From Letharia columbiana (taxonomy: Eukaryota; Ascomycota; Lecanoromycetes; Lecanorales; Parmeliaceae), in the NCBI RefSeq assembly GCF_014066305.1, contig NW_023501083.1, positions 365,001 to 429,000 of the forward strand: DNA of 64,000 nt, read 5' to 3'. This document shows positions 1 to 64,000 of this stretch, in pieces. The translations under genes and the position numbers were made by a program. The notes beneath the pieces were generated by a model. It made no database searches, was not told the origin of the DNA, and was given only the letters and a program-made list of their open reading frames with translations. The stretch's first letter is position 1. Every line of letters begins with the position of its first letter.

Positions 1-807
1 AATGACCCTACCTGGTCAAGCCTTGCAGTCAAACGTGCAGCTTCACTACCAAAAATAACCAGCCGTTGCTCCTGTTAAATTAAGATTGGACATGATTGGG
101 CGATTCGAGGATGACCATAGCGTGACTCCATGCCAAAGAGACGGCTGTCGCGTGCTGCTCTTGACGACTTCGGCTTCTTGCAGGCAGTGTTGCCGCAATT
201 AAACATGGATCTTAAAACATAATTCTTAAAACGTGGTGGTTGTTTCATCAAGTCTATCAGACTGCGAAAGGGTAGTGCGATTCTTCTTTTTCATGTCGAC
301 GTGAGAATTCCGCTACGAGACTGTAAGCGCAGCATTCTGATCCACATAAATGTATTATCTTGGTCGAAGATGTATGAATCATTAGGCGAAGTGGACTATT
401 CTCTTTTGCGACGAATGCATTATTTATTTGAATGACTGTTATGTGGCGTGCCTTGGAATACGCCCACTATAAAGGGCGTAAATCGATAGGCTAGAGCAGT
501 TATAAATATTATATTTAGTTTAAAGAATTCGCAGTTGGCATTGTTCTGGACTATTTGTAGAGAGTAAGGGCATTTGATAAATGTATCCTCGAGATGTAGT
601 TTCGTCCATCAACATAGTGGCTATCTTGCGAAATCCTTACTATCAGGGCGTAGAGGCAGTAGGAATCGCATGCATGTTCTGGAATTTTGAGAGCTTTTTT
701 TCGTATCCTATCGCGTCAATAGCTTTTTTTCCTTCCCGGTGACACACTAAGGTATAAGCCCAGTATTGATCTATCGAAGTGTAGACTTGCGTTAGGAGAT
801 GGAATGT
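1..807. other. No gene recognised
   Basis: I see no convincing reading frame, RNA gene or repeat in this stretch. It may hold upstream sequence or exons of a gene that continues beyond the window edge, but nothing in it can be assigned. Confidence 0.4.
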
Positions 808-1485
808 TTAGCCGTTCACGATATTGAATCGTCCGGCGGTATACTCCCTTCCCTTCACCCATCCAATAGACTTTACCTTGATACCGGCTTCCTTGCACCG
901 TGAGCGTAGCTCCCGATGACCCTCCTCCTCCACTACATCATCGTCTTCAACGTATTCAAAACAGATCTCTTCCAAATTTGGCAGGCATACCTTGCGCAGC
1001 TCAGGCCAGTCTTTGAACGTGGCTGGACACATTTTCTCGACGGGCTCCTCCCCACTACCCCGCTCGACATGTAGAATTTCTGTATTGATGCTGGTAAGAA
1101 TTCGATCAGCGTCGTTTCAGGCCATCATCTCCGTTGTCGATGCGTTGGGCAGGAGCTTAAGATGAATCTCAGACACCATTGCCGTGATACGGTCCCCGTG
1201 TTGTTCGATAAAAGTAATCCTCTCAATTCCCGCCTCTTCCTGTTGCTCGCTTAGATAGCTCTTATCGTCCCCGGGATCATACGACCGTGGATTGATTTCC
1301 ATAAATCTAGGATAGAGCTTGCTCTCCTCACCTATAAAAAAAAAAAAAAAAAAGGATTTTTGAAAAACAAAAAGTGTGGAGTTTGGCCTTCCTGTATCTA
1401 TGCATCTGTATTTTGTCTTTACCATAGACATGAAGTTTCTAGCAACATGTCCAGAGTGCTTCGAGGTCATGTACGTCAGTCTCAT
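808..1485 (-). CDS. Possible multi-exon gene of unknown function (fragmentary)
   Basis: Two open segments on the minus strand share one frame (1485-1117 and 1032-808), separated by a single in-frame TGA at 1119-1117. The C-terminal part is acidic and leucine-containing (residues around PNLEEICFEYVEDDD) and resembles the tail of fungal F-box/leucine-rich proteins, but I cannot name the family. A long T-run on this strand ending in ATAG near 1333 looks like a 3' splice site. A second acceptor-like sequence, TTCTTACCAG, lies near 1090. Introns may therefore explain both the poly-Phe stretch and the stop. Exon structure and start are unresolved; a decayed gene is equally possible. Confidence 0.25.
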
Positions 1486-2082
1486 TGATGATCTGAAGAT
1501 GCAATTCCGCCGGTAGGCTCAGTAACGTGGGCGTTGTGGTGATCAAGCTGGACAGCAAGTTCACCGAATAGCCTTCGAAAATCTCGCTGCGAATTCAGTC
1601 AAGATGTGGTTGAGTATTTGAGGTAGGCACCAGAGTGTTTGGCTTTGATCTCGGCGCTGTAGAAGCGTACGGGCTTTGTAAATGACGTGGGATGCGGTAT
1701 TTATGGAGCCAGTGTTGCTTAACAGACTTCGCTCAAAAGGAAGCAAAGTGAAAGTGAATCCAATCACTCTACAGCTAGATCCTGCTTGTCTTAGTCTCTG
1801 CGCTTGACTGCTTGCACGTGACAGGTATTCAACTCTTATTCACAGGTCCCCTAAAGAGATACGTCGTACTGCTACCGGGAAACACCACACTGCTATTTTA
1901 ACATTTACTGCTTGCAACGGCATCATGACAGAATCACATCTCAATCATCAGAATAAGTAGGGACGATCTTTGAACGGGTAATCTCTCTCCACAATCCCTA
2001 CATTTTGTCAACTACTAAGTCCTACATATCCGTCCTTGAGAATGGGGCAGCCGTTATCTGTCACAAATCTCTGATCAAACCC

Positions 2083-2520
2083 TCACCTAAAGAGACGCTC
2101 TAAGGCGATCAAAGATGGATGGCTTTCGGGCTCGCTCTCCGGGCCACGTTCCCTCGACCCAATGCCCGGTGAACACACAATTCTCGGCGCCAACGAGCGT
2201 GCGATGCGTGAGTAGGGATGCATTTCTTTTTCCAAATGCACCACGTCATGGGAAATCGGCATCGTCGACATTTTGGAACGACTGGAGTCGATACCGTTGA
2301 CAGCGGATACTTTGAGCTGGAGATCATCATCTTGGCTGTTCTCAGGGATTAAAGTAAGACAATAATGCTCATCATTCACGTAGATTGTACAGCTACGGCG
2401 TAGACGCAATCGGCTTGCTAAAGCTGATAACGGGATTGATACAGTACGTTGGGGGTGTCCCGTGGCAGCTGCGAGGTCATGGTCTCGGAGACTAGTATGG
2501 CGTAGGGATGAACGAGACAT
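2083..2520 (-). CDS. Hypothetical protein, 145 aa
   Basis: A single open frame starts at ATG 2520 and encodes 145 residues. It is rich in Ser, Arg and Leu, with no signal peptide, membrane segment or recognised motif. The central part has mixed hydrophobic character (IYVNDEHYCLTLIPE), which is compatible with a folded domain, but the family is unknown. It could be an exon of a longer gene or a chance frame. No neighbouring gene clarifies a role. Confidence 0.3.
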   Translation of the reverse strand: MSRSSLRHTSLRDHDLAAATGHPQRTVSIPLSALASRLRLRRSCTIYVNDEHYCLTLIPENSQDDDLQLKVSAVNGIDSSRSKMSTMPISHDVVHLEKEMHPYSRIARSLAPRIVCSPGIGSRERGPESEPESHPSLIALERLFR

Positions 2521-2868
2521 GTAAATAGCCTGGGAAAAAGGGTTCAATTTGGAGGTAAGTTGCAGACTTGGCGCTTCAAGGGTATATGCTTGTTCGAGAA
2601 CCCGATACTTACTAGCTATCTTTATTGGTGCACTCGACGTGCTTGAATGAAGGAGGGTCTAGATGCCTAAGTGTCTTTACAGTTTTGAAACTAGCAGTCT
2701 TCTAGCAGCTAATATGCTCCTAGCCCTTGTCCTGTGCACACGTGCGTTTGTACTCTTATGATTCATTTGGATATATCGTCTCCATAACACACCGATCATA
2801 GCCAACGGCAGCTTTTCCAAAAGTCACAAGCTATATGACTGCCCTCGTAACCAATAAGCTCTGGGAAT

Positions 2869-4478
2869 CTAGACAGTCGTCCACCCACGCTTGGGTGGCG
2901 GAGGTGAGGCCGAGCTCTGCTGCATTTCGTATGTGAGATTGATACCATCGTGATTGAGATCGTCTGGCCGTCCGCTGTAAATGAAGGTCTGCAAAGGCTT
3001 TACCGGCCTCGGCAATTCATGCTCAAGCACGTCTAGATTGACGTATCCTTCGTGAACGCCACGGGAAGTTTTCACGTCTCTGGAATTACTTTCCGCGAAC
3101 GAGGACGGAGTTGGGTTTGTTCCGCCGAGTTTCAGCCCCGAAGTTCCATTGCGGGCGCGTAGGTGGTACTTGAATGAGTCGTAGGAGGGGAGATGGTGTT
3201 GCCATGTGTGGGACGCTGCCGGCATGCAGGCACAGATTATGCCTACGAACATCTCTAAGAGACTGGGGTTGCCATCAGGCAGAGCTCTCACGGTGCAGAT
3301 ATTGGTGGTTGGAGACCCGACGGAGAGAAGACTTACGTCACGGTCTTCGCAGGTATGAGAGCCCATGTTTGGTCTCGGGTTCTCTCGAGCCGGACCCTGT
3401 AGTATATGCTCAGGACCGAGCCCAGACAAGCGCTACCTCAGCCGGTACTGCATCAGTTCCTGGAGCATTGTGGTAAGACGGCCGGACATCCAACTTACAG
3501 CAACCCGGTCGTGAAGATTAGGATGATACCAAGCTTCCGGTGAGTGGCCATTTGCAGCTTACTCACAGCCACGATCGGCAGAACCAGGAGATAGATATCA
3601 ATGACCAGACCCACAGCAGATGAAGGGACACCGAAGTGGAGATTCAGTTCCTCGCGCTGAGTACTTGTATTGGATAGCCACGTCTGGCCTCTGTGAGGTG
3701 TTACAACGATGAAGAAGCACACGGTCATAGCAATGTAGAAGAGCGTCGTGAATATGCCCCCGAGTAAGGCGCAGATCCTCATCCAACGCATCGGACCGAA
3801 AATATGGCCATACGTGATGAAAAACGTGATCTTGATGAAAAGGAAGGTTGGTGACAACAGGACTGAGATCAGGTAGACAGACTGGCTCACGATCGTGTTA
3901 GAAATGACCCGTGGCCCGGAGCCGACTACCTACGATCACGGTATTTCTGCTGCCCGCTTGGCCTTTGATATCCCATAGGTGGACTCCAATAGCGCCTTCG
4001 TGTACTCCTACCGTTTGCGGCGTGTGAGCAGTTGTGGAAGAGGCAGAGTAAGGCTTCTTACCAAAGGTAGCTGCAGCATAACACGTAACTGTGCCAACCT
4101 GTGGTGGCACGTGCAATGCTCAGCGTTCGCTGTACTTCGTGCGAGAAAGAATTGCAGGTGACTTACCATGCCCACTACAATGGTCACTGTTGGGCGGAGT
4201 CAATAATTCAAGGTTTCATATCGCTATCGGATTTGTCCGGAAGACCTACGATCGTCCAACATATACTTTCGAACAATGAACGTTTTCATGTAGAGCCGGT
4301 TAAGTATGAAAATCGTGGCAATACAGAGCAGCAAAGACGTCACGACGATTTCGAGCTTTCCTCGATTTGGTGGATTTGTAAAATTTGGCGTTACTCCCGG
4401 TGGGGGTGGCAATGCTGGTAAATCAGAGGAGAGTGACGTCTGTTCGGGTGTTGGCTGTGATATCGTCGTCGATGCCAT
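2869..4478 (-). CDS. Rhodopsin-like (SAT4/PTH11-type) integral membrane protein
   Basis: This is a fungal seven-helix membrane protein of the rhodopsin-domain family, related to PTH11-like receptors; ligand and function are unknown. Seven exons fit in phase: 4478-4250, 4186-4167, 4098-4062, 4007-3934, 3881-3499, 3432-3337 and 3286-2869, giving 418 aa. The N-terminus is Pro/Ser/Thr-rich and extracellular-like. The first helix begins at LEIVVTSLLL. The family signature DDLTIVVGM is created by splicing across a 20-nt exon. Later come HLWDIK, the helix around SVYLISVLLSPTFLFIK, and the closing segment EMFVGIICACMPA followed by a hydrophilic cytosolic tail. Helix spacing and overall length match the family. 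It stands alone, with no sign of operon-like pairing or link to the polyketide genes. Confidence 0.85.
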
Positions 4479-7073
4479 GATTTGCGAAAAACTGTATCCT
4501 TGGTCCGATTTGAACTGGGAAAACTAGAGTGCCCAGTATGGGTTGTAATGACGGTGTTCATCTACTGTATCAAAGAGAAAACGGAGAATAAGCGAAGGAG
4601 CAGACCGGGCTAGATTCCGTGCTTAGACACAATTTGAAAGAAATTGAAGATGAGGCTGCAAGGCTGATGACCGCAGAAGTAAGCGTAGGAGTACGAGAAC
4701 CAGTATTGCAGGCCGAGTAATCGGACGTTTGAAATATCATCTTCTAAAAGAACGCCACGGCGTTTGAAGCCAGCTGATGTCCGGCTCACGTCAGCCTTGG
4801 AAAACCCCTCTGAACAACCTCTTTCCCCGCTATGTTGATATCTGTAGATATTTTAGTGTATGGCGACAGCGATACGCAAGCGATTAATGATAGGGTCGCA
4901 TAAAGAATGTGGGGTGGTATTCGAGGACTGTAGAAAGAAAAACGGGTAATGCAGATAGCTTACGGAGTCCCGCAGGAAAACCGAGTATCGGGCGCAGATG
5001 AGTAGACACGTGCTGAATCCTTCCGCTGCGGCTTCGCTTATTGTCTCTCAATTCATCTTGACCCAGATGCCTTGCTAGCAGATGGTGTAAGGTATATAGA
5101 GGCCTCGCATCGTGCATGAACGTTGTTTGTTTGTAAGTCTTTTCGAATAACACACCTCTTTCAAAGTTGAACCCAAAGTACTGTCTACTTTGTCATCCAA
5201 AGTGGAAGATTGATGGTGTCTATGTGGAGATAGCCGTTCGATCCAGACTAGATCTTTTGGCTGAAAGATCTAGCGGATCTTCTTCGGCTGCTCGGGACGC
5301 ATCACCTGCCTTTCAGCTACGCAAGTTGAATGAGGATACCAAACTCAGCTTTGCATTTACCAGACTAACAGTGGAGGCGGCGCTGAGATCCAAGAGTCTC
5401 AGATACAAGACTGGCCACCGCAGTATGTCGATGCTCGAAAAAGATCTTCCCTGCGAATTGCTCCGTGAATAAGCCGGCTTCTTCTCGAAGGTGCTGGCGG
5501 TAGTTTTATAGAGCTTCAGGGATACTACCTCAAGGGAGGGATTCAGAGATGTATAGGCAGCGACGACCGTGAGTAGTGTCTGCGACGCCTGTTAAGAAGG
5601 TTTCAAATACCAAACGTACAATTTGATCAAGTCGTGTTCCAAATTGGTTGCTTAGATCAGACTCAGATCTAAATACGGTGCTGGCCTGAAGCAAAGACCT
5701 TTTGCTCAGAAATCTGCGGACTTGTTGACAATGGCTCTGGCGTGTCGCCCTGTAATGACCCAGCCGCTGGGTTCTCGGGTTCAGAGGCGCTCTGGATGCA
5801 GTGATCGTGCCTTCCTTCTTTCCTCCACCAGTACCAGCACCACCTCCTCCTCTTCAATTCCCTGGATGTACCAGTCTTCATTGTCCGCGGGCTCGAAATG
5901 GTAGTCTTCGACTGATGACTCATCCTCGTCGAATCTGAAATACTCTGGCTCCAGCGTGTGTTAGCACTGTGGCTCTTGCAGACGAACTGCATTATATATC
6001 CTTCGGAAAGTACTCCGTTGAAGCTGGCTTCTGCAAAATTGACATGTTCACATCGGGAACGTGGGCTTCCGGTTCCAGGGGCTGATCTGCGCATATAGCT
6101 CACGGGACCTAAGAGCTGATCGAGGCTTCATACAATGAGATGGGTGCATCTTGAGCTGAGGTCCAGCTTTCACGCGCATGCGCATACGCTCATGAGACAG
6201 ACGTGTAGGCACGCGCACACTCTCCAGGCCATGAGCATAAACCTCCGCGAAGACTTCTCTCCCTGAATCGAATATGCGTAATGTGCATTCGCTGGCATTG
6301 ACAGAGGGACTGCAAGAGATCTCCCATGTCACCGGCAACACCGAATTATCGCAATTCTCAAAAATCCATCATCTCGATATAGGTAAGGTAGGTACATGTA
6401 GACATGGTAATAGAGGCACACTAGTTGGGCCAATCGGGGCACTTGATTCAATATACCATACGGTAGGCTTAATAAGCACTAGTGCGAGTGCTAGGCAGCC
6501 TCTAGCGCTAGGGGCCGGCCCTAGAGCACCCGATTTAGGGAGTCGGTCCCGATTTGTTGGTGTACGGTGGCCGGAAATAGCTACATCAGTAAGTCGGGAG
6601 CAACTAATACCAAAATCGGGTCCCCATCTCTCGGCTAAAGTAGGTAGCCAGGTGGATTCTATACAACATTAGCTTACTGACCACCAGGATTGTTCCTGCA
6701 GGCTGCAGCTGACTGCAGAGCCAACAGGAGCCGTGCTGCATTATCAGTATGGATTTTTGATTCAACTGGATCCAAACTCGTCAATCGACATGTCAGATCA
6801 ATGACCCTGTCACCACGTGTCTATCAGACGACTAGCATAGAGTTCAACTGCCCGTCATTACGCATGCCGGGTGCATAGGCGTCCTTGAGAGAGATCTGCT
6901 GCATATTTGCGACACCAATGATTCTGCGCGCTCGAATTCGGCATGTTCTTGTCTTTGGAAGTTGTGCCGATGTCGGAATGGGGGGCTGAAGGAAGGCTAT
7001 GAGGTAGGCTACTATATTAGAACACTGTCTGCTTCGCCGTTTGTCTGTTTTCATCTCCACGCTCTATAGTCGT
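4479..7073. other. Intergenic region without a supported gene
   Basis: Several short open frames occur on both strands (for example minus-strand segments at 5669-6341), but none shows a family motif or a clean exon structure. The stretch from about 6360 to 6660 is rich in short palindromic CTAG-containing words and looks like decayed repeat sequence. An isolated AGTCGGG lies at 6592-6598. I cannot support a gene here. Confidence 0.4.
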
Positions 7074-7120
7074 GCCACGCACTTAGCTCGTTCTAGCGAG
7101 AAACGAGCTAGGTGCGTGGC
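7074..7120. repeat. Hairpin-forming inverted repeat
   Basis: Arms 7074-7092 and 7102-7120 are 19 bp long and complementary except for one position, around a 9-nt loop. The left arm and loop start, ACGCACTTAGCTCGTTCTAG (7077-7096), recur with one C-to-T change at 34963-34982. This points to a dispersed fold-back repeat or element end rather than a terminator. Confidence 0.6.
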
Positions 7121-7295
7121 GCCATCACCCATCCAAAGTGAGCCACTGTCGACGTTCCTAGCGGAAGTTTTATTAGTGATCTGCCAGTATGACAGACACA
7201 CGGGACATGTTAGATCCAATCCATTCATTGATCTTGTGCCGCCGTAGCACTCGTCTTGACTGTGGCACAGTAGTTAGCTTCTCGTGTTGGCGGCG

Positions 7296-7302
7296 CCCGA
7301 CT
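7296..7302 (-). promoter_or_regulatory. AGTCGGG motif upstream of crotonase gene
   Basis: CCCGACT on the plus strand, about 180 bp before the crotonase ATG. It sits inside the 12-mer GGCGCCCGACTA (7292-7303), which is identical to 11586-11597 upstream of the P450. No binding protein can be named. Confidence 0.35.
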
Positions 7303-7478
7303 ATCAACACAGCGGAGAGCGGTGTAAGGCTAAGTACCAGGCTGCGAGCTGGAAAGGAAGATATAATGTCCTCCTCGACGGCTTTCTTCGAGCCTCTTCA
7401 CCGAGGAACCTCACTATCATCTCTTTGGACGTCATTTCCCTCTTCCAAGATCAACGTCTATACATTCCGAAAATCACC

Positions 7479-8405
7479 ATGCGGATCTCCACGAAGCATC
7501 TCCTCACCTCCCTGAGCGCCCTGCTAATAGCGGCACCCACGCATGCTGACCCCCTCACGCAACCAGCCGCCGCCAAACATGGCACGCTCAGCTTCCAAAC
7601 CACAGGCAACGTTACCCGCGTCACCATCAACAACGGACCTATAAACATCATCGACCCGAACCTGATAACCGATCTGCTCACATACCTCGTGTCCATCCAA
7701 CCCTCAACGACCACCACCACCCCCAAAGTCGTCATCTTTGATAGCTCGAACCCTGACTGGTTCCTCGGCCCCCTCGATACCGTTCTCACGCACAACCCCA
7801 TCACCCAGGACAAAATCACCGCAACGATCAACTATTCCTACCTTGCGCCCCTGCTGCAAAACATCACCACGACCGCCTTCATCGCCGAAATCAACGGCCG
7901 CAACATTGGCGGCGGGCACGAACTCGCGCTGCAGATGGACATGCGGTTTGCAGGGCCGAACGCACACACGGGCTTTTTCGAAGACGGGCTAGGTCTCACG
8001 GTGGGCGGAGGCGGCCAATTGTTCCTTGGCCAACTGATCAACAAAGGCCGAGCGCTCGAATATCTGCTCTCAGCCAAGGCGTTCGACGGACCCACGGGCG
8101 CCGCGCTGGGGCTCTTCAACGAATACTACCCTACTGGAGCCGCGCTGACGTCAGCCGTCAACACACTGGCCCAGCGTATTGGGCTCTTCCCCCAGGACGC
8201 CCTCAATGACACCAAGTCTGCGCTCGACAACTACCTCAATCCCTCTCCCGCACTGCTGGCTACCGACGTGACGAATTTTCTCGCGCTGAACGACAATCCG
8301 GTGAGCCAGGCGCTCCAAACCAAGTTCCTGGCGCTGTCGGATAACGAAACGGATGGCGCGTTCGAGAAAAATCTCCCAGAGGATATCACGGAGTTGTATC
8401 AATGA
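7479..8405 (+). CDS. Crotonase-fold (enoyl-CoA hydratase/isomerase-like) protein with signal peptide
   Basis: An intronless gene of 308 aa. The start at 7479 lies in a good fungal context (CACCATG); an in-frame extension upstream to 7284 has no better start. Residues 1 to about 23 (MRISTKHLLTSLSALLIAA...) form a classic secretory signal ending near THA. The rest follows the crotonase superfamily: an early beta segment around TRVTINNGPINIID, then the oxyanion-hole block EINGRNIGGGHELALQ with GGGHE at 144-148, and FFEDGLGLTVGGGGQLFLGQ, matching the region that carries the second catalytic position in hydratases. The usual catalytic Glu pair is not obvious, so hydratase activity is unproven. Secretion is odd for an acyl-CoA enzyme, since CoA thioesters are intracellular. 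Its promoter shares a 12-mer with the P450 promoter, so it may be the cluster edge. Confidence 0.8.
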   Translation: MRISTKHLLTSLSALLIAAPTHADPLTQPAAAKHGTLSFQTTGNVTRVTINNGPINIIDPNLITDLLTYLVSIQPSTTTTTPKVVIFDSSNPDWFLGPLDTVLTHNPITQDKITATINYSYLAPLLQNITTTAFIAEINGRNIGGGHELALQMDMRFAGPNAHTGFFEDGLGLTVGGGGQLFLGQLINKGRALEYLLSAKAFDGPTGAALGLFNEYYPTGAALTSAVNTLAQRIGLFPQDALNDTKSALDNYLNPSPALLATDVTNFLALNDNPVSQALQTKFLALSDNETDGAFEKNLPEDITELYQ

Positions 8406-9010
8406 TCGGTCGAAAAGAGTGTCTCGGCCATCAGTGACTGAGGGAGTGTTGGAGATATCAAACAGGTAGCCATGGCGGCAGATTGGAATATTTGTATCGT
8501 ATAGATTATTCATAGAAATTTTAATCTGGGGCTCTCATTCTGGAACCGTGCTCCGAACCGTCCTGCTTCTCCAGGCCTTCCCCTCCCAAGTCAACACAGC
8601 CCAACTCAACTCACCTTTCCACGAGACGCCCAGCTCTAAAGTTATTACTCGCTGCTTGCTCGAGTCATGCTCTAGACAACTCGCCTGCTCAGCAGTGGAC
8701 CTTAAACGTGCACCAAGTCCTCATGACTCCAATCCTTCCTTCGCGCCGATGACCCATCGACGACAGGACGGAGATGACTAACCCGAACCACAACCTTTAT
8801 ACCAGAGTGCCTACCTACCGCCTACATTCCCTCACTCCGGCCCCAGCTAAGCTGGACCATTATCATCGGACTCGGCCAGTTTCACTAGAGATGGAGCAGC
8901 AACACCCAACGTTGGGTGCAAGTTGCGACCAATTGATGCTGAGCTTAGCCAAGCTGTTGATCCCATCCGTGCGTAGGTATTGATCGCTCGCTTGTAGTGC
9001 TTATGTTAAC

Positions 9011-9177
9011 GTCAATATCAACATCGACATCAACATCAACATCAACATCCTCCGGCGAGCGAGCGGCACATACGTACTTCCAACAGATTGAAGAATTATA
9101 GCCTTATGTACGTACGTACACGCTCGACTCAGCTCAGCTCAGCTCGTCTCCGCACCTCCCTCCCTCCCTCCCTCCCT
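9011..9177. repeat. Cluster of microsatellites
   Basis: Three simple repeats sit close together: an (ATCAAC)n-like run at about 9011-9050, a (CTCAG)n run at about 9127-9147, and a (CTCC)n run at about 9152-9177. These are typical intergenic slippage tracts. Confidence 0.8.
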
Positions 9178-9559
9178 GCACCGACCCGGTATCTCGCACC
9201 GAGTTTTAGTACAGCTTAGTCGCCAATTATCCCACCAGATGATAGGGAGCCTCAGGGTCGACGGAATAGATGAACGGGCTACGGCGGTCCTTTCCTGACC
9301 GTGAGATCAGCTGAGGACTACCAGTCACGAGAGCGATAGCTTTGTTGCTCGAATCCGCAGACTGAATTTTAAGGTCAACGCTGTCATCTTCCAAAGATTG
9401 ATCAAAATCATTAATGTTTTCTGTAGCAGAGTCTGCTCAAGTACCTAGACTTGGGTAAGTCCAACGGAAAGAGGGTGGGACCTGAGGCTCTTGCTTGGGA
9501 TCTCCTAAACCGATATTGGTTGCTCCGCCGCCTTGGCTTTTGACTGTTTGTTGAAACAG

Positions 9560-10476
9560 TCATCTGTGATAAGGTGACTGATACAGGTGATGTCGAAATT
9601 GAGCCTGGGATTTGAGTTGTTGCCCTTGTTGACTACAAGGAAGATCTTCACGCCACCTCATTTGGCAGGTGTTATGTCTGAACGTCGTTGGACCTTCGAG
9701 CTCGACAAGGAATAGCAGCCGACCATAACGATTGTTGTCTGCGCTAACGAGCGTTATCACATTCATTTGGTCATGGAGCGTTAGAACGAAAGGTGTGAGA
9801 GCGTTCATATCAGACCTAGCATGAATCACATTCGATGCATCAACCGGGTCCATTTCGGGATGGCACCCTTGAGCGCTGTGAGGCTTCTTCATGTAAAAAG
9901 ATGCGTGACTTGCGCTACGGGAATCCCAGAACCTTCCTTCTGCTTCAGCCAGAAGGGCGATGGTCTTTTCGATATCTGTGCACTCTGTGCATTTCCGCTA
10001 CGCCTCACGGCCATCGAGCGCTGGCAATATCTCCTTGTTGCGCTGCCAGTATCTGCACCAACTCTGAGGATCTTGAGACCTGGCTTTTCGAGAATGATTA
10101 GAGAAAGCATAGATGCTAGTCGTCAGTTTGCTTGCTTGTAAACCAATCCGTTCCCTCAATCGTCGATGATCAAGTTGTCTCGCAGCGTGACATGACATTG
10201 GGCTTTTTCGCCCCCGAGGTTGTTGTGAATGTGATACATTAGACGGGATTCGGGGAACAAATGATTGGGGGCTACTGCAAGTTGGGAAGACTCTTGATGC
10301 CGTGATTCGACGAAGGGAAAGTCAGCAACGTACATCAACCCATTCACCTTTTGTTGTGCTCGATCAAAGAAGACTTCGGCAACGGTCTGACTACAGCAGT
10401 ATCGATCAGGACAAATGGGTGGATCTCCAAAAGAGGACGCGTTCTGCTGACTGCGTGTGCCTTCCTTTGCACACAC
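9560..10476 (-). pseudogene. Possible decayed coding sequence of unknown family
   Basis: On the minus strand the segments 10198-10001 and 9997-9560 share one frame and read as continuous protein-like sequence, interrupted only by a TAG at 10000-9998. The readable part after the stop includes EKTIALLAEAEGRFW and DASNVIHARSDMN. A further open segment (10476-10156) lies just upstream in another frame. This is what a gene with one nonsense change and one frameshift would look like, but no family was recognised, so chance cannot be excluded. Confidence 0.2.
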
Positions 10477-11589
10477 AAGCAGCTAGTGTATTCTATTCCT
10501 GCTCGACCCCGTTTTTCCCTTTGAGACTGCCGGAATTTATGGTCCGGTTGTCTTGAGACTTCATCTATCGATTGCTCTGTACAGGGTAGCTGATCCTCTC
10601 TCCGCTGTTGAAAGGACCGATAACTTCAGATCCCTGCCACCACCGCAGTCTGAAACCCTTAGGAGAGTAGAAACACAACATCCGAGGTGTCCGAACTCAT
10701 AGACTTCGAAAACGACTCGTACTTGGTGCCTGATTCGTCCGTCTCCACTGATAGATAAAGGGGGCCCAAGCGCTAGAGGCAGCTTTCAGGGGCGGACAGC
10801 CCGGTGCTGACGGAAAAGAATTTCTTCTGCTTTTACGGCCAGTGTTATTGGAATATTGTATTTAGTCTGGTGCAAGAAGGTGCGTGTAGGAAGCACCACA
10901 TGCATGTCAGGAAGCAATGTTCCCCCTACGGATCTCCGAGCGCAGACGGGACGGCCGGGCTAGCCTTCAATAGTAATTCCTTACAAAACGGAGTACTTTA
11001 AATTGGTAAATGGTATTTCGCCGTATTGAAACTCTGAACTCTGACTTCATAAATAAATCCACGTCTTTCACATTGATCCCTCGCTGCAAACGCGACCGGC
11101 ACATAAAAGATAAGAATGGTGGAGGGATATTCCAAAACGCATGCCACAATATAATGGGTCATTCCAAATTACAAGATTGTGTTAAGATATGATAGAGCAG
11201 ACCAAGCTTCGCAATCCTTCCTCCGGGGGCCGTGCCCGGCCCACGCCCGTTCACACACCCAACAGCGTCATTCTTTCACCCTCCTCAACGAATAACACAA
11301 TACCGACGGGCAGGGACGATGTGACAGCTCCGATCGAGGCAAACTGAGAACGCTGCTTAGTAATTCATATCGAGATTCAAAGCATGGGATTCGATGCAGT
11401 TGAGACGAGTTAACAGTCTCCTTGTCGGGCATTACTCGATTGGAGAGATGTTGAAGTCAAAGGTGATATCTCAGGCAGTTCGAAAGTTTGCCGACGTACT
11501 ATAAAAAATGCAAGTGTTGGACCCGATCATGCAGGCGTGCGGGCGCAGCCCGAATCCTTTTGCTTCGTCTGACTGTTTCTTGACGGGCG

Positions 11590-11610
11590 CCCGACTAAGC
11601 AGACCCGACT
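11590..11610 (-). promoter_or_regulatory. Tandem AGTCGGG motifs upstream of the P450
   Basis: Two CCCGACTAAG copies on the plus strand (cores at 11590-11596 and 11604-11610, 14 bp apart) lie about 300 bp before the P450 start. The first is embedded in the 12-mer GGCGCCCGACTA that is shared with 7292-7303. Confidence 0.4.
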
Positions 11611-11900
11611 AAGGTACATCCCTTCATGAACATCTTTGCGATCTCCTCTCCCCACAATCTCACCTGCTCATGCCTTGTGTAGCTGCATTCAAACACGGAC
11701 TGACTTTCACCCGAGTCTCTCCCTGTTCGCCAAGGAAATTTCGCTAACAGTGCTTTCCTTTCTGTTCAAGCTTACGACGCTCGCGCGGTGGTGTCACAGT
11801 CTACTTGATCCCAACGCCCATTCAGCGTCCCGGCCATCATTGATCTCGAGCCCTTCCCCCCCCCCCGTCGTACCCATCGTAGCATCATTTCCACTGCATC

Positions 11901-13767
11901 ATGCTCACTCCAGTCTACCTCAGCGCCATTGTGCTCGGTGCGTCTCTCCTGGTCTACGTTGCCTACAGAAAAACCACGACCTTGATCGCTTCTCGGAAAT
12001 TCGCACGTCTTCATGGCTGCAAACCCGCAAAGGCGGATCGCCACTGGGATCCAATTTTCGGTCTTGATTTTGTCATCAGCACCATCCGAGCCAGCAGGGG
12101 AAAGTATCAACTCGAGGACCTGTACGAGAGACTCACTCGAATTGCACCAACATTCACGTCGAATGTTCTGGGTGAAACACTGATCTTTACCGATGAACCG
12201 AAGAACGTGCAAGGTGTCCTGGCCACGCAGTTCCCTGATTTCGACGTGGGAGAGCTACGCCGACAGGCCACGGTCAAGCTATTGGGACATGGTATTTTCA
12301 ATGCTGACGGTCCGTACTGGGAGCACTCCAGGGCTTTGATCCGGCCGAATTTTATAAGAAAACAGGTCGCGGATTTGAGGTTAATGGAGCATCATGTTAT
12401 GCATATGATAAGCTATCTTCCCGCCGATGGGACCCCAGTCAACATCCAAGATTATTTCTTTCGTATGGTAAGCCTCCACATTCCGAAATCTCGTCACCTT
12501 TCTGTTTAGTTTTGAAGAATTTCGTTGATCGCTCGTCCGATAGACTCTCGACACGGCAACTGAATTCCTCTTCGGAAAGTCCATCGACTCTCTCCGCCCC
12601 GACGCCACGGCCGAAAGCAAGCAGTTTTCCTGGGCTTTCGACTATGCCCTCGGCGTCATCGCGCAAAAGCTACGCCTCGGCCCATACAACAGGTTTTATC
12701 AAAGTTTCAAGTACAATGAAGCGTGCAAATACATCCACGACTACGTGCGCCCAATCATCCACAACGCAGTCGAATACCGTCAAGCCAAGAACTTACTCGG
12801 CAATGAAGCGGTCCTCGGGAAAGGTGCCGGTGCCGAAGCGAGTATGAAAGCCAGGAAAATCCTCCGTGACGCCGACGCCGAGAAGAGAGCTCTACTCGAT
12901 AAATATGGCGACGCCGATGAAGCAGCCAAGGAAAACGACAACGACGAGCGCTACGTCTTCCTCTACGAACTCGCCAAGCACAGCGGTAACGAAAAAGAAC
13001 TCCGCGACCAGGTCATCAACACCCTCATCGCGGGCCGCGACACCACCGCCTCCCTCATGTCCTCCACCCTCTTCGTCCTCTCCCGCCGCCCCGACGTCTG
13101 GGCCAAACTGCACGCCGAAGTCGCTACCCTCAACGGCAAGCCGCCCACCTTCGATCAGATCAAAGACCTCAAATATCTCCGAAACCTCCTCCATGAGGCT
13201 CTACGTCTCTACCCCGTCGTGCCGATCAACGCCAAGTTCGCCAACAAGGACACCTGGCTGCCTCGAGGCGGCGGCGCGGACGGGCAAAGCCCCATCTTTG
13301 TGCAGAAGGGCCAGATGGTCATCTGGGTCCTCTATTCCATGCATCGCCGCAAGGACCTGTGGGGCCAGGACGCCGAGGAGTTCCGACCCGAGCGGTGGGA
13401 GGGGTTGTTGCCGGGCTTCAATTTCTTGCCGTTCAACGGCGGTCCGAGGATCTGTCCTGGTAAGTCTATCTTTCTTCACTCGAGACGTTCGCTCCCATCT
13501 CTCTCTCTCTCTCTCCTTTCATCTCCTTCTCAGCCTCTCCCTTCTTCTCTGCCCGATTGCGCTATCCTTTCTAGAACCAACAGACTAACATTCCATTACC
13601 CAGGACAACAATTCGCCCTCACGGAGGCCTCGTACACCATCGTGCGCCTCTGCCAGCAATTCAGCAAAATCGAGGTCGTGCCCGGGCAGGAAGATCGCCC
13701 TTGGACCGAGAGTCTGAACCTGACCTGTGCCGTCGCGGGCGGTGTCAATGTGAGGTGCTGGAAGTGA
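11901..13767 (+). CDS. Cytochrome P450, CYP52-type alkane/fatty-acyl hydroxylase
   Basis: A 548-aa microsomal heme monooxygenase in three exons: 11901-12467, 12544-13459 and 13604-13767. It has an N-terminal membrane anchor (residues about 1-25), the I-helix oxygen-binding motif AGRDTTA at 352-358, the ExxR pair E407/R410 in HEALRLYP, and the heme loop [20 protein letters not shown] with ligand Cys493. That loop is assembled across intron 2 and is almost the diagnostic CYP52 sequence. CYP52 enzymes hydroxylate terminal or subterminal carbons of alkanes and fatty acids. Lying next to polyketide synthases expected to make a long alkyl chain, it is best read as the chain hydroxylase of the pathway. 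It converges on the type III PKS gene; tandem AGTCGGG motifs precede it. Primary fatty-acid metabolism is the alternative. Confidence 0.93.
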
Positions 13768-14603
13768 GTCAGTCAGTACGTAAGGAAGTAAGTAAGTAAG
13801 TAAGTGAACGGGGGGAAAAGTTGAGCCATGTAGGAGCTGGCGGGCAAATGCTGGTACAGACTTCGGTGTGGGCCAGCTCTTAGATGGAACTTCAACCATG
13901 AATCAGCTGCGCGGGTCGTGTTGGGGGGATGTTTTGGATTTCATGTGGCGTTTTGTTTCTTTTCAGTATCATGTCCGTAGATGAAGAAGGGAATCGAAAA
14001 TGTGCAATGTCTGTTTGCAGAGTATCCTGGTTTCCGGTTCGTAGCTTCGTCTTCGCTGTGTGAAACGGTTCGCTTTGGTCACGTTTACGTTTACGGAAGT
14101 GACTGAGAGATTGTGGGGGTTGCGCTGATTTTGCGTCGTGGGTAAAGTATGCTAGAGTCTCTATGGGATTTTCAAGGTGCGGGGAGAACTGTCAGTCTTT
14201 GCTCTCACGGGTCATGTAGTTTACATTGCGATTTCTCGACAGATTTGATGCGAAGGATTTGGCAAAAAGGCTTGTGGGTAATAGTGATGGCGTAGAGGGG
14301 TTTATGTGTAATGCTTGCTTTATGGAGTCGCAAGATCGAGGTGGGTTCGATAGTTTGTACTTTCGGTCCTTTGAAAACTCCAACACGATTGTATTCGTAT
14401 GATCTGTCCTAGCTCTCTCTTTACACGATCTATTCCAGCTAAAAAGCAGACGGAAGGTTCCCCATCCCAGTTCTCACATAATCTAGATTCGACTTGTACA
14501 CGCATTTCATTCTGAAAAGGATTGATAGTAAAAGAGGTAACGAACGACAGGACCATCAGAAGATCCGAAGCCACAGACCCTGCGGCTCTCTCGGAGAATC
14601 TCA
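13768..14603. other. Convergent 3' intergenic region
   Basis: This lies between the stops of the P450 (+) and type III PKS (-) genes. It contains a short (AAGT)n tract at about 13783-13805 and otherwise no supported feature. Confidence 0.6.
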
Positions 14604-15997
14604 TCATTCCTCCACATCGTGACGGCAACGCTTCAACATGAACATTTCAATCGTCATCCCGGGACCGAAGCTGCAAGCCATGACGTTCTCTCGGCCCTCG
14701 CCCATCTTCCGCAACTGGTCGAGCACGACCAACACGGTCGGGCTGGACGAATTGCCGTGGTTCTTGTAAACGTCAAAGGACGCGCGCAGCTGGTCGTCGT
14801 GGAGTTGCATTTTCTGCTGGGCACCGTTCAAGATGGCGATTCCGCCGGGATGCAATGCCCAATCGAAGTCTTTCGCTTCCACCGGTTTGCCGCTGGTCGC
14901 GAGCTGGCTGTCGGTGGGGAGGAAGGGCAGCAACTGCTCGAACATGGGGGTGATGGCTTTGAGGGCCAGGTGCGGGACCTCCTTCGTCAGGGTGGCTCGG
15001 AATCCGAAGGGATCGGCCATGAACTCCAATTCTTTGGCTGTGCCGGGCATGGTCCTGGTCTCCCAGTTGACCAACGAGTAGACTGCCTTGTCTTTGGCTC
15101 CGGGTGTGAGCTCGTTGCTGAGGACAAAAGATGCGGCGCCGTCGGAGAAGAGGACGGGCGAGATCTTGGTCTCATCGGGATGTTCCACAACTTCTTCAAG
15201 ATCGCATCGCACATTGATGCTGCAGATCTCGCACGCAAACACCAAGATTCTCGCCGGGCGGCCGCGCACCGAGGCCGATTGAGCCATAGCCGACGCAGCA
15301 CGCATCGCTGAGAGTCCACCGGCACACCCAACGCCGTGCAGTAGCGTCCTGTCGGTTTCCGGCTTCAGACCGAGTTTCTGGGCCACCAAGAGGTCGAAGC
15401 CGGGGTTGCCGGCGTTGGTGCATGTCACTGCCACGATGTGGGTGATGTCGCTGGGTTTGCTGCCGGATTCACGCATGGCTTTCTTGCATGCTTGGACAGT
15501 CAGATCGACACCTGCCTTGCGAAAGAATCTGTCTAGCTCGGAGATCGACGGTGCCACTGAGCGGCTCCAGAATGGATCTTCGTATGCTTTGATGGTTGAT
15601 CGACTCTGGATCATAGTGGTCTGGTTGATGGTCAAGAGCTTCTTGATCCTAGATTCGGGGTCATGTCAGTGCGTATTTGTGCGTTTTAGTTTTCCAATTT
15701 TACTTACCCTGGAGTTTCAAGGTCATACCACCTCTTTACGAAACCTTCCAGCTTGTCCGGGGGGAATTGGAAAGGCGGGTATTGAGACCCCAAGCCAGTG
15801 ATATATAGACCTGGAGTCTCCTTGGACGGCGTGGTGGAAACGGGTGTCGTAGATACATCTTCGTGGACAGTAACACTGTAGTCTTGTTTGATATCCATGT
15901 TTGGTCCTACCAAGGGTAGCTGATAGGAATCACGAGGTTCGAATGTGAGCTGAGGAGCGATACCGCCATTGGCAGTGGAAACTTCAGCTGCTGCCAT
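14604..15997 (-). CDS. Type III polyketide synthase (chalcone/stilbene synthase-like)
   Basis: A 444-aa ketosynthase-fold homodimer-type enzyme that decarboxylatively extends an acyl starter with malonyl-CoA and cyclises the product to a resorcinol or pyrone ring. Two exons, 15997-15708 and 15648-14604, join at a split Gly codon to give TPGIKKLLTINQTT. The catalytic triad is complete: Cys205 in HGVGCAGG, His363 in WALHPGG and Asn396 in NHGNSSS; the His-to-Asn spacing of 33 equals that of plant chalcone synthase. About 60 residues precede the domain, as in other fungal members. The start MAAAEV at 15997 is preferred over upstream frames lacking a good ATG. It is divergent from the HR-PKS across about 1.7 kb. 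Since that PKS has no release domain, this enzyme is the likely acceptor of its chain. The starter cannot be deduced from sequence. Confidence 0.95.
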
Positions 15998-16699
15998 TGT
16001 GATTGGTGATAAAAGGTGCAGTGAAGTAGAAAAAAGATGAATCTCAATATACAATGCTTGTTTACAGAACTAGGTAGTTGATACCAGCACAAGTTCTGGG
16101 ACAGACTTGAAAAAGAAGAATGAGTGAAGAGGATCTAGGTGGCCAAGTGAACGGCCTTGTTGCGGCTTCGAGCTTTTATCGGATAGGTTCATAGCCTTGG
16201 CTGAGCATTAAGGAACCGATGAAACGCTTGGACAGGTGGCGATCATGGATCAGCGTTTGGAGAAACGGTAGAGTATGAGAATGGGAGGATACGAGAAGAA
16301 GTGGGGGTCTAGATCGCAGCATGAGTCACAGACCTGACTTCAATTCTGCACGGATGCAGCGTCGATCCCGGACCTGACTGCAGATAGAATTCACTGTTGG
16401 ATAAGAAATCCCCGTAAGGTGCCGAGCATGGATAAGCGAATGCAGGAACGATAAAGTATGAGAACTGGGCGATAGGAATAGAAGCAGGGTCTAGATGACA
16501 GCAGGGACCCGGACCTAAACTTCACTTCTTAACCTTCTAGACGAATGCCACGTCGACCATAGACCGACTGTCGATGAATGGCATTCCTGTGAACACGTTG
16601 TCCAATCCGCAGCTACATTCCGGTCGCAGCCTGTCCGGGCGCAACGTTGTAGTGGCACAGCGGCTATCTTTTCGTTGAACTGCGGCATGCCCGCAAGCA

Positions 16700-16805
16700 A
16701 GTCTGTATAACTGTACGGCCTGTACGCCTGTAAACTTGTAGACCCGGTAAGCCTGTTAGCCCGTAAGCCTGTAGGGCTATAGATCCGTGAGACCGTAAGC
16801 ATGCA
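16700..16805. repeat. Degenerate tandem repeat, about 10-bp period
   Basis: Variants of a CCTGTAAGC-like word repeat roughly every 9-10 bp through this stretch. The copies are imperfect, so this is an old minisatellite. It lies in the divergent promoter region between the polyketide synthases. Confidence 0.55.
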
Positions 16806-17222
16806 AGCATGTTCTTTGACTCTCTGCTAGGGTCTCTTCCCATTTGTGGCGTTAAGGGAGTAGGATTCATGGTAGACGCAAGGAACGACTTCTGTATTTA
16901 AAATGAATAAATTACCGAAGGTTCCGAATACTCTGAAAGGCTAAAATTTCCAGCTAATGGAAATTTCCAGCTGACACTTCAGGCTAAACTTCATCAGGCT
17001 CTGGCAAACTAGCACTCTTCCCGGCAGTGGGCGGAATTCGGAAGGCGCACCCCCAACAATTTCCATTTGCCTGATATCGTTGGTAGAGAAGCCTATCCAT
17101 CCCTTTCGCCCACGCCGCGACGTTGCCTGATTGATTGTCTTGAAGCCATCCACACCGAGACATGCTGTCTTACTCCTCATACAATTGTCAAATTTATTGC
17201 AACAGTACCACATATACCTCAC

Positions 17223-17229
17223 AGTCGGG
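17223..17229 (+). promoter_or_regulatory. AGTCGGG motif upstream of HR-PKS (distal)
   Basis: A single AGTCGGG, about 450 bp before the HR-PKS start codon. It is the same heptamer as upstream of the P450, MFS and SDR genes. Confidence 0.3.
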
Positions 17230-17411
17230 TCTAGATAACGACTCAGCCACCTAATACCCTCTTACGTGAGAATCACCTACAGCGGATGTAATCACAGCAT
17301 GCACTATTCTATATTGCGACATCTGCCAGTCATACCACCCATTCACCCACCCAACCTTCCAACCGTCCAATCCTCCAACTTGTACACCACCCACCTCTCC
17401 ACAATTGCTGT

Positions 17412-17418
17412 AGTCGGG
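17412..17418 (+). promoter_or_regulatory. AGTCGGG motif upstream of HR-PKS (proximal)
   Basis: A second AGTCGGG, about 260 bp before the HR-PKS start codon, in TAGTCGGGTTT. Confidence 0.3.
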
Positions 17419-17670
17419 TTTGCCCTTTCACTGCGGCTTACCACAATTATGCTTATCGTGCTCGCTTCATGCTTCCAGGCAGGAGCGCATCAGATGCTCT
17501 TGTACCGTTCTGAGCCATTGAATCTCCGTTGTAGGCCTCCCTTAACTTTACGTTGTATCTCCTTCTTCTTCGCCTGTCCTTTACCCTATCACAGCATATT
17601 CTCTTGATATTCAACAATCATTGACTTGCCCCGCCTTGCTCCCACTCGTTCCCGTCCCCTTTTCCCTAGT

Positions 17671-20600
17671 ATGTCTCCAGGAATCATTCAAGAGCCTAAC
17701 GGGCATGCCAATGGCTTTTCCAACGCTTCCTCTAATGGTGTTGATGCCCACATGAATGGGACCACGAATGGGAACACGAACGGACATTCCGAACCTACAT
17801 CCTCTTTCGAGCCAAACGGGCTTTCGGATGGTGCTTCCAATCATGTTGTCGAGCCGGTGGCAATTGTTGGCATGGCCATGCGACTTCCTGGTGGTGTTCA
17901 CGATGCCGAGGGTTTCTGGGATCTCCTCGTCAATAAAAGGAATGGCCAATGCCGTGTGCCAGCCGATCGCTACAATATCGATGCCTGGTACAAACCGGGT
18001 AAAGCGGGCCATGTCGGCACACAGTATGGATACTTCCTGGAGGATCTAGATCTGGCTCACATTGATGCCTCCTTCTGGTCAATGACGAAGCACGAAGCGG
18101 AGGCTATGGATCCACAGCAAAGATTGATCTTGGAGGTCGTGTACGAATGTCTGGAGAACGCTGGGGAAAGGAACTGGCGGGGGAAGAACATCGGCTGTTA
18201 CGTAGGTGTCTTTGGAGAGGACTGGATTGACATGGACTCGAAAGACGTGCAAAACCACCACATGTATCGCCTAATCGGTTACGGTGACTATATTACCGCG
18301 AACCGAGTGTCATATGAGTTCGACTTCAAGGGTCCGAGGTACGCCAAGAACTCGACGGCTTAACGAAAGTGAGCTGATAGCATGTTCTAGTATGACCATT
18401 CGGACCGCTTGTTCCTCCTCTTTGACCGGTCTTCATGAAGCGTGTCAAGCTTTGTACAACGGGGACTGCAAATCAGCCATAGTCGGTGGTACCAACATCA
18501 TTATAACACCACGCATGACGATAGCAATGACTGAGCAGGGTGTCATATCCCCAACTGGGTCCTGTAAGTCGTTCGATGCTAATGCCGATGGCTATGCTCG
18601 GGGTGAGGCAGTTTCTGCCCTGTACATCAAGAAGTTGAGCGACGCTGTACGCGATGGAGATACCATTCGCGCGGTGATCAGGTCGACTTGCGTCAACAAC
18701 GATGGGAAGACGGTGGGTATAACAAGCCCAAGTACGGAAGCCCACGAGACCCTAATCCGCAGAGGCCATCAACTTGCTGGTATCACTGACCTCTCAAAAA
18801 CGGCTATGATCGAGTGTCATGGGACTGGTACCAAGGTACGTGAGAGACTTTCCACACTCGAATGAACCTAAATACTTCTCGTCCAGAGATGCTGATGGCG
18901 CAATACACAGATTGGAGATCCTATTGAGACAAGCGCTGTCGCCAACGTTTTCGGCGAGCATGGTATCTACATTGGCTCGGTAATGTTGTCAGACCTGTGA
19001 GAAACGCTGCAGAGGCTGACTGATTAGGTCAAACCGAACCTCGGCCATTCTGAAGGTGCATCAGGGATGTCTAGTGTCATCAAGATGGTTTTGGCCTTAG
19101 AGCACAAAACCATTCCTCCTAACATCAACTTCAAGAAGCCTAATCCAAACAGTAAGTAAAATACGGATCTGTTTTTGTTTAGGAAAGCTGACTCTTGTTT
19201 GAAGTCCCTTGGGAGCAAGGAAAACTGAAGGTTCCCATCCACGCTACGCCATGGCCCGCAGACCGAGCTGAGAGAGTGGGGGTGAACTCATTTGGCATTG
19301 GTGGAGCTAATGCACACGTGAGTCATTTTCAAAGGTAGCCTGGAACAGTCCTGAAGTCTTGTTTAGGTGTTGCTTGAGTCTGCAGCTGCTCATGGACTTG
19401 ATCGACCGGCTCCGCCAGTTGATGTGAGCGAAGAAAGACCCAACCTTCTCGTATTCTCCGCGACACACCCCGAGTCTCTACGCCGTTTGGTGGACAACCA
19501 CGCATCATATCTAGGCTCTCATACCGACTCCTTGAATGACATGAGCTACACCCTCAGCACTAAACGCCAACCGCTCTCACATCGTGCGTTCTGTATCGCA
19601 TCGGAAGACAGTCCTTTGGAGCCGTCACGAATAAACAAACCTACAGAGACCCCAAATCTGGTTTTCGCTTTCACTGGACAAGGCGCCCAATGGGCGCAAA
19701 TGGGTAGAGAGCTCTTTTCGAAAGAGCGCTCGTTTAGTGACTCTATCAGAGGGCTAGACAAAGTACTTTCGTCCTTGCCCGAGCCCCCGCAATGGACCTT
19801 GGAAGGTAAGAGCTTCGTACACGCCCGCGCTTAGCCTACTCTTGACTAATCAATGTAGATGAAATTCTAAAACCGAAGTCACGGAGCCGCCTCTCCGAGG
19901 CTGAACTTTCTCAGCCTTGCTGTACTGCAATTCAAGTCGCTTTGGTTGATCTCATGACGAAATGGGACATCAAGCCGGCAGGTGTGGTCGGTCATTCTTC
20001 CGGAGAAATCGGCGCTGCATATGCAAGCGGCGTTCTCACAGCAGAAGAAGCCATTCTTGTTGCTTACTATCGTGGACTGGCAACGTTGGGTCTTGGGAAG
20101 ATTCACCGGGGTGGGATGGCTGCTATCGGTCTTGGTCGCGATCAGGTCACACCATATCTTCGCACGGGCGTTATCATCGGCTGCGAAAACAGCCAGAGCA
20201 GTACCACACTGACAGGTGATATTGACACTCTCGAGCAAATCATGGCAACTATTCAAGAAGACCGGCCCGAAGTGCTCGTTCGGGCCCTGCACGTCGAATG
20301 CGCTTATCACTCTCGTAAGTACCCAGATGCTTTGTACTATGTCACATCTTCTCCTCATTGTTTCCCAAACAGCGGCTGATGTTCTTAATGCACAGATCAC
20401 ATGAAAACGGTCGAGGCCAAATATCGAACACTTTTGGGCAAGGCCATTCACGCAAAAGAACCAACTGTACCATTTTATTCGTCCGTCACAGGAGGCCTGT
20501 TGAAGAACGGCGAAATCCTCTCAACTTCCTACTGGGTACAGAATCTGACTTCTCCTGTTCTTTTCCTCTCGGCTGTCAGCGCCATAATCGGATCACTTTC

Positions 20601-23600
20601 ACAACCGCTGGCCTTTTTGGAAATCGGACCTCACTCGGCTCTTGCAGGGCCGATCAGGCAAATAATCAGGAAAGAGGCGAAGGATGCGCACTACGTCTCG
20701 ACTTTGGTTCGGAACGAAGATGCGCTGACGTCTTTGCTGAAGACCGCTGGAGAACTGTGGATCAGCAATGTTGATGTCAACTTTGATTCCGTCAACCCCC
20801 CTGGCGAGTTTCTTACCGATCTCCCGACTTATCCATGGAATTACGATGGCCAATATTGGTACGAGAGCCGTTTGTCGAAGGAGTGGCGGCTGCGGAAGTT
20901 TCCTCACCATGACCTCTTAGGTGCTCGCCTTGTTGAAACCTCTGAGGTCGATCCGACGTGGAGGAACATGTTACGTCTTGATAACGTTCCTTGGATTCAA
21001 GACCACGAAATTGCTCAGGACATCTTACTTCCAGCTGCTGGTTACATTGCTATGATCGGTGAGGCTATTAGGCAACTCACTGACTTAGAAGATTATACTG
21101 TCAGAGCCGTCGACTTCATATCGGCGCTTATCATGAACGAAGGCAAACCCGTTGAAGTTCAAACACATCTCCGTAAGGCTCGCCTTACTACTACGCTCGA
21201 TTCCGAATGGTACGAATTTTCGATTGCCTCGTTAAACGGTACAACATGGATCAAGCATTGCGTTGGTCAAGTCAGAGGAGGAGCTGAGTTCAAGTTGCCG
21301 GTACCCACTATAGAGCCCTGTCAGCGCAAGGTTCCGACGAGCACTTGGTATCGTGTCATGGCCAGATTTGGCCTCAATTATGGTCCAAGATTCCGCGGCC
21401 TGTCAGAGATCAGTGCACACGTGTCAGAACGAAAAGCTGTGGCCACACTGAACGACAGCCTCGGAGAGAAGGAAACTCCATATCAACTCCACCCAGCCAC
21501 TCTCGACAGCTCTTTCCAACTGTTCAGTTGTGCAGCCTTCAACGGAGTCGGCCGCCTGTTCACCAAGTTATCAATACCCACACACATCGAAGAGTTTTAC
21601 ATCAAGCCTGCAAAGGAGAGTATCGCTATCCAAGCGGAGGCAGAGTCTTCCCCCACAGGGACTCTAGCAGGAAACCTAGTAGGTGTATCCGCGGGTGAGC
21701 TCGTGATGAACTTGAAAGGTCTCAAGATGACTCCGCTTGGCGACAATAATGAGGGTCAGAATGATGATCCCCATGCCGCTGTCGAGTTGGAGTGGAAGAG
21801 CGATGTGAACCTACTAGACGCAACCCAACTCATGCGTCCTGCCAAAGATATCACGAAATGCCACCTTCTTGTCGAAAAGCTTGCCTTGGCTTGTATGATC
21901 GAGTCGATTGTTCAACTACAGGGTGTGCAGACTACTCATCCACATCTTGACAAGTTTCGCGCTTGGCTCGATACAAGACGAGAGATGGCTATTGGGGGTC
22001 AATATCCAAACATCGATGACTGCGCAATGATAGCAGGATTGGATAGTACGCAGCGAACAAACATGATTGAAAATCTCCTCGCTCAATCGCTAGATACAGA
22101 GGCCGCAGCTGTCGCGACCGCAATCCACCGAATCTCGAAGCACTCCAGGGACATCTTTCTTGGCACCACGGATCCGCTGGATATACTGATGGAAGACGAT
22201 ATACTGACCAAAGTATACGACTTCATGCAATTGTGGGATTACACAGATTTTTTCGAACTTCTAGGTCATTACAAACCGGATATGAAGATCCTCGAGATCG
22301 GAGCCGGTACGGGCGGCACAACCAGTACCATCATACCACACCTCAAATCCGCTTATGGGGAGAGGATGTTTGGCTCGTATAAGTACACCGATATTTCCGC
22401 CGGTTTTTTTGTGGCAGCAAAAGAGCGTTTCAAAGATGTCCAAGGACTTGACTACGCCATCTTGGACGTTTCACAGGACCCAATCCAGCAGGGGTTCGAA
22501 CCCGAGTCCTTCGATCTAATCGTGGCGACCAACGTCCTCCACGCCACCCCAAAGCTCAGTGAAACTCTGTCGAATGTGCGGAAGCTCCTTCATCCCCACG
22601 GTCGCCTCTTCCTCCAGGAACTGGACCCCTCGACGAGGTGGATCAACTATGTCATGGGCGTTCTCCCTGGATGGTGGCTTGGTGAGGACGATGACCGACC
22701 ACTAGAGCCATATGTCAATCCTGAGAGGTGGGACAAGGAGCTCAAGAGCGCTGGCTTTGGAGGAGTCGATGCAGTTGCGTATGATGGACATCTTCTTAAC
22801 AACATCATTGCCATGCCAGCCCGGGAGGAAAAGTCAAAACGGATCACCATCTTGTCCAGAGGCGAGTCGTCGCAGCATTCTCGAGGAATAATACAGCAAC
22901 TTCGCGAGAGATCTTTTGAGCTAGATTTCTGTACGTTGGATCAAGTCCCCAAACCCGGACAAGATATTGTTTCTCTCCTCGACACTGAAGCACCTTTCCT
23001 CTACTCTGCGACAGAAGAGAGTTTCAGCGCCTTTAAGAGCTTCGTCTCTCATATTCAAGGCGCCGGAGTACTTTGGGTGACCGAAGCAGCCCAGAACGGT
23101 TGCCGTGACCCCAACTACTCCTTGATCCTCGGCATGGCTCGAACAATTCGCACGGAGTTTTTGATGGATTTCGCCACTCTCGAGCTAGAAAGTTTTGATG
23201 ACGCAGCTGCATGCAAAGCTACCGCCGATGTCCTACAAGAGTTCCAGCACCGCGTTCGCGACCAAGACAATGATCCTGTCCTCGAATATGCCTTCTCGGA
23301 TGGAAGTGTCCAAGTTGGTAGATACCATTGGGTATCAGTATCGAAAGAACTCCTGTCCGCGAAGCACCACTCTTATCCTAGGAAATTGGAGATTGGTAGG
23401 CCGGGCATCTTGCACACACTTGCTTGGAGACAACAAGAGCCCTTCGATTTGAAAGGCGACTTTGTCGAAATAGAAACCCGGGCGGTCGGACTAAACTTCA
23501 AGGTCAGTGCATCTTTGCTCTGTGTAAGTTTGTGTGTGTACACGAAATAGCTGACTTTAATCAAAGGACGTCTTGATGTCAATGGGAATTGTAGATCTGG

Positions 23601-25966
23601 TGGGTCGTGGACTCGGATGTGAGAGTTGTGGAGTTGTAAGTGCTTTCCGAGCAACATCTTTCCATGTTCAGATACTTCTTGAATCATATCATACGGCTCG
23701 AAGGTCTCATATCTTGCGACTGGAGTGCTGACACCACATTTTAAGGTCAAGAGGGTTGGGCCTGAGGTCAAGCATCTCAAAGTAGGCGATCGAGTCCTCT
23801 GCTGCACCGATGGATCCTTTTCGACTACTTGGTCCATGAGCGAACTCTTTTGCGCAAAGATGTCAGACAGCCTCAGCTTCGTCGAAGCAGCTACGATTCC
23901 TCTCGTCTACGGTACAGTCATCGCTGGCTTGATGGACTGCGCGAAGCTGTCCAAAGGACAGGTATGTCACATGCTGATTATAGGGATATCGTTCATGCTA
24001 AAACCTTATCCAGACTGTCCTCATTCACTCTGCTTGCGGTGGCGTTGGTATAGCTGCTGTTCAAATAGCAAAGATGATAGGAGCTGAAGTAAGCGACCGA
24101 TTTCACTATTCTCTCGAATAGGTACTAACGCCGCTTCCTGCAGATCTTTTGTACTGTGGGCAACCAAGAAAAGGTTGATTTCCTTATGCAAAACTTTAGT
24201 ATACCCCGGAACCGCATCTTCAATTCGCGAGACACAAGCTTCTTGCGAGATGTGCTTAGGGAAACCGGCGGCAAAGGAGTAAATGTGGTCCTTAACTCAC
24301 TTTCCGGCGAACTACTACACTCATCGTGGAAGTGTGTTGCTGACTTCGGAACCATGGTCGAAATTGGCAAACGAGACTTCATTGGAAACGGAAATTTGGC
24401 AATGAACCTATTCGAGAACAACCGATCTTTTATCGGTCTTGATCTGTCCCAGATTTGCTTTTACCGGCCAAATGCTATACATGAGTAAGCTACGCCCTTT
24501 CTATCGCTCTACTGTGTGTTGCTGACAGTTGATAGCCTTCTTCGTCGGGCAATGGAGTTTTATGAGCAGGGCTACATCAAGCCTATCACGCCCATGAAAG
24601 AATTCGAGGCTGCCCACATCGAGGATGCCATGCGTTACATGCAAAAAGGTCAACATATCGGGAAAATTGTCGTCACCTTCCCCAAAGACCCCATGGAGCT
24701 GGAGGCAACGGCAGATCCAAAAGAGTTAGTCCTTCGTCCCGATGTGTCGTACCTGTCCATTGGGGGTCTTGGCGGTCTGGGTCGATCTATCGCATCCTGG
24801 ATGGTCGAGAAAGGCGCTAGACATCTAATCTTCTTTTCACGGTCTGCCGGCTCTGTGACCAGTGAGGACCCTTACATCAAGGAATTAGCGGCCCTTGGAT
24901 GTTCGGTCCAGACATTCTCTGGTAGTGTTTCCAATCTGTCAGACGTCAAAAGGGTCATTTCCTCGGCTGCAAAACCTATCGCTGGAGTACTCCAAGCTTC
25001 CATGGTCCTCAGTGTGAGTAATTCTTTTCGTAGCTATCAATTTGCTTTTGACCTGACGTTTCTTCCCAGGACGCTGCATTGGGTGAGATGACCTTCGAAC
25101 AATGGCAAACCGCTCTTCTGCCAAAAGTACAGGGCACATGGAATCTGCACGAAGCACTACTGGCGCAGAAGCAATCACTCGATTTCTTCTTCCTCTTCAG
25201 CTCTGTCTCCGGAGTAGGTGGGCAATGGGGTCAAGCAAACTACGCAGCTGGCAACACCTTCCTCGATGCTTTTGTACAATACCGTCACTCACTTGGCCTT
25301 CCCGCGTCAGTCCTTGACATCGGTGCCATGGAGGACGTGGGATACCTGAGTCAAAACAGCGGCATCCTCGAAGCACTTCGCGCCACCTCCCTACACACGC
25401 TCCATGAGCAAGATCTCCTCGATTCCCTCCAACTCATGATCGATCGCTCGCTTCCTGCCCCTCAATCTTCTCCAATGAAGACGGCCCGTTACGTCAACCC
25501 AAGCCAGGTCGCCATCGGTGTCCGCTCCACACTCCCTCTCTCCGCACCAAACAATCGCACCATCTGGAAGAAAGACCCGCGTATGGCCGTATACCGCAAC
25601 CTCGAATCCCTCAGCGCCACCAGCGCGGCTTCCTCCGGCAACGATGAAGGCCTCAAGCAATTCCTCCGCGACGCGAGCAAAAACCCCGCACTCCTGGACC
25701 TCGCCCCTTCAATCGAATACCTAGCCAAGGAGGCGGGCACCACGCTATTCGGCTTCATGATGCGCAGCGACGAGGAACCCTCCATGGACGTGCCGCTCGC
25801 GAGCTTAGGCGTCGATTCGCTCGTCAGTATCGAGTTGCGCAACTGGTTCCGGCAGAAGGTCGGGGCCGAGTTCACGGTCCTCGAGGTGGTGAATTCGAAC
25901 AGCATCACCCATCTGGGCGAACAGGCGGCGGCGAAGTTGAAGGAGAAATTCCAGGCTAGACAGTAG
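17671..25966 (+). CDS. Highly reducing type I polyketide synthase (KS-AT-DH-cMT-ER-KR-ACP)
   Basis: An iterative synthase of about 2498 aa. Fourteen exons fit in phase: 17671-18338, 18391-18835, 18911-18979, 19028-19151, 19205-19317, 19367-19805, 19859-20314, 20396-23502, 23567-23635, 23746-23961, 24014-24088, 24144-24484, 24536-25013 and 25070-25966. KS runs from about residue 61: Cys230 in TACSSSL (created by splicing), His366 in HGTGTK, His401 in NLGHSEG. AT from about 572: GQGAQW and Ser666 in GHSSGE. DH from about 943: His975 and Asp1142 in HPATLDSS. cMT: SAM loop LEIGAGTGG at 1404-1412. ER from about 1775: [12 protein letters not shown] at 1908-1919. KR: GGLGGLG at 2117-2123 and Tyr2258. 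ACP: Ser2450 in LGVDSL. All catalytic residues I looked for are present. No thioesterase, reductase or acyltransferase follows the ACP, so release must be in trans, plausibly by the type III PKS. The N-terminal 60 residues are an Asn/Gly/Ser-rich linker. Confidence 0.97.
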
Positions 25967-26621
25967 GCTGCCGACGATAGATGGATTACCGTCCTACACC
26001 TTCAAAGCGCCTCCAACGCCTTGTATTTACCTACTGTGGCTATCTGCTCGTTGGCGCTAGCGAGGTCTCTTGATACGCTTCCAGCACGGAGCGATTCCGG
26101 CCCTCCGTGCTGTGCATCACGAGACTGGCCCGTTTCGTTTCATCGATCCAATTTTTGTGTCTGTCGGGACTTCATCGCTGCTTCTGCGTGGATCTGTTGT
26201 AAGGGAGTCGGTATTAGATAGGCGTCTGGAATATATAGAAACGATATCTAGACTGAGAGTCTGAACCATTCATTCATGCATTGATTTTCCCGCTCCTTTC
26301 TTTCTATCTTTCTCTCTCTCTCTCTACCCACTCGGATGGAATTTTCTAGTATCCATCGACCGTCGATCTCCCTCAGCATAAGAGTTTTATATCTTCTACT
26401 CGCTATATCCTTCACCCGTACACACATACGTACGTACCGTATCGATATATATCTTTCCCCCCGCATGGATCGTGCTCGCATGCAGGTGGATGAGCTGGCT
26501 CGAATCGGTGGTTTGCCCCAACTCGCCCGAATTTCCGCCTCGCGGGATGAGGGAGGCTTTTGCGCTGGCTGCGATTGCTATTTGGTCACTTGTTCACTTG
26601 CTCAACTTTTTCCTTTGTTCT

Positions 26622-26700
26622 TTTTCGGTCCCTTTCCTTTCCTTTCCTTTCTTTTCCTTTCCTTTCCGCTCCTTTCCTTTCGTTTCCCCTTTTCCTGTCC
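26622..26700. repeat. (CCTTT)n pyrimidine microsatellite
   Basis: The plus strand is a long run of CCTTT/CCTTTT units, with a (CT)n run a little upstream at about 26306-26324. Pure purine/pyrimidine asymmetry is evident. Confidence 0.85.
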
Positions 26701-26825
26701 CTAAATTCTTCTAGGGGATTCTTTCCCCTTAGAACTCCGCTCCACCACACACCACAAGCATCAAACCCCTTACGTATATACATCACTTGGAGTCTTGCGT
26801 CGTGGGACCGTGTCCGCTTTGGATG

Positions 26826-27180
26826 ATCGGTGGTGCGACGGGTCGGGATTGCGGTTGGCTGGATGGGGTTGGCTGGATGGGGTTTTTGGCTGGAGTTGGT
26901 TGGGGGGTAGGGGTTTGGGGATGGTGTTGTGGGATTGTGAGTGTTGGGTTGTTGGGGTTGTTGGGGATCGTTGGGGTTGGGTGGGGGGTGGGGTGGGGGA
27001 GAAGAGAAGGGGAGGAGAGGAGACGCTGGAAAGGAAACCCGAGGGCTGGATCTGAGTCCTTGTCTTTTTTACATACGTGGGGTATATGGGTAGGTAGGTG
27101 GGTGGGTGGGGTGGAAGGGGATACTTTGTGTCGCGTCTTTGTTGTGCGTTTTGGGGTGGGGGCGGTGTTGGGCATGACGC
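26826..27180 (+). repeat. G/T-rich tract with many G-runs
   Basis: The plus strand is dominated by G and T, with numerous runs of three to seven G at short spacing (for example around 26935-27000). These could fold into G-quadruplexes. It lies between the convergent HR-PKS and MFS genes. Confidence 0.7.
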
Positions 27181-27390
27181 GAATTGAAGTTTGAGTGAAT
27201 TGATAGCGTTGGAGGTATATATGGAGGGATATCCATGTCTATAGTAGTATCTCTTACGCCTGTGTACGCTCTGGATGCATTATTAAAAAAAAAGGATATG
27301 CCCGACACACGACGGAGGTTTAGGGAAATGAGATGCTAGTGACATGGAATCGAAGCTAGATGACTATCCTTGCTCCTTCTGATCCATCGG

Positions 27391-29335
27391 CTATTTCTTC
27401 AACTCCGCTGTCTCAACCGGGGTTATGTCGTCGGCGGCGACGTCTGTTTCACCCGTTCTGACCGCACTGGAAATATCGTTCGAGACATCCTGATTGAACG
27501 CACCTGTATCCTTCTCAACACCGACCACAGCACCAGGTAGCGCGTCGGCGGCGGCTAGTTCAGGATCTCCGCCCGCTTCCTTGATCTTTTGGTTCTTCTG
27601 CTCGTCGAAGCCTTGCTCCGTGCTTAGCTTTTGATTCAGGTCGTAATGCTTGATGAAGATCGTAGTGAAGAGGGCAAGACCCGCCAATCCACACATGAGC
27701 GCCCAGATGGGGCGGATGCTATGCGACAAGGCAAGTCTGAGGATCGCTTTCCGCGGATCTGAGTTCGGCATGGCGTTGATTTGGCGGATCAGCGACACCA
27801 CGTCGACACTGTACGACGTGGCAGAGCCTGATAGGGAAGGGTAGCTCGCCAAATTTGCGGCCATGCGGTTCTGGAAGACGACCCCACCGATGGCGACGCC
27901 GATGGTTTGGCCGAAACAGCGGAAGAAGGTGAACATGGCTGCAGCGATGGCGATGTCTTTTGGCGGGGCGGAGGCTTGGATGGCGAGGGCCATGGCGGGG
28001 AAGAGTAGGCCGATTCCGATGCCGGAGACGAGCATGAGGAAGACCCAGGCTGGGATGGTCGTCGAGGGGGAGAGGATGTAGAGCAGGCCGGAGCCCATGG
28101 TGGCCAAGACCCAGCCGACCCAGAGCGCCCAGCGGTAGTGACCCGTTTTGGCAGCGACAACGCCGACGATCATGGCGCAAGGGACGACGGTCAGAGATTG
28201 CGGGAGCGCAGAGACGCCGGCAAGGACTGGGGTGAAATCTTGCGCGCCTTCGAAGAAGAGAGGCATGTAATAGAGGATAGACCATAGGATGATGCCGTGG
28301 ATGAAGGTGAGGAAGTAGGCGATGTTGGTGTCTTTGTTTTTGAAAATTCCGAGAGGGAGGAGCGTGTGGGTCGCAAGCTTGGCTTCCCAAATGACAAAGA
28401 CTGAGAGGCCGAACAAGCCGATTATAATGGGAACGAGGGTGTGCCAACTTGACCAGGCGTACATGACGCCGCCCCAAGTGATGGCTATGAGAAAAGATGT
28501 TGATGAGCCGAGGAAGATGACAGAGCCGACGTAGTCGATTTCGCGAAGCTTTTGTTTCAGAGTGCGTTTCCGACTCTCGAGTTTAAGAAAGGCAATGATG
28601 CCGGCGAAGCCGATAGCCACGATGGGCAAATTGAGATAAAAGATCCAGCGCCAGGCACCTGCTTGGGCGAGGGCACCTCCAATCAGAGGACCGGACACGC
28701 TACCGATGGCCCAGACGATACTGATGAGAGCAAAGTAGTTGCCTCGCTCGCGGAGGGGCACCATATCCGTGATGAGGATTTCCGTGAGAGCGATAATACC
28801 TCCCCCGCCGGTACCTTGGATGGAACGGCCAACAAGCATCATGGTGAAGTTCTTCGACACGGCGCAGACAATGGAGCCGACAGTGAAGAAGGTAAGGGCT
28901 ACGAGAAGGAGGGGGCGACGACCCCATAGGTGGGAGAAAGCGACGAAGTTAGGCTGCCAGACGGTGGAGGTCAGCAGGAATGAGGTTCCGGCCCAGAAGG
29001 CTTCAATTGCATTGCCTTTGAGGGCGACGGTGATGACCTTTGAGCATGTTAACGGGTAGGACGGTTATGATGGTTGATTGATCACATGATCAGACGATAA
29101 GGCTTACCGGTAAGGCTACCGAAACGATGGTGGCATCTAAAGCGCAGGCCAGATTGACAATGGCGATTGAAGTGAAGGCAGATAGAAGCCGCCATCCTGG
29201 CTTGAATTTCTCTATCTCTTCTGAATTCGAGTTCAGCTTTCCCAATGGCTCAGTCGTTTCATCTACTTTTTCTGGGCCCACCGTCTCCTGCTTGGTTATC
29301 TCTGAGCCCGCCGATGTCTCCATTTCCGTTGACAT
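27391..29335 (-). CDS. MFS drug/metabolite exporter (DHA2, 14-helix type)
   Basis: A proton-coupled plasma-membrane exporter of the major facilitator superfamily, 624 aa in two exons (29335-29108 and 29037-27391). The ATG at 29335 begins a hydrophilic N-terminus; the first helix leads into LDATIVSVALP, the DHA2-family signature, which is interrupted by the intron. Motif A appears as SHLWGRRP (111-118) and the antiporter-type loop as GSVSGPLIGGAL. About 14 hydrophobic segments follow, and the last about 80 residues are a hydrophilic acidic tail. It ends facing the HR-PKS stop, and its upstream region carries AGTCGGG repeats and a CGG-N12-CCG palindrome. Export of the cluster product or self-protection is the likely role; the substrate cannot be read from sequence. 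Confidence 0.93.
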
Positions 29336-29922
29336 TCCACAGGCTGTGCTGAAACAGGTTTGGAAAGGGGAGGGAGAGTCAAGCCAACGGGCGGGCAGGG
29401 ATTTCTCTTTCTTCAACCGCCAAAATGAAAGAAGAAGAAAAAAGATATGAAGAGCAAAATGAGTAGAACGACAGTCAACGAGCGTCTAGAATATTGAGAG
29501 GAACCTGCCTACAGTGTGTGCCAGCTTGTTGCAGGCTGACTCGGACGAACTATCAAACCGACTCCGCAGAGTTTGCCCGAAGAGCGGAATCTAGCTTTTC
29601 ACAGCTAGCTCCATGCGGGTCGGAGGGGTGATTGAATCTTATAAGGTTCGGGACCTAAAAGGCGTAGGTGTGCTTGGCACTCTTTTCTGACAGGTGTACT
29701 ACCTCACTAGTGTCTTGGCGAGAACATCCAGTGGCCTAGAGAATCTCACCTCATCTTACTTACCATGCCCATCCACCCTCTTCGTAAATCTGTTGGACTT
29801 GACCGCCATTTGTCAGTCAAACAAACATACACAGTCCCTGATAATGGAATCAGCGGACTCGGGATCATGCTCACGACACCACTTGTCAGAACTCTTCTAC
29901 TCCTGCCTTTGTAGTCCTCGCA

Positions 29923-29949
29923 AGTCGGGCTCAGTCGGGCTCAGTCGGA
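29923..29949 (+). promoter_or_regulatory. Three phased AGTCGG(G/A) repeats upstream of the MFS gene
   Basis: Copies at 29923-29929, 29933-29939 (AGTCGGG) and 29943-29949 (AGTCGGA) are spaced exactly 10 bp apart, one helical turn, about 590 bp upstream of the MFS ATG. The unit AGTCGGGCTC recurs in the SDR upstream region. Confidence 0.5.
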
Positions 29950-30229
29950 CGCGCTACTCCCTTTTCCAAGCTCGGAATCCTTGCCCAATTCGTACCAATT
30001 GTCTGACTCATTTGCGCTTACTACTCTTCCATCTCGGGCCAGCTCTGCGACCCCTCCCTTGTTTCAAGAAGGATTCCTCCTGAAATGTATCGCTTTCTAC
30101 GTGCGTGCTTAGCGTCCCTTGTAGCCTCGAGGCTTGTGTTGACACGTCTGTTGATTGGCATGCCAAGGGAATCTGGATATGAGCGGCTGCAGGGTTGGCC
30201 CTTGGGGTCGGCCTAGAAGAGGAGTCATA

Positions 30230-30247
30230 CGGTGCAAATTTGCACCG
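30230..30247. promoter_or_regulatory. Perfect 18-bp palindrome CGG-N12-CCG
   Basis: CGGTGCAAATTTGCACCG is a perfect palindrome. Inverted CGG triplets 12 bp apart are a classic recognition layout for dimeric fungal Zn2Cys6 regulators. It lies between the MFS and SDR genes; a near-identical site lies upstream of the SDR. Confidence 0.55.
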
Positions 30248-31278
30248 CTATCACTGCCGGCACTACGTACCGCCGACGCCGTTCTGCGAGGGAGGAAGTG
30301 CACCTGGTGCACCGAATATGGCAAGTGATACGTGTACACCCCTTTTTGACACATCGACACCGCCCTCCATGTCCGGGAATAGCTTCCGGGTACGATGGGT
30401 GATAGACCCGACTCGCTCTAGCTTGCATCTTTAGGGGCACTTCCCGGCTCGACACGAATATCTACTGTCCACAATTATCTCCGCCCCCCCGGCGGAAGGG
30501 CTAGTCTGTTTAACATCCAGCGCACCGGAGGATTGTAGGAGCGAGTGTGTACAGGAAAGGGTAAGGATCCTGTTCACGAGCGACGCACTCTGTAGGTAGC
30601 AAGACCACCGCATTTGGCGCACTCGAGACGACGCCTCGGCCCGGAAACAGCACCCGGATGTGAGGTGGGTGTCGATGTATCAAAAAGGAGTGTATACGTA
30701 TCACATCCGCAAACAAAGCGGTCAATCTATTCTATGAGTGTCCGTGAGTCAATTCGCATCCGCGCTACCATCTAGGACATGGTTCGAGTACTCACTCTAC
30801 ATACCCTACCGGCACAAAAATCTACCCTACGTCAGGGGCGCGAAGTCAGTTGTGTTGAGGGTGGGATGTGAAGCAGGTTGACCGTCTGGTGACGACGAGA
30901 CATACACTCAAAAATTTCAGCATGTGATCTGTAGTCTTGGCTGCGGAGAGCGGCTGTTAGACTGGACATTTTTGTGATCGAGTTTATGGGTGTTGGGGGT
31001 ACAGAGGGTGGTGGAAGATATGATGTGCGAATTTTGCGGCGGTTGATGTCGAGCCAGGTCCTGGCGACATGGTAGTAGAATGAATGTCTTAGCGGAAGAT
31101 TAAAATTTGTTCTATTTCTAAAACTTTGGATTTGCTTGAGGGAAAAAAGGGCGGCATGCACGGTCTTGCTGTAGACCGGTCAAAGCGAACTGCAAGCGAA
31201 AACCCTCCTTAAGATCTAGACACCCGCTTCAGGTGTCTCAAACCTTTGACCACCACCGGAAACACGGAGGAGTCGGCG

Positions 31279-32445
31279 TCACAGGTACGGTTGGACCTGT
31301 TTCTCGCTCCACGCCCAGAATTCCGCCGCACGTCCCGTCCCGCCTTCGCTTTTAGACTTTCCGGCGGCCTCGATATCCTTCCGTATACTACTGAAGCGGC
31401 CCCAGGGGATGACTAAAAATCGCCATGTCAGCATGGCGCAGGGCAAAATGGACCTTGGACGTACTCCATGCGCCTGAATTTTTAAGCGTAACCTTGGGGG
31501 ACAATCCGGCGAAAAGTTCGGTGTAGGCGCCATACATGGGAGGGTGGAGGAAGAGGTTGAAGATGGAAGCTCCGACGCCGGACATGTGGCGCTGGAGCTC
31601 CGTTTTCAGATAGCCTGGGTTCAGAGCCTGCACGGGTCACCGGTAAGCCTTGACGAGCCCGCAGACAAACGACGTCTTGCACATACCACGCTGAGGACAC
31701 CGTCGGCTTGGTGCCGCTTGGCGAGTTCCTTGCTGTACAGTACGTTGCCGGCTTTGCTGACACCATACTTGTACCAAGCTGATTTATCCTCTTTGTAATC
31801 GAGATTCGTCATGTCAACCCCTCCTCCCTTAGGCGACATCATTTCTGCAGCCGACGACCCCAGCCAAACCACTCTGACGCTTCCTCGCGGTGCCGTTTTG
31901 GCAGTCTCGACCAGGAGAGGTGTCAGAAGTTTTGTGAAAAGGAAAGGGCTGAGACAGTTGGTTCCAAGCTGGGCCTCGTAATTCTGTTTCGTTTTCGAGC
32001 CTTGCGGGGGGATCATCACTCCGGCATTGTTCCACAACACATCGAGACGGGTTTCTTGGGCGAGGAATGCCTCGGCGGATTTTTTTACCACCATCAAGTC
32101 ATTGAGGTCGAGATGTAGGAAAACCAGCTCGCCTTTGCTTTTGGGGAAGCTGGCTTCGATGGATGCTATGGCCTTGGAGGCTTTCTGTTCCGAGCGAGCT
32201 GCGATCCACACCTTCGCATTGTGCGCATAGAGGATCTTTGCGAGCTCCAAGCCGATGCCTGCGGCGCCGCCAGTTACGAGAAAGACCTGTAGAGCTGTCA
32301 GTGTGACCGATTTGCGGCTGGCGGGACGACGGAAAGGTGATGATGGATATGAAGGAGATGAGTCTCGCACCTTGCCTGCCTGGTCTGCAAGGTCTTTCTC
32401 CGTGAACTTGGGAGCAGGCGGGAAAAGTTGGCTGATCTGGCTCAT
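31279..32445 (-). CDS. Short-chain dehydrogenase/reductase (WW-domain-oxidoreductase-like)
   Basis: An NAD(P)H-dependent SDR of 323 aa in four exons: 32445-32371, 32286-31687, 31627-31465 and 31412-31279. The Rossmann cofactor loop is TGGAAGIG (30-37). NNAG follows at 111-114, the catalytic Ser lies in WLGSSAAE (about 169-170), and the YxxxK pair is Tyr199 and Lys203 in YKYGVSKAG. The C-terminal part contains the family's NPGYLKTEL and ends FWAWSEKQVQPYL. The length matches fungal retinol-dehydrogenase/WWOX-like SDRs. Its upstream region holds two AGTCGGG copies and two CGG-N12-CCG sites, the densest regulatory block in the window. It likely oxidises or reduces a hydroxyl or keto group of the cluster product; substrate unknown. 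Confidence 0.92.
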
Positions 32446-32594
32446 TGTCAATGTTCTGGATTGTGCAATCGTTCTGTCTAAACTTCGAACTAGATCAACG
32501 CAGTGTGATTCTAAAGTTCGTCAAGCAAAAGAAGACGGTGAAGGTTGCTACGTCATGCCGAGGCTTCGCACCTGCGCTTTCTTTATGTTTGCGC

Positions 32595-32611
32595 AGTCGG
32601 GCTCAGTCGGG
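32595..32611 (+). promoter_or_regulatory. Two phased AGTCGGG repeats upstream of the SDR gene
   Basis: AGTCGGG at 32595-32601 and 32605-32611, 10 bp apart, about 150 bp upstream of the SDR ATG. The surrounding unit is identical to that at 29923-29942. Confidence 0.5.
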
Positions 32612-32627
32612 CTCTTAAAGAAGTAAA

Positions 32628-32645
32628 CGGTGCAAAGTTCGGCCG
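32628..32645. promoter_or_regulatory. CGG-N12-CCG site, imperfect copy
   Basis: CGGTGCAAAGTTCGGCCG keeps the CGG/CCG ends at 12-bp spacing but has a degenerate right arm. It starts 32 bp before a better copy. Confidence 0.45.
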
Positions 32646-32659
32646 AAGGAGGAGGAGTA

Positions 32660-32677
32660 CGGCGCAAAGTTGCGCCG
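32660..32677. promoter_or_regulatory. CGG-N12-CCG site, near-palindrome
   Basis: CGGCGCAAAGTTGCGCCG has 8-bp perfect arms around a 2-bp centre, and fits CGGYGCAA-N2-TTGCRCCG together with the site at 30230-30247. It lies about 215 bp upstream of the SDR start. Confidence 0.55.
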
Positions 32678-32979
32678 AAGTAGAATGAAGGCTCCCTAAT
32701 TCATCACCAGATCAATCTCTTTCTTGAAAAGTGTTTGATCACAATGAATGTGGCTGTAGAAGAGTGCCCCAATACTGATTCTTATTAAAAAAGATGACCA
32801 GCAAACATGTATTGCCTACGGGAGGCCTTTTCCTGCAATATCATTTTCTTACGATTTGCTGACGACGGACCCCCCAAGATAAGCTGTTAAGCTGACGCGA
32901 AGATTCTGATCCGAGCACAGCCTTGGGTCTATCCTTTAGTCCACGTACTCCCAGGAGTTCCATTCCAAACTGACCAACC

Positions 32980-33895
32980 TTAAAGACCTGCTAACCTCCT
33001 CATACCAAGATTCGATATCGTCCGACCATCCGCAAGTACCCCCGCGCCGCTCAGCGGCTTCCCGTCGTTCATGGCCAAGTCAACCAGCACTTTCCCGAGC
33101 TCTCTGGTCGGACTAATGAAACCAGGATTGACAGTTCTCAAAATTGTGAACACGATGGGGTACCCAACAGCTTTACCCGCTGGCTTCAGCTTCGGAATCC
33201 ATCCGTGAATCTCCTCATGGAACTTTGGATCCACCCCAGCGGGACGGAGGGAATAGACTTTCAAGCTCGCATATGCCGGCTCGGTGCTAAGTGCTTGTAA
33301 TTGAGCTTCGATGCGGCCTTTGACTCTACCAAAGAAGGGCGTAAAACGTCCGGGTGTCGTAGTGGCGCCTTCGCCTGTTAGAAAGGATGCGCGTCAGTAA
33401 GCAGGGACAGCAAGTCTGAATAGATGGAGGATTCCGGGAGCTTGGACGATGCACGAGATAGGTCATCATTATTACCCGAGACGTAGACGAAATTGAAAGA
33501 CTCTGACAGCGAGGCGAACGCTTTAGCGGCAGCGAGTGGGTATGATACCACAATCTCTTCGTAAAACCTACGGTGTAGAGCTCGTCATCAGCACGCGCCC
33601 AATGTCGATCCGTCAGGATTGTAGGAGAGTCATGCACCTACTCCTTGCTCACATCATTGACGCTAACGCCCAAGGCCCAGACACAGCCCGTGGCACCTTT
33701 GAGCTGATTCAGGACCTCAGTTGGGTACTGGTTGAAGTCGGTATGTAGTATGGTTTTGACCTTGGGATGACCTTCAGCCATCGGGACAGGTCGACGGCTG
33801 AGGATCGACACCGTGGTGACCAGGTTGTTGGTAAGCATCTGGTGGAGGCAGGCAGAGCCTACCAGACCTGTGGCGCCGGTGAGGATGAGATGCAT
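32980..33895 (-). CDS. Rossmann-fold NAD(P)-dependent reductase (NmrA/HTATIP2-like atypical SDR)
   Basis: A 246-aa protein in three exons: 33895-33642, 33567-33476 and 33374-32980. It opens directly with the dinucleotide-binding loop LTGATGLVG (residues about 5-13), then SRRPVP after the second strand, as in atypical extended SDRs. The middle exon gives EFYEEIVVSYPLAAAKAF and FVYVSG. The last exon gives GRVKGRIEAQLQAL and SLRPAGVD, typical of the HTATIP2-like group. A classical YxxxK pair is not evident, so catalysis is uncertain. It lies downstream of the SDR on the same strand and may be a tailoring enzyme at the cluster edge; no AGTCGGG or CGG-N12-CCG site was found in its own upstream region. 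Confidence 0.85.
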
Positions 33896-35177
33896 CCTAT
33901 GCTTGTTATATCTCAGTGAATGGTGGAAGCATTTTATAGCTTATGTTAGGTTGTGTTGTAGAGTAGGCCTAGGGTAGGAACAACTTGCCCCCGGTATGGG
34001 TAAGCACTACCCGCAGGATGGTGGGCAGGTGGGGCAGAAAAAGTCCCGAACGCCAAGACTCTAGGTCGAGATCTTGTATAACGCCCCGGCTGAAGGGTTG
34101 CCTGGATGATGCAGATGCGCTTGAAAGTGCTTCAGAATTGGATATTGGCTCCAGCTCCAGTCTAATCTGGGGCTCACTACTCTACAAGAGGTAACTCGTG
34201 CGCTTTTTGGAGATCTCTTCAAGGCCCGCTACCTTACGAGGCGGCGTGCAGAGAGCAGGGCTGGGGCTAGCAAAAGGTAGCACTGTGTCGACACTTCACA
34301 GCCGAGATGACAACGTATCAGCGCAACAATAGAGTAAGTGCACGAGCCGTCTGGTTCCCCGTAGATAATCCTGTTGTTGGTCCTCCCATACACGATGCTG
34401 GCCCTGGAACTAGATGTAATTGTCACTCCCCTATCTTACGGGAGCTTCCGGGTAGAAAGTCAGCCCTACATGAGCCCATGTCCAGTGCCACGTTACAGCG
34501 ATACCGTACCTCCCGTGACGGCAGCGCCGTTCAAACTCTGTTTTAATTTAGACAATAAATAAGGCGTCCTGGGCTTACGCTAATTTGAGGGGTCGTGGGG
34601 GTGCTAAATGCTGACTAAGCTTAGAACAGAGCTAGTGCTAGTGTCTTGACTCTCCCAACACACCTCCCAGCCAATGATGTCTAAATACAATAGTAAATAT
34701 TGGTGTAGCTATCTCAATGAGATGCACCCAGGGTTTCTTGGAGCATCCAACGGAAGCCGTGACAGCTCAGGATTCTGTTGTCAGTATGGGATTGCATCAG
34801 AAGCCACTGGAACCTTCCGTTAAATCAGGAATTCCGGTATGTCTCACTAACGCTATGACTATAAGTAGGTATTGCTGTACTTTACATCAAAGTGTATCGA
34901 AATTCTGGTATCCGTAACGATCAAAGTAATCTTGGCATGCAGTGTCCGGATTTAATCGCCCCACGCACTTAGCTTGTTCTAGGAAGGAACGAGCCGCCTT
35001 AGTGCGCCCGGTTAAGGTAATCTTTCCGAGGAGCAACAATCCACAATGCACTTTGCTTTTTTCCCCCTCCGCATCTACAGCATTGCTTGGTTCTGAATAC
35101 TCCTCCACCAACCAAACCAATGGTATGGTATTCACAACGCCTTGTCAACCCCGCTGATCCCAAGTCCGTTGAGCAAA
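33896..35177. other. Intergenic region, no gene recognised
   Basis: About 1.3 kb between divergent genes. It contains the dispersed ACGCACTTAGCTTGTTCTAG word with weak inverted-repeat character near its end, listed separately. Nothing else can be supported. Confidence 0.55.
34963..35008. repeat. Imperfect inverted repeat related to the 7.1-kb hairpin
   Basis: 34963-34982 matches 7077-7096 at 19 of 20 positions, and is followed by a partly complementary arm (GAACGAGC...TTAGTGCG). Its stem is more degraded than the copy at 7074-7120. Two dispersed copies suggest an old fold-back repeat family. Confidence 0.5.
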
Positions 35178-35552
35178 ATGGAATCTCTAATGAGGTTTGC
35201 CTTTGTCCTTCATCTTGTCATCGAGACAACAGCGGCTATCAACTTTTTCTTCCGACCTTCAGCAACGCTCTCAACACCCCAACCACACAGCCACGGGGTT
35301 ATCCGGCAGTACGCCCTTCTGCTCCTGACCACAAACATCATCGTCGCGGTAGTCCTGAACCGCGCAGTGCATGATGCTTTGTCCGAGCAGATTGCTGCCG
35401 CAATTGCTCTGTATCATACGGGGCCTTTGGTCCGAGCGGTGTCCAGGATCCACCGAGGGAATTCTGGCGACGTACTCGGAGGAGCTTGGCTTCATGCTTT
35501 TTCTCACCTGCTGTGCGCAGCTTGCCTGATCGCATCATCATTCCTTCTCTAG
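35178..35552 (+). CDS. Small multi-pass membrane protein of unknown function
   Basis: An intronless 124-aa protein with hydrophobic segments at residues about 5-24, 44-58, 71-85 and 104-123, so probably four helices. The conserved-looking block TPQPHSHGVIRQYALLL follows the first helix. I have seen similar short fungal membrane proteins with this block, but the family has no function I can name. ATG at 35178 lies in a good context (AAAATGG). The adjacent reductase (-) is about 1.3 kb away and transcribed divergently. It shows no secretion signal cleavage site. Confidence 0.6.
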   Translation: MESLMRFAFVLHLVIETTAAINFFFRPSATLSTPQPHSHGVIRQYALLLLTTNIIVAVVLNRAVHDALSEQIAAAIALYHTGPLVRAVSRIHRGNSGDVLGGAWLHAFSHLLCAACLIASSFLL

Positions 35553-36055
35553 TAGCCGAGCTTATTCCCAAGGCTTCGGTCCGTTTGTGCGTCAACCGTT
35601 CATTGAGGGTAGTCATGGTTGTGTTGATGGGATGGGTCGGACGATCAAAGAGCGCATAGAGAGTGCATCCTCAAAATAATAGGGCCGTTAATTGGCAAGG
35701 AAGGAGCTAAGAGTGCGTTGCACGGCTACCCCTCGGTAGCCGGAGAATTAACATTGAAAGCGCTGGAGTCGAAATATTAAAAAAATACAAAACACGAAAC
35801 TTCCGAAAACTCGAATGGCAAACTTCGTCGTCGTAAGAAACTTGAACTTACACGCTCGACATTCAATACGGTCTATAGAAAGCAATGGGTATGGAAGACC
35901 CGAGATCCTTTTTTCAAATGAGTTTTCACAACACATATCTTACGTTCCAATTAGGGTACGTCTCGTTATCTGAGGTATGTCAGGGGGAGGAGTAGAATGC
36001 GTGTGATTATCTTATGATCTTCAATCGCTTAGTATTCCTGAAATTGTTGTTGGAG

Positions 36056-36126
36056 GTATTTAGTTCGTATTAGATTCGATTCCTAATAGCGCTAATATAA
36101 TGGTGTTACGATGCTTCTTATTTTCT
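36056..36126 (+). repeat. Direct repeat copy 1 (71 bp)
   Basis: Matches 36256-36326, exactly 200 bp downstream, with about five differences, all A/G transitions (for example AATAGCGCTAATATA versus AATGGCGCTGGTATA). Confidence 0.8.
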
Positions 36127-36255
36127 AACAACGCTATTAACTATAGATTTTTAAAGTTTTTAATCGAGAATAGATACTTTTATACCCAGAAAATATTCGT
36201 TAATTAACTTATCGTTTAAGGCGGACGCCTATTAATTATAATCGTATTGTTAAAG

Positions 36256-36326
36256 ATATTTAGTTCGTATTAGATTCGATTCCTAATGGCGCTGGTATAA
36301 TGGTGTTACGGTGCTTCTTATTTTCT
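36256..36326 (+). repeat. Direct repeat copy 2 (71 bp)
   Basis: Second copy of the pair. It holds G at four of the five variable positions, so it is slightly less decayed than copy 1. Confidence 0.8.
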
Positions 36327-37363
36327 GAAATGCGATAGCCTCTCGAATTACTAGTGCTTACCCCTGATAGTCCGACAGCGGGTGGTTGTCTCCACTCTAG
36401 AATCCAGAACACAGAATCCCAGTCTCCAATTTCGTTGCAGCTTCACGAGTCTCAAATTTTTGGATTAGCATGCAGAATAATGGCCCGAATGAGCCATCGC
36501 CCTGCCGTGGGACCTGGTCTGTACCCTACGTTGGCCACTTAGCTCGCGTGGCACAATACTGCGTCGTGAGTCGTGGATGATAACTACGGGAAGGCCGTGG
36601 ATTGGGACTACGCCTTTCGGGACACCCCGCTTGCACTGCTTTTAGCTTACGGACTACTGTATGCCGCAGCCAGACCGTCGAAGGTGCTTCCTGGGTCGTC
36701 CTTTTAGCCATATATAGGATAGCTTTTTTGGCTGCCCTAAGATCCTTGGGATCTGCTTCCTTAGAAATCTACATCCTCTTCTACCCACACGAGCCCGGTC
36801 ATCCTTGTTCTTTGAGGTCCTGCCGATAAGACCGCGCGGCATCACCACCACTCGTACGACTCAATGCGAATTAGCTGTCACATTAAGGAGGCTTTCAAAG
36901 CCAACTTTTTCAACGATGTAACTTCAGATAATATATAGCTTCTGATAGTTGGATTTCGTCTTTATAAAATATGAATGACGAGACGCTAATGACGCTAACT
37001 CAAGGTTTAGTATTTGTTAGCATGAAGCCACGGATTGTAAACAACGACAACAAGAATCCCATCGTATGATCGATGGGTCCAAAGCTGTATGCACCGCAGC
37101 GGCGAGGCTTTGGCTTATTGTTCTGTTGCCTACCGAAACTTCGGGAACGAGAATCCACGAGAATCCTTGCGGATAATTGCACGCATCTGACCGGACTTTG
37201 TGTGTTCGTTCGTTAATTGGCCTTCGATGTGTGGGTGTGAATAATATTCACAACCAAAGAAAGACATCTCAAGTCGTTGGCGTTTCAGACGGTGTAGGTA
37301 TTCGACCGATGCAGATGTCAGACCGCCCCCATCAGCCAAGATACAGTGAGATTTGCCAATCCT

Positions 37364-37427
37364 ATCAGCCTGATACATTGGTCCCTCTCAGCTCCATCAG
37401 CCTGATACAAGGATTCTTCTCAGCTCC
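37364..37427 (+). repeat. 32-bp tandem duplication upstream of the Myb gene
   Basis: 37364-37395 and 37396-37427 both begin ATCAGCCTGATACA and end TCTCAGCTCC, and differ in the middle. The duplicated ATCAGCCTGAT half-palindromes lie 140-200 bp before the Myb start codon and could be regulatory. Confidence 0.65.
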
Positions 37428-37564
37428 TTCGGGGTCTGATGCCAAACTAGCAGAGCCGTCCCTAATCACGCAACCGCGACTTGTGGGCTCGTAGATACGG
37501 GAACCAAGTCAGTAACCTCTATTGTGGATATCACTCCAAAAATCGGCCTTTCATTGTGGTTGAA

Positions 37565-39052
37565 ATGAATCCGCAATCTAATAGAGCGCCTAGAAAGTGG
37601 ACGCCTGCAGAGAATAAGATCCTGCAAGCGAAAGTTGAAGAGTGCAGTAAGGGTTGACGGAGTAAGAGAACGAGCATTCAGACTAACGATTTGAGGCAGA
37701 GAAGTCCGGGAAACCCATATATTGGCCGCAAGTTGCCGCAGCATTTCGAGACAGAAGCAAGGACGACTGCCGCAAACGTTGGGCTAAAATGGACGAGAAA
37801 TGGAGAAAGGGGGCATGGGATAGCAGTGAAGATGACATTCTCTGTCAAGCGGTCAAAGAATACGGCTGTCGGTGCGCAGACCTTGTCGCTGTATCCTGGG
37901 ATCAAACGCTAAATGGGCTCTGGGAATAGTTGGACTGATATCTCAAAAACCATTGGGACCCGCAGCCCTGATCGTACGTTCTCACTCATATAAAAGAACA
38001 CCTCTGATCAAGGGCAAGCTGATGCGGGTCCAGAATGTGCCAAGCGCTGGCGAAACTCTCTCAATCCAAACAACTCGCGCGGTGAATGGACCGAGGAAGA
38101 TGTGAGACAACGAGCTTCTATGTGAGACGATAGACGACTGATTGTGGAGGTTAGGATACTACTCTCATGGAAGCTGTTCAAAGCTACGGCCATGACTGGA
38201 AATTAATCCATGAGAAGTTCCTCCCTGAAAGATCAAGATTGGATCTGAGCAATCGGTGAGGCGTCTCATGGTCCTTGATAAATGAGGTCGTATACAAGCT
38301 AACCTTGAGAGCAATGTAGGTATGTATCGCTTGCTCGACAGCAAAAGAAAAAGCAACCACGACCATCTATTACTTCGTCAACAACGATGCATTCACAAGA
38401 CAACCACGCCCAAGCGGAACCCGAGCAGATGCATGATCTGATACCGACCAGCCCGGAAAACGGCAAGAAGCAGCACGACCCCTTTATGCAGACTATCTCA
38501 ACGACATCCATGGACGACCAAGCTATCACTTCATGGATCTCGCAAGGTGCACGGGCCGACCCCATGGAGGTCCTGGACCCTCAACTATTTCCAGGCGCAC
38601 TTGGGCAATACGGGTCACGCATCCCGCAAGCGCACGACGATCTGTTCACGACGATGAATCCCTACAGCAACAACAACGAGAGCGACAAAACGAGATCGGT
38701 CCTCATGTCACCGAACAGCTCCTCTTCCCTCTTCCCTTTCCCCAACGCCACAATGAGTTTCGACTCCTGGATGAACCTCAGCCCCACCACGACCTCTCAC
38801 GCCTTATCGTCCACGAACGACCGTCAGCAGCAGCCACCTGCCGGTGGTCTCGAGGGCCAGGCCACGCTGACGGACGCAAACGTGACGGAGGCGGTGACGC
38901 CATCTTCGTCCAACGGAATCCAGTCCGCGTTTGCGCCGGGGGAGCGAGGCAAGACGGTGCTGACGCTGGAGAATCTGGACCCCGATACCCGGAGCGACGT
39001 CCTGGATTTGCTCTTCAGGCGGAAGATCGTCACCACCATTGCGATAGTGTAG
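37565..39052 (+). CDS. Three-repeat (R1R2R3) Myb-like transcription factor
   Basis: A nuclear DNA-binding protein of 399 aa split over six exons: 37565-37646, 37700-37871, 37930-37973, 38034-38101, 38155-38255 and 38320-39052. All junctions are GT..AG and in phase. The first 157 residues form three Myb/SANT repeats with regular aromatic spacing: W12/W36/W55, W67/W86/W105 and W118/W137/Y157. Recognition helices include KDDCRKRWAKM and SPDQCAKRWRNSLNP. The rest is a low-complexity Ser/Thr/Gln/Pro region with acidic patches, a likely activation domain, ending in a conserved-looking helix (ENLDPDTRSDVLDLLF). It resembles fungal Myb regulators of the BAS1/c-Myb type. It lies about 4 kb beyond the last metabolic gene; a role in controlling that cluster is possible but unsupported. 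Confidence 0.85.
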
Positions 39053-42000
39053 ACTTTAGACCGATAGATGCTCCATAATCCCAACCGGCGATCCCGATCC
39101 GTAGCCTTCGTCAGGAAACAGCCATGCTTTTTCCTTTCCGATTTGAATTGTCGAAATCCCAGACATACCCATCTCCAACGATGCGGCCATCGACTGGCGC
39201 GACGAAGCGCCAGCCAGCGACGTTCCATCTCTTTTCTGTTCGGCCAGGCAGAGCGAAGGTCTCACCCCTTTCCCTCCCGTATCGTCGATAATGTAAGATG
39301 GCAAGCAAGGTTGCAATTCATTGATGACTGCATTAGCACGCATCCATCTTATCTAGCACTTTGCATAACTAACCCCGCCCCCCCACCCGCACACACACAG
39401 TAAATGCACCGATTGGACTCGCTTCTCCTTACACGTGGCCGAGCTAGGTAACCACCTATCCACCACCCCGCGTGGGCAAGGCTTCGTAGATCTCAGCACC
39501 GAAAACAACATCAATGCCGATAAATGTTTTCGATCTACACATTACCGTAAGCTGTCCCGGGCGGGTGCCCTGGTGCGACAATCCCACGTACCACGTGCGT
39601 GAGCTTTTTCGCGCACCAATCGCTACCGTCGTCGTTGCGATCTTTAATTTCCTGGTGGTCAGCCAACGTGCAAGCTTCACTGGTTTTGGTGCCGTTACTG
39701 TTGCCTGGTTTTTTTTTCCTTTTTTTGTTCGTTTTTTACCGTCCTGCAGCTCGCTACCGCTACGGTGGGTATGTGGGCTGGGGTGGGGTGATCGGTTCCG
39801 GGGCAAGCGATATACTCTCTACCTACCTGCGCAACGGTTGGTTGGTTGGTTGGTCGGTTCGATACGAGTAAGCGTGGGGCCAGGACCCGTGCGTGTGTGC
39901 CAAGCACGATGCTCGCTTAAGGGCTACGTGTTGCGGTTAGCGTTGCTCCCGAATGGGGGGGCCTGGTGTGAGTGATAACCGGGGTAGGGTTCGTGCGTGT
40001 TTATGCGGTGGGGTGGGGTTGGGTATGGGCATGGCTGGGATTTTCGGCTGTTGCGGTCGGGGCAAGGTTTTGATGGTTGTCACTGGGGTTTTGTTACTGG
40101 CTAGGTGGGGTTTGGAGGGATTATCGGATGGGCTGGCTATTTTGTCGCCGTGGCTGGCTGTGACGGATAGACTTGTTGGTGGGGGGGAGGCGCTATGGAT
40201 GCACGGTCGAGTTGTGATTACGCTGTTGTATGGACGGCTACAATCGCCGATACGGAGTATTCATATAATATGTCCCGAATGCTTCATCGAGAACGAAGCC
40301 TGGCAGAGAAGTTCTGGCTGGCGAACTTATGGTGGAGGAGGGGTGATGTGTCCGGGAGGACTCGGTTGTTTACCGCTCTGCTGTGTTGTACAAGATAGCG
40401 ATACCGTAGCAAAACAAACTGATGTCGAGCTTGCTCGACCCATCCCGTTCCTGAGACTGGAGGAAATGAATCCGTGTTTGTATCATGTCCAACGAGCAAG
40501 GCCATGCTTCGCCGATCTGGCTCGAACAAAGCACCTGATTTTAATGGCGCTCGCGGTTCTATCGCGAAGGGTCCTCCATTCTGGCCATGGCTGTGTAGAA
40601 GAGACATAGGCGTAACGGGCGTTGGATCGTTCGGGTTGGCTCAGCCACGTTCCAGACCCTGTTCATATGTACCCACGGCCTAGCAACCCAGCTGGCAGAT
40701 TCTACCAAGTCTACCGAACCAGGCTTCCAACGGGCGGACGGACAGCGTTGTCATGGCCCCGGGTGCTGTATAAGGAATCTACAAACGCAGCTGCCGTATC
40801 CTAGCCCATTCCCAGGCAAAACCCTGGCAATGTCTCCGTATGATCAGACGATCCATCCAGGAAGATTTGCTACTAGATCAAGGCATTCGGCAGGGCTGTC
40901 TGGAGTCGTTGAGAAACAGTGTGGACACTGCGGCCCGGCGCACCGCTGAACGGGCTATGGCACCGATTTAAAATGCTGCCTTGTTGCTCCATGGCGACAC
41001 CTCATGGCTTTGGCCATTTTTCTGAACGCGGGAAAATGGGTCCGTGATGCAGTTGTTTGTGAACATATCTGGTATACCTATGTCGGCAGATAAAGCGCGT
41101 TGGAGCGGCGTCCAGTCATACAAGTAATAGAAACCACGCAAATAAGGCACCCGAGGTTTTTGATGTAAGGCTGTAGAGCGTCGATAAGCATGGTGTTGAT
41201 GGTTGCATACCTTTTGTTGAAAGGATTCTATCTCCGTATTATAGCGCCATATTTTTTAAAACCGCGGGCGCCTTATGGCGACACCTCCCGGCCGTAAGCT
41301 ATCCATGTCACCTACATACAGACAGCGGGCGAAGCAGAAGGATGCGAGGTGCCTGCATGACCCCCCGGCTTATGTGCCCATGCGGACCCCACTGAGATAT
41401 TTTCTCTATTGATGCGGAGATAGATAGCATCGACGATTGAAAGAAGGCAGAATCGACGATTGAGCGCTGGCTCTTAGCTCGACTATGCGCACAGACCGCG
41501 TCGCTAGAGAGGCACAGACGCAGACGCAGACTTTTCGGCCCCCCAGCCTGCAGCAACGGATCACGCTCAGCTTTCGGATAAAATGTCTCCTTCGTCCACC
41601 GCGCCTCCTGCAGTGTTCGGTCTCGCTGTGTTGTGTTATGTTCATGTGCGGCGCGTGGCACCAGAGCGGTCTCTGTGCCGTGAAAAGGTCAGAGGCTTGT
41701 CCGTACGGCTGCTCCGAGTGTCGTTTACTGTTTGAGTCGCTCCAGACACAGCTGTTGGTCCGCACTGATCAGTGATCATGATTCCGATTGTAAGGATTCC
41801 AATTCTTGCGGGGTTTCTCGTATGGGCACGCCTTGAGTTGTGGGATTGTGGCTGCTGGGAGTGTTAAAGGGCTAATTACTGATTCGTACCCCAAAACTAT
41901 GAATGCTTACCGAATCATTCACGCCCCAATGGGATGTGATTCGGTAATCTGCCATTCATGGTGAGAGTCGCAAAGGAGAGGATCCGCGACCTGGCCCATC

Positions 42001-43837
42001 CCACTGTAGAAGCGAGGGAATTTCTCCAACCCCGTTTGATGGCAATTTTACCAGCCGAGATACAACAGATGAAAGCGGAGTGGACGAAATCTTGACTCCT
42101 TGAGGATTAGATGTGACTAGCACGCCCTACCACATCACTGATATCAATAACTGAGTTGATAACCACTACCAGACGCTTAGTGGAGCTTGCTGCTACCGTA
42201 GCCTTCATCCGGCCGTCTCGTACCAGGAAGCTACCATTCATGACACCCGTCTCACAGGCACCGGCACCTAGCTGCTTCTACACGTAGGCTACCATGGCAA
42301 ATTACCGGATTATATCCCATAATTTGGTTTAGGGACATGAATCAGTAATTAGCCCGAATGCCAAATCAGAACGCTCCACGCATGTAGGCGAGATCACGAA
42401 AACCACTCCGAGGTGCTTTCGTAGCCGAGGTGCAAAGACCTGCTGAGTGAAAGGCGGAATCGCTATTCGAGGATAGTCTTGTAGACTGAGAAGTGTGCTG
42501 AAACCATTGCTATAGAAGATGCAACCATGAGAAGCATTCAATCGTGTCCAGAGACTTGAGCTGAAGGTGAGTAGGAATACCATAATGGGGGCCAAGATCA
42601 TGCCTCAAGATTTGTGATATTCGATTGTACAAATACTCGTGGTATACCCAGTCTCTTGCGGCTATCTCAGTGTGAAGAAGCTTCATGCCAGCAGGTCTGT
42701 GACAGCAAAGAAAATCCTAACGCTAAGCAATCCGCCTAGTCACGTTCAGGGACTACCCCAGAGCAATACCACGTTGCGTACAGCAATATAACTACCATTC
42801 TGGCTGAGCTATGGTGTGTTGCCTTGAATTCGTACCAATTCACATCACAGACCGGACTCGACGGCCCAAGTAGGTGCAGATATCTGAGTATTTGTCCTTT
42901 GCGTGGACTTGAGCCTATCGCGATCCACTGGCAGTGAGAGGTGCCACGCTTGTACGAATAGTGTTATCTTAACCTTTCACGCACTCGTAGACGACCAGCG
43001 TTGTTCCTGTCCTTGGTACCGTCTCAGGAACTGTTGTAGCTGTTCAGATGTCTGATCTAAGCTCATAGGCTAGAGGACGCCTTCTACCTGGGCGAGTGAT
43101 CTTGTCTTTGCGTTCTCCAGTCGACAGAAGAGACTCGTCATCTTCTTGTACCCGAAGTAGTAGGCAAAGCTCTAGCAAACACCAACGGGTTGAGAGTTTT
43201 TGAAAATTCGAACCCCGAAGACTTCGTGCAACAAGAGAAGAGAGGTAACTCGGGGTTCTATGGCTTAGAACGACAGCTATCCGAGTCTGAGCAGGGTGAG
43301 CTGGACGATATTGCGAGTAATGAGGCCCTATCTTAGGGGAGTTGAAAGTTTTGCGATGTAAGAATATTACCTGGTTGAGCAGGTGCTAAGTTACTTATAC
43401 TGAGTGGTAGTCAAATGAGGTATGTGCTGAGAGAACGCAAAGCCACTAAAGAGAATACACCGACATAGTGTCGTAGAGATTTAGCAGACAGGCCTCAGGC
43501 CTTCGAAGCTGCTGTCGTAGGAACACTCTTCATGTTGAGAGGGTGCTTTCCTACTTCATCGTGTCTTTGTCTTACAACGTTCCGGTCGAGTCCTTCTGAG
43601 AGGGTGGATTTGCGTCGAAGAAAGCACTGGCCGACTAGTTTTCGGACTTTGGCAACCCTTGATCACATTTGAGCCTCTGCGCGTTTACAACAGATTTGGA
43701 GGGAAGTTGAGAGCCCTCAGGAAAAACCTTTTGCCTGTGCGACCAATTGCGGTTGAAACCGATATATGTTAGAGAGCGTTGTCGCGGTTCTCGAGCCACT
43801 TTATCGAATCTGCATAAGACATTGCCTAGCTGCAGTC
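39053..43837. other. Gene-poor region
   Basis: About 4.8 kb in which I find no supported gene. The longest open frame (39953-40609, +) is in G-rich sequence and shows no family features. (GGTT)n occurs at about 39836-39856. A fold-back element lies at 41869-42355. From 42360 to 43760 only short frames occur. Confidence 0.5.
41869..42355. mobile_element. MITE-like element with terminal inverted repeats
   Basis: The left end GGGCTAATTACTGATTC (41869-41885) is the exact reverse complement of the right end (42339-42355). Similarity continues inwards with mostly C/T differences. A second inverted block, left about 41929-41957 against right about 42290-42320, shares CGGTAAT-TGCCAT. The whole is 487 bp and has no coding capacity, as expected of a non-autonomous DNA transposon. 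A target-site duplication is not evident. Confidence 0.65.
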
Positions 43838-45494
43838 ATGAAGCTTATCGATGGGCGTCACCCCACCGACGAAGACCCCATGGAAAAGGGACCCTATCAT
43901 TCTGACATCCAGCCGATAACCAAGGAAGAGCGCGATACGCAAGTGCTGGCTCGACTTGGTAAGCAGTCCGTGCTCGAACGGCGCTTTGGATTCCTCAGGA
44001 TTCTTGGATTTACTTGCACGATACTGATTACCTGGGATGGATCCCTAACTTTGTTCACGACTGGATTGACAAACGGAGGCTCTGCTGGGCTCGTATATGG
44101 CTACCTTCTGGTATGGATTGGGACCATTGCTGTTTTCACAACTATGGCAGAGCTATTCATGGCTCCAACTGCGGGTGGCCAGTATCATTGGGTCTGGATG
44201 CTTGCCCCTCCACCGTGTCGAAAGTTTCTCAGCTATATCATGGGCTGGTTGGTGGTTTGTGGATGGCAAGCCATTCTTGCTGGAGGTGGTTACCTAGGTG
44301 GTAGTATGATCGTTGCGCTGATCCAATTGAATCATGATGATTACGTGCCGGAATTGTGGCACGGAACGTTGCTCTTCTGGGCAATAATCGTTGTTGCCGT
44401 ATTCATCAATACGGCGCCAGCAGCATATTACCTAAGATCGAAATCTTTACCTTGGCTGTCCATGTGGTTGGCTTCTTCGCTGTCCTGATCCCAGTGGTTC
44501 ATTTGGCTCCAAACAAAGCCTCAGCCCACGATGTCTTTACACAATTTTCGAATGGGGGTGCATGGCCTTCACAGACCTTATCCTTCTCCATAGGTCTCAT
44601 CGGCAACGTGTATGCCATGTTTGGATGCGATAGCGCCGTTCACATGGCTGAGGAAATTAAGAATGCCGAAGTCGTGGTACCGGTGTCGACGCTCACAACT
44701 ACTGTCCCCAACGGAGCGCTCGGGTTCGCGATTGTCATCGCAGTACTCTTTCTCACAACAGACATCACTGCAGCTCTGGCAAGTCCTACTGGAGTCCTAG
44801 ACTATCCGTTCATGCAAATCTTCTATGATGCAACGGATGGCCACTATGATCATCATGGACGTGGCTGGGACGATCGCGTTCGTGGCCACGGCATCCCGCT
44901 TGGTCTGGGCTTTTGCGCGCGATCGAGGTCTTCCGGGGTGGCGATCTGTGAGCAAGGTATGTTGACTACACCGCCTGATTGCAGACGGTTCCTGGCTCAC
45001 ATTACCACGCAGGTCCAATCTAAGACCGCAATCCCATTCCTCGCAGTCATCATAACGTCCTCTATCGCCTGCCTCATCGGTCTCGTTGGTGTCGGCTTTC
45101 AACGATGCCATCTCCCTTGGCGTAAGCAGTCTCTACGCTTCTTACCTCATCACGGAGAGCCTTCTCCTCTGGCGCCGATGCACCGGTGCTATCAGAAAGG
45201 CGACAGACGTCGCCAACGACACAGGCGAGGCTAATCAGCTTGTCTGGGGACCATTCCGTCTCCCGGGTATCTTCGGTATTATCGTCAATGCTTGGGCATT
45301 GGTTTTCGGAATTATTATCTTCTTTTTCAGCTTTTGGCCGGTGGCGACGCCGGTCACGGCTGCGCATATGAATTTCACTGTTTTGATGACGGGATCGGTT
45401 GTGCTGTTTGCGATATTGTGAATATGTTCTATGGGCAAGGAAGACGTACAAAGGGCCTATCGTGGAGGTGACACCTTTCTCGACAGTAGAGTGA
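43838..45494 (+). pseudogene. Amino-acid/choline (GABA-permease-type) transporter pseudogene
   Basis: A relic of a 12-helix APC-superfamily permease of the fungal GABA/choline type. From ATG 43838 the frame reads a normal N-terminus (LGKQSVLERRFGFLRILGF), then helices with AELFMAPTAGGQYHWV. The frame then changes near 44412, before LPKIEIFTLAVHVVGFFAV. It changes again near 44835 (before VAGTIAFVATASRLVWAFA), near 45085 (before AFNDAISLGVSSLYASYL), and near 45418 (before YVLWARKTYKGPIVEV). An intron at about 44957-45013 is intact. Four frame breaks in one gene, when neighbouring long genes are clean, indicate a decayed gene rather than sequencing error. Homology remains obvious, so decay is recent. 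Confidence 0.85.
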
Positions 45495-46047
45495 ATACTT
45501 CGGGCCCATCGTATGAGGAAGTGGATAGCCTGTTGGACAATGCAGGCGCTGCTGTGGTTTTCTTGAATCAGGAGTGATTAATTACTGGCAGATGATGGTA
45601 AAAGGCACGGCATATGATAATTCAGACAATCAGCACCGTGATGGGGCTAAAATTACATCTCTACGTTTTGCACTTCGTCTTCTGCCACAGATTCTGCCAC
45701 CACGATCTACCTTCCCTCATTGCTCAACTCCGCCAACGAAGGCATCGGCAACCCTACCCCACAGATCATTCTAATGTTCTTCGGATCCTGGCGCCGGTGG
45801 CCATAGGGTAGCCTAAGTAGTGAACACTACGCGTTAGTACGGTGGCACACTAACGAACAGGCTAGCATGTGTTTAGAATAAAATTCTTAACGGGAACGGG
45901 AGCAAGAGCAAGCGACCTTAACAATGCGGTGATGGGAGACGAGGCCTGGAGGGGAAGGACGGGAGCAGGTGCGGAAGGCATTTGTGCTGGTGTAGTGCCT
46001 AGGCAAGCAGGGGGTGGTGGATAGACCATGGCGGGAACAGTAAGATG
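45495..46047. other. Intergenic region, no gene recognised
   Basis: Contains a short perfect hairpin (GTAGTGAACACTAC near 45817) and purine-rich sequence, but nothing that can be supported as a gene. Confidence 0.5.
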
Positions 46048-46976
46048 TCAAGGCGGCGCTGGCCCTGCGCTTGGAAGCGGTGGCGGTTCTGCCAGGTTAG
46101 CGGTGTCGTGCCGTAGAACATGTGTTGGTATTGTTGTCGGAACTGCCGCTTCAGGTTCAATGGCCTCCAATGACACGTCTGGTTGAGCAGGACATTGCGC
46201 CTGAGGCTCCCAAGCATTCCGTGGAGCTGGTCCGCCTGCTAGCACCGTGACATGGCGCTTCTTTGCACCATCTCTGAAGTAGCCGCCTCGGTATTGGGGA
46301 TTGAAGTGTGAGGATCTCGAAGAACCCTCGGGCAGGCGGAGTGACACGTCGTGATAGCAGAAACCGAAATGGCCACTCACTGTTTCTCAGCCTCCAGCCT
46401 CGGCTTGCTCTTTTTCTCCCCATTGTAGATCCGCAATTTCTCTAGCATCGCATTGCCCCAGTAGTAGCATGGACTATCCGAATTCAGTATCAAGACTCCG
46501 TCGTTCTGCAAGAGTGTATGGATAGCATACCTATCCCCTCCACCCATCTGCCCACTCTTCTTCAAGAATCCCCCCAACGACCTCGCTGTCGGTCCACTCG
46601 CATTCCTATTGTATTCCACAGGATGTCCACCCTTCTCCAGCTCTTGCATCTCGGCTGCCATGGCCGACTGGTTCCATTTCTTGCTCGAGCCCGGGATGGT
46701 ACCTTTGTCCGCGATGAGCTTGTTCAGCTTGCGACGGACGGTGGTCGCGTTGTCGTAGCAGGGGATTTCGCCGTCGATCTCTTCGAGTTCGATGGCGCGG
46801 TAGTCGCCTTTGTCGGAGGCGGCGGTGGTGGCGGAGGAGGATGGGTTGGGGTCGACGTTCTCTTTGTCCGTCGCGCTTTTGTTTTTGGTTTTGTTTTTGG
46901 GGGATGTTTTGGGGTAGGGGTTGGTTCGATTGGAGGTGGCGCTGGGGCCGCTGGTACGCCGTGCTGCTCTGGGCAT
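46048..46976 (-). CDS. DUF7726-like fungal protein, function unknown
   Basis: Two exons, 46976-46381 and 46315-46048, encode 287 aa. The first about 70 residues are basic, Ser/Thr/Asn-rich and disordered, with KENVDPNPSSS. The folded part begins at IPCYDNATTVRRKLNKLI and runs through SLGGFLKKSGQMGGG to AMLEKLRIYNGEKKSKPR. The closing EKLR-x5-KSK pattern matches my memory of the fungal DUF7726 domain, whose role is unknown. It resembles a small helical, perhaps DNA- or chromatin-associated, module. If the intron (GTGAGT...TTCGAG, 65 nt) is not used, the protein stops after residue 199, so the Pro-rich second exon is less certain. Confidence 0.65.
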
Positions 46977-47269
46977 TGTGGTGGGTGGTTTGTTGTTGAA
47001 AAGGAGGGTATGTGTATGAAATTGTGACGGCAAACGTCTGTTGATGTTTTCCCCTGTTCGAGGCTTGGCGCGTCATGCCCCTAGGTCTACGTCATTGTGA
47101 CGGAACACGAAGTCACGTGCCATGCTTTCGCTATCTTGGTACATCTTTGCCTTTGCTTTCAACATAGATATTATTGGTTTATACATGCTTTGAGCCTGCC
47201 ATTCCACATGCATGCAGTAGTTCCTAAACCTTTGATTGTCGTCCCTCGCTGGACTTCCTATTTGTATAT

Positions 47270-47333
47270 ACCCGGAAGTGCCCGATACCTGGTAATGCCC
47301 GATTTAAAATCCGATAAGTCCGGCGCAACACCA
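47270..47333 (+). repeat. Left terminal inverted repeat
   Basis: Pairs with 48208-48272. Shared blocks include CCCGGAAGTGCCCGATACC, TGGTAATGCCCGATTTAAAA and GATAAGTCCG. The few differences are transitions. Confidence 0.9.
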
Positions 47334-47485
47334 AAGTGCCTACCTTTCACCAAAATTCTATGGCAACTCGGCATAATTATGAAGGACAATACTGGACTTC
47401 CATTGCTAGCAATATTAATGTATCTGAGAACCTAATTTATCGTTTTTTGGGCCTTATCGGTCTACCGGTTCGTGAAAAAACTGTC

Positions 47486-47640
47486 GCTACCTCTTCTTCT
47501 ACTACGTCTTCTTCCACTACGTCTTCTTCTATTATATCTTCTTTAACTACCTTCTTACCTCTTCCGCCTTTTCCACCTCTTCTACCTCTTCTACCTCTTC
47601 TACCTCTTTCACCTCTTTCACCTCTTTCACCCCGCTGTTA
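47486..47640 (+). repeat. CT-rich trinucleotide microsatellite within the transposon
   Basis: Runs of (TTC/TAC/GTC)n followed by CTCTTCTAC and CTCTTTCAC units in tandem. Translated, this gives poly-Ser and Pro-Leu runs, so open frames across it are uninformative. Confidence 0.8.
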
Positions 47641-48207
47641 TTACTATAATGAAGCCTCTGGTGGAGCCTGCGGGGAAGCCTGCGGTGGGGTCCGCCACTG
47701 TTACGAAGCAGGTCTTCCTCCACCTTGCTGTTGTTGCTGTGGTGGGGTGAGCGTTAGTGATATCAGTGGGCCTGGTGTGGGAGGTGCAGTAGCCTTTTTC
47801 TTGACTAGACTTCTACCTCTCTTCGTATCTTTAAAAATAGCTGGTCCGAGGTAACACATGCTTCGAAATTCCTTCTCAAAATGCTTGATAGCTATATCCT
47901 TCAATCGCTGCTGAATAATCTCAAGGAGGTATAGCAAATATAAATGGGATTTGGGCATTAGATCATAAATGGCCTAGAGGGGCCAATATTTTTATTACAC
48001 GGGAATTCAAACGAGGTAATTCGTGGATTATCATGTCTATGGTTTTCAGGCGACTGGGGGATTGAACTTATCTACCAGCGAAGCTAGTGGCTAGCCACAA
48101 ATAAGTAGACTATCCTTTATGGTATTCCATTGCATCATAGGGCATCGATATAGTATAACGTCTTATTCAGATAGATATATAGTAAGATCAAAAACAATGC
48201 TCATATT

Positions 48208-48272
48208 TTGGTATTGCGTCGGACTTATCGAATTTTAAATCGGGCATTACCAGGTATCGGGCACTTCCGGGT
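48208..48272 (-). repeat. Right terminal inverted repeat
   Basis: Reverse complement of 47270-47333 with a few transitions; followed by TATATA. Confidence 0.9.
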
Positions 48273-48555
48273 TATATACGAAACCGTGGTTCGCGAGATT
48301 GTTCGGAGGCCATCGCATTTCAAACGACCTGTTCGATATCATTATTCACGTTTGGCAAACCACAGCCGCCAGTCCAGAAGGACCCACTGCCTTGACTTAT
48401 GTGCTAGAAGACTTGGAGAGTTTGTCTTCATGTCAAATGAGGGTGCGCCATTCAGGCGGCGGTAAGGACTGAACCTACGCTCCTCCCCTTGGTGCCAGAG
48501 CAAGCTGTCGTGTCACGGCAATTGTTCGTGACGATCTCTCTCGCAAGACCCTATG

Positions 48556-50391
48556 CTACATCGCCCTCCCAGAGCAGATACTCCATAAAGGTTTGATGAC
48601 CAATTCGCAAATAGATTTCCTGAAGTCGGAATCTTCCCAGTCTGGGACAGGATACTTGGGCCGTGTCTGGAATGTGCACTCGATACACCGGGCTGCGGCA
48701 TCGTAGTAGGAACACAGCAAGTCGCCCGCAGAGTCGCGTAGCCACGCTGATGCGGCATCGTACCGACTGCCATACGCCGTATCCAGAGTGAAGCCATGGG
48801 CTGATGCCCAGGACTCGAAAGATTTCTCATGTCCGATCTCCAGGAGTACTATGCCTAAATTCAATAGCTGCTGTCTCGCGCTTGATTTGTGGGTTGGACA
48901 AGCTGCTGCAGCCACGTTGAATTTGTGGACGAGAAATGGATGACTCGTATCGACAAGAAAAGCGGCTTCATCAGCATTTGGCGATGGTCTGAGGCGCCAA
49001 AAACAGATAGTCTGTTTCGTCCAAGGCTTAGCCATCCATGGCGTTGAGCATAATTGCAGAAGTGACGAGGCCAAAATAAACGACAGCCTCATCCGCTGAA
49101 TTGGACTCCACTTCAAGGATATGGGTCTATTGTTTGGCGTCTGAAGAAGAAATTGCTCTAGGGTAACGAGCTCTTGAGTGCGGCATTCAGAGTGAATCCC
49201 CCTTGCAGGGGCCGGAGACGTGTGACAGCCGGATAGAGTGCCATGTTGCGATAAATATAGTTTGAGGGTTTTGCTAGCTTGTCGCGCCTGGTCCAATGAC
49301 GAACAGAGATCTTTTACCTCCTCCATCAAAGGCTCACGAGACTCGGATGGCTGGGGCAAGTCGAACATAACTTGGGGCTGCTTTCGCGCCTGTGGTGTAG
49401 TCAATCTATGTCTTTTGTCAGTGCATCTACCCTTGCCAAAGGTTGACTGATGAGTCGCACTCATAGATCTCATTATCAAGGACCGCGACCTGGAGTTCCT
49501 GGGACAGCATGTTACTACCTGCGAGTACAGCTGGTGATCCGAGGATCAAGTCAAAATGGATAGACACTCGTCGCTTGTGCCACGCGTCCGAGCGATTCTC
49601 CAGATATAATCTAGTCTCGTGCTCATGGTGGCATCCAGATATTAGTCTCTGAGACATCGCCGAGTAGAGAACGTCTGCGTGTCGTTGAACTCGCTGCAAG
49701 AAAACTGCGAACTTTCCGACAATTCTCTGTTCAGAGAGAATCTCGTGATGATTTAGCGATGTACCCAAGTGTCTCAGCTTTGTCAGGATGTCTGTGGTTT
49801 CTCCGAGGTCGTTGACTCTTTGCTTGAGCTCATCATCCTTGAGAACGAATTTAATTCGACTTCTGAATTCGTACTTTCCATTGGCGCTTAATGAGTTCGC
49901 TTTGAGCAGCTCTTTGAGACTGCCAGACTTCAGGCAAGAACAGCAGTCAGTCTAGGATCCTCAAAGCTCAATAGCCGTTCTGAAGAAGGGCTGCTGACCT
50001 GTGGACCAGGCACAAGACCTTTCATCTCTTGCACAATCTTAGTCAGAGACGCCTCGCATCTACCAAGTGTGTCTTTGTACGGGCCAAAGCCTCGACCAAG
50101 AGATCGGCTGAGCTCTTCAGCTACATCACTTCTACAGAGCAGCCCTTGCAAGTTGCTGGTGTCCATAGAAACGATATCATATCGTTCAAAACCAGCTTCC
50201 AGCAATGCAAGCTCAAGGTCTCCTTCCAGAAAGAACTTTTGGTTCTCCAATGCAATAATCAATTGATCTATGCGAGAAGCTTTGTATCTGAATGACCATG
50301 ACTTCTTGTGATTAGTTTTGTAGTGCCCGAGAGCGGCGACCATTATGGGCACAGCACCAAGAATCAAGCCAGCAACTTCCATGCCACTCAT
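48556..50391 (-). CDS. DUF7580-type fungal protein with NLR-like N-terminal helical domain
   Basis: A 568-aa protein; best model 50391-49999, 49927-49448 and 49389-48556. The N-terminus MSGMEVAGLILGAVPIMVAAL is the hydrophobic opening helix that fungal HET/NLR-associated helical domains share. The C-terminal half carries the DUF7580 pattern: RLSFILASSLLQLCSTPWM, the PWTKQTICFWRL segment, LLNLGIVLLEIGHEKSFESW, a YDAASAWLRDSAGDLLCSYYDA block, and VPDWEDSDFRKSICELVIKPL. Such proteins are expanded in Pezizomycotina and are suspected, not shown, to act in signalling or self/non-self responses. Intron 1 (71 nt, branch-like CTGAC) is secure; intron 2 has a weak donor (GTCAAC), chosen because only it keeps phase. 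It is divergent from a C2H2-finger gene. Confidence 0.8.
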
Positions 50392-50712
50392 GATGGTTGG
50401 TCTCGAAAATGCCCCCAAAAGGACCGGGTACTAGATGATGGCCATTGCAGGCTGGATTGACCATGACACGAAAAGTCGTCGTTGTTCCGTCACGCACAGG
50501 CAGTCAAGGCTAGCCTTTGCGTTATCTGGAAGGAGATTGGTTACCCATAATCAGCTGCATGCAGCCTTGCCTCGACCCCGCATCTGACGGAGCTGAACAG
50601 AGGGAACTCTCACAACAGCTTGTGAGATATCCATAGTATATGGAGCCGGCTCACTCGCGTCCAGACATAAATATCACGGTTTCTACCAGCCATTGCTAGC
50701 AGATCTCCGTAT
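50392..50712. promoter_or_regulatory. Divergent promoter between the DUF7580 and C2H2-finger genes
   Basis: A 321-bp gap between two start codons on opposite strands. No clear operator was recognised. The short shared promoter suggests the two genes may be co-expressed. Confidence 0.5.
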
Positions 50713-53373
50713 ATGGAGGTGCCACTGTCAGCGCCCGAAGCCGCTGAGACCCTAGCCGCAGTCGGCCGCCATATTTACGATATATTCACGGCCTTGTATG
50801 CAGACGATAGACCTCTCGAACATGGAGATTCTTTCAAAACTTCTCTATTAATTGAATCACAACGGTTTAGTCTCTGGGCTAGGAATCTCGGACTATATGA
50901 ATATGGCCACAGTTCTCTGGATTATAGGTTTCGTGATGCCCCTTCGGTATATGACTACACACGCCAGTTGTTGGATAAACTTGAGAAATCACTTTTGACT
51001 AGTATGTTTTCCTCTTCTTTGCTTGTCTTAAGTACACGCATCCCACTCTGCAACGCTCCTTCACTTCATCCCCAGAAATATACAGCTGACGATACTAAAG
51101 TCCAAGACGGCCTCGATTATGAGAAGCTCGAACTGGACAAAGGAGCTAAACAACCTAGCAGCTTGCTACCAATCGGTCAGCGAGCTGACTACAGCGGCAT
51201 TGTTCCGGAGACTGTGCCGGCCCCCTACCAGAATCAGAATAGTGACGAAAGCTCCGACGAGGAAGAATCTTTACTTAGCTACCAAAACAACTCGATTTCT
51301 GCCATTGAGTTGGAGAATGCAAGACTCATCATCGACACTCTTTATAAGCTTTCGTTCAAAATACGCAATCCCGCAACAAGGCTTGGATTCTCCAAAGCCC
51401 GAACGTACCGTCAAGTGAACGAAGACACTGGAGTGGATCTAATGAATGCGTTCATCCCGTTTGATCTCAAACATGTCGCGGAAATCTTTGCGCATCACCT
51501 ACAGGTGTCGCCGGGAGAGTGCGAGAACGATTTTCTAGTTCAGCGACTTGCAAGAGCAAACACCCATCGGAGACGGCAGTTCGGGCAATGGTGGAACCAC
51601 ATAACGAAGCTTGAAAGGTCAAACCATGCTCCTGCGCAATTCAATCCCGCGGGACCCGATTTACAGCTGAATCCAGGCCTCTCGAAAGCGAAAGGTCATC
51701 CTTCGTTGCCTTCAACAGCCACCAGACTTGAAGAAACAACAATCAGTTCTGCTTCCATAAAAACTACCTCAACATATGTGGCTCTATCCAAGGAGGATGA
51801 AGAAACAGATATTCACATTCCACCATTACCAAAGAACCTTCGTGCAAAAGATGAGTTCGAGTGCCCATATTGTCGCGTTCTCTGCGCAAAACGTCTTTGC
51901 AATCAATCGGCCTGGGAGTAAGCTAAGCAGCTTGTCCGGTGCAAGAGAAGAAAGCACTAACAGGATCAATACAGACGCCATGTACTCAGAGATCTGAGGC
52001 CCTACGTGTGCACGTACAAGGACTGCACAGAAGCGGATCAACAGTACGATAACATAAAAGACTGGGTCAACCATGAGATCAAGATCCATCGAGGATTAGA
52101 GCGGCAAATGGATGATCCTTCTGAGCAGTCTTCAGACGCTCATAGCGAAAGCCAAGATCCAAGGGAATTTCTCCCACAGACCCAGCATCCTAATCCACTA
52201 ACTCCTAACGATGTCTGGCGCGAAGAATGTCCCATCTGTCAAGAAACACATCCGAGTTTTAGTCATGTCGCACTTCATCTTCGGAAAATCGCTGTCTTTG
52301 CACTCCCGAAGTCCGCGGGGTCCGATGAAGACAGCACAGTAGGAGACCAGGGTTCAAAGCATGCTAACATAGACGACCAGGACTCCATGTCAAGCCAGAG
52401 CACCTTCGAATCGTTAGATAAGGATCACTTGCACGAGGACGAGACGTACAGTTGGAAGGAGTGGGATGCCAGGACGCCTGGAGATCCTGCGCCTATCGAG
52501 AAGACCCATCAAGACGCCCAGCGTTTTGAACACGCTTTGCAGCAAGTAAACAAATTTACCCAAAAAGAACTAGATGTGAATACATTCGTTGCCAGACTTG
52601 AGCCAGATAATGCATTGCTCTACCAAGGCGACGACAGCTCGGCGGTGGCGCTTCCAATAGTCACAGGAGAACAACTGAGCTTCTATGTTCAGATCCACCC
52701 TCTCCAACCCAATTATCAAGCGCAGTCGGCTCGACATGGCACACATAACTTCTGGGTTCCACCCAATATCAGGACTGGGTACACTCGAAAGCCATGCATT
52801 CTTTTCCGTTGGCTGTGCGGCACTATGACTCCTATTTCCGCCATTGATCCTGTGGGCCGTTCCCTTCATCAAACTTACAGTGCTGCCACCATTTTCACTC
52901 ACAATCCGGACACGCCTCACTTGCTTGCGGTGCCTTTCGACGCTCAGAAAAGGCATGCGTATCAGAATCAAGGAGGCTGGAGACCTCTGTCCTTCCACCA
53001 TGTTCTAAATGGCAATACTCAACATACATATTCTGCTGTTTCAACGGTCGGTGATCATCAGCACATCGCTGCCCCAGGCTCGCCTCACTGGATGCCTCAG
53101 CTTCTACCTAGTGTTTATGATAATCAGGCTGGAAGCCCTAGGATACAGGCGGGTCTTATCGGAAGCATACCTCTACTCATTGCTCTTGCAGCCTTCTCGG
53201 CACCACCGGACGTATTAGGGGACGTTCTGCCTCTTTGTCTCAGACCGGGGACTTGGCGACCCCATCTGTACCAGTATCCGGCGGGTCGTAAGTGCTGTTG
53301 TACCTACGAACATTCAGGTCTGACAGTCTATAGATATCGCGGAACGAGGCATGATTGTCACGATTTTCTTTGA
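50713..53373 (+). CDS. C2H2-type zinc-finger fungal protein, large
   Basis: About 839 aa. Exon boundaries 50713-51001, 51086-51917 and 51975-53373; the second intron is clear (GA|A split codon joins to give WERHVLRDLRPYVCT), while the first is optional because the frame stays open across it. The N-terminal about 290 residues are the fungal helical region often found before these fingers. The finger block begins FECPYC (Cys356 and Cys359), continues with CTYKDC and a WVNHEIKIH element, and ends CPICQETHPSFSHVALHLRKIAVFALP. This is the array fungi often place in STAND/ankyrin or HET-associated proteins. The region after about residue 480 is acidic and then unlike anything I recognise. It may be truncated relative to relatives carrying ATPase or ankyrin parts. 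Confidence 0.75.
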
Positions 53374-53921
53374 TCCTATGAATCCTCAAGGATCTAACCC
53401 AGTTCTTCTCAACAGACTTGAGAACGGCGACTTTGGGCCTTTCTACAATTAGCGTCGGGGGCGAACTTTCTCCGATGACGGGCTCTTGTGAAAGAGATTT
53501 ATCATCTAGATCATGAGTATTGAAGTTCGCTACTTTAGCGGTGAATATGATTTGTGCTTTGTCTCTCGTTCATTCTCCTGCGCTGCATCAAGAGTCTACA
53601 TAGAAAATAGCCTACAGTCGTTACAAAAAGCCTGAGTTTGTATTGCTGGCCGTACGGGACAGTTTTATTTGTTCTGGTCACAATTCTCACAGGCTGCTGG
53701 CTCTAGTGGAAGGTAGCGAGAGCGCTGCATCACCTCCAGTGGGACTTCTCGGTTCGAATCGGAACAGCTACTGTGGCTATGCATCGCACCCGTTGCAGAG
53801 AGGTAAGCGTTGGAGATAGCCTGAATAAAATTTCTGCACCTAGACTGACATAAATTGACAACACGAATCTTAGGGCTAAGGCCTAGGCCCAATGGAAAAC
53901 CTGTTGGGCTATTCAAAAGCT
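53374..53921. other. Convergent intergenic region
   Basis: Lies between the stop of the C2H2 gene (+) and the stop of the secreted-protein gene (-). No supported feature; a tRNA-like B-box word near 53751 was examined and rejected. Confidence 0.55.
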
Positions 53922-55085
53922 CTAAAAGCTCTCTGCCCCAGTACTCTCGCGCAAAAGCGTCAGATCACTTAAGGCGGGGCTCGAGGCTAACCGACCGCCA
54001 ACATAAACATAGAAGCCTCTCCCATCAGTACCAATACTCGCAACGCCACCGATCTTGTCTTGGGTGTTGACTAGGCATTGCGTGCTGATCGTTCTCGCGG
54101 TCGTTGCTACATCAAGCAGCCGGAAGGTATCAACTTGAGCCACATTGTTATTCTTCACGGATATCATGCAATGTCCATACTGCCATTTCTGATACTCTGG
54201 CTTTGACAAATCGACATCTGCAGCGTCTGTGAAGCCAAAATTCAACTGGCTCGTCGGGTCGAACAGGCGAAGGATGACTTGGTTGATGATCACGCCGCAG
54301 TCTGTTGCTGCGGCGGGCTGTAAATGGATAATGAAGGGGTTGAAGCAGTGTACTGGGTACCTGGGAAGCGCCGCTGGACTGAGGGTGAAGTTCGAAGTGA
54401 CAGCGGGGAGATTGGACACGCGAGACGCGCCCATCGAAGGATCCCTGGTCTCTACTTTGTGAGATCCTGCACCATTTTCAGAGTCCTTTTGAGATCGCAT
54501 CGTTCGCCTAGACACGCTGACAGCTGGCCGCTGAGAAATAGTGGAGTTCTTAGCAGAAATGCTTTCAGGCTCCACATAACCCCGAAGATAAACATAAAAC
54601 GCTTCGCTCGCATCGCCTACAAGACTCACGCCCCCTATCGGATCCACAAAACCAGTGACACACTCACGAACGATTTTGTCCGCCGTAAAAGCGACCTCGA
54701 GGAAAGTGAGCAGCTGCCTGGCACCTGGAGGACCGTAGACTGAAACTTCGCAACTGCCGTACTGCCATCGAGATCGAGCGTATCCCCTGGCTTCGGTCTG
54801 ATATGAGTTGCGAATGAAAACGCGCTTTGCAAAGACGTTGGGCTCCTGGAGGATAATGAAGTTGAGGACGTAGCCGCAATCTGATGGGACCAGCGTTGGT
54901 AGCCGGCGGGTATCGAGACATGCGACAGGCTGTGCTGTGAGAGGGTTTCGTATTGTTGTGTTGACTTCTGATGGAATGCTTTCGACGTCTCGTTTGGCTA
55001 GAGGTAGCCTTACCAGGTTAGATGGCAGCGCGAAGGCGATCGAAAGGGAAAAGAAACAAGCGAAAGTTTGAAGGATCGCAGTCAT
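53922..55085 (-). CDS. Secreted protein with two tandem copies of a Cys-containing domain
   Basis: A 387-aa intronless gene. ATG 55085 begins a signal peptide (MTAILQTFACFFSLSIAFA), followed by a Kex2-like LAKR at residues 29-32. The mature protein has two related modules joined by a Ser/Arg-rich linker. Module 1 starts at Cys56 (VACLDTRRLP) and has DCGYVLNFII, WQYGSCEVSV and a closing GGVSLVGDASEAFYVYLRG. Module 2 repeats these as HCFNP, DCGVIINQVI, WQYGHCMISV and GGVASIGTDGRGFYVYVGG. Each has four cysteines in like positions, so two disulfides per module are likely. Upstream in-frame codons to 55331 are ignored because they would bury the signal peptide. It is a fungal extracellular family without known function; an effector-like or wall-associated role is only a guess. 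Confidence 0.8.
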   Translation of the reverse strand: MTAILQTFACFFSLSIAFALPSNLVRLPLAKRDVESIPSEVNTTIRNPLTAQPVACLDTRRLPTLVPSDCGYVLNFIILQEPNVFAKRVFIRNSYQTEARGYARSRWQYGSCEVSVYGPPGARQLLTFLEVAFTADKIVRECVTGFVDPIGGVSLVGDASEAFYVYLRGYVEPESISAKNSTISQRPAVSVSRRTMRSQKDSENGAGSHKVETRDPSMGASRVSNLPAVTSNFTLSPAALPRYPVHCFNPFIIHLQPAAATDCGVIINQVILRLFDPTSQLNFGFTDAADVDLSKPEYQKWQYGHCMISVKNNNVAQVDTFRLLDVATTARTISTQCLVNTQDKIGGVASIGTDGRGFYVYVGGRLASSPALSDLTLLRESTGAESF

Positions 55086-56624
55086 GGCTAATTGTGATAG
55101 CTTATACAAGCGGGATTGTTTTCTAGTAAAGAAATCGCCAACGAAGGTGCGAATGAATGGGTAGACTATATTGAAGTTCAGAGGCTTTGAGAGATAAAGG
55201 TCCGGTCTGTCCGTCCGTTTCGGCGCTTCCCCTCTCGCGAATCGCGGGTATGTTACAGGAGCTGATCTTGCCGCCCAGTCAAGAACAAAGGTATCATCCT
55301 CTACCTCCTTTGCCTTCTTGATCTTTGTCACGCTTTGGATTAACGATTGCTAACGTTCATCCCGTCATCGAAGGGTCCGCCGCTACTTCTCCAACCCGCG
55401 TTCTCAAGATTCAGGGATAGATTCGACCCCTTCAGCATGATGTTCCGCATATCGCGTTGTCCGCCGCGTATCCCCTCCTGCTATCGCGTCATCTAATGTA
55501 GCCGCACCTTTTCTCCCATCGGGGAAGAGCTACGGGGGCACTTGTTCGTCACCAGATCTTCAAACAAAGTTTTCGGCTTTCTATCTCGGCCTCTGCTATT
55601 CCTTGTGGTTTACTCAATCATACCTGTCATATTTGGCGTCAGCTCGGGAAAGTCCTCATGCATCATCCCTAAGAACAAAGCCATCGAGTCCTGTGCGTAG
55701 TAACAACGTCACCGTCACTTCGATCACTGTGCCTAACTCCATCGCAACGCGACGATACGGACTCCTCTCACGAGCACCCACCTTCGTCTCTTAGCCTTCA
55801 AGTATCCTAATCATAGGATGGCCGTATGGCAGGCCAAATGGATCTCTGTCATTCGCTGGAATTCTATCGAATGTAATCTCCCGCTGTCCCGACCCGAGCG
55901 TCAGGTGTCAAAGGCCCCGGCGCGAGGCGCTGACGATGGAGGCGCCACTCGAGCAATGGGGAGGCGTCTTTTCCGCGGCGCGGGGACGAATAGCCGTTTC
56001 TACCCTACAAGTAGATCAGCGCAGGGTGAGGTGAATACTAGTCTAGAGTAAATTGTTGGTCTGCTCTGCTTTAATGACTATAATGTAGCGTACTAAGACA
56101 CTGAGGTATAGGATGGGGTGCTTGGAGCGTGGAAAGAAAATCGTGGAAAGATGTAAATTTTGCGTTTTCAATTCCTTTCCCATTGTGTTCTATATCTCGC
56201 TGCACTATGCCCAGCCTTTGATATGTCTAATTTAAAATGATCAGTTGAAGAAATGCTTCCAGTACGTGTTTCATAAGATCGATTGTCCAAGAGCCAAAGC
56301 ATACGAAAGCTATGACTTTTTCGTGTTATAGAAAGACGCCTCACACGTCAAACTATGTCATAGCCTCCAGCAGAGTTCCAGCGGCATTATACACGACTCT
56401 GATCGCAAGCTCTGACTCGCCAGCTGCGACTGACGTTCAGTATGCACCACTCGACAGCAGATAATGTTTCATACCTGTAGCGGACGAAACGCCAGACCTT
56501 CCAAATCTTGCACACATAGCCACAACCATCACACCAGAGCCCCAAATGTCATACCAAATGGCTCTCACCGGCGGTCCGTCTATTATCACGTCTATTACGC
56601 ATTGAGCGCTTGCTGTTGGTTGGA
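55086..56624. other. Intergenic region, no gene recognised
   Basis: About 1.5 kb. Only short open frames without motifs occur. I see no repeat or RNA gene. Confidence 0.5.
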
Positions 56625-57453
56625 TCAGCGCATTGTAAAGGACAGCACAGAAGGAACGCTTACAATCTGCAAATCGAACGGGAAGAGCGACATCGATGTT
56701 GGGAGTGTTCTTCTTCCAAAGACTTGCTCAGTATCTGAGACGGGCATATAGCTTAAGTCGAGCAGGCATTGTTGGTTGAAGGGAGGTTTGCCTTCGTCGT
56801 TGAAGCAGTCAACATTCGGTTCGAACCGCTGGACGAATACCGAGAGACGGTTTGCCTGTCCTGGAGAGCTGGTCACAGTGGTTCATCCTTGGTGCCTCGA
56901 GTACACTTACCCAGCTTCTCCGCAATCCCCCCCTCGGGGTTTCCACCCTCTACGCACTTGTGAATGAGGTATCGGACCGCCTGTTTCAAGTTCAGTGGCT
57001 TCAAGAGATCAGATGTGCCTTCAATTGTAGGAAAGACTTCGATGAAACAAGTCCCATCGGCTGCCACGTCGTTAGCGTGAGCCACGCTCTGAGAATTGAC
57101 CTCGGGCCACCACATACCGCTTGCGTATCTAAGAGGCAGGGGGAAATCGTAGGCTTGTTGGGTCTCGCGATCCCCGTAACTACGAGCGCCGGCAACTGTC
57201 TATAGGCGTCCATGCAGCTGTCGAAGGTTGGTTGTCCGAAGTTTTCCTTGTCGCATTCATAAGACAAGGACGTCAAAGCTGGAAAGGACTGAGCCAGATT
57301 TTCAAGCGTGGACGGCGTTGGATTCGATGCGTTAGACAGCCAAACAACGGGCGAAGAGTTTGTCGGCGGAGTGAGAACTTGGGGAATGTCCAAGGTCAAC
57401 GATGCGACTCCCCGGTTGCCAAAGGCACAGAGGAGTAAGAGAGCTGAATACAT
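56625..57453 (-). pseudogene. Secreted Cys-containing protein, frameshifted
   Basis: Three exons are visible: 57453-57118, 57060-56911 and 56860-56625. The product begins with a signal peptide (MYSALLLLCAFGNRGVASL) and belongs to a fungal extracellular family with CMDAYRQLP, then SYGDRE with DFPLPLRYASADGTCFIEV, then CLLDLSYMPVSD with VFGRR and a hydrophobic C-terminus. The first block and the SYGDRE block are in different frames: the frame changes between about 57205 and 57185 with no room for an intron (only 17-30 nt between possible GT and AG). The gene is therefore broken by a one-base change, or the base is misread. Both introns (57117-57061 and 56910-56861) keep good signals, so any loss is recent. 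Confidence 0.55.
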
Positions 57454-57811
57454 AAAGAGGACGCTAGATGACAGAAAACCACCAAGAAAACGAGAGCAGA
57501 CCGGGTCTGGCTATCGAAAAATGGTCGCATGAAGGGGAGTGTTCACGCGATCTTCCGACATGCGCCACGGCCAACGTTGAGTGCAGCGTATGAAGTATCT
57601 GGATCCCTTCCATGTTTGCCGCGGCTCGTCCTCTATGTACTCGTAGTGCCTACAGCCATGGCTTTGAGCTGTTCTTTCTAGATCTAGCCTTTGCGTAGCT
57701 GCTAGGCCGGACTCGAGGGCGCTTGGATTGTCACTCCAGGTGAACGCTGATGACACTGCATAACATCACGATTCAAGTCTGCTTACTGCTGCGTATCTGT
57801 CATCAGCTAAC

Positions 57812-58188
57812 ATGAAACCGAGATTGATCTACGCCTTTCACGTTACAGTCGGCTTTTTTGTTTTCTGCTCCTCAGTCATACTGGTCTTCTCTCTAGCGTC
57901 CCTGGCGGGCGGAAATGATCCTTACCTGTCCTGAAATCAGAAGCACCAAGCGGAGAGGCTTTGTCTCCCCACTTCCTCTTCCTATCTCCTGGCTTCAATT
58001 GCGACTGTTGTCCTTGCGCTCTCGCCAGGTCCGTTTGGGACAAGTGCAAGAGAGCCTTAAGACAGAAGCTAAGCCAAAAAGATCAGGAATTCCAGCTCAG
58101 CGTCTTGAGCAAAGATCTGGAAAATCATCGACAAGGGTACAAGACTGCTCCCTTGCAACTGAGAAGTTTCGAGGTCGTTCCCAATTAG
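57812..58188 (+). CDS. Possible small membrane protein (weak)
   Basis: From ATG 57812 a 40-residue frame carries one clear membrane segment (VTVGFFVFCSSVILVFSLASL) and then stops at about 57932. A second frame ending at 58188 contains a charged helical stretch (KALRQKLSQKDQEF-like). Joined by an intron they could form a small membrane protein, but I could not place a secure splice pair. It is reported only because the hydrophobic segment is distinct. Confidence 0.25.
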
Positions 58189-58309
58189 GCTTAGTAGCTC
58201 TTGGCGTTACGAGTTATTGTACATATATCTTGACACTAAACCCAGGCAAAAAAAGTCTGTTACACATACGGAATAGCATTGGAATCTCAACTTCTTGCTT
58301 ATCTTCGAT

Positions 58310-59274
58310 ATGACGATCGATCAGAGACTCGAAAGTGATTGTCCCATTAAAGGATTCCTGGGTCTTCCCACGGGTAAATCACCCCCGGACCTTGCAATCT
58401 CATCAACAGAGGCTAATACCCTCTGACAGAGATACGGATAGAAATATACTACCATCTTCTGGTCGCACGCAAATGGCCGTATGACGATCGAATTTTTCAG
58501 AACATAGATATTAGTACGAAGAAACGGCCCAGGCTCTGCCAAAACTTCAAGCACATGTCCGAGGTGACAGGGACAAAAACAAACTACTGCCCTGGGGACC
58601 AATACTGCCGCGGGTATCCCGAACTTGGACTTGCACCTGCAATTCTGCGAACCTGCAAAGGAATACACGATGAAGCAGCACCGATTCTCTACAGCAAAAA
58701 TGTGTTCTACTTCCCAATTCCAGACCAATTTAGAACAGCAGGATTCACGAGAGCAGGACCCGCTGAGGAGTTGTGGCTCCGGAGCCAGTGTCTATGGCTC
58801 TTTGGGTACCGTGACGAGGCCTGGCACACACTTTTCTTTGAGATACAGGCTTCTATGTTCGCTCGTTTCCTCCACATGATCGGGAAAGAAAACGCGGCTC
58901 GCCTCACGACACTTCGATTTTTGCTTGGGGATCCGACCACTGAAGGAGGTAGATACGGCCCAAAGACCGGCCAGGTTATGAAAGTCGTGATGCAGTTACT
59001 GTACATGCACGTTCCGGGTCTTCGTGATCTCAATATGCGCTTGGTGGTTAACGACCGGGAACCGTACCACACCTTATGGACGCCTCATCCTACAGTGGAA
59101 CGGGTTCTGTATGACGTTCTAAAGGAAGCCGTTCAGAACCTGCCAGAGTTGAAGCATCTTGAAATTAGAGGGTTTGGAAGGGATCCTGGTGTTAAGAGGG
59201 AGTTGGAAGCCCTCGAGGTAGCCTGTGGATGCCGCAAAGACCAAGCCAAACCTCGGAATCTCACCACCCTGTAG
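58310..59274 (+). CDS. DUF7730-type fungal protein
   Basis: A 302-aa protein in two exons, 58310-58373 and 58430-59274. Splicing creates the family opening FLGLPTEIRIEIYYHLLV, which corresponds to the F-box-like LPxEIRxxIY helix of fungal DUF7730 proteins. The second landmark, APAILRTCKGIHDEAAPILYSKNVF, matches the family's LLRVCRQIxxEAxPILY pattern. The C-terminal part is helical, with LPELKHLEIRGFGRD near the end. These proteins are common in Pezizomycotina and may be F-box-derived, but no partner or substrate is known. A broken relative lies directly downstream on the same strand (59746-60843), suggesting a local duplication. Confidence 0.8.
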
Positions 59275-59745
59275 AGGATGTTTCTTGCTTGATTGTACGG
59301 ATTGTTTGTTTTCACCATCAATTAAGGGCATCTAATTCAGGCATCAACTAGCGTGACCTTTGATGCGATAGTTTGCAAGTATTCTAGTACAATTCTCCAG
59401 AAGTAAAAACCCTCGCATACAGAGGGTCTTTCTCTTGGGGTCAAAGTATACATAAAAGTCTACTCCAAGAATACACGAGTACAAGAGACAAGATGCTTTC
59501 CATAAAACGGAGATGTGGAAAAACAAGAGCGAAAACAAAATCACGGCTAGTCTCAGTATTCTGACTCTCTTACGTGACGGGACGGAAAAACTTTGGGGAA
59601 AATATGTCAGACCTCGCCCGTACACGATTACGTTAGGTACTTCGTCCGGGGTCGCTTGTTGATTAAATCTAATCAGGTTGAGTTAGCACCAGCAGACTAC
59701 CGCGTGATCTAAATCCTTAGACGCGACACGTCCTCACTTCAATCA
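59275..59745. other. Intergenic region, no gene recognised
   Basis: The stretch between the intact and the broken DUF7730 genes. Only motif-free short frames occur. Confidence 0.5.
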
Positions 59746-60843
59746 ATGTCAGCAACAATGACGAAGCGAAAGAGTGAGGAAGAAAAGGCGGTTGGCAAGG
59801 CCAGGAAAAGAGTCCCTTTCAACGTGCCCAAGGATGCAGCTACCTAAGCAATGTATGAGGCAGCCTCCAGGCATCGCTTGCAGCCATTGCTGGTGCTAAC
59901 TTTCCAAATGACAGTAATGCGCGAAAAGCGTCATGCTCGCCCCTGTTACGATTACGGCTCGAGATTCGCGACGAAGTATGGGCAGGAGTGCTAGGAGACC
60001 CGCTCATCCACCTCGAGTATATCGGCAGAAATCCCGCATGAGAAAAGGCAATCCTGGAGACATGTTGTGTGTCAACATGAGTACCCTGAGAATGAAATGG
60101 TCGAAGACTTCACATGGGTTAATATCAATGGCGACGAGGAAACCGTCTGGCGACAACCGCATCATCGCTGTGACGTCGAGCCGGCGTATAAGATTGGCGC
60201 TAACCACCGTCGATCGGATCACGAGTCAATGCACCTGACCGCGCTGAGAGTCTGTCGGCAGATCTACAACGACGCGAACAATATACTTTGGTCGACGAAT
60301 ACCTTTTCTTTCAACGATGCGGCCACCAGCTTGGATCGTTTCATGGACGCACAAACGACGCGCCAAAAGCAGTCGTTGAGAAGGCTGCGGTTGCAGATGG
60401 ACTGGGTCTGGGGGGAAGACAAACCTTGGAACCATGTCCTTGGGATGACGCTCATCAGATCCTTGGCTGGACTGAGGAGTCTGCGCCTGCAGATCAATCA
60501 TTCAATGTATGCCACGCTCTTTCAAGAGGCGAAAGCTCGGGGGAATGAACTCGGCTTATTTCAGACTCGACGTCTGGACTTTGTGCACAAAATGGCGATA
60601 CTGCCATTGACGAACGTCGAAGTCTTTGTCGGCGATCTTTCTCAGCCGTGAAATATGGATGCACCGTGGACGGTAGATGATAGGATCGAATATGCCGAGG
60701 GGATTCGGGGAATACTCCTTGATCCCAAGGGAGCGCAGAGATTTGCCAGGAAACAAGAGTACCTAAAAGAATTCTACCGACAAGAAAGAGAAAAGAGGAT
60801 GGAACGCCAGGCTTTTAGGGATACCAGAGCAGGCCGACCATAA
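59746..60843 (+). pseudogene. DUF7730-type gene, inactivated
   Basis: The remains of a second DUF7730-type gene. A basic N-terminus starts at ATG 59746 (MTKRKSEEEKAVGKARKR) and reaches an in-frame TAA near 59845, just before a good donor (GTATGAGG). The acceptor with branch GCTAAC ends at about 59911. Then comes SPLLRLRLEIRDEVWAGVLGD, whose frame is lost near 60040 before WRHVVCQHEYPENE. The family block LTALRVCRQIYNDANNILW follows, and an in-frame TGA at 60649-60651 separates VFVGDLSQP from PWTVDDRIEYAEGIRGILL, which runs on in the same frame to 60843. Two stops and one frame change make a functional product unlikely, though the 60067-60651 part could still be translated. Confidence 0.7.
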
Positions 60844-61407
60844 GTTCGTAAAAGCTCGACGCGACGCTGTGTAAGATACATAGCTCAAGTAGAGATTGCG
60901 TCGACCCTTTTCTCTTCTTTTGCGGCGAGCTTCCAATGTTTTAGTGCCGATAAGACAGGACAAGACGATCAGTCTTAGCGGCAGGAGGAGGCTTTGGCTT
61001 GATATTATTTTCTGTTCTAATGGGTACGTCGGGTTGGCGACGCTTAAAAGAACTGTCGAGAATAGGAGAAATGATGGGCTTCATGATGGTGTTCGTAGAA
61101 ATTGATAGAAACAAAGGACACGCTTGGATGGCGGAGTCATTCTTCACCTTATGATCAATCAATCTCTATTATTTTTTCGAATAACATCTTGAGAGATTCT
61201 AAGAAGGAAATGCTATCTCTTTCGAAGAGTACTTAATGTCACACAACAAAGCGGCTGTTCTCAATCCTGGCGATTATTATTGACGCTCACGTGACCCGTC
61301 GCAAGACTACTTACGCCATACTTCCCGTCAGCTATACGACGCCACCTGCCCAACGCTCTTCAATAGATCCAGTCCACTATATCTTACCAGAGCAGATTCC
61401 CCAAGTC

Positions 61408-61767
61408 ATGGCCTCACCAGCTCTCCCTTCTGTAGTACCTGGCAATGAGGCTCCATTCTGGAGCTCTCTTGGTGCCCCAATGGTGGAGAACGCCTCGTTC
61501 TTTGCCGCGTTCCTACACTGGCTGGCCATAGCGCTCAAGTGGTTCTTAAGAGCTCTGCTGGTCGTCTTGGCAGTTGGCGTCATTTTGGGCATCGGATCTT
61601 TGATCTTTGGGTCTCTGCCCCTCCAACAGCTTCGCCGCGGTGGCAAACCGAAAATTTCCACGGACGGGGATGCACCGCCGGAAGCTGAATTGGTTGAGTT
61701 GGAGTTTTTGGCTGAAGAGTACGATCCTGCCCAGGATCAAAGCTCTGACAGCGGTGAGGAATATTGA
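61408..61767 (+). CDS. Small single-pass membrane protein, unknown
   Basis: A 119-aa frame from ATG 61408 (context GTCATGG). The N-terminal half is soluble, with PSVVPGNEAPFWSS. One long hydrophobic segment (LHWLAIALKWFLRALLVVLAVGV, continuing to about residue 73) is followed by a basic patch (LRRGGKPK) and a strongly acidic tail ending DSGEEY. This asymmetry fits a single-pass or re-entrant membrane protein. An in-frame extension to 61291 has only a GTG. The family is not recognised. Confidence 0.5.
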   Translation: MASPALPSVVPGNEAPFWSSLGAPMVENASFFAAFLHWLAIALKWFLRALLVVLAVGVILGIGSLIFGSLPLQQLRRGGKPKISTDGDAPPEAELVELEFLAEEYDPAQDQSSDSGEEY

Positions 61768-63488
61768 GAAGTATAAGTTCTCGGAATCGGGTCGAGGTTT
61801 AGGAGCCTCGTTTTGGCTGAAGCCGGGCACATTGGTGGCGAAATAGCAACATGCGTTGCAGGGCGCCTTGCAAGGAAAAGTTATCGACCACAATACAAGG
61901 ATACTTGCGAATTATCCTACAATCTAGTCATTACGGGAAGAGGCCTCAATCTTGCTCAAACGCCATATACCATCGCCCATCACGGGACATCCACGCAGCC
62001 TCTTACTTTGTGGCACTGGGTCCCGTGCCAAGTCCTCCTAGTACGCCGGCTTCATAATCGACTTTCTCCATCCGTTCGCACATTCAACTACGCTCAAGCA
62101 CTGGTCGCAGAGAACAAGGCTTTTCCCTCATCGTCTCCTCCAAAGAGATGCCTTCAGCTCTGCCCGCACGAGACCTTGTCCTTCGGAAGACTACAGCACA
62201 TCCCTAGACTTCCAAATTCCGACAAGTCAGGGAAGACTATTGATGCTCTCGAATATAGCTCCCAGCAACACGTTAGAAATCATGTAAAAAGCCAGGACCC
62301 TAAGGAAGAAAGAACCTATTACGTGCCATTTAGAAACCCGCAAGACTAGGACCATTTAGCGCAAGTGAACGATTTTGGGAATATCTTGAACGGTAGATTC
62401 GCTATCCGTTTGTAATTGCTGTTCTGCTAGTCCCTTTGGTGCGGAGTGGTTACATTTCAGAAGTGCGATACTGTGGAGACACTGTGGACTTACCTAGCGC
62501 CTGCAAATAAGTGGCTGTGTGGCAACCTGGCTGATCCTATCAACCGATACATTGCTAACGAGACTGGCATTGTATGCGACCGGTGTGACACAAGACGAAG
62601 ATTCACTTGATGAAAGGGGTGGAGGACAGTGAAGGAAAACACAGGTGTAACGTCTGTGTGACGGGATTCTTGGGTACAGGAGAGTCGGCAGAAGATCCCA
62701 TTTGGGTTGCACAGTGCGGAGCTTGAGTCGTGTTAGCCGAGAAGTGGAATATTGAGTCCTAGACGAGTATCGTACTTGGCTAGGAACATGGTAGTGACAT
62801 TGTCATCCCAATGATGTGGAAGAGCCTTGATATATTTATCATCGAACCTCTCCATTACTGCTGAGCTCTTGAGGTGTCATGAGAGATAGCATCTCATTTC
62901 GGCACGCCGCCATAAGTATATTGAGCTGGCCATCTTGTGGAGACGCACTTGCGTAGCTCCTGGTGTTTTCTAAGATGTTCAGTCCATTGGTACCCCTGAC
63001 TCAAGCACACGCAGCGCTTCCGACGCAGCTGGGTATAAAACCATGCCTAGACTTAGACCGATTCTCACCTGTCTCGAAGTCTTTGGACAAATCGGGTCTT
63101 CGACGCTCCGTCTCGCCGAAGCTATCGGTATAGGTTCCTACATAGCGATAATGATGTCTACCGATCCACATCCAAGCGCCCTGCTGCACCGCTTCATTTG
63201 CAGTTCATTGACACTCTTCTTTTGTTTCCTTGCCCGGTGAACGAATTGTCTAGAAAAGAATTAAATTTGTTACTAGGGGAAAAGCGGTGAGTTGTTGACT
63301 CCCACAAACTAACATGTTTCATTGGCCAATAGGTCGAAATTTGGTACATGGAATTTGCATAGTTGGGCCCAGACATCTACCCGCCTCGGCTCCATCATCC
63401 GTTGCTCCGAAACCATTTTAATAAATACACAAACCCCAAGCATGCATCTTCACAACAGGCGCGTGCACATCCAACAACGATACAAAAA
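61768..63488. other. Intergenic region, no gene recognised
   Basis: About 1.7 kb. Open frames on both strands (for example 61813-62349, +) lack an ATG in good context or any motif. No repeat was noted. Confidence 0.45.
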
Positions 63489-63983
63489 ATGTTCTGCCGA
63501 CCGAGAACCCAGCTGGAACCCACATCCGACCGACCGACGGACGACGATGAGAGACTGCTTACTGCTACTGCGATAGAGCTCCCTGACTACCCAATCGACG
63601 CCACCGCGGACGCGTCACCGTCTGCCTTCGAACCCGACACGTTGGCCTTGAAGAAAAACTTCAAACCTGCCCTCACGAGACTCTACCCTCCGACCGACCA
63701 CGGCGCATGGCACCTTCTCTGCGTTTTGAAGACCTCGGCAGCTAGGTGGGACACTCCGACATGCCGTCTCCAGCAGTACTTACGAAGTCAATGGGTCATA
63801 CATCTTGCACGACGGTGCAGAGCTGGGATATTAAGACCGGGTCACAGCGGCCTCCGAGACGCTCTAGGTCGGGAAAAGGCAAGGACAATGCTATCTTTGG
63901 AGAGCAGAATGTTGTTCTGGATCGGATACTGGCTCGCGGTCAACGGCCAGCTGGGATTTTTTGCTCGTCACCAGAAACCGTGA
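63489..63983 (+). CDS. Hypothetical protein, 164 aa
   Basis: An open frame from ATG 63489 to 63983 at the window edge. The N-terminal half is acidic and Thr/Ala/Asp-rich; the C-terminal half is basic with hydrophobic residues (LFWIGYWLAVNGQLGFF near the end). No motif is recognised. The composition shift and the edge position make a chance frame, or one exon of a longer gene, quite possible. Confidence 0.3.
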   Translation: MFCRPRTQLEPTSDRPTDDDERLLTATAIELPDYPIDATADASPSAFEPDTLALKKNFKPALTRLYPPTDHGAWHLLCVLKTSAARWDTPTCRLQQYLRSQWVIHLARRCRAGILRPGHSGLRDALGREKARTMLSLESRMLFWIGYWLAVNGQLGFFARHQKP

Positions 63984-64000
63984 AGGATTGTGCTACGCTG

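What the first reader, a model, noticed from the sequence alone, without database searches (positions are those of the whole stretch)
11901..33895. Hybrid cluster: HR type I PKS without release domain next to a type III PKS and a CYP52 P450
Seen: an intact KS-AT-DH-cMT-ER-KR-ACP synthase with nothing after the ACP, a divergent type III PKS with a full Cys-His-Asn triad, a CYP52 P450, MFS, SDR and a second reductase. Known: type III PKSs can accept long acyl starters, and from memory an HR-PKS/type III PKS/P450 set makes alkylresorcinols (soppilines) in Penicillium soppi. Inference: the reduced, possibly methyl-branched chain is handed to the type III PKS, ring-closed and then hydroxylated on the chain. 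The combination is uncommon, and the added SDR, reductase and cMT suggest a product different from the known one.
Basis: partly seen in the sequence, partly recalled or inferred. Interest (0 to 1): 0.85.

Follow-up and report, generated by a model that had tools for sequence, protein, structure and literature searches.

The report
Lichen two-synthase phenolic lipid cluster
This stretch of a wolf-lichen fungus genome carries a set of neighbouring genes, of a kind already known from other fungi, that probably builds a fatty chain with one enzyme, closes it into a ring with a second and oxidises it with a third; the product in this lichen is unknown.

Summary
The window is the wolf-lichen fungus Letharia columbiana. 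It carries a P450, a type III PKS with intact Cys-His-Asn triad and a complete HR-PKS (KS-AT-DH-cMT-ER-KR-ACP) at 11901-25966, then an MFS pump, an SDR and a weak NAD(P)-binding protein up to 33895.

The pairing is a described ancestral one (PMC6985275) with functional precedents (soppiline, scirpilin), and a text passage of 2019 very probably describes this cluster in Evernia and Pseudevernia (PMC6337363). The cMT is not an addition: its motif is intact in 13 of 14 linked HR-PKS rows. Against: one type-I-linked relative (PansPKS) accepts many acyl-CoAs by itself.

In Xylographa the HR-PKS, type III PKS and P450 have consecutive locus tags, and both synthases give the same branching order.

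The oddest thing lies outside the window: in one lichen clade the type III partner has lost the catalytic Asn (9 of 9 rows), often the His, while the HR-PKS looks intact where seen.

Verdict: new member of a known kind.

The parts
11901..13767 (+). Cytochrome P450, alkane-hydroxylase type (CYP52 clan, assignment approximate), 548 aa; introns 12468-12543 and 13460-13603; haem motif [10 protein letters not shown]
   Evidence: 100% identical to Letharia columbiana HO173_009354
14604..15997 (-). Type III PKS, 444 aa; intron 15649-15707; triad Cys (GVGCAGG), His (ALHPGG), Asn (HGNSSSP); 62-residue N-terminal extension
   Evidence: fold modelled on the 87% identical Nephromopsis ortholog, not on the window's own protein
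17671..25966 (+). Highly reducing type I PKS, 2498 aa, KS-AT-DH-cMT-ER-KR-ACP, 13 introns, no release domain
   Evidence: motifs
27391..29335 (-). MFS transporter, 624 aa, one intron (29038-29107)
   Evidence: cluster membership not tested beyond position
31279..32445 (-). Short-chain dehydrogenase, 323 aa, three introns
   Evidence: membership not tested beyond position
32980..33895 (-). Small NAD(P)-binding protein (NmrA/epimerase-like, below Pfam cut-off), 246 aa, two introns
   Evidence: membership not tested beyond position

Best explanation
This is a lichen branch of the known HR-PKS / type III PKS / P450 pathway kind. The HR-PKS iteratively builds a reduced, probably C-methylated acyl chain on its ACP. 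Lacking a release domain, it passes the chain to the neighbouring type III PKS, whose cysteine takes it up as starter. The type III PKS adds malonyl units by decarboxylative condensation (needing its His and Asn) and closes the ring, most likely to an alkylresorcinol, less likely to an alkylpyrone. The P450 then hydroxylates the alkyl chain; the SDR may oxidise or reduce that position, and the MFS pump exports the product. Shown here: the genes, their intact sites, their families, and the co-inheritance of the three core genes. Inferred from PspA/PspB/PspC and FscB: the direction of chain transfer and the P450's role. Guessed: ring type, chain length, and the roles of SDR, the second NAD(P)-binding protein and MFS.
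Against: No expression or product data exist. PansPKS, a type III PKS from a cluster that also has a type I PKS, was active on all ten substrates tested without a partner, and AiizPKS was promiscuous too (PMC12559476), so linkage does not prove dependence. Distance correlation also arises from shared species history alone. Linkage labels are not more clustered on the trees than shuffled ones (500 of 500 shuffles as low; 101 of 500), linkage being known for only a part of the rows. N at 197 is also the commonest residue in the other type III hits (68 of 108), so it is no mark of linkage. The first DH motif has Q in place of the usual G (His and Asp kept), so DH activity is assumed. No acyl-CoA ligase, thioesterase or regulator was found, but only a selection of open frames was scanned (50 entries).
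Confidence: 0.73

Rival explanations
1. The type III PKS works on ordinary fatty acyl-CoA, as ORAS does, and the HR-PKS makes a separate product; the two are neighbours only.
For: Most fungal type III PKSs accept a range of fatty acyl-CoAs, and PansPKS and AiizPKS, both from clusters with a type I PKS, are promiscuous by themselves (PMC12559476 passages); the fold is ORAS-like.
Against: Long co-inheritance of the pair; XylPKS, AlupPKS2 and CcauPKS, also tied to a type I PKS, showed minimal or no activity on their own; the genome has a second, ORAS-like type III PKS (pieces 44.6% and 51.6% identical to the window's) on contig C29, where the HR-PKS query found no match.
Confidence: 0.15
2. The order is reversed: the type III PKS makes a small unit that primes the HR-PKS.
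For: In bacteria a type III PKS is suggested to make a building block for an NRPS (PMC6985275 section 14).
Against: No starter-loading domain was found on the HR-PKS exon pieces, and the characterised relatives run the other way.
Confidence: 0.03
3. The cluster is silent or decaying and makes nothing in nature.
For: Lichen PKS genes outnumber known substances (PMC9146135 abstract); an inverted repeat sits between MFS and SDR.
Against: All six models are open with GT-AG splice sites, and the HR-PKS is 99% identical to that of Letharia lupina.
Confidence: 0.06

Closest known systems
Soppiline cluster of Penicillium soppii (PspA, PspB, PspC)
   Same: HR-PKS, type III PKS and P450; PspB 53% identical over 86% of the query; proposed order of steps
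   Different: Other branch of the type III tree; here a 62-residue N-terminal extension (PspB 9 residues), plus SDR and a second NAD(P)-binding gene nearby; P. soppii PspA was not among the 120 listed hits, so it was not compared
Scirpilin cluster of Fusarium scirpi (FscB and its type I PKS)
   Same: Type III PKS that depends on a type I PKS (PMC12559476)
   Different: Not compared by sequence here
R-PKS / chalcone-synthase cluster of Evernia prunastri and Pseudevernia furfuracea (PMC6337363, text on Figure 4B)
   Same: Family Parmeliaceae like Letharia (recalled); reducing PKS, P450, dehydrogenases, transporters, type III PKS: very probably this same cluster
   Different: Figure and tables not seen; identity of the loci not tested
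[quoted passage not shown]
   Same: Adjacent reducing PKS and type III PKS, often in opposite directions, mostly with a P450
   Different: Clade number of the lichen branch was not determined; no cyclopropane-synthetase domain, frequent in clade 7, was seen in the frames scanned
ORAS / PKSIIINc of Neurospora crassa and AthePKS of Aspergillus thesauricus
   Same: Fold; Cys-His-Asn triad of ORAS
   Different: ORAS has M at position 197 and V at 265; window N and A

Membership tests
Type III PKS (chalcone/stilbene synthase superfamily) | Both Pfam domains over cut-off | tested here: met
   Chal_sti_synt_N 79.1 and _C 73.4 bits, cut-off 27, on exon 2
Type III PKS (chalcone/stilbene synthase superfamily) | Cys-His-Asn triad | tested here: met
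   C, H, N at the MsCHS 164, 303, 336 equivalents; the numbers are from PMC12559476, their placing on my alignment is mine
Fungal highly reducing PKS | KS, AT, DH, ER, KR, ACP present; cMT optional | tested here: met
   the ADH_N part of ER is below its cut-off on the exon piece
HR-PKS / type III PKS / P450 pathway kind (soppiline-like) | The three genes adjacent | tested here: met
   11901-25966
HR-PKS / type III PKS / P450 pathway kind (soppiline-like) | Both synthases belong to lineages that travel together | tested here: met
   shared contigs and congruent trees; label shuffles gave no support
HR-PKS / type III PKS / P450 pathway kind (soppiline-like) | Type III PKS uses the HR-PKS chain as starter | not testable with these tools
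   needs co-expression
Soppiline cluster proper | Same product, orthologous P450 PspC | not tested
   no PspC or PspA sequence in hand; product unknown
CYP52 family | At least 40% identity to true CYP52 members (naming rule recalled) | tested here: inconclusive
   42-44% to filamentous-fungal P450s named 52A12, 38% to a Sungouiella protein

The most novel reading that the evidence does not exclude
The Lecanoromycete branch is an old, separate lineage of the HR-PKS/type III PKS kind that makes an undescribed class of methyl-branched, oxidised phenolic lipids in lichens. Within it, one clade (Gallowayella, Polycauliona, Calogaya, Xanthomendoza, Rusavskia) has turned the type III partner into a cysteine-only protein (Asn lost in 9 of 9 rows, His in 5 of 9) that no longer condenses but only takes over or releases the HR-PKS chain, while the HR-PKS is kept. 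Letharia holds the ancestral, condensing form.
Probability: 0.25. Interest if true: 0.6.

Novelty: new member of a known kind. Interest (0 to 1): 0.34.

Why it matters
It extends a known but sparsely characterised two-synthase logic to lichen fungi, where fewer than 10 metabolites have been linked to genes (abstract of PMC9964704, seen in the listing). Three adjacent genes make a small, testable expression set. The comparison between Letharia (intact triad) and the triad-broken lichens (HR-PKS kept) could show whether a type III PKS fold can serve as a mere off-loading partner of a type I PKS.

Tried and rejected
Rejected: that the cMT marks a new product class; that the missing release domain is special (recalled); that the N-terminal extension of the type III PKS is a folded docking domain (residues 1-57 of the Nephromopsis ortholog have pLDDT under 50; a disordered docking peptide is not excluded). 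Led nowhere: Pfam on many flanking frames; NCBIfam, where every match shown lies far below its cut-off. Paper searches on scirpilin, Letharia, Nephromopsis and lichen type III / reducing PKS sets listed no study of this cluster that I recognised, apart from the PMC6337363 passage; of most listed papers I saw only title and start of abstract. Kaneko 2019 (soppiline) is not held; the FscB paper (Chin. Chem. Lett. 2024) I did not look up. Both are cited through PMC6985275 and PMC12559476. No fungal genomes other than the window's own could be searched, so synteny of SDR, MFS and the NAD(P)-binding gene was not tested.

Rows dropped: in the contig comparison the two type III hits without a contig (P0001, P0052) were left out and 76 of 120 P450 rows were entered. 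The type III tree used 42 rows and the HR-PKS tree 50 rows, chosen by hand from the 120 listed hits each; of the 14 HR-PKS rows counted as linked, one (Chaetothyriales CBS 135597) is known only to lie with a P450. The triad survey used the 120 listed hits plus window and ORAS; the triad tree used 45 rows, P0032 left out.

Changed on checking: the PansPKS result lowered the best explanation from 0.76 to 0.73 and raised the first rival from 0.12 to 0.15.

Full report
WHAT THE WINDOW IS. The window's own assembly has 52,243,142 bases in 161 contigs. Passages of PMC9146135 list Letharia columbiana as 52.2 Mb in 161 contigs. The P450 is 100% identical to Letharia columbiana HO173_009354 and the HR-PKS 99% identical to Letharia lupina HO133_003441. 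The window is therefore the wolf-lichen fungus L. columbiana.

THE GENES. Splice models join exons at GT-AG introns. P450: + 11901-13767, 548 aa. Type III PKS: - 15997-14604, 444 aa. HR-PKS: + 17671-25966, 2498 aa, 13 introns. MFS: - 29335-27391, 624 aa. SDR: - 32445-31279, 323 aa. A small NAD(P)-binding protein: - 33895-32980, 246 aa. Pfam finds P450, both chalcone-synthase domains, MFS and SDR over cut-off, and KS, AT, DH, methyltransferase, ER, KR and ACP on the HR-PKS exon pieces. The last protein stays under Pfam's cut-offs. Motifs of the HR-PKS look intact by eye (motif names recalled): KS TACSSS, AT GHSSG, c[38 protein letters not shown]. The first DH motif reads [10 protein letters not shown], with Q where G is usual; its His and the second-motif Asp are kept in 50 of 50 aligned rows.

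SYNTENY. Hits of the two synthases share a contig length in 12 cases (118 type III rows with a contig against 120 HR-PKS rows). Equal length with the same source or species is taken to mean the same contig. Nine of the twelve show locus tags: consecutive in Xylographa, two Polycauliona, Oculimacula, Aspergillus bombycis, Colletotrichum jinshuiense, Chaetothyriales CBS 134920 and Helicocarpus; two apart in Calogaya. The other three are Lophiotrema (no tag) and two metagenome contigs. P450 and type III PKS share a contig in five cases (76 of 120 P450 rows entered) and are consecutive in Xylographa, Letrouitia and Gyalolechia; HR-PKS and P450 share one in two, Xylographa and Chaetothyriales CBS 135597. 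The lists are capped and clustered at 90%, so missing partners elsewhere mean nothing.

TREES. In the type III tree (42 rows) the window lies in a clade of 12 rows (100/99): named lichen fungi and four metagenome rows. PspB pairs with A. bombycis in another branch (98/96). In the HR-PKS tree (50 rows, FastTree) all 14 labelled rows (window, 12 linked to a type III PKS, one linked to a P450 only) lie on one side (30 rows) of the drawn root, whose two sides have support 100. The window's group is again 12 rows (100); HR-PKSs of other lichen fungi (Blastenia, Seirophora, Pycnora) lie elsewhere, as other members of a large family. The order Xylographa, Letharia group, Teloschistales rows is the same in both trees. 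Distances of 13 pairs correlate (r 0.89, 0 of 5000 permutations as high); 7 pairs of the lichen branch r 0.72 (13 of 5000), 6 others r 0.93 (129 of 5000). Shared species history would also do this. Against me: linkage labels are not more clustered than shuffled ones in either tree (500 of 500 shuffles as low; 101 of 500), since most unlabelled rows could not be tested.

THE cMT. Its SAM motif is intact in 13 of the 14 labelled rows; the exception is a metagenome row.

LITERATURE. PMC6985275 (section 14 and passages): 474 fungal type III PKS genes lie without another core gene, 67 with one; [quoted passage not shown] in P. soppii the reducing PKS provides the starter and the P450 oxidises the released polyketide. 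PMC12559476 (sections 6 and 11 and passages): PspB and FscB made product only with their type I PKS, and XylPKS, AlupPKS2 and CcauPKS were nearly inactive alone, but PansPKS and AiizPKS, also from clusters with a type I PKS, were promiscuous. PMC6337363 (section 6 and passages; [quoted passage not shown] The kind, and very likely the cluster, is in print; no study of its product turned up in the searches.

SECOND TYPE III PKS. The genome has one more found by the family search, on contig C29, ORAS-like (pieces 44.6% and 51.6% identical to the window's). A search with the ER-KR part of the HR-PKS gave 55 matches, none on C29.

AN UNEXPECTED LEAD. Among 122 aligned type III PKSs (the 120 listed hits, the window and ORAS), nine have an altered triad: Asn replaced by V, W, Y, S or F in all nine, His replaced or lost (N or Y aligned) in five; Cys kept in all. 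The nine form one clade (SH-aLRT 99 in a quick tree; one change; 0 of 500 shuffles as low): Gallowayella, Polycauliona, Calogaya, Xanthomendoza, Rusavskia and two metagenome rows, i.e. xanthorioid lichens (grouping recalled). HR-PKSs from Calogaya, two Polycauliona and Gallowayella keep cMT, DH, ER and KR motifs. No P450 named from these five genera is among the 120 listed, while Gyalolechia, Letrouitia, Xylographa and Loxospora stand at 71-73%; unnamed rows leave this open. Database gene models may err, but nine rows agreeing in one clade argue against that for the Asn. Decay and a new role as off-loading partner are both open. PMC12559476 mentions one major cluster of fungal type III PKSs with another altered triad (H303D, N336S), which may or may not be related.

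HOW IT WORKS. Most likely the HR-PKS makes a reduced, possibly methylated chain, the type III PKS takes it as starter, extends and cyclises it, and the P450 hydroxylates the chain. Established here: genes, sites, kinship, co-inheritance. Inferred: direction of transfer and the P450's role. Unknown: resorcinol or pyrone, chain length, and whether SDR, MFS and the last gene belong.

VERDICT. A real, intact cluster of a known kind in a lichen fungus, mostly ordinary; the product is open and testable, and the triad-broken sister clade is the part worth a second look.

Noticed in passing
Database proteins P0010, P0016, P0023, P0028, P0029, P0033, P0040, P0041, P0042: Type III PKSs of xanthorioid lichens, kin of the window's, lack the catalytic Asn (9 of 9) and partly the His (5 of 9), as one clade, while HR-PKSs of the same genera look intact where seen.
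   Followed up: partly
window 30325-30704: Inverted repeat with 43-nt arms, 88% complementary, 294 nt apart, between MFS and SDR; could be a small mobile element (MITE-like).
   Followed up: no
own genome contig C48:320333-321754: Pieces of a further reducing-PKS-like gene (38-60% identical) lie about 43 kb before the window's first base on the same contig.
   Followed up: no
own genome contig C29:615055-615513 (L001): A second, ORAS-like type III PKS, with no HR-PKS match on its contig.
   Followed up: partly
window 15812-15997: Full-length type III PKSs of this branch carry a 56-67-residue N-terminal extension, disordered in the Nephromopsis model; PspB has 9 residues there.
   Followed up: partly
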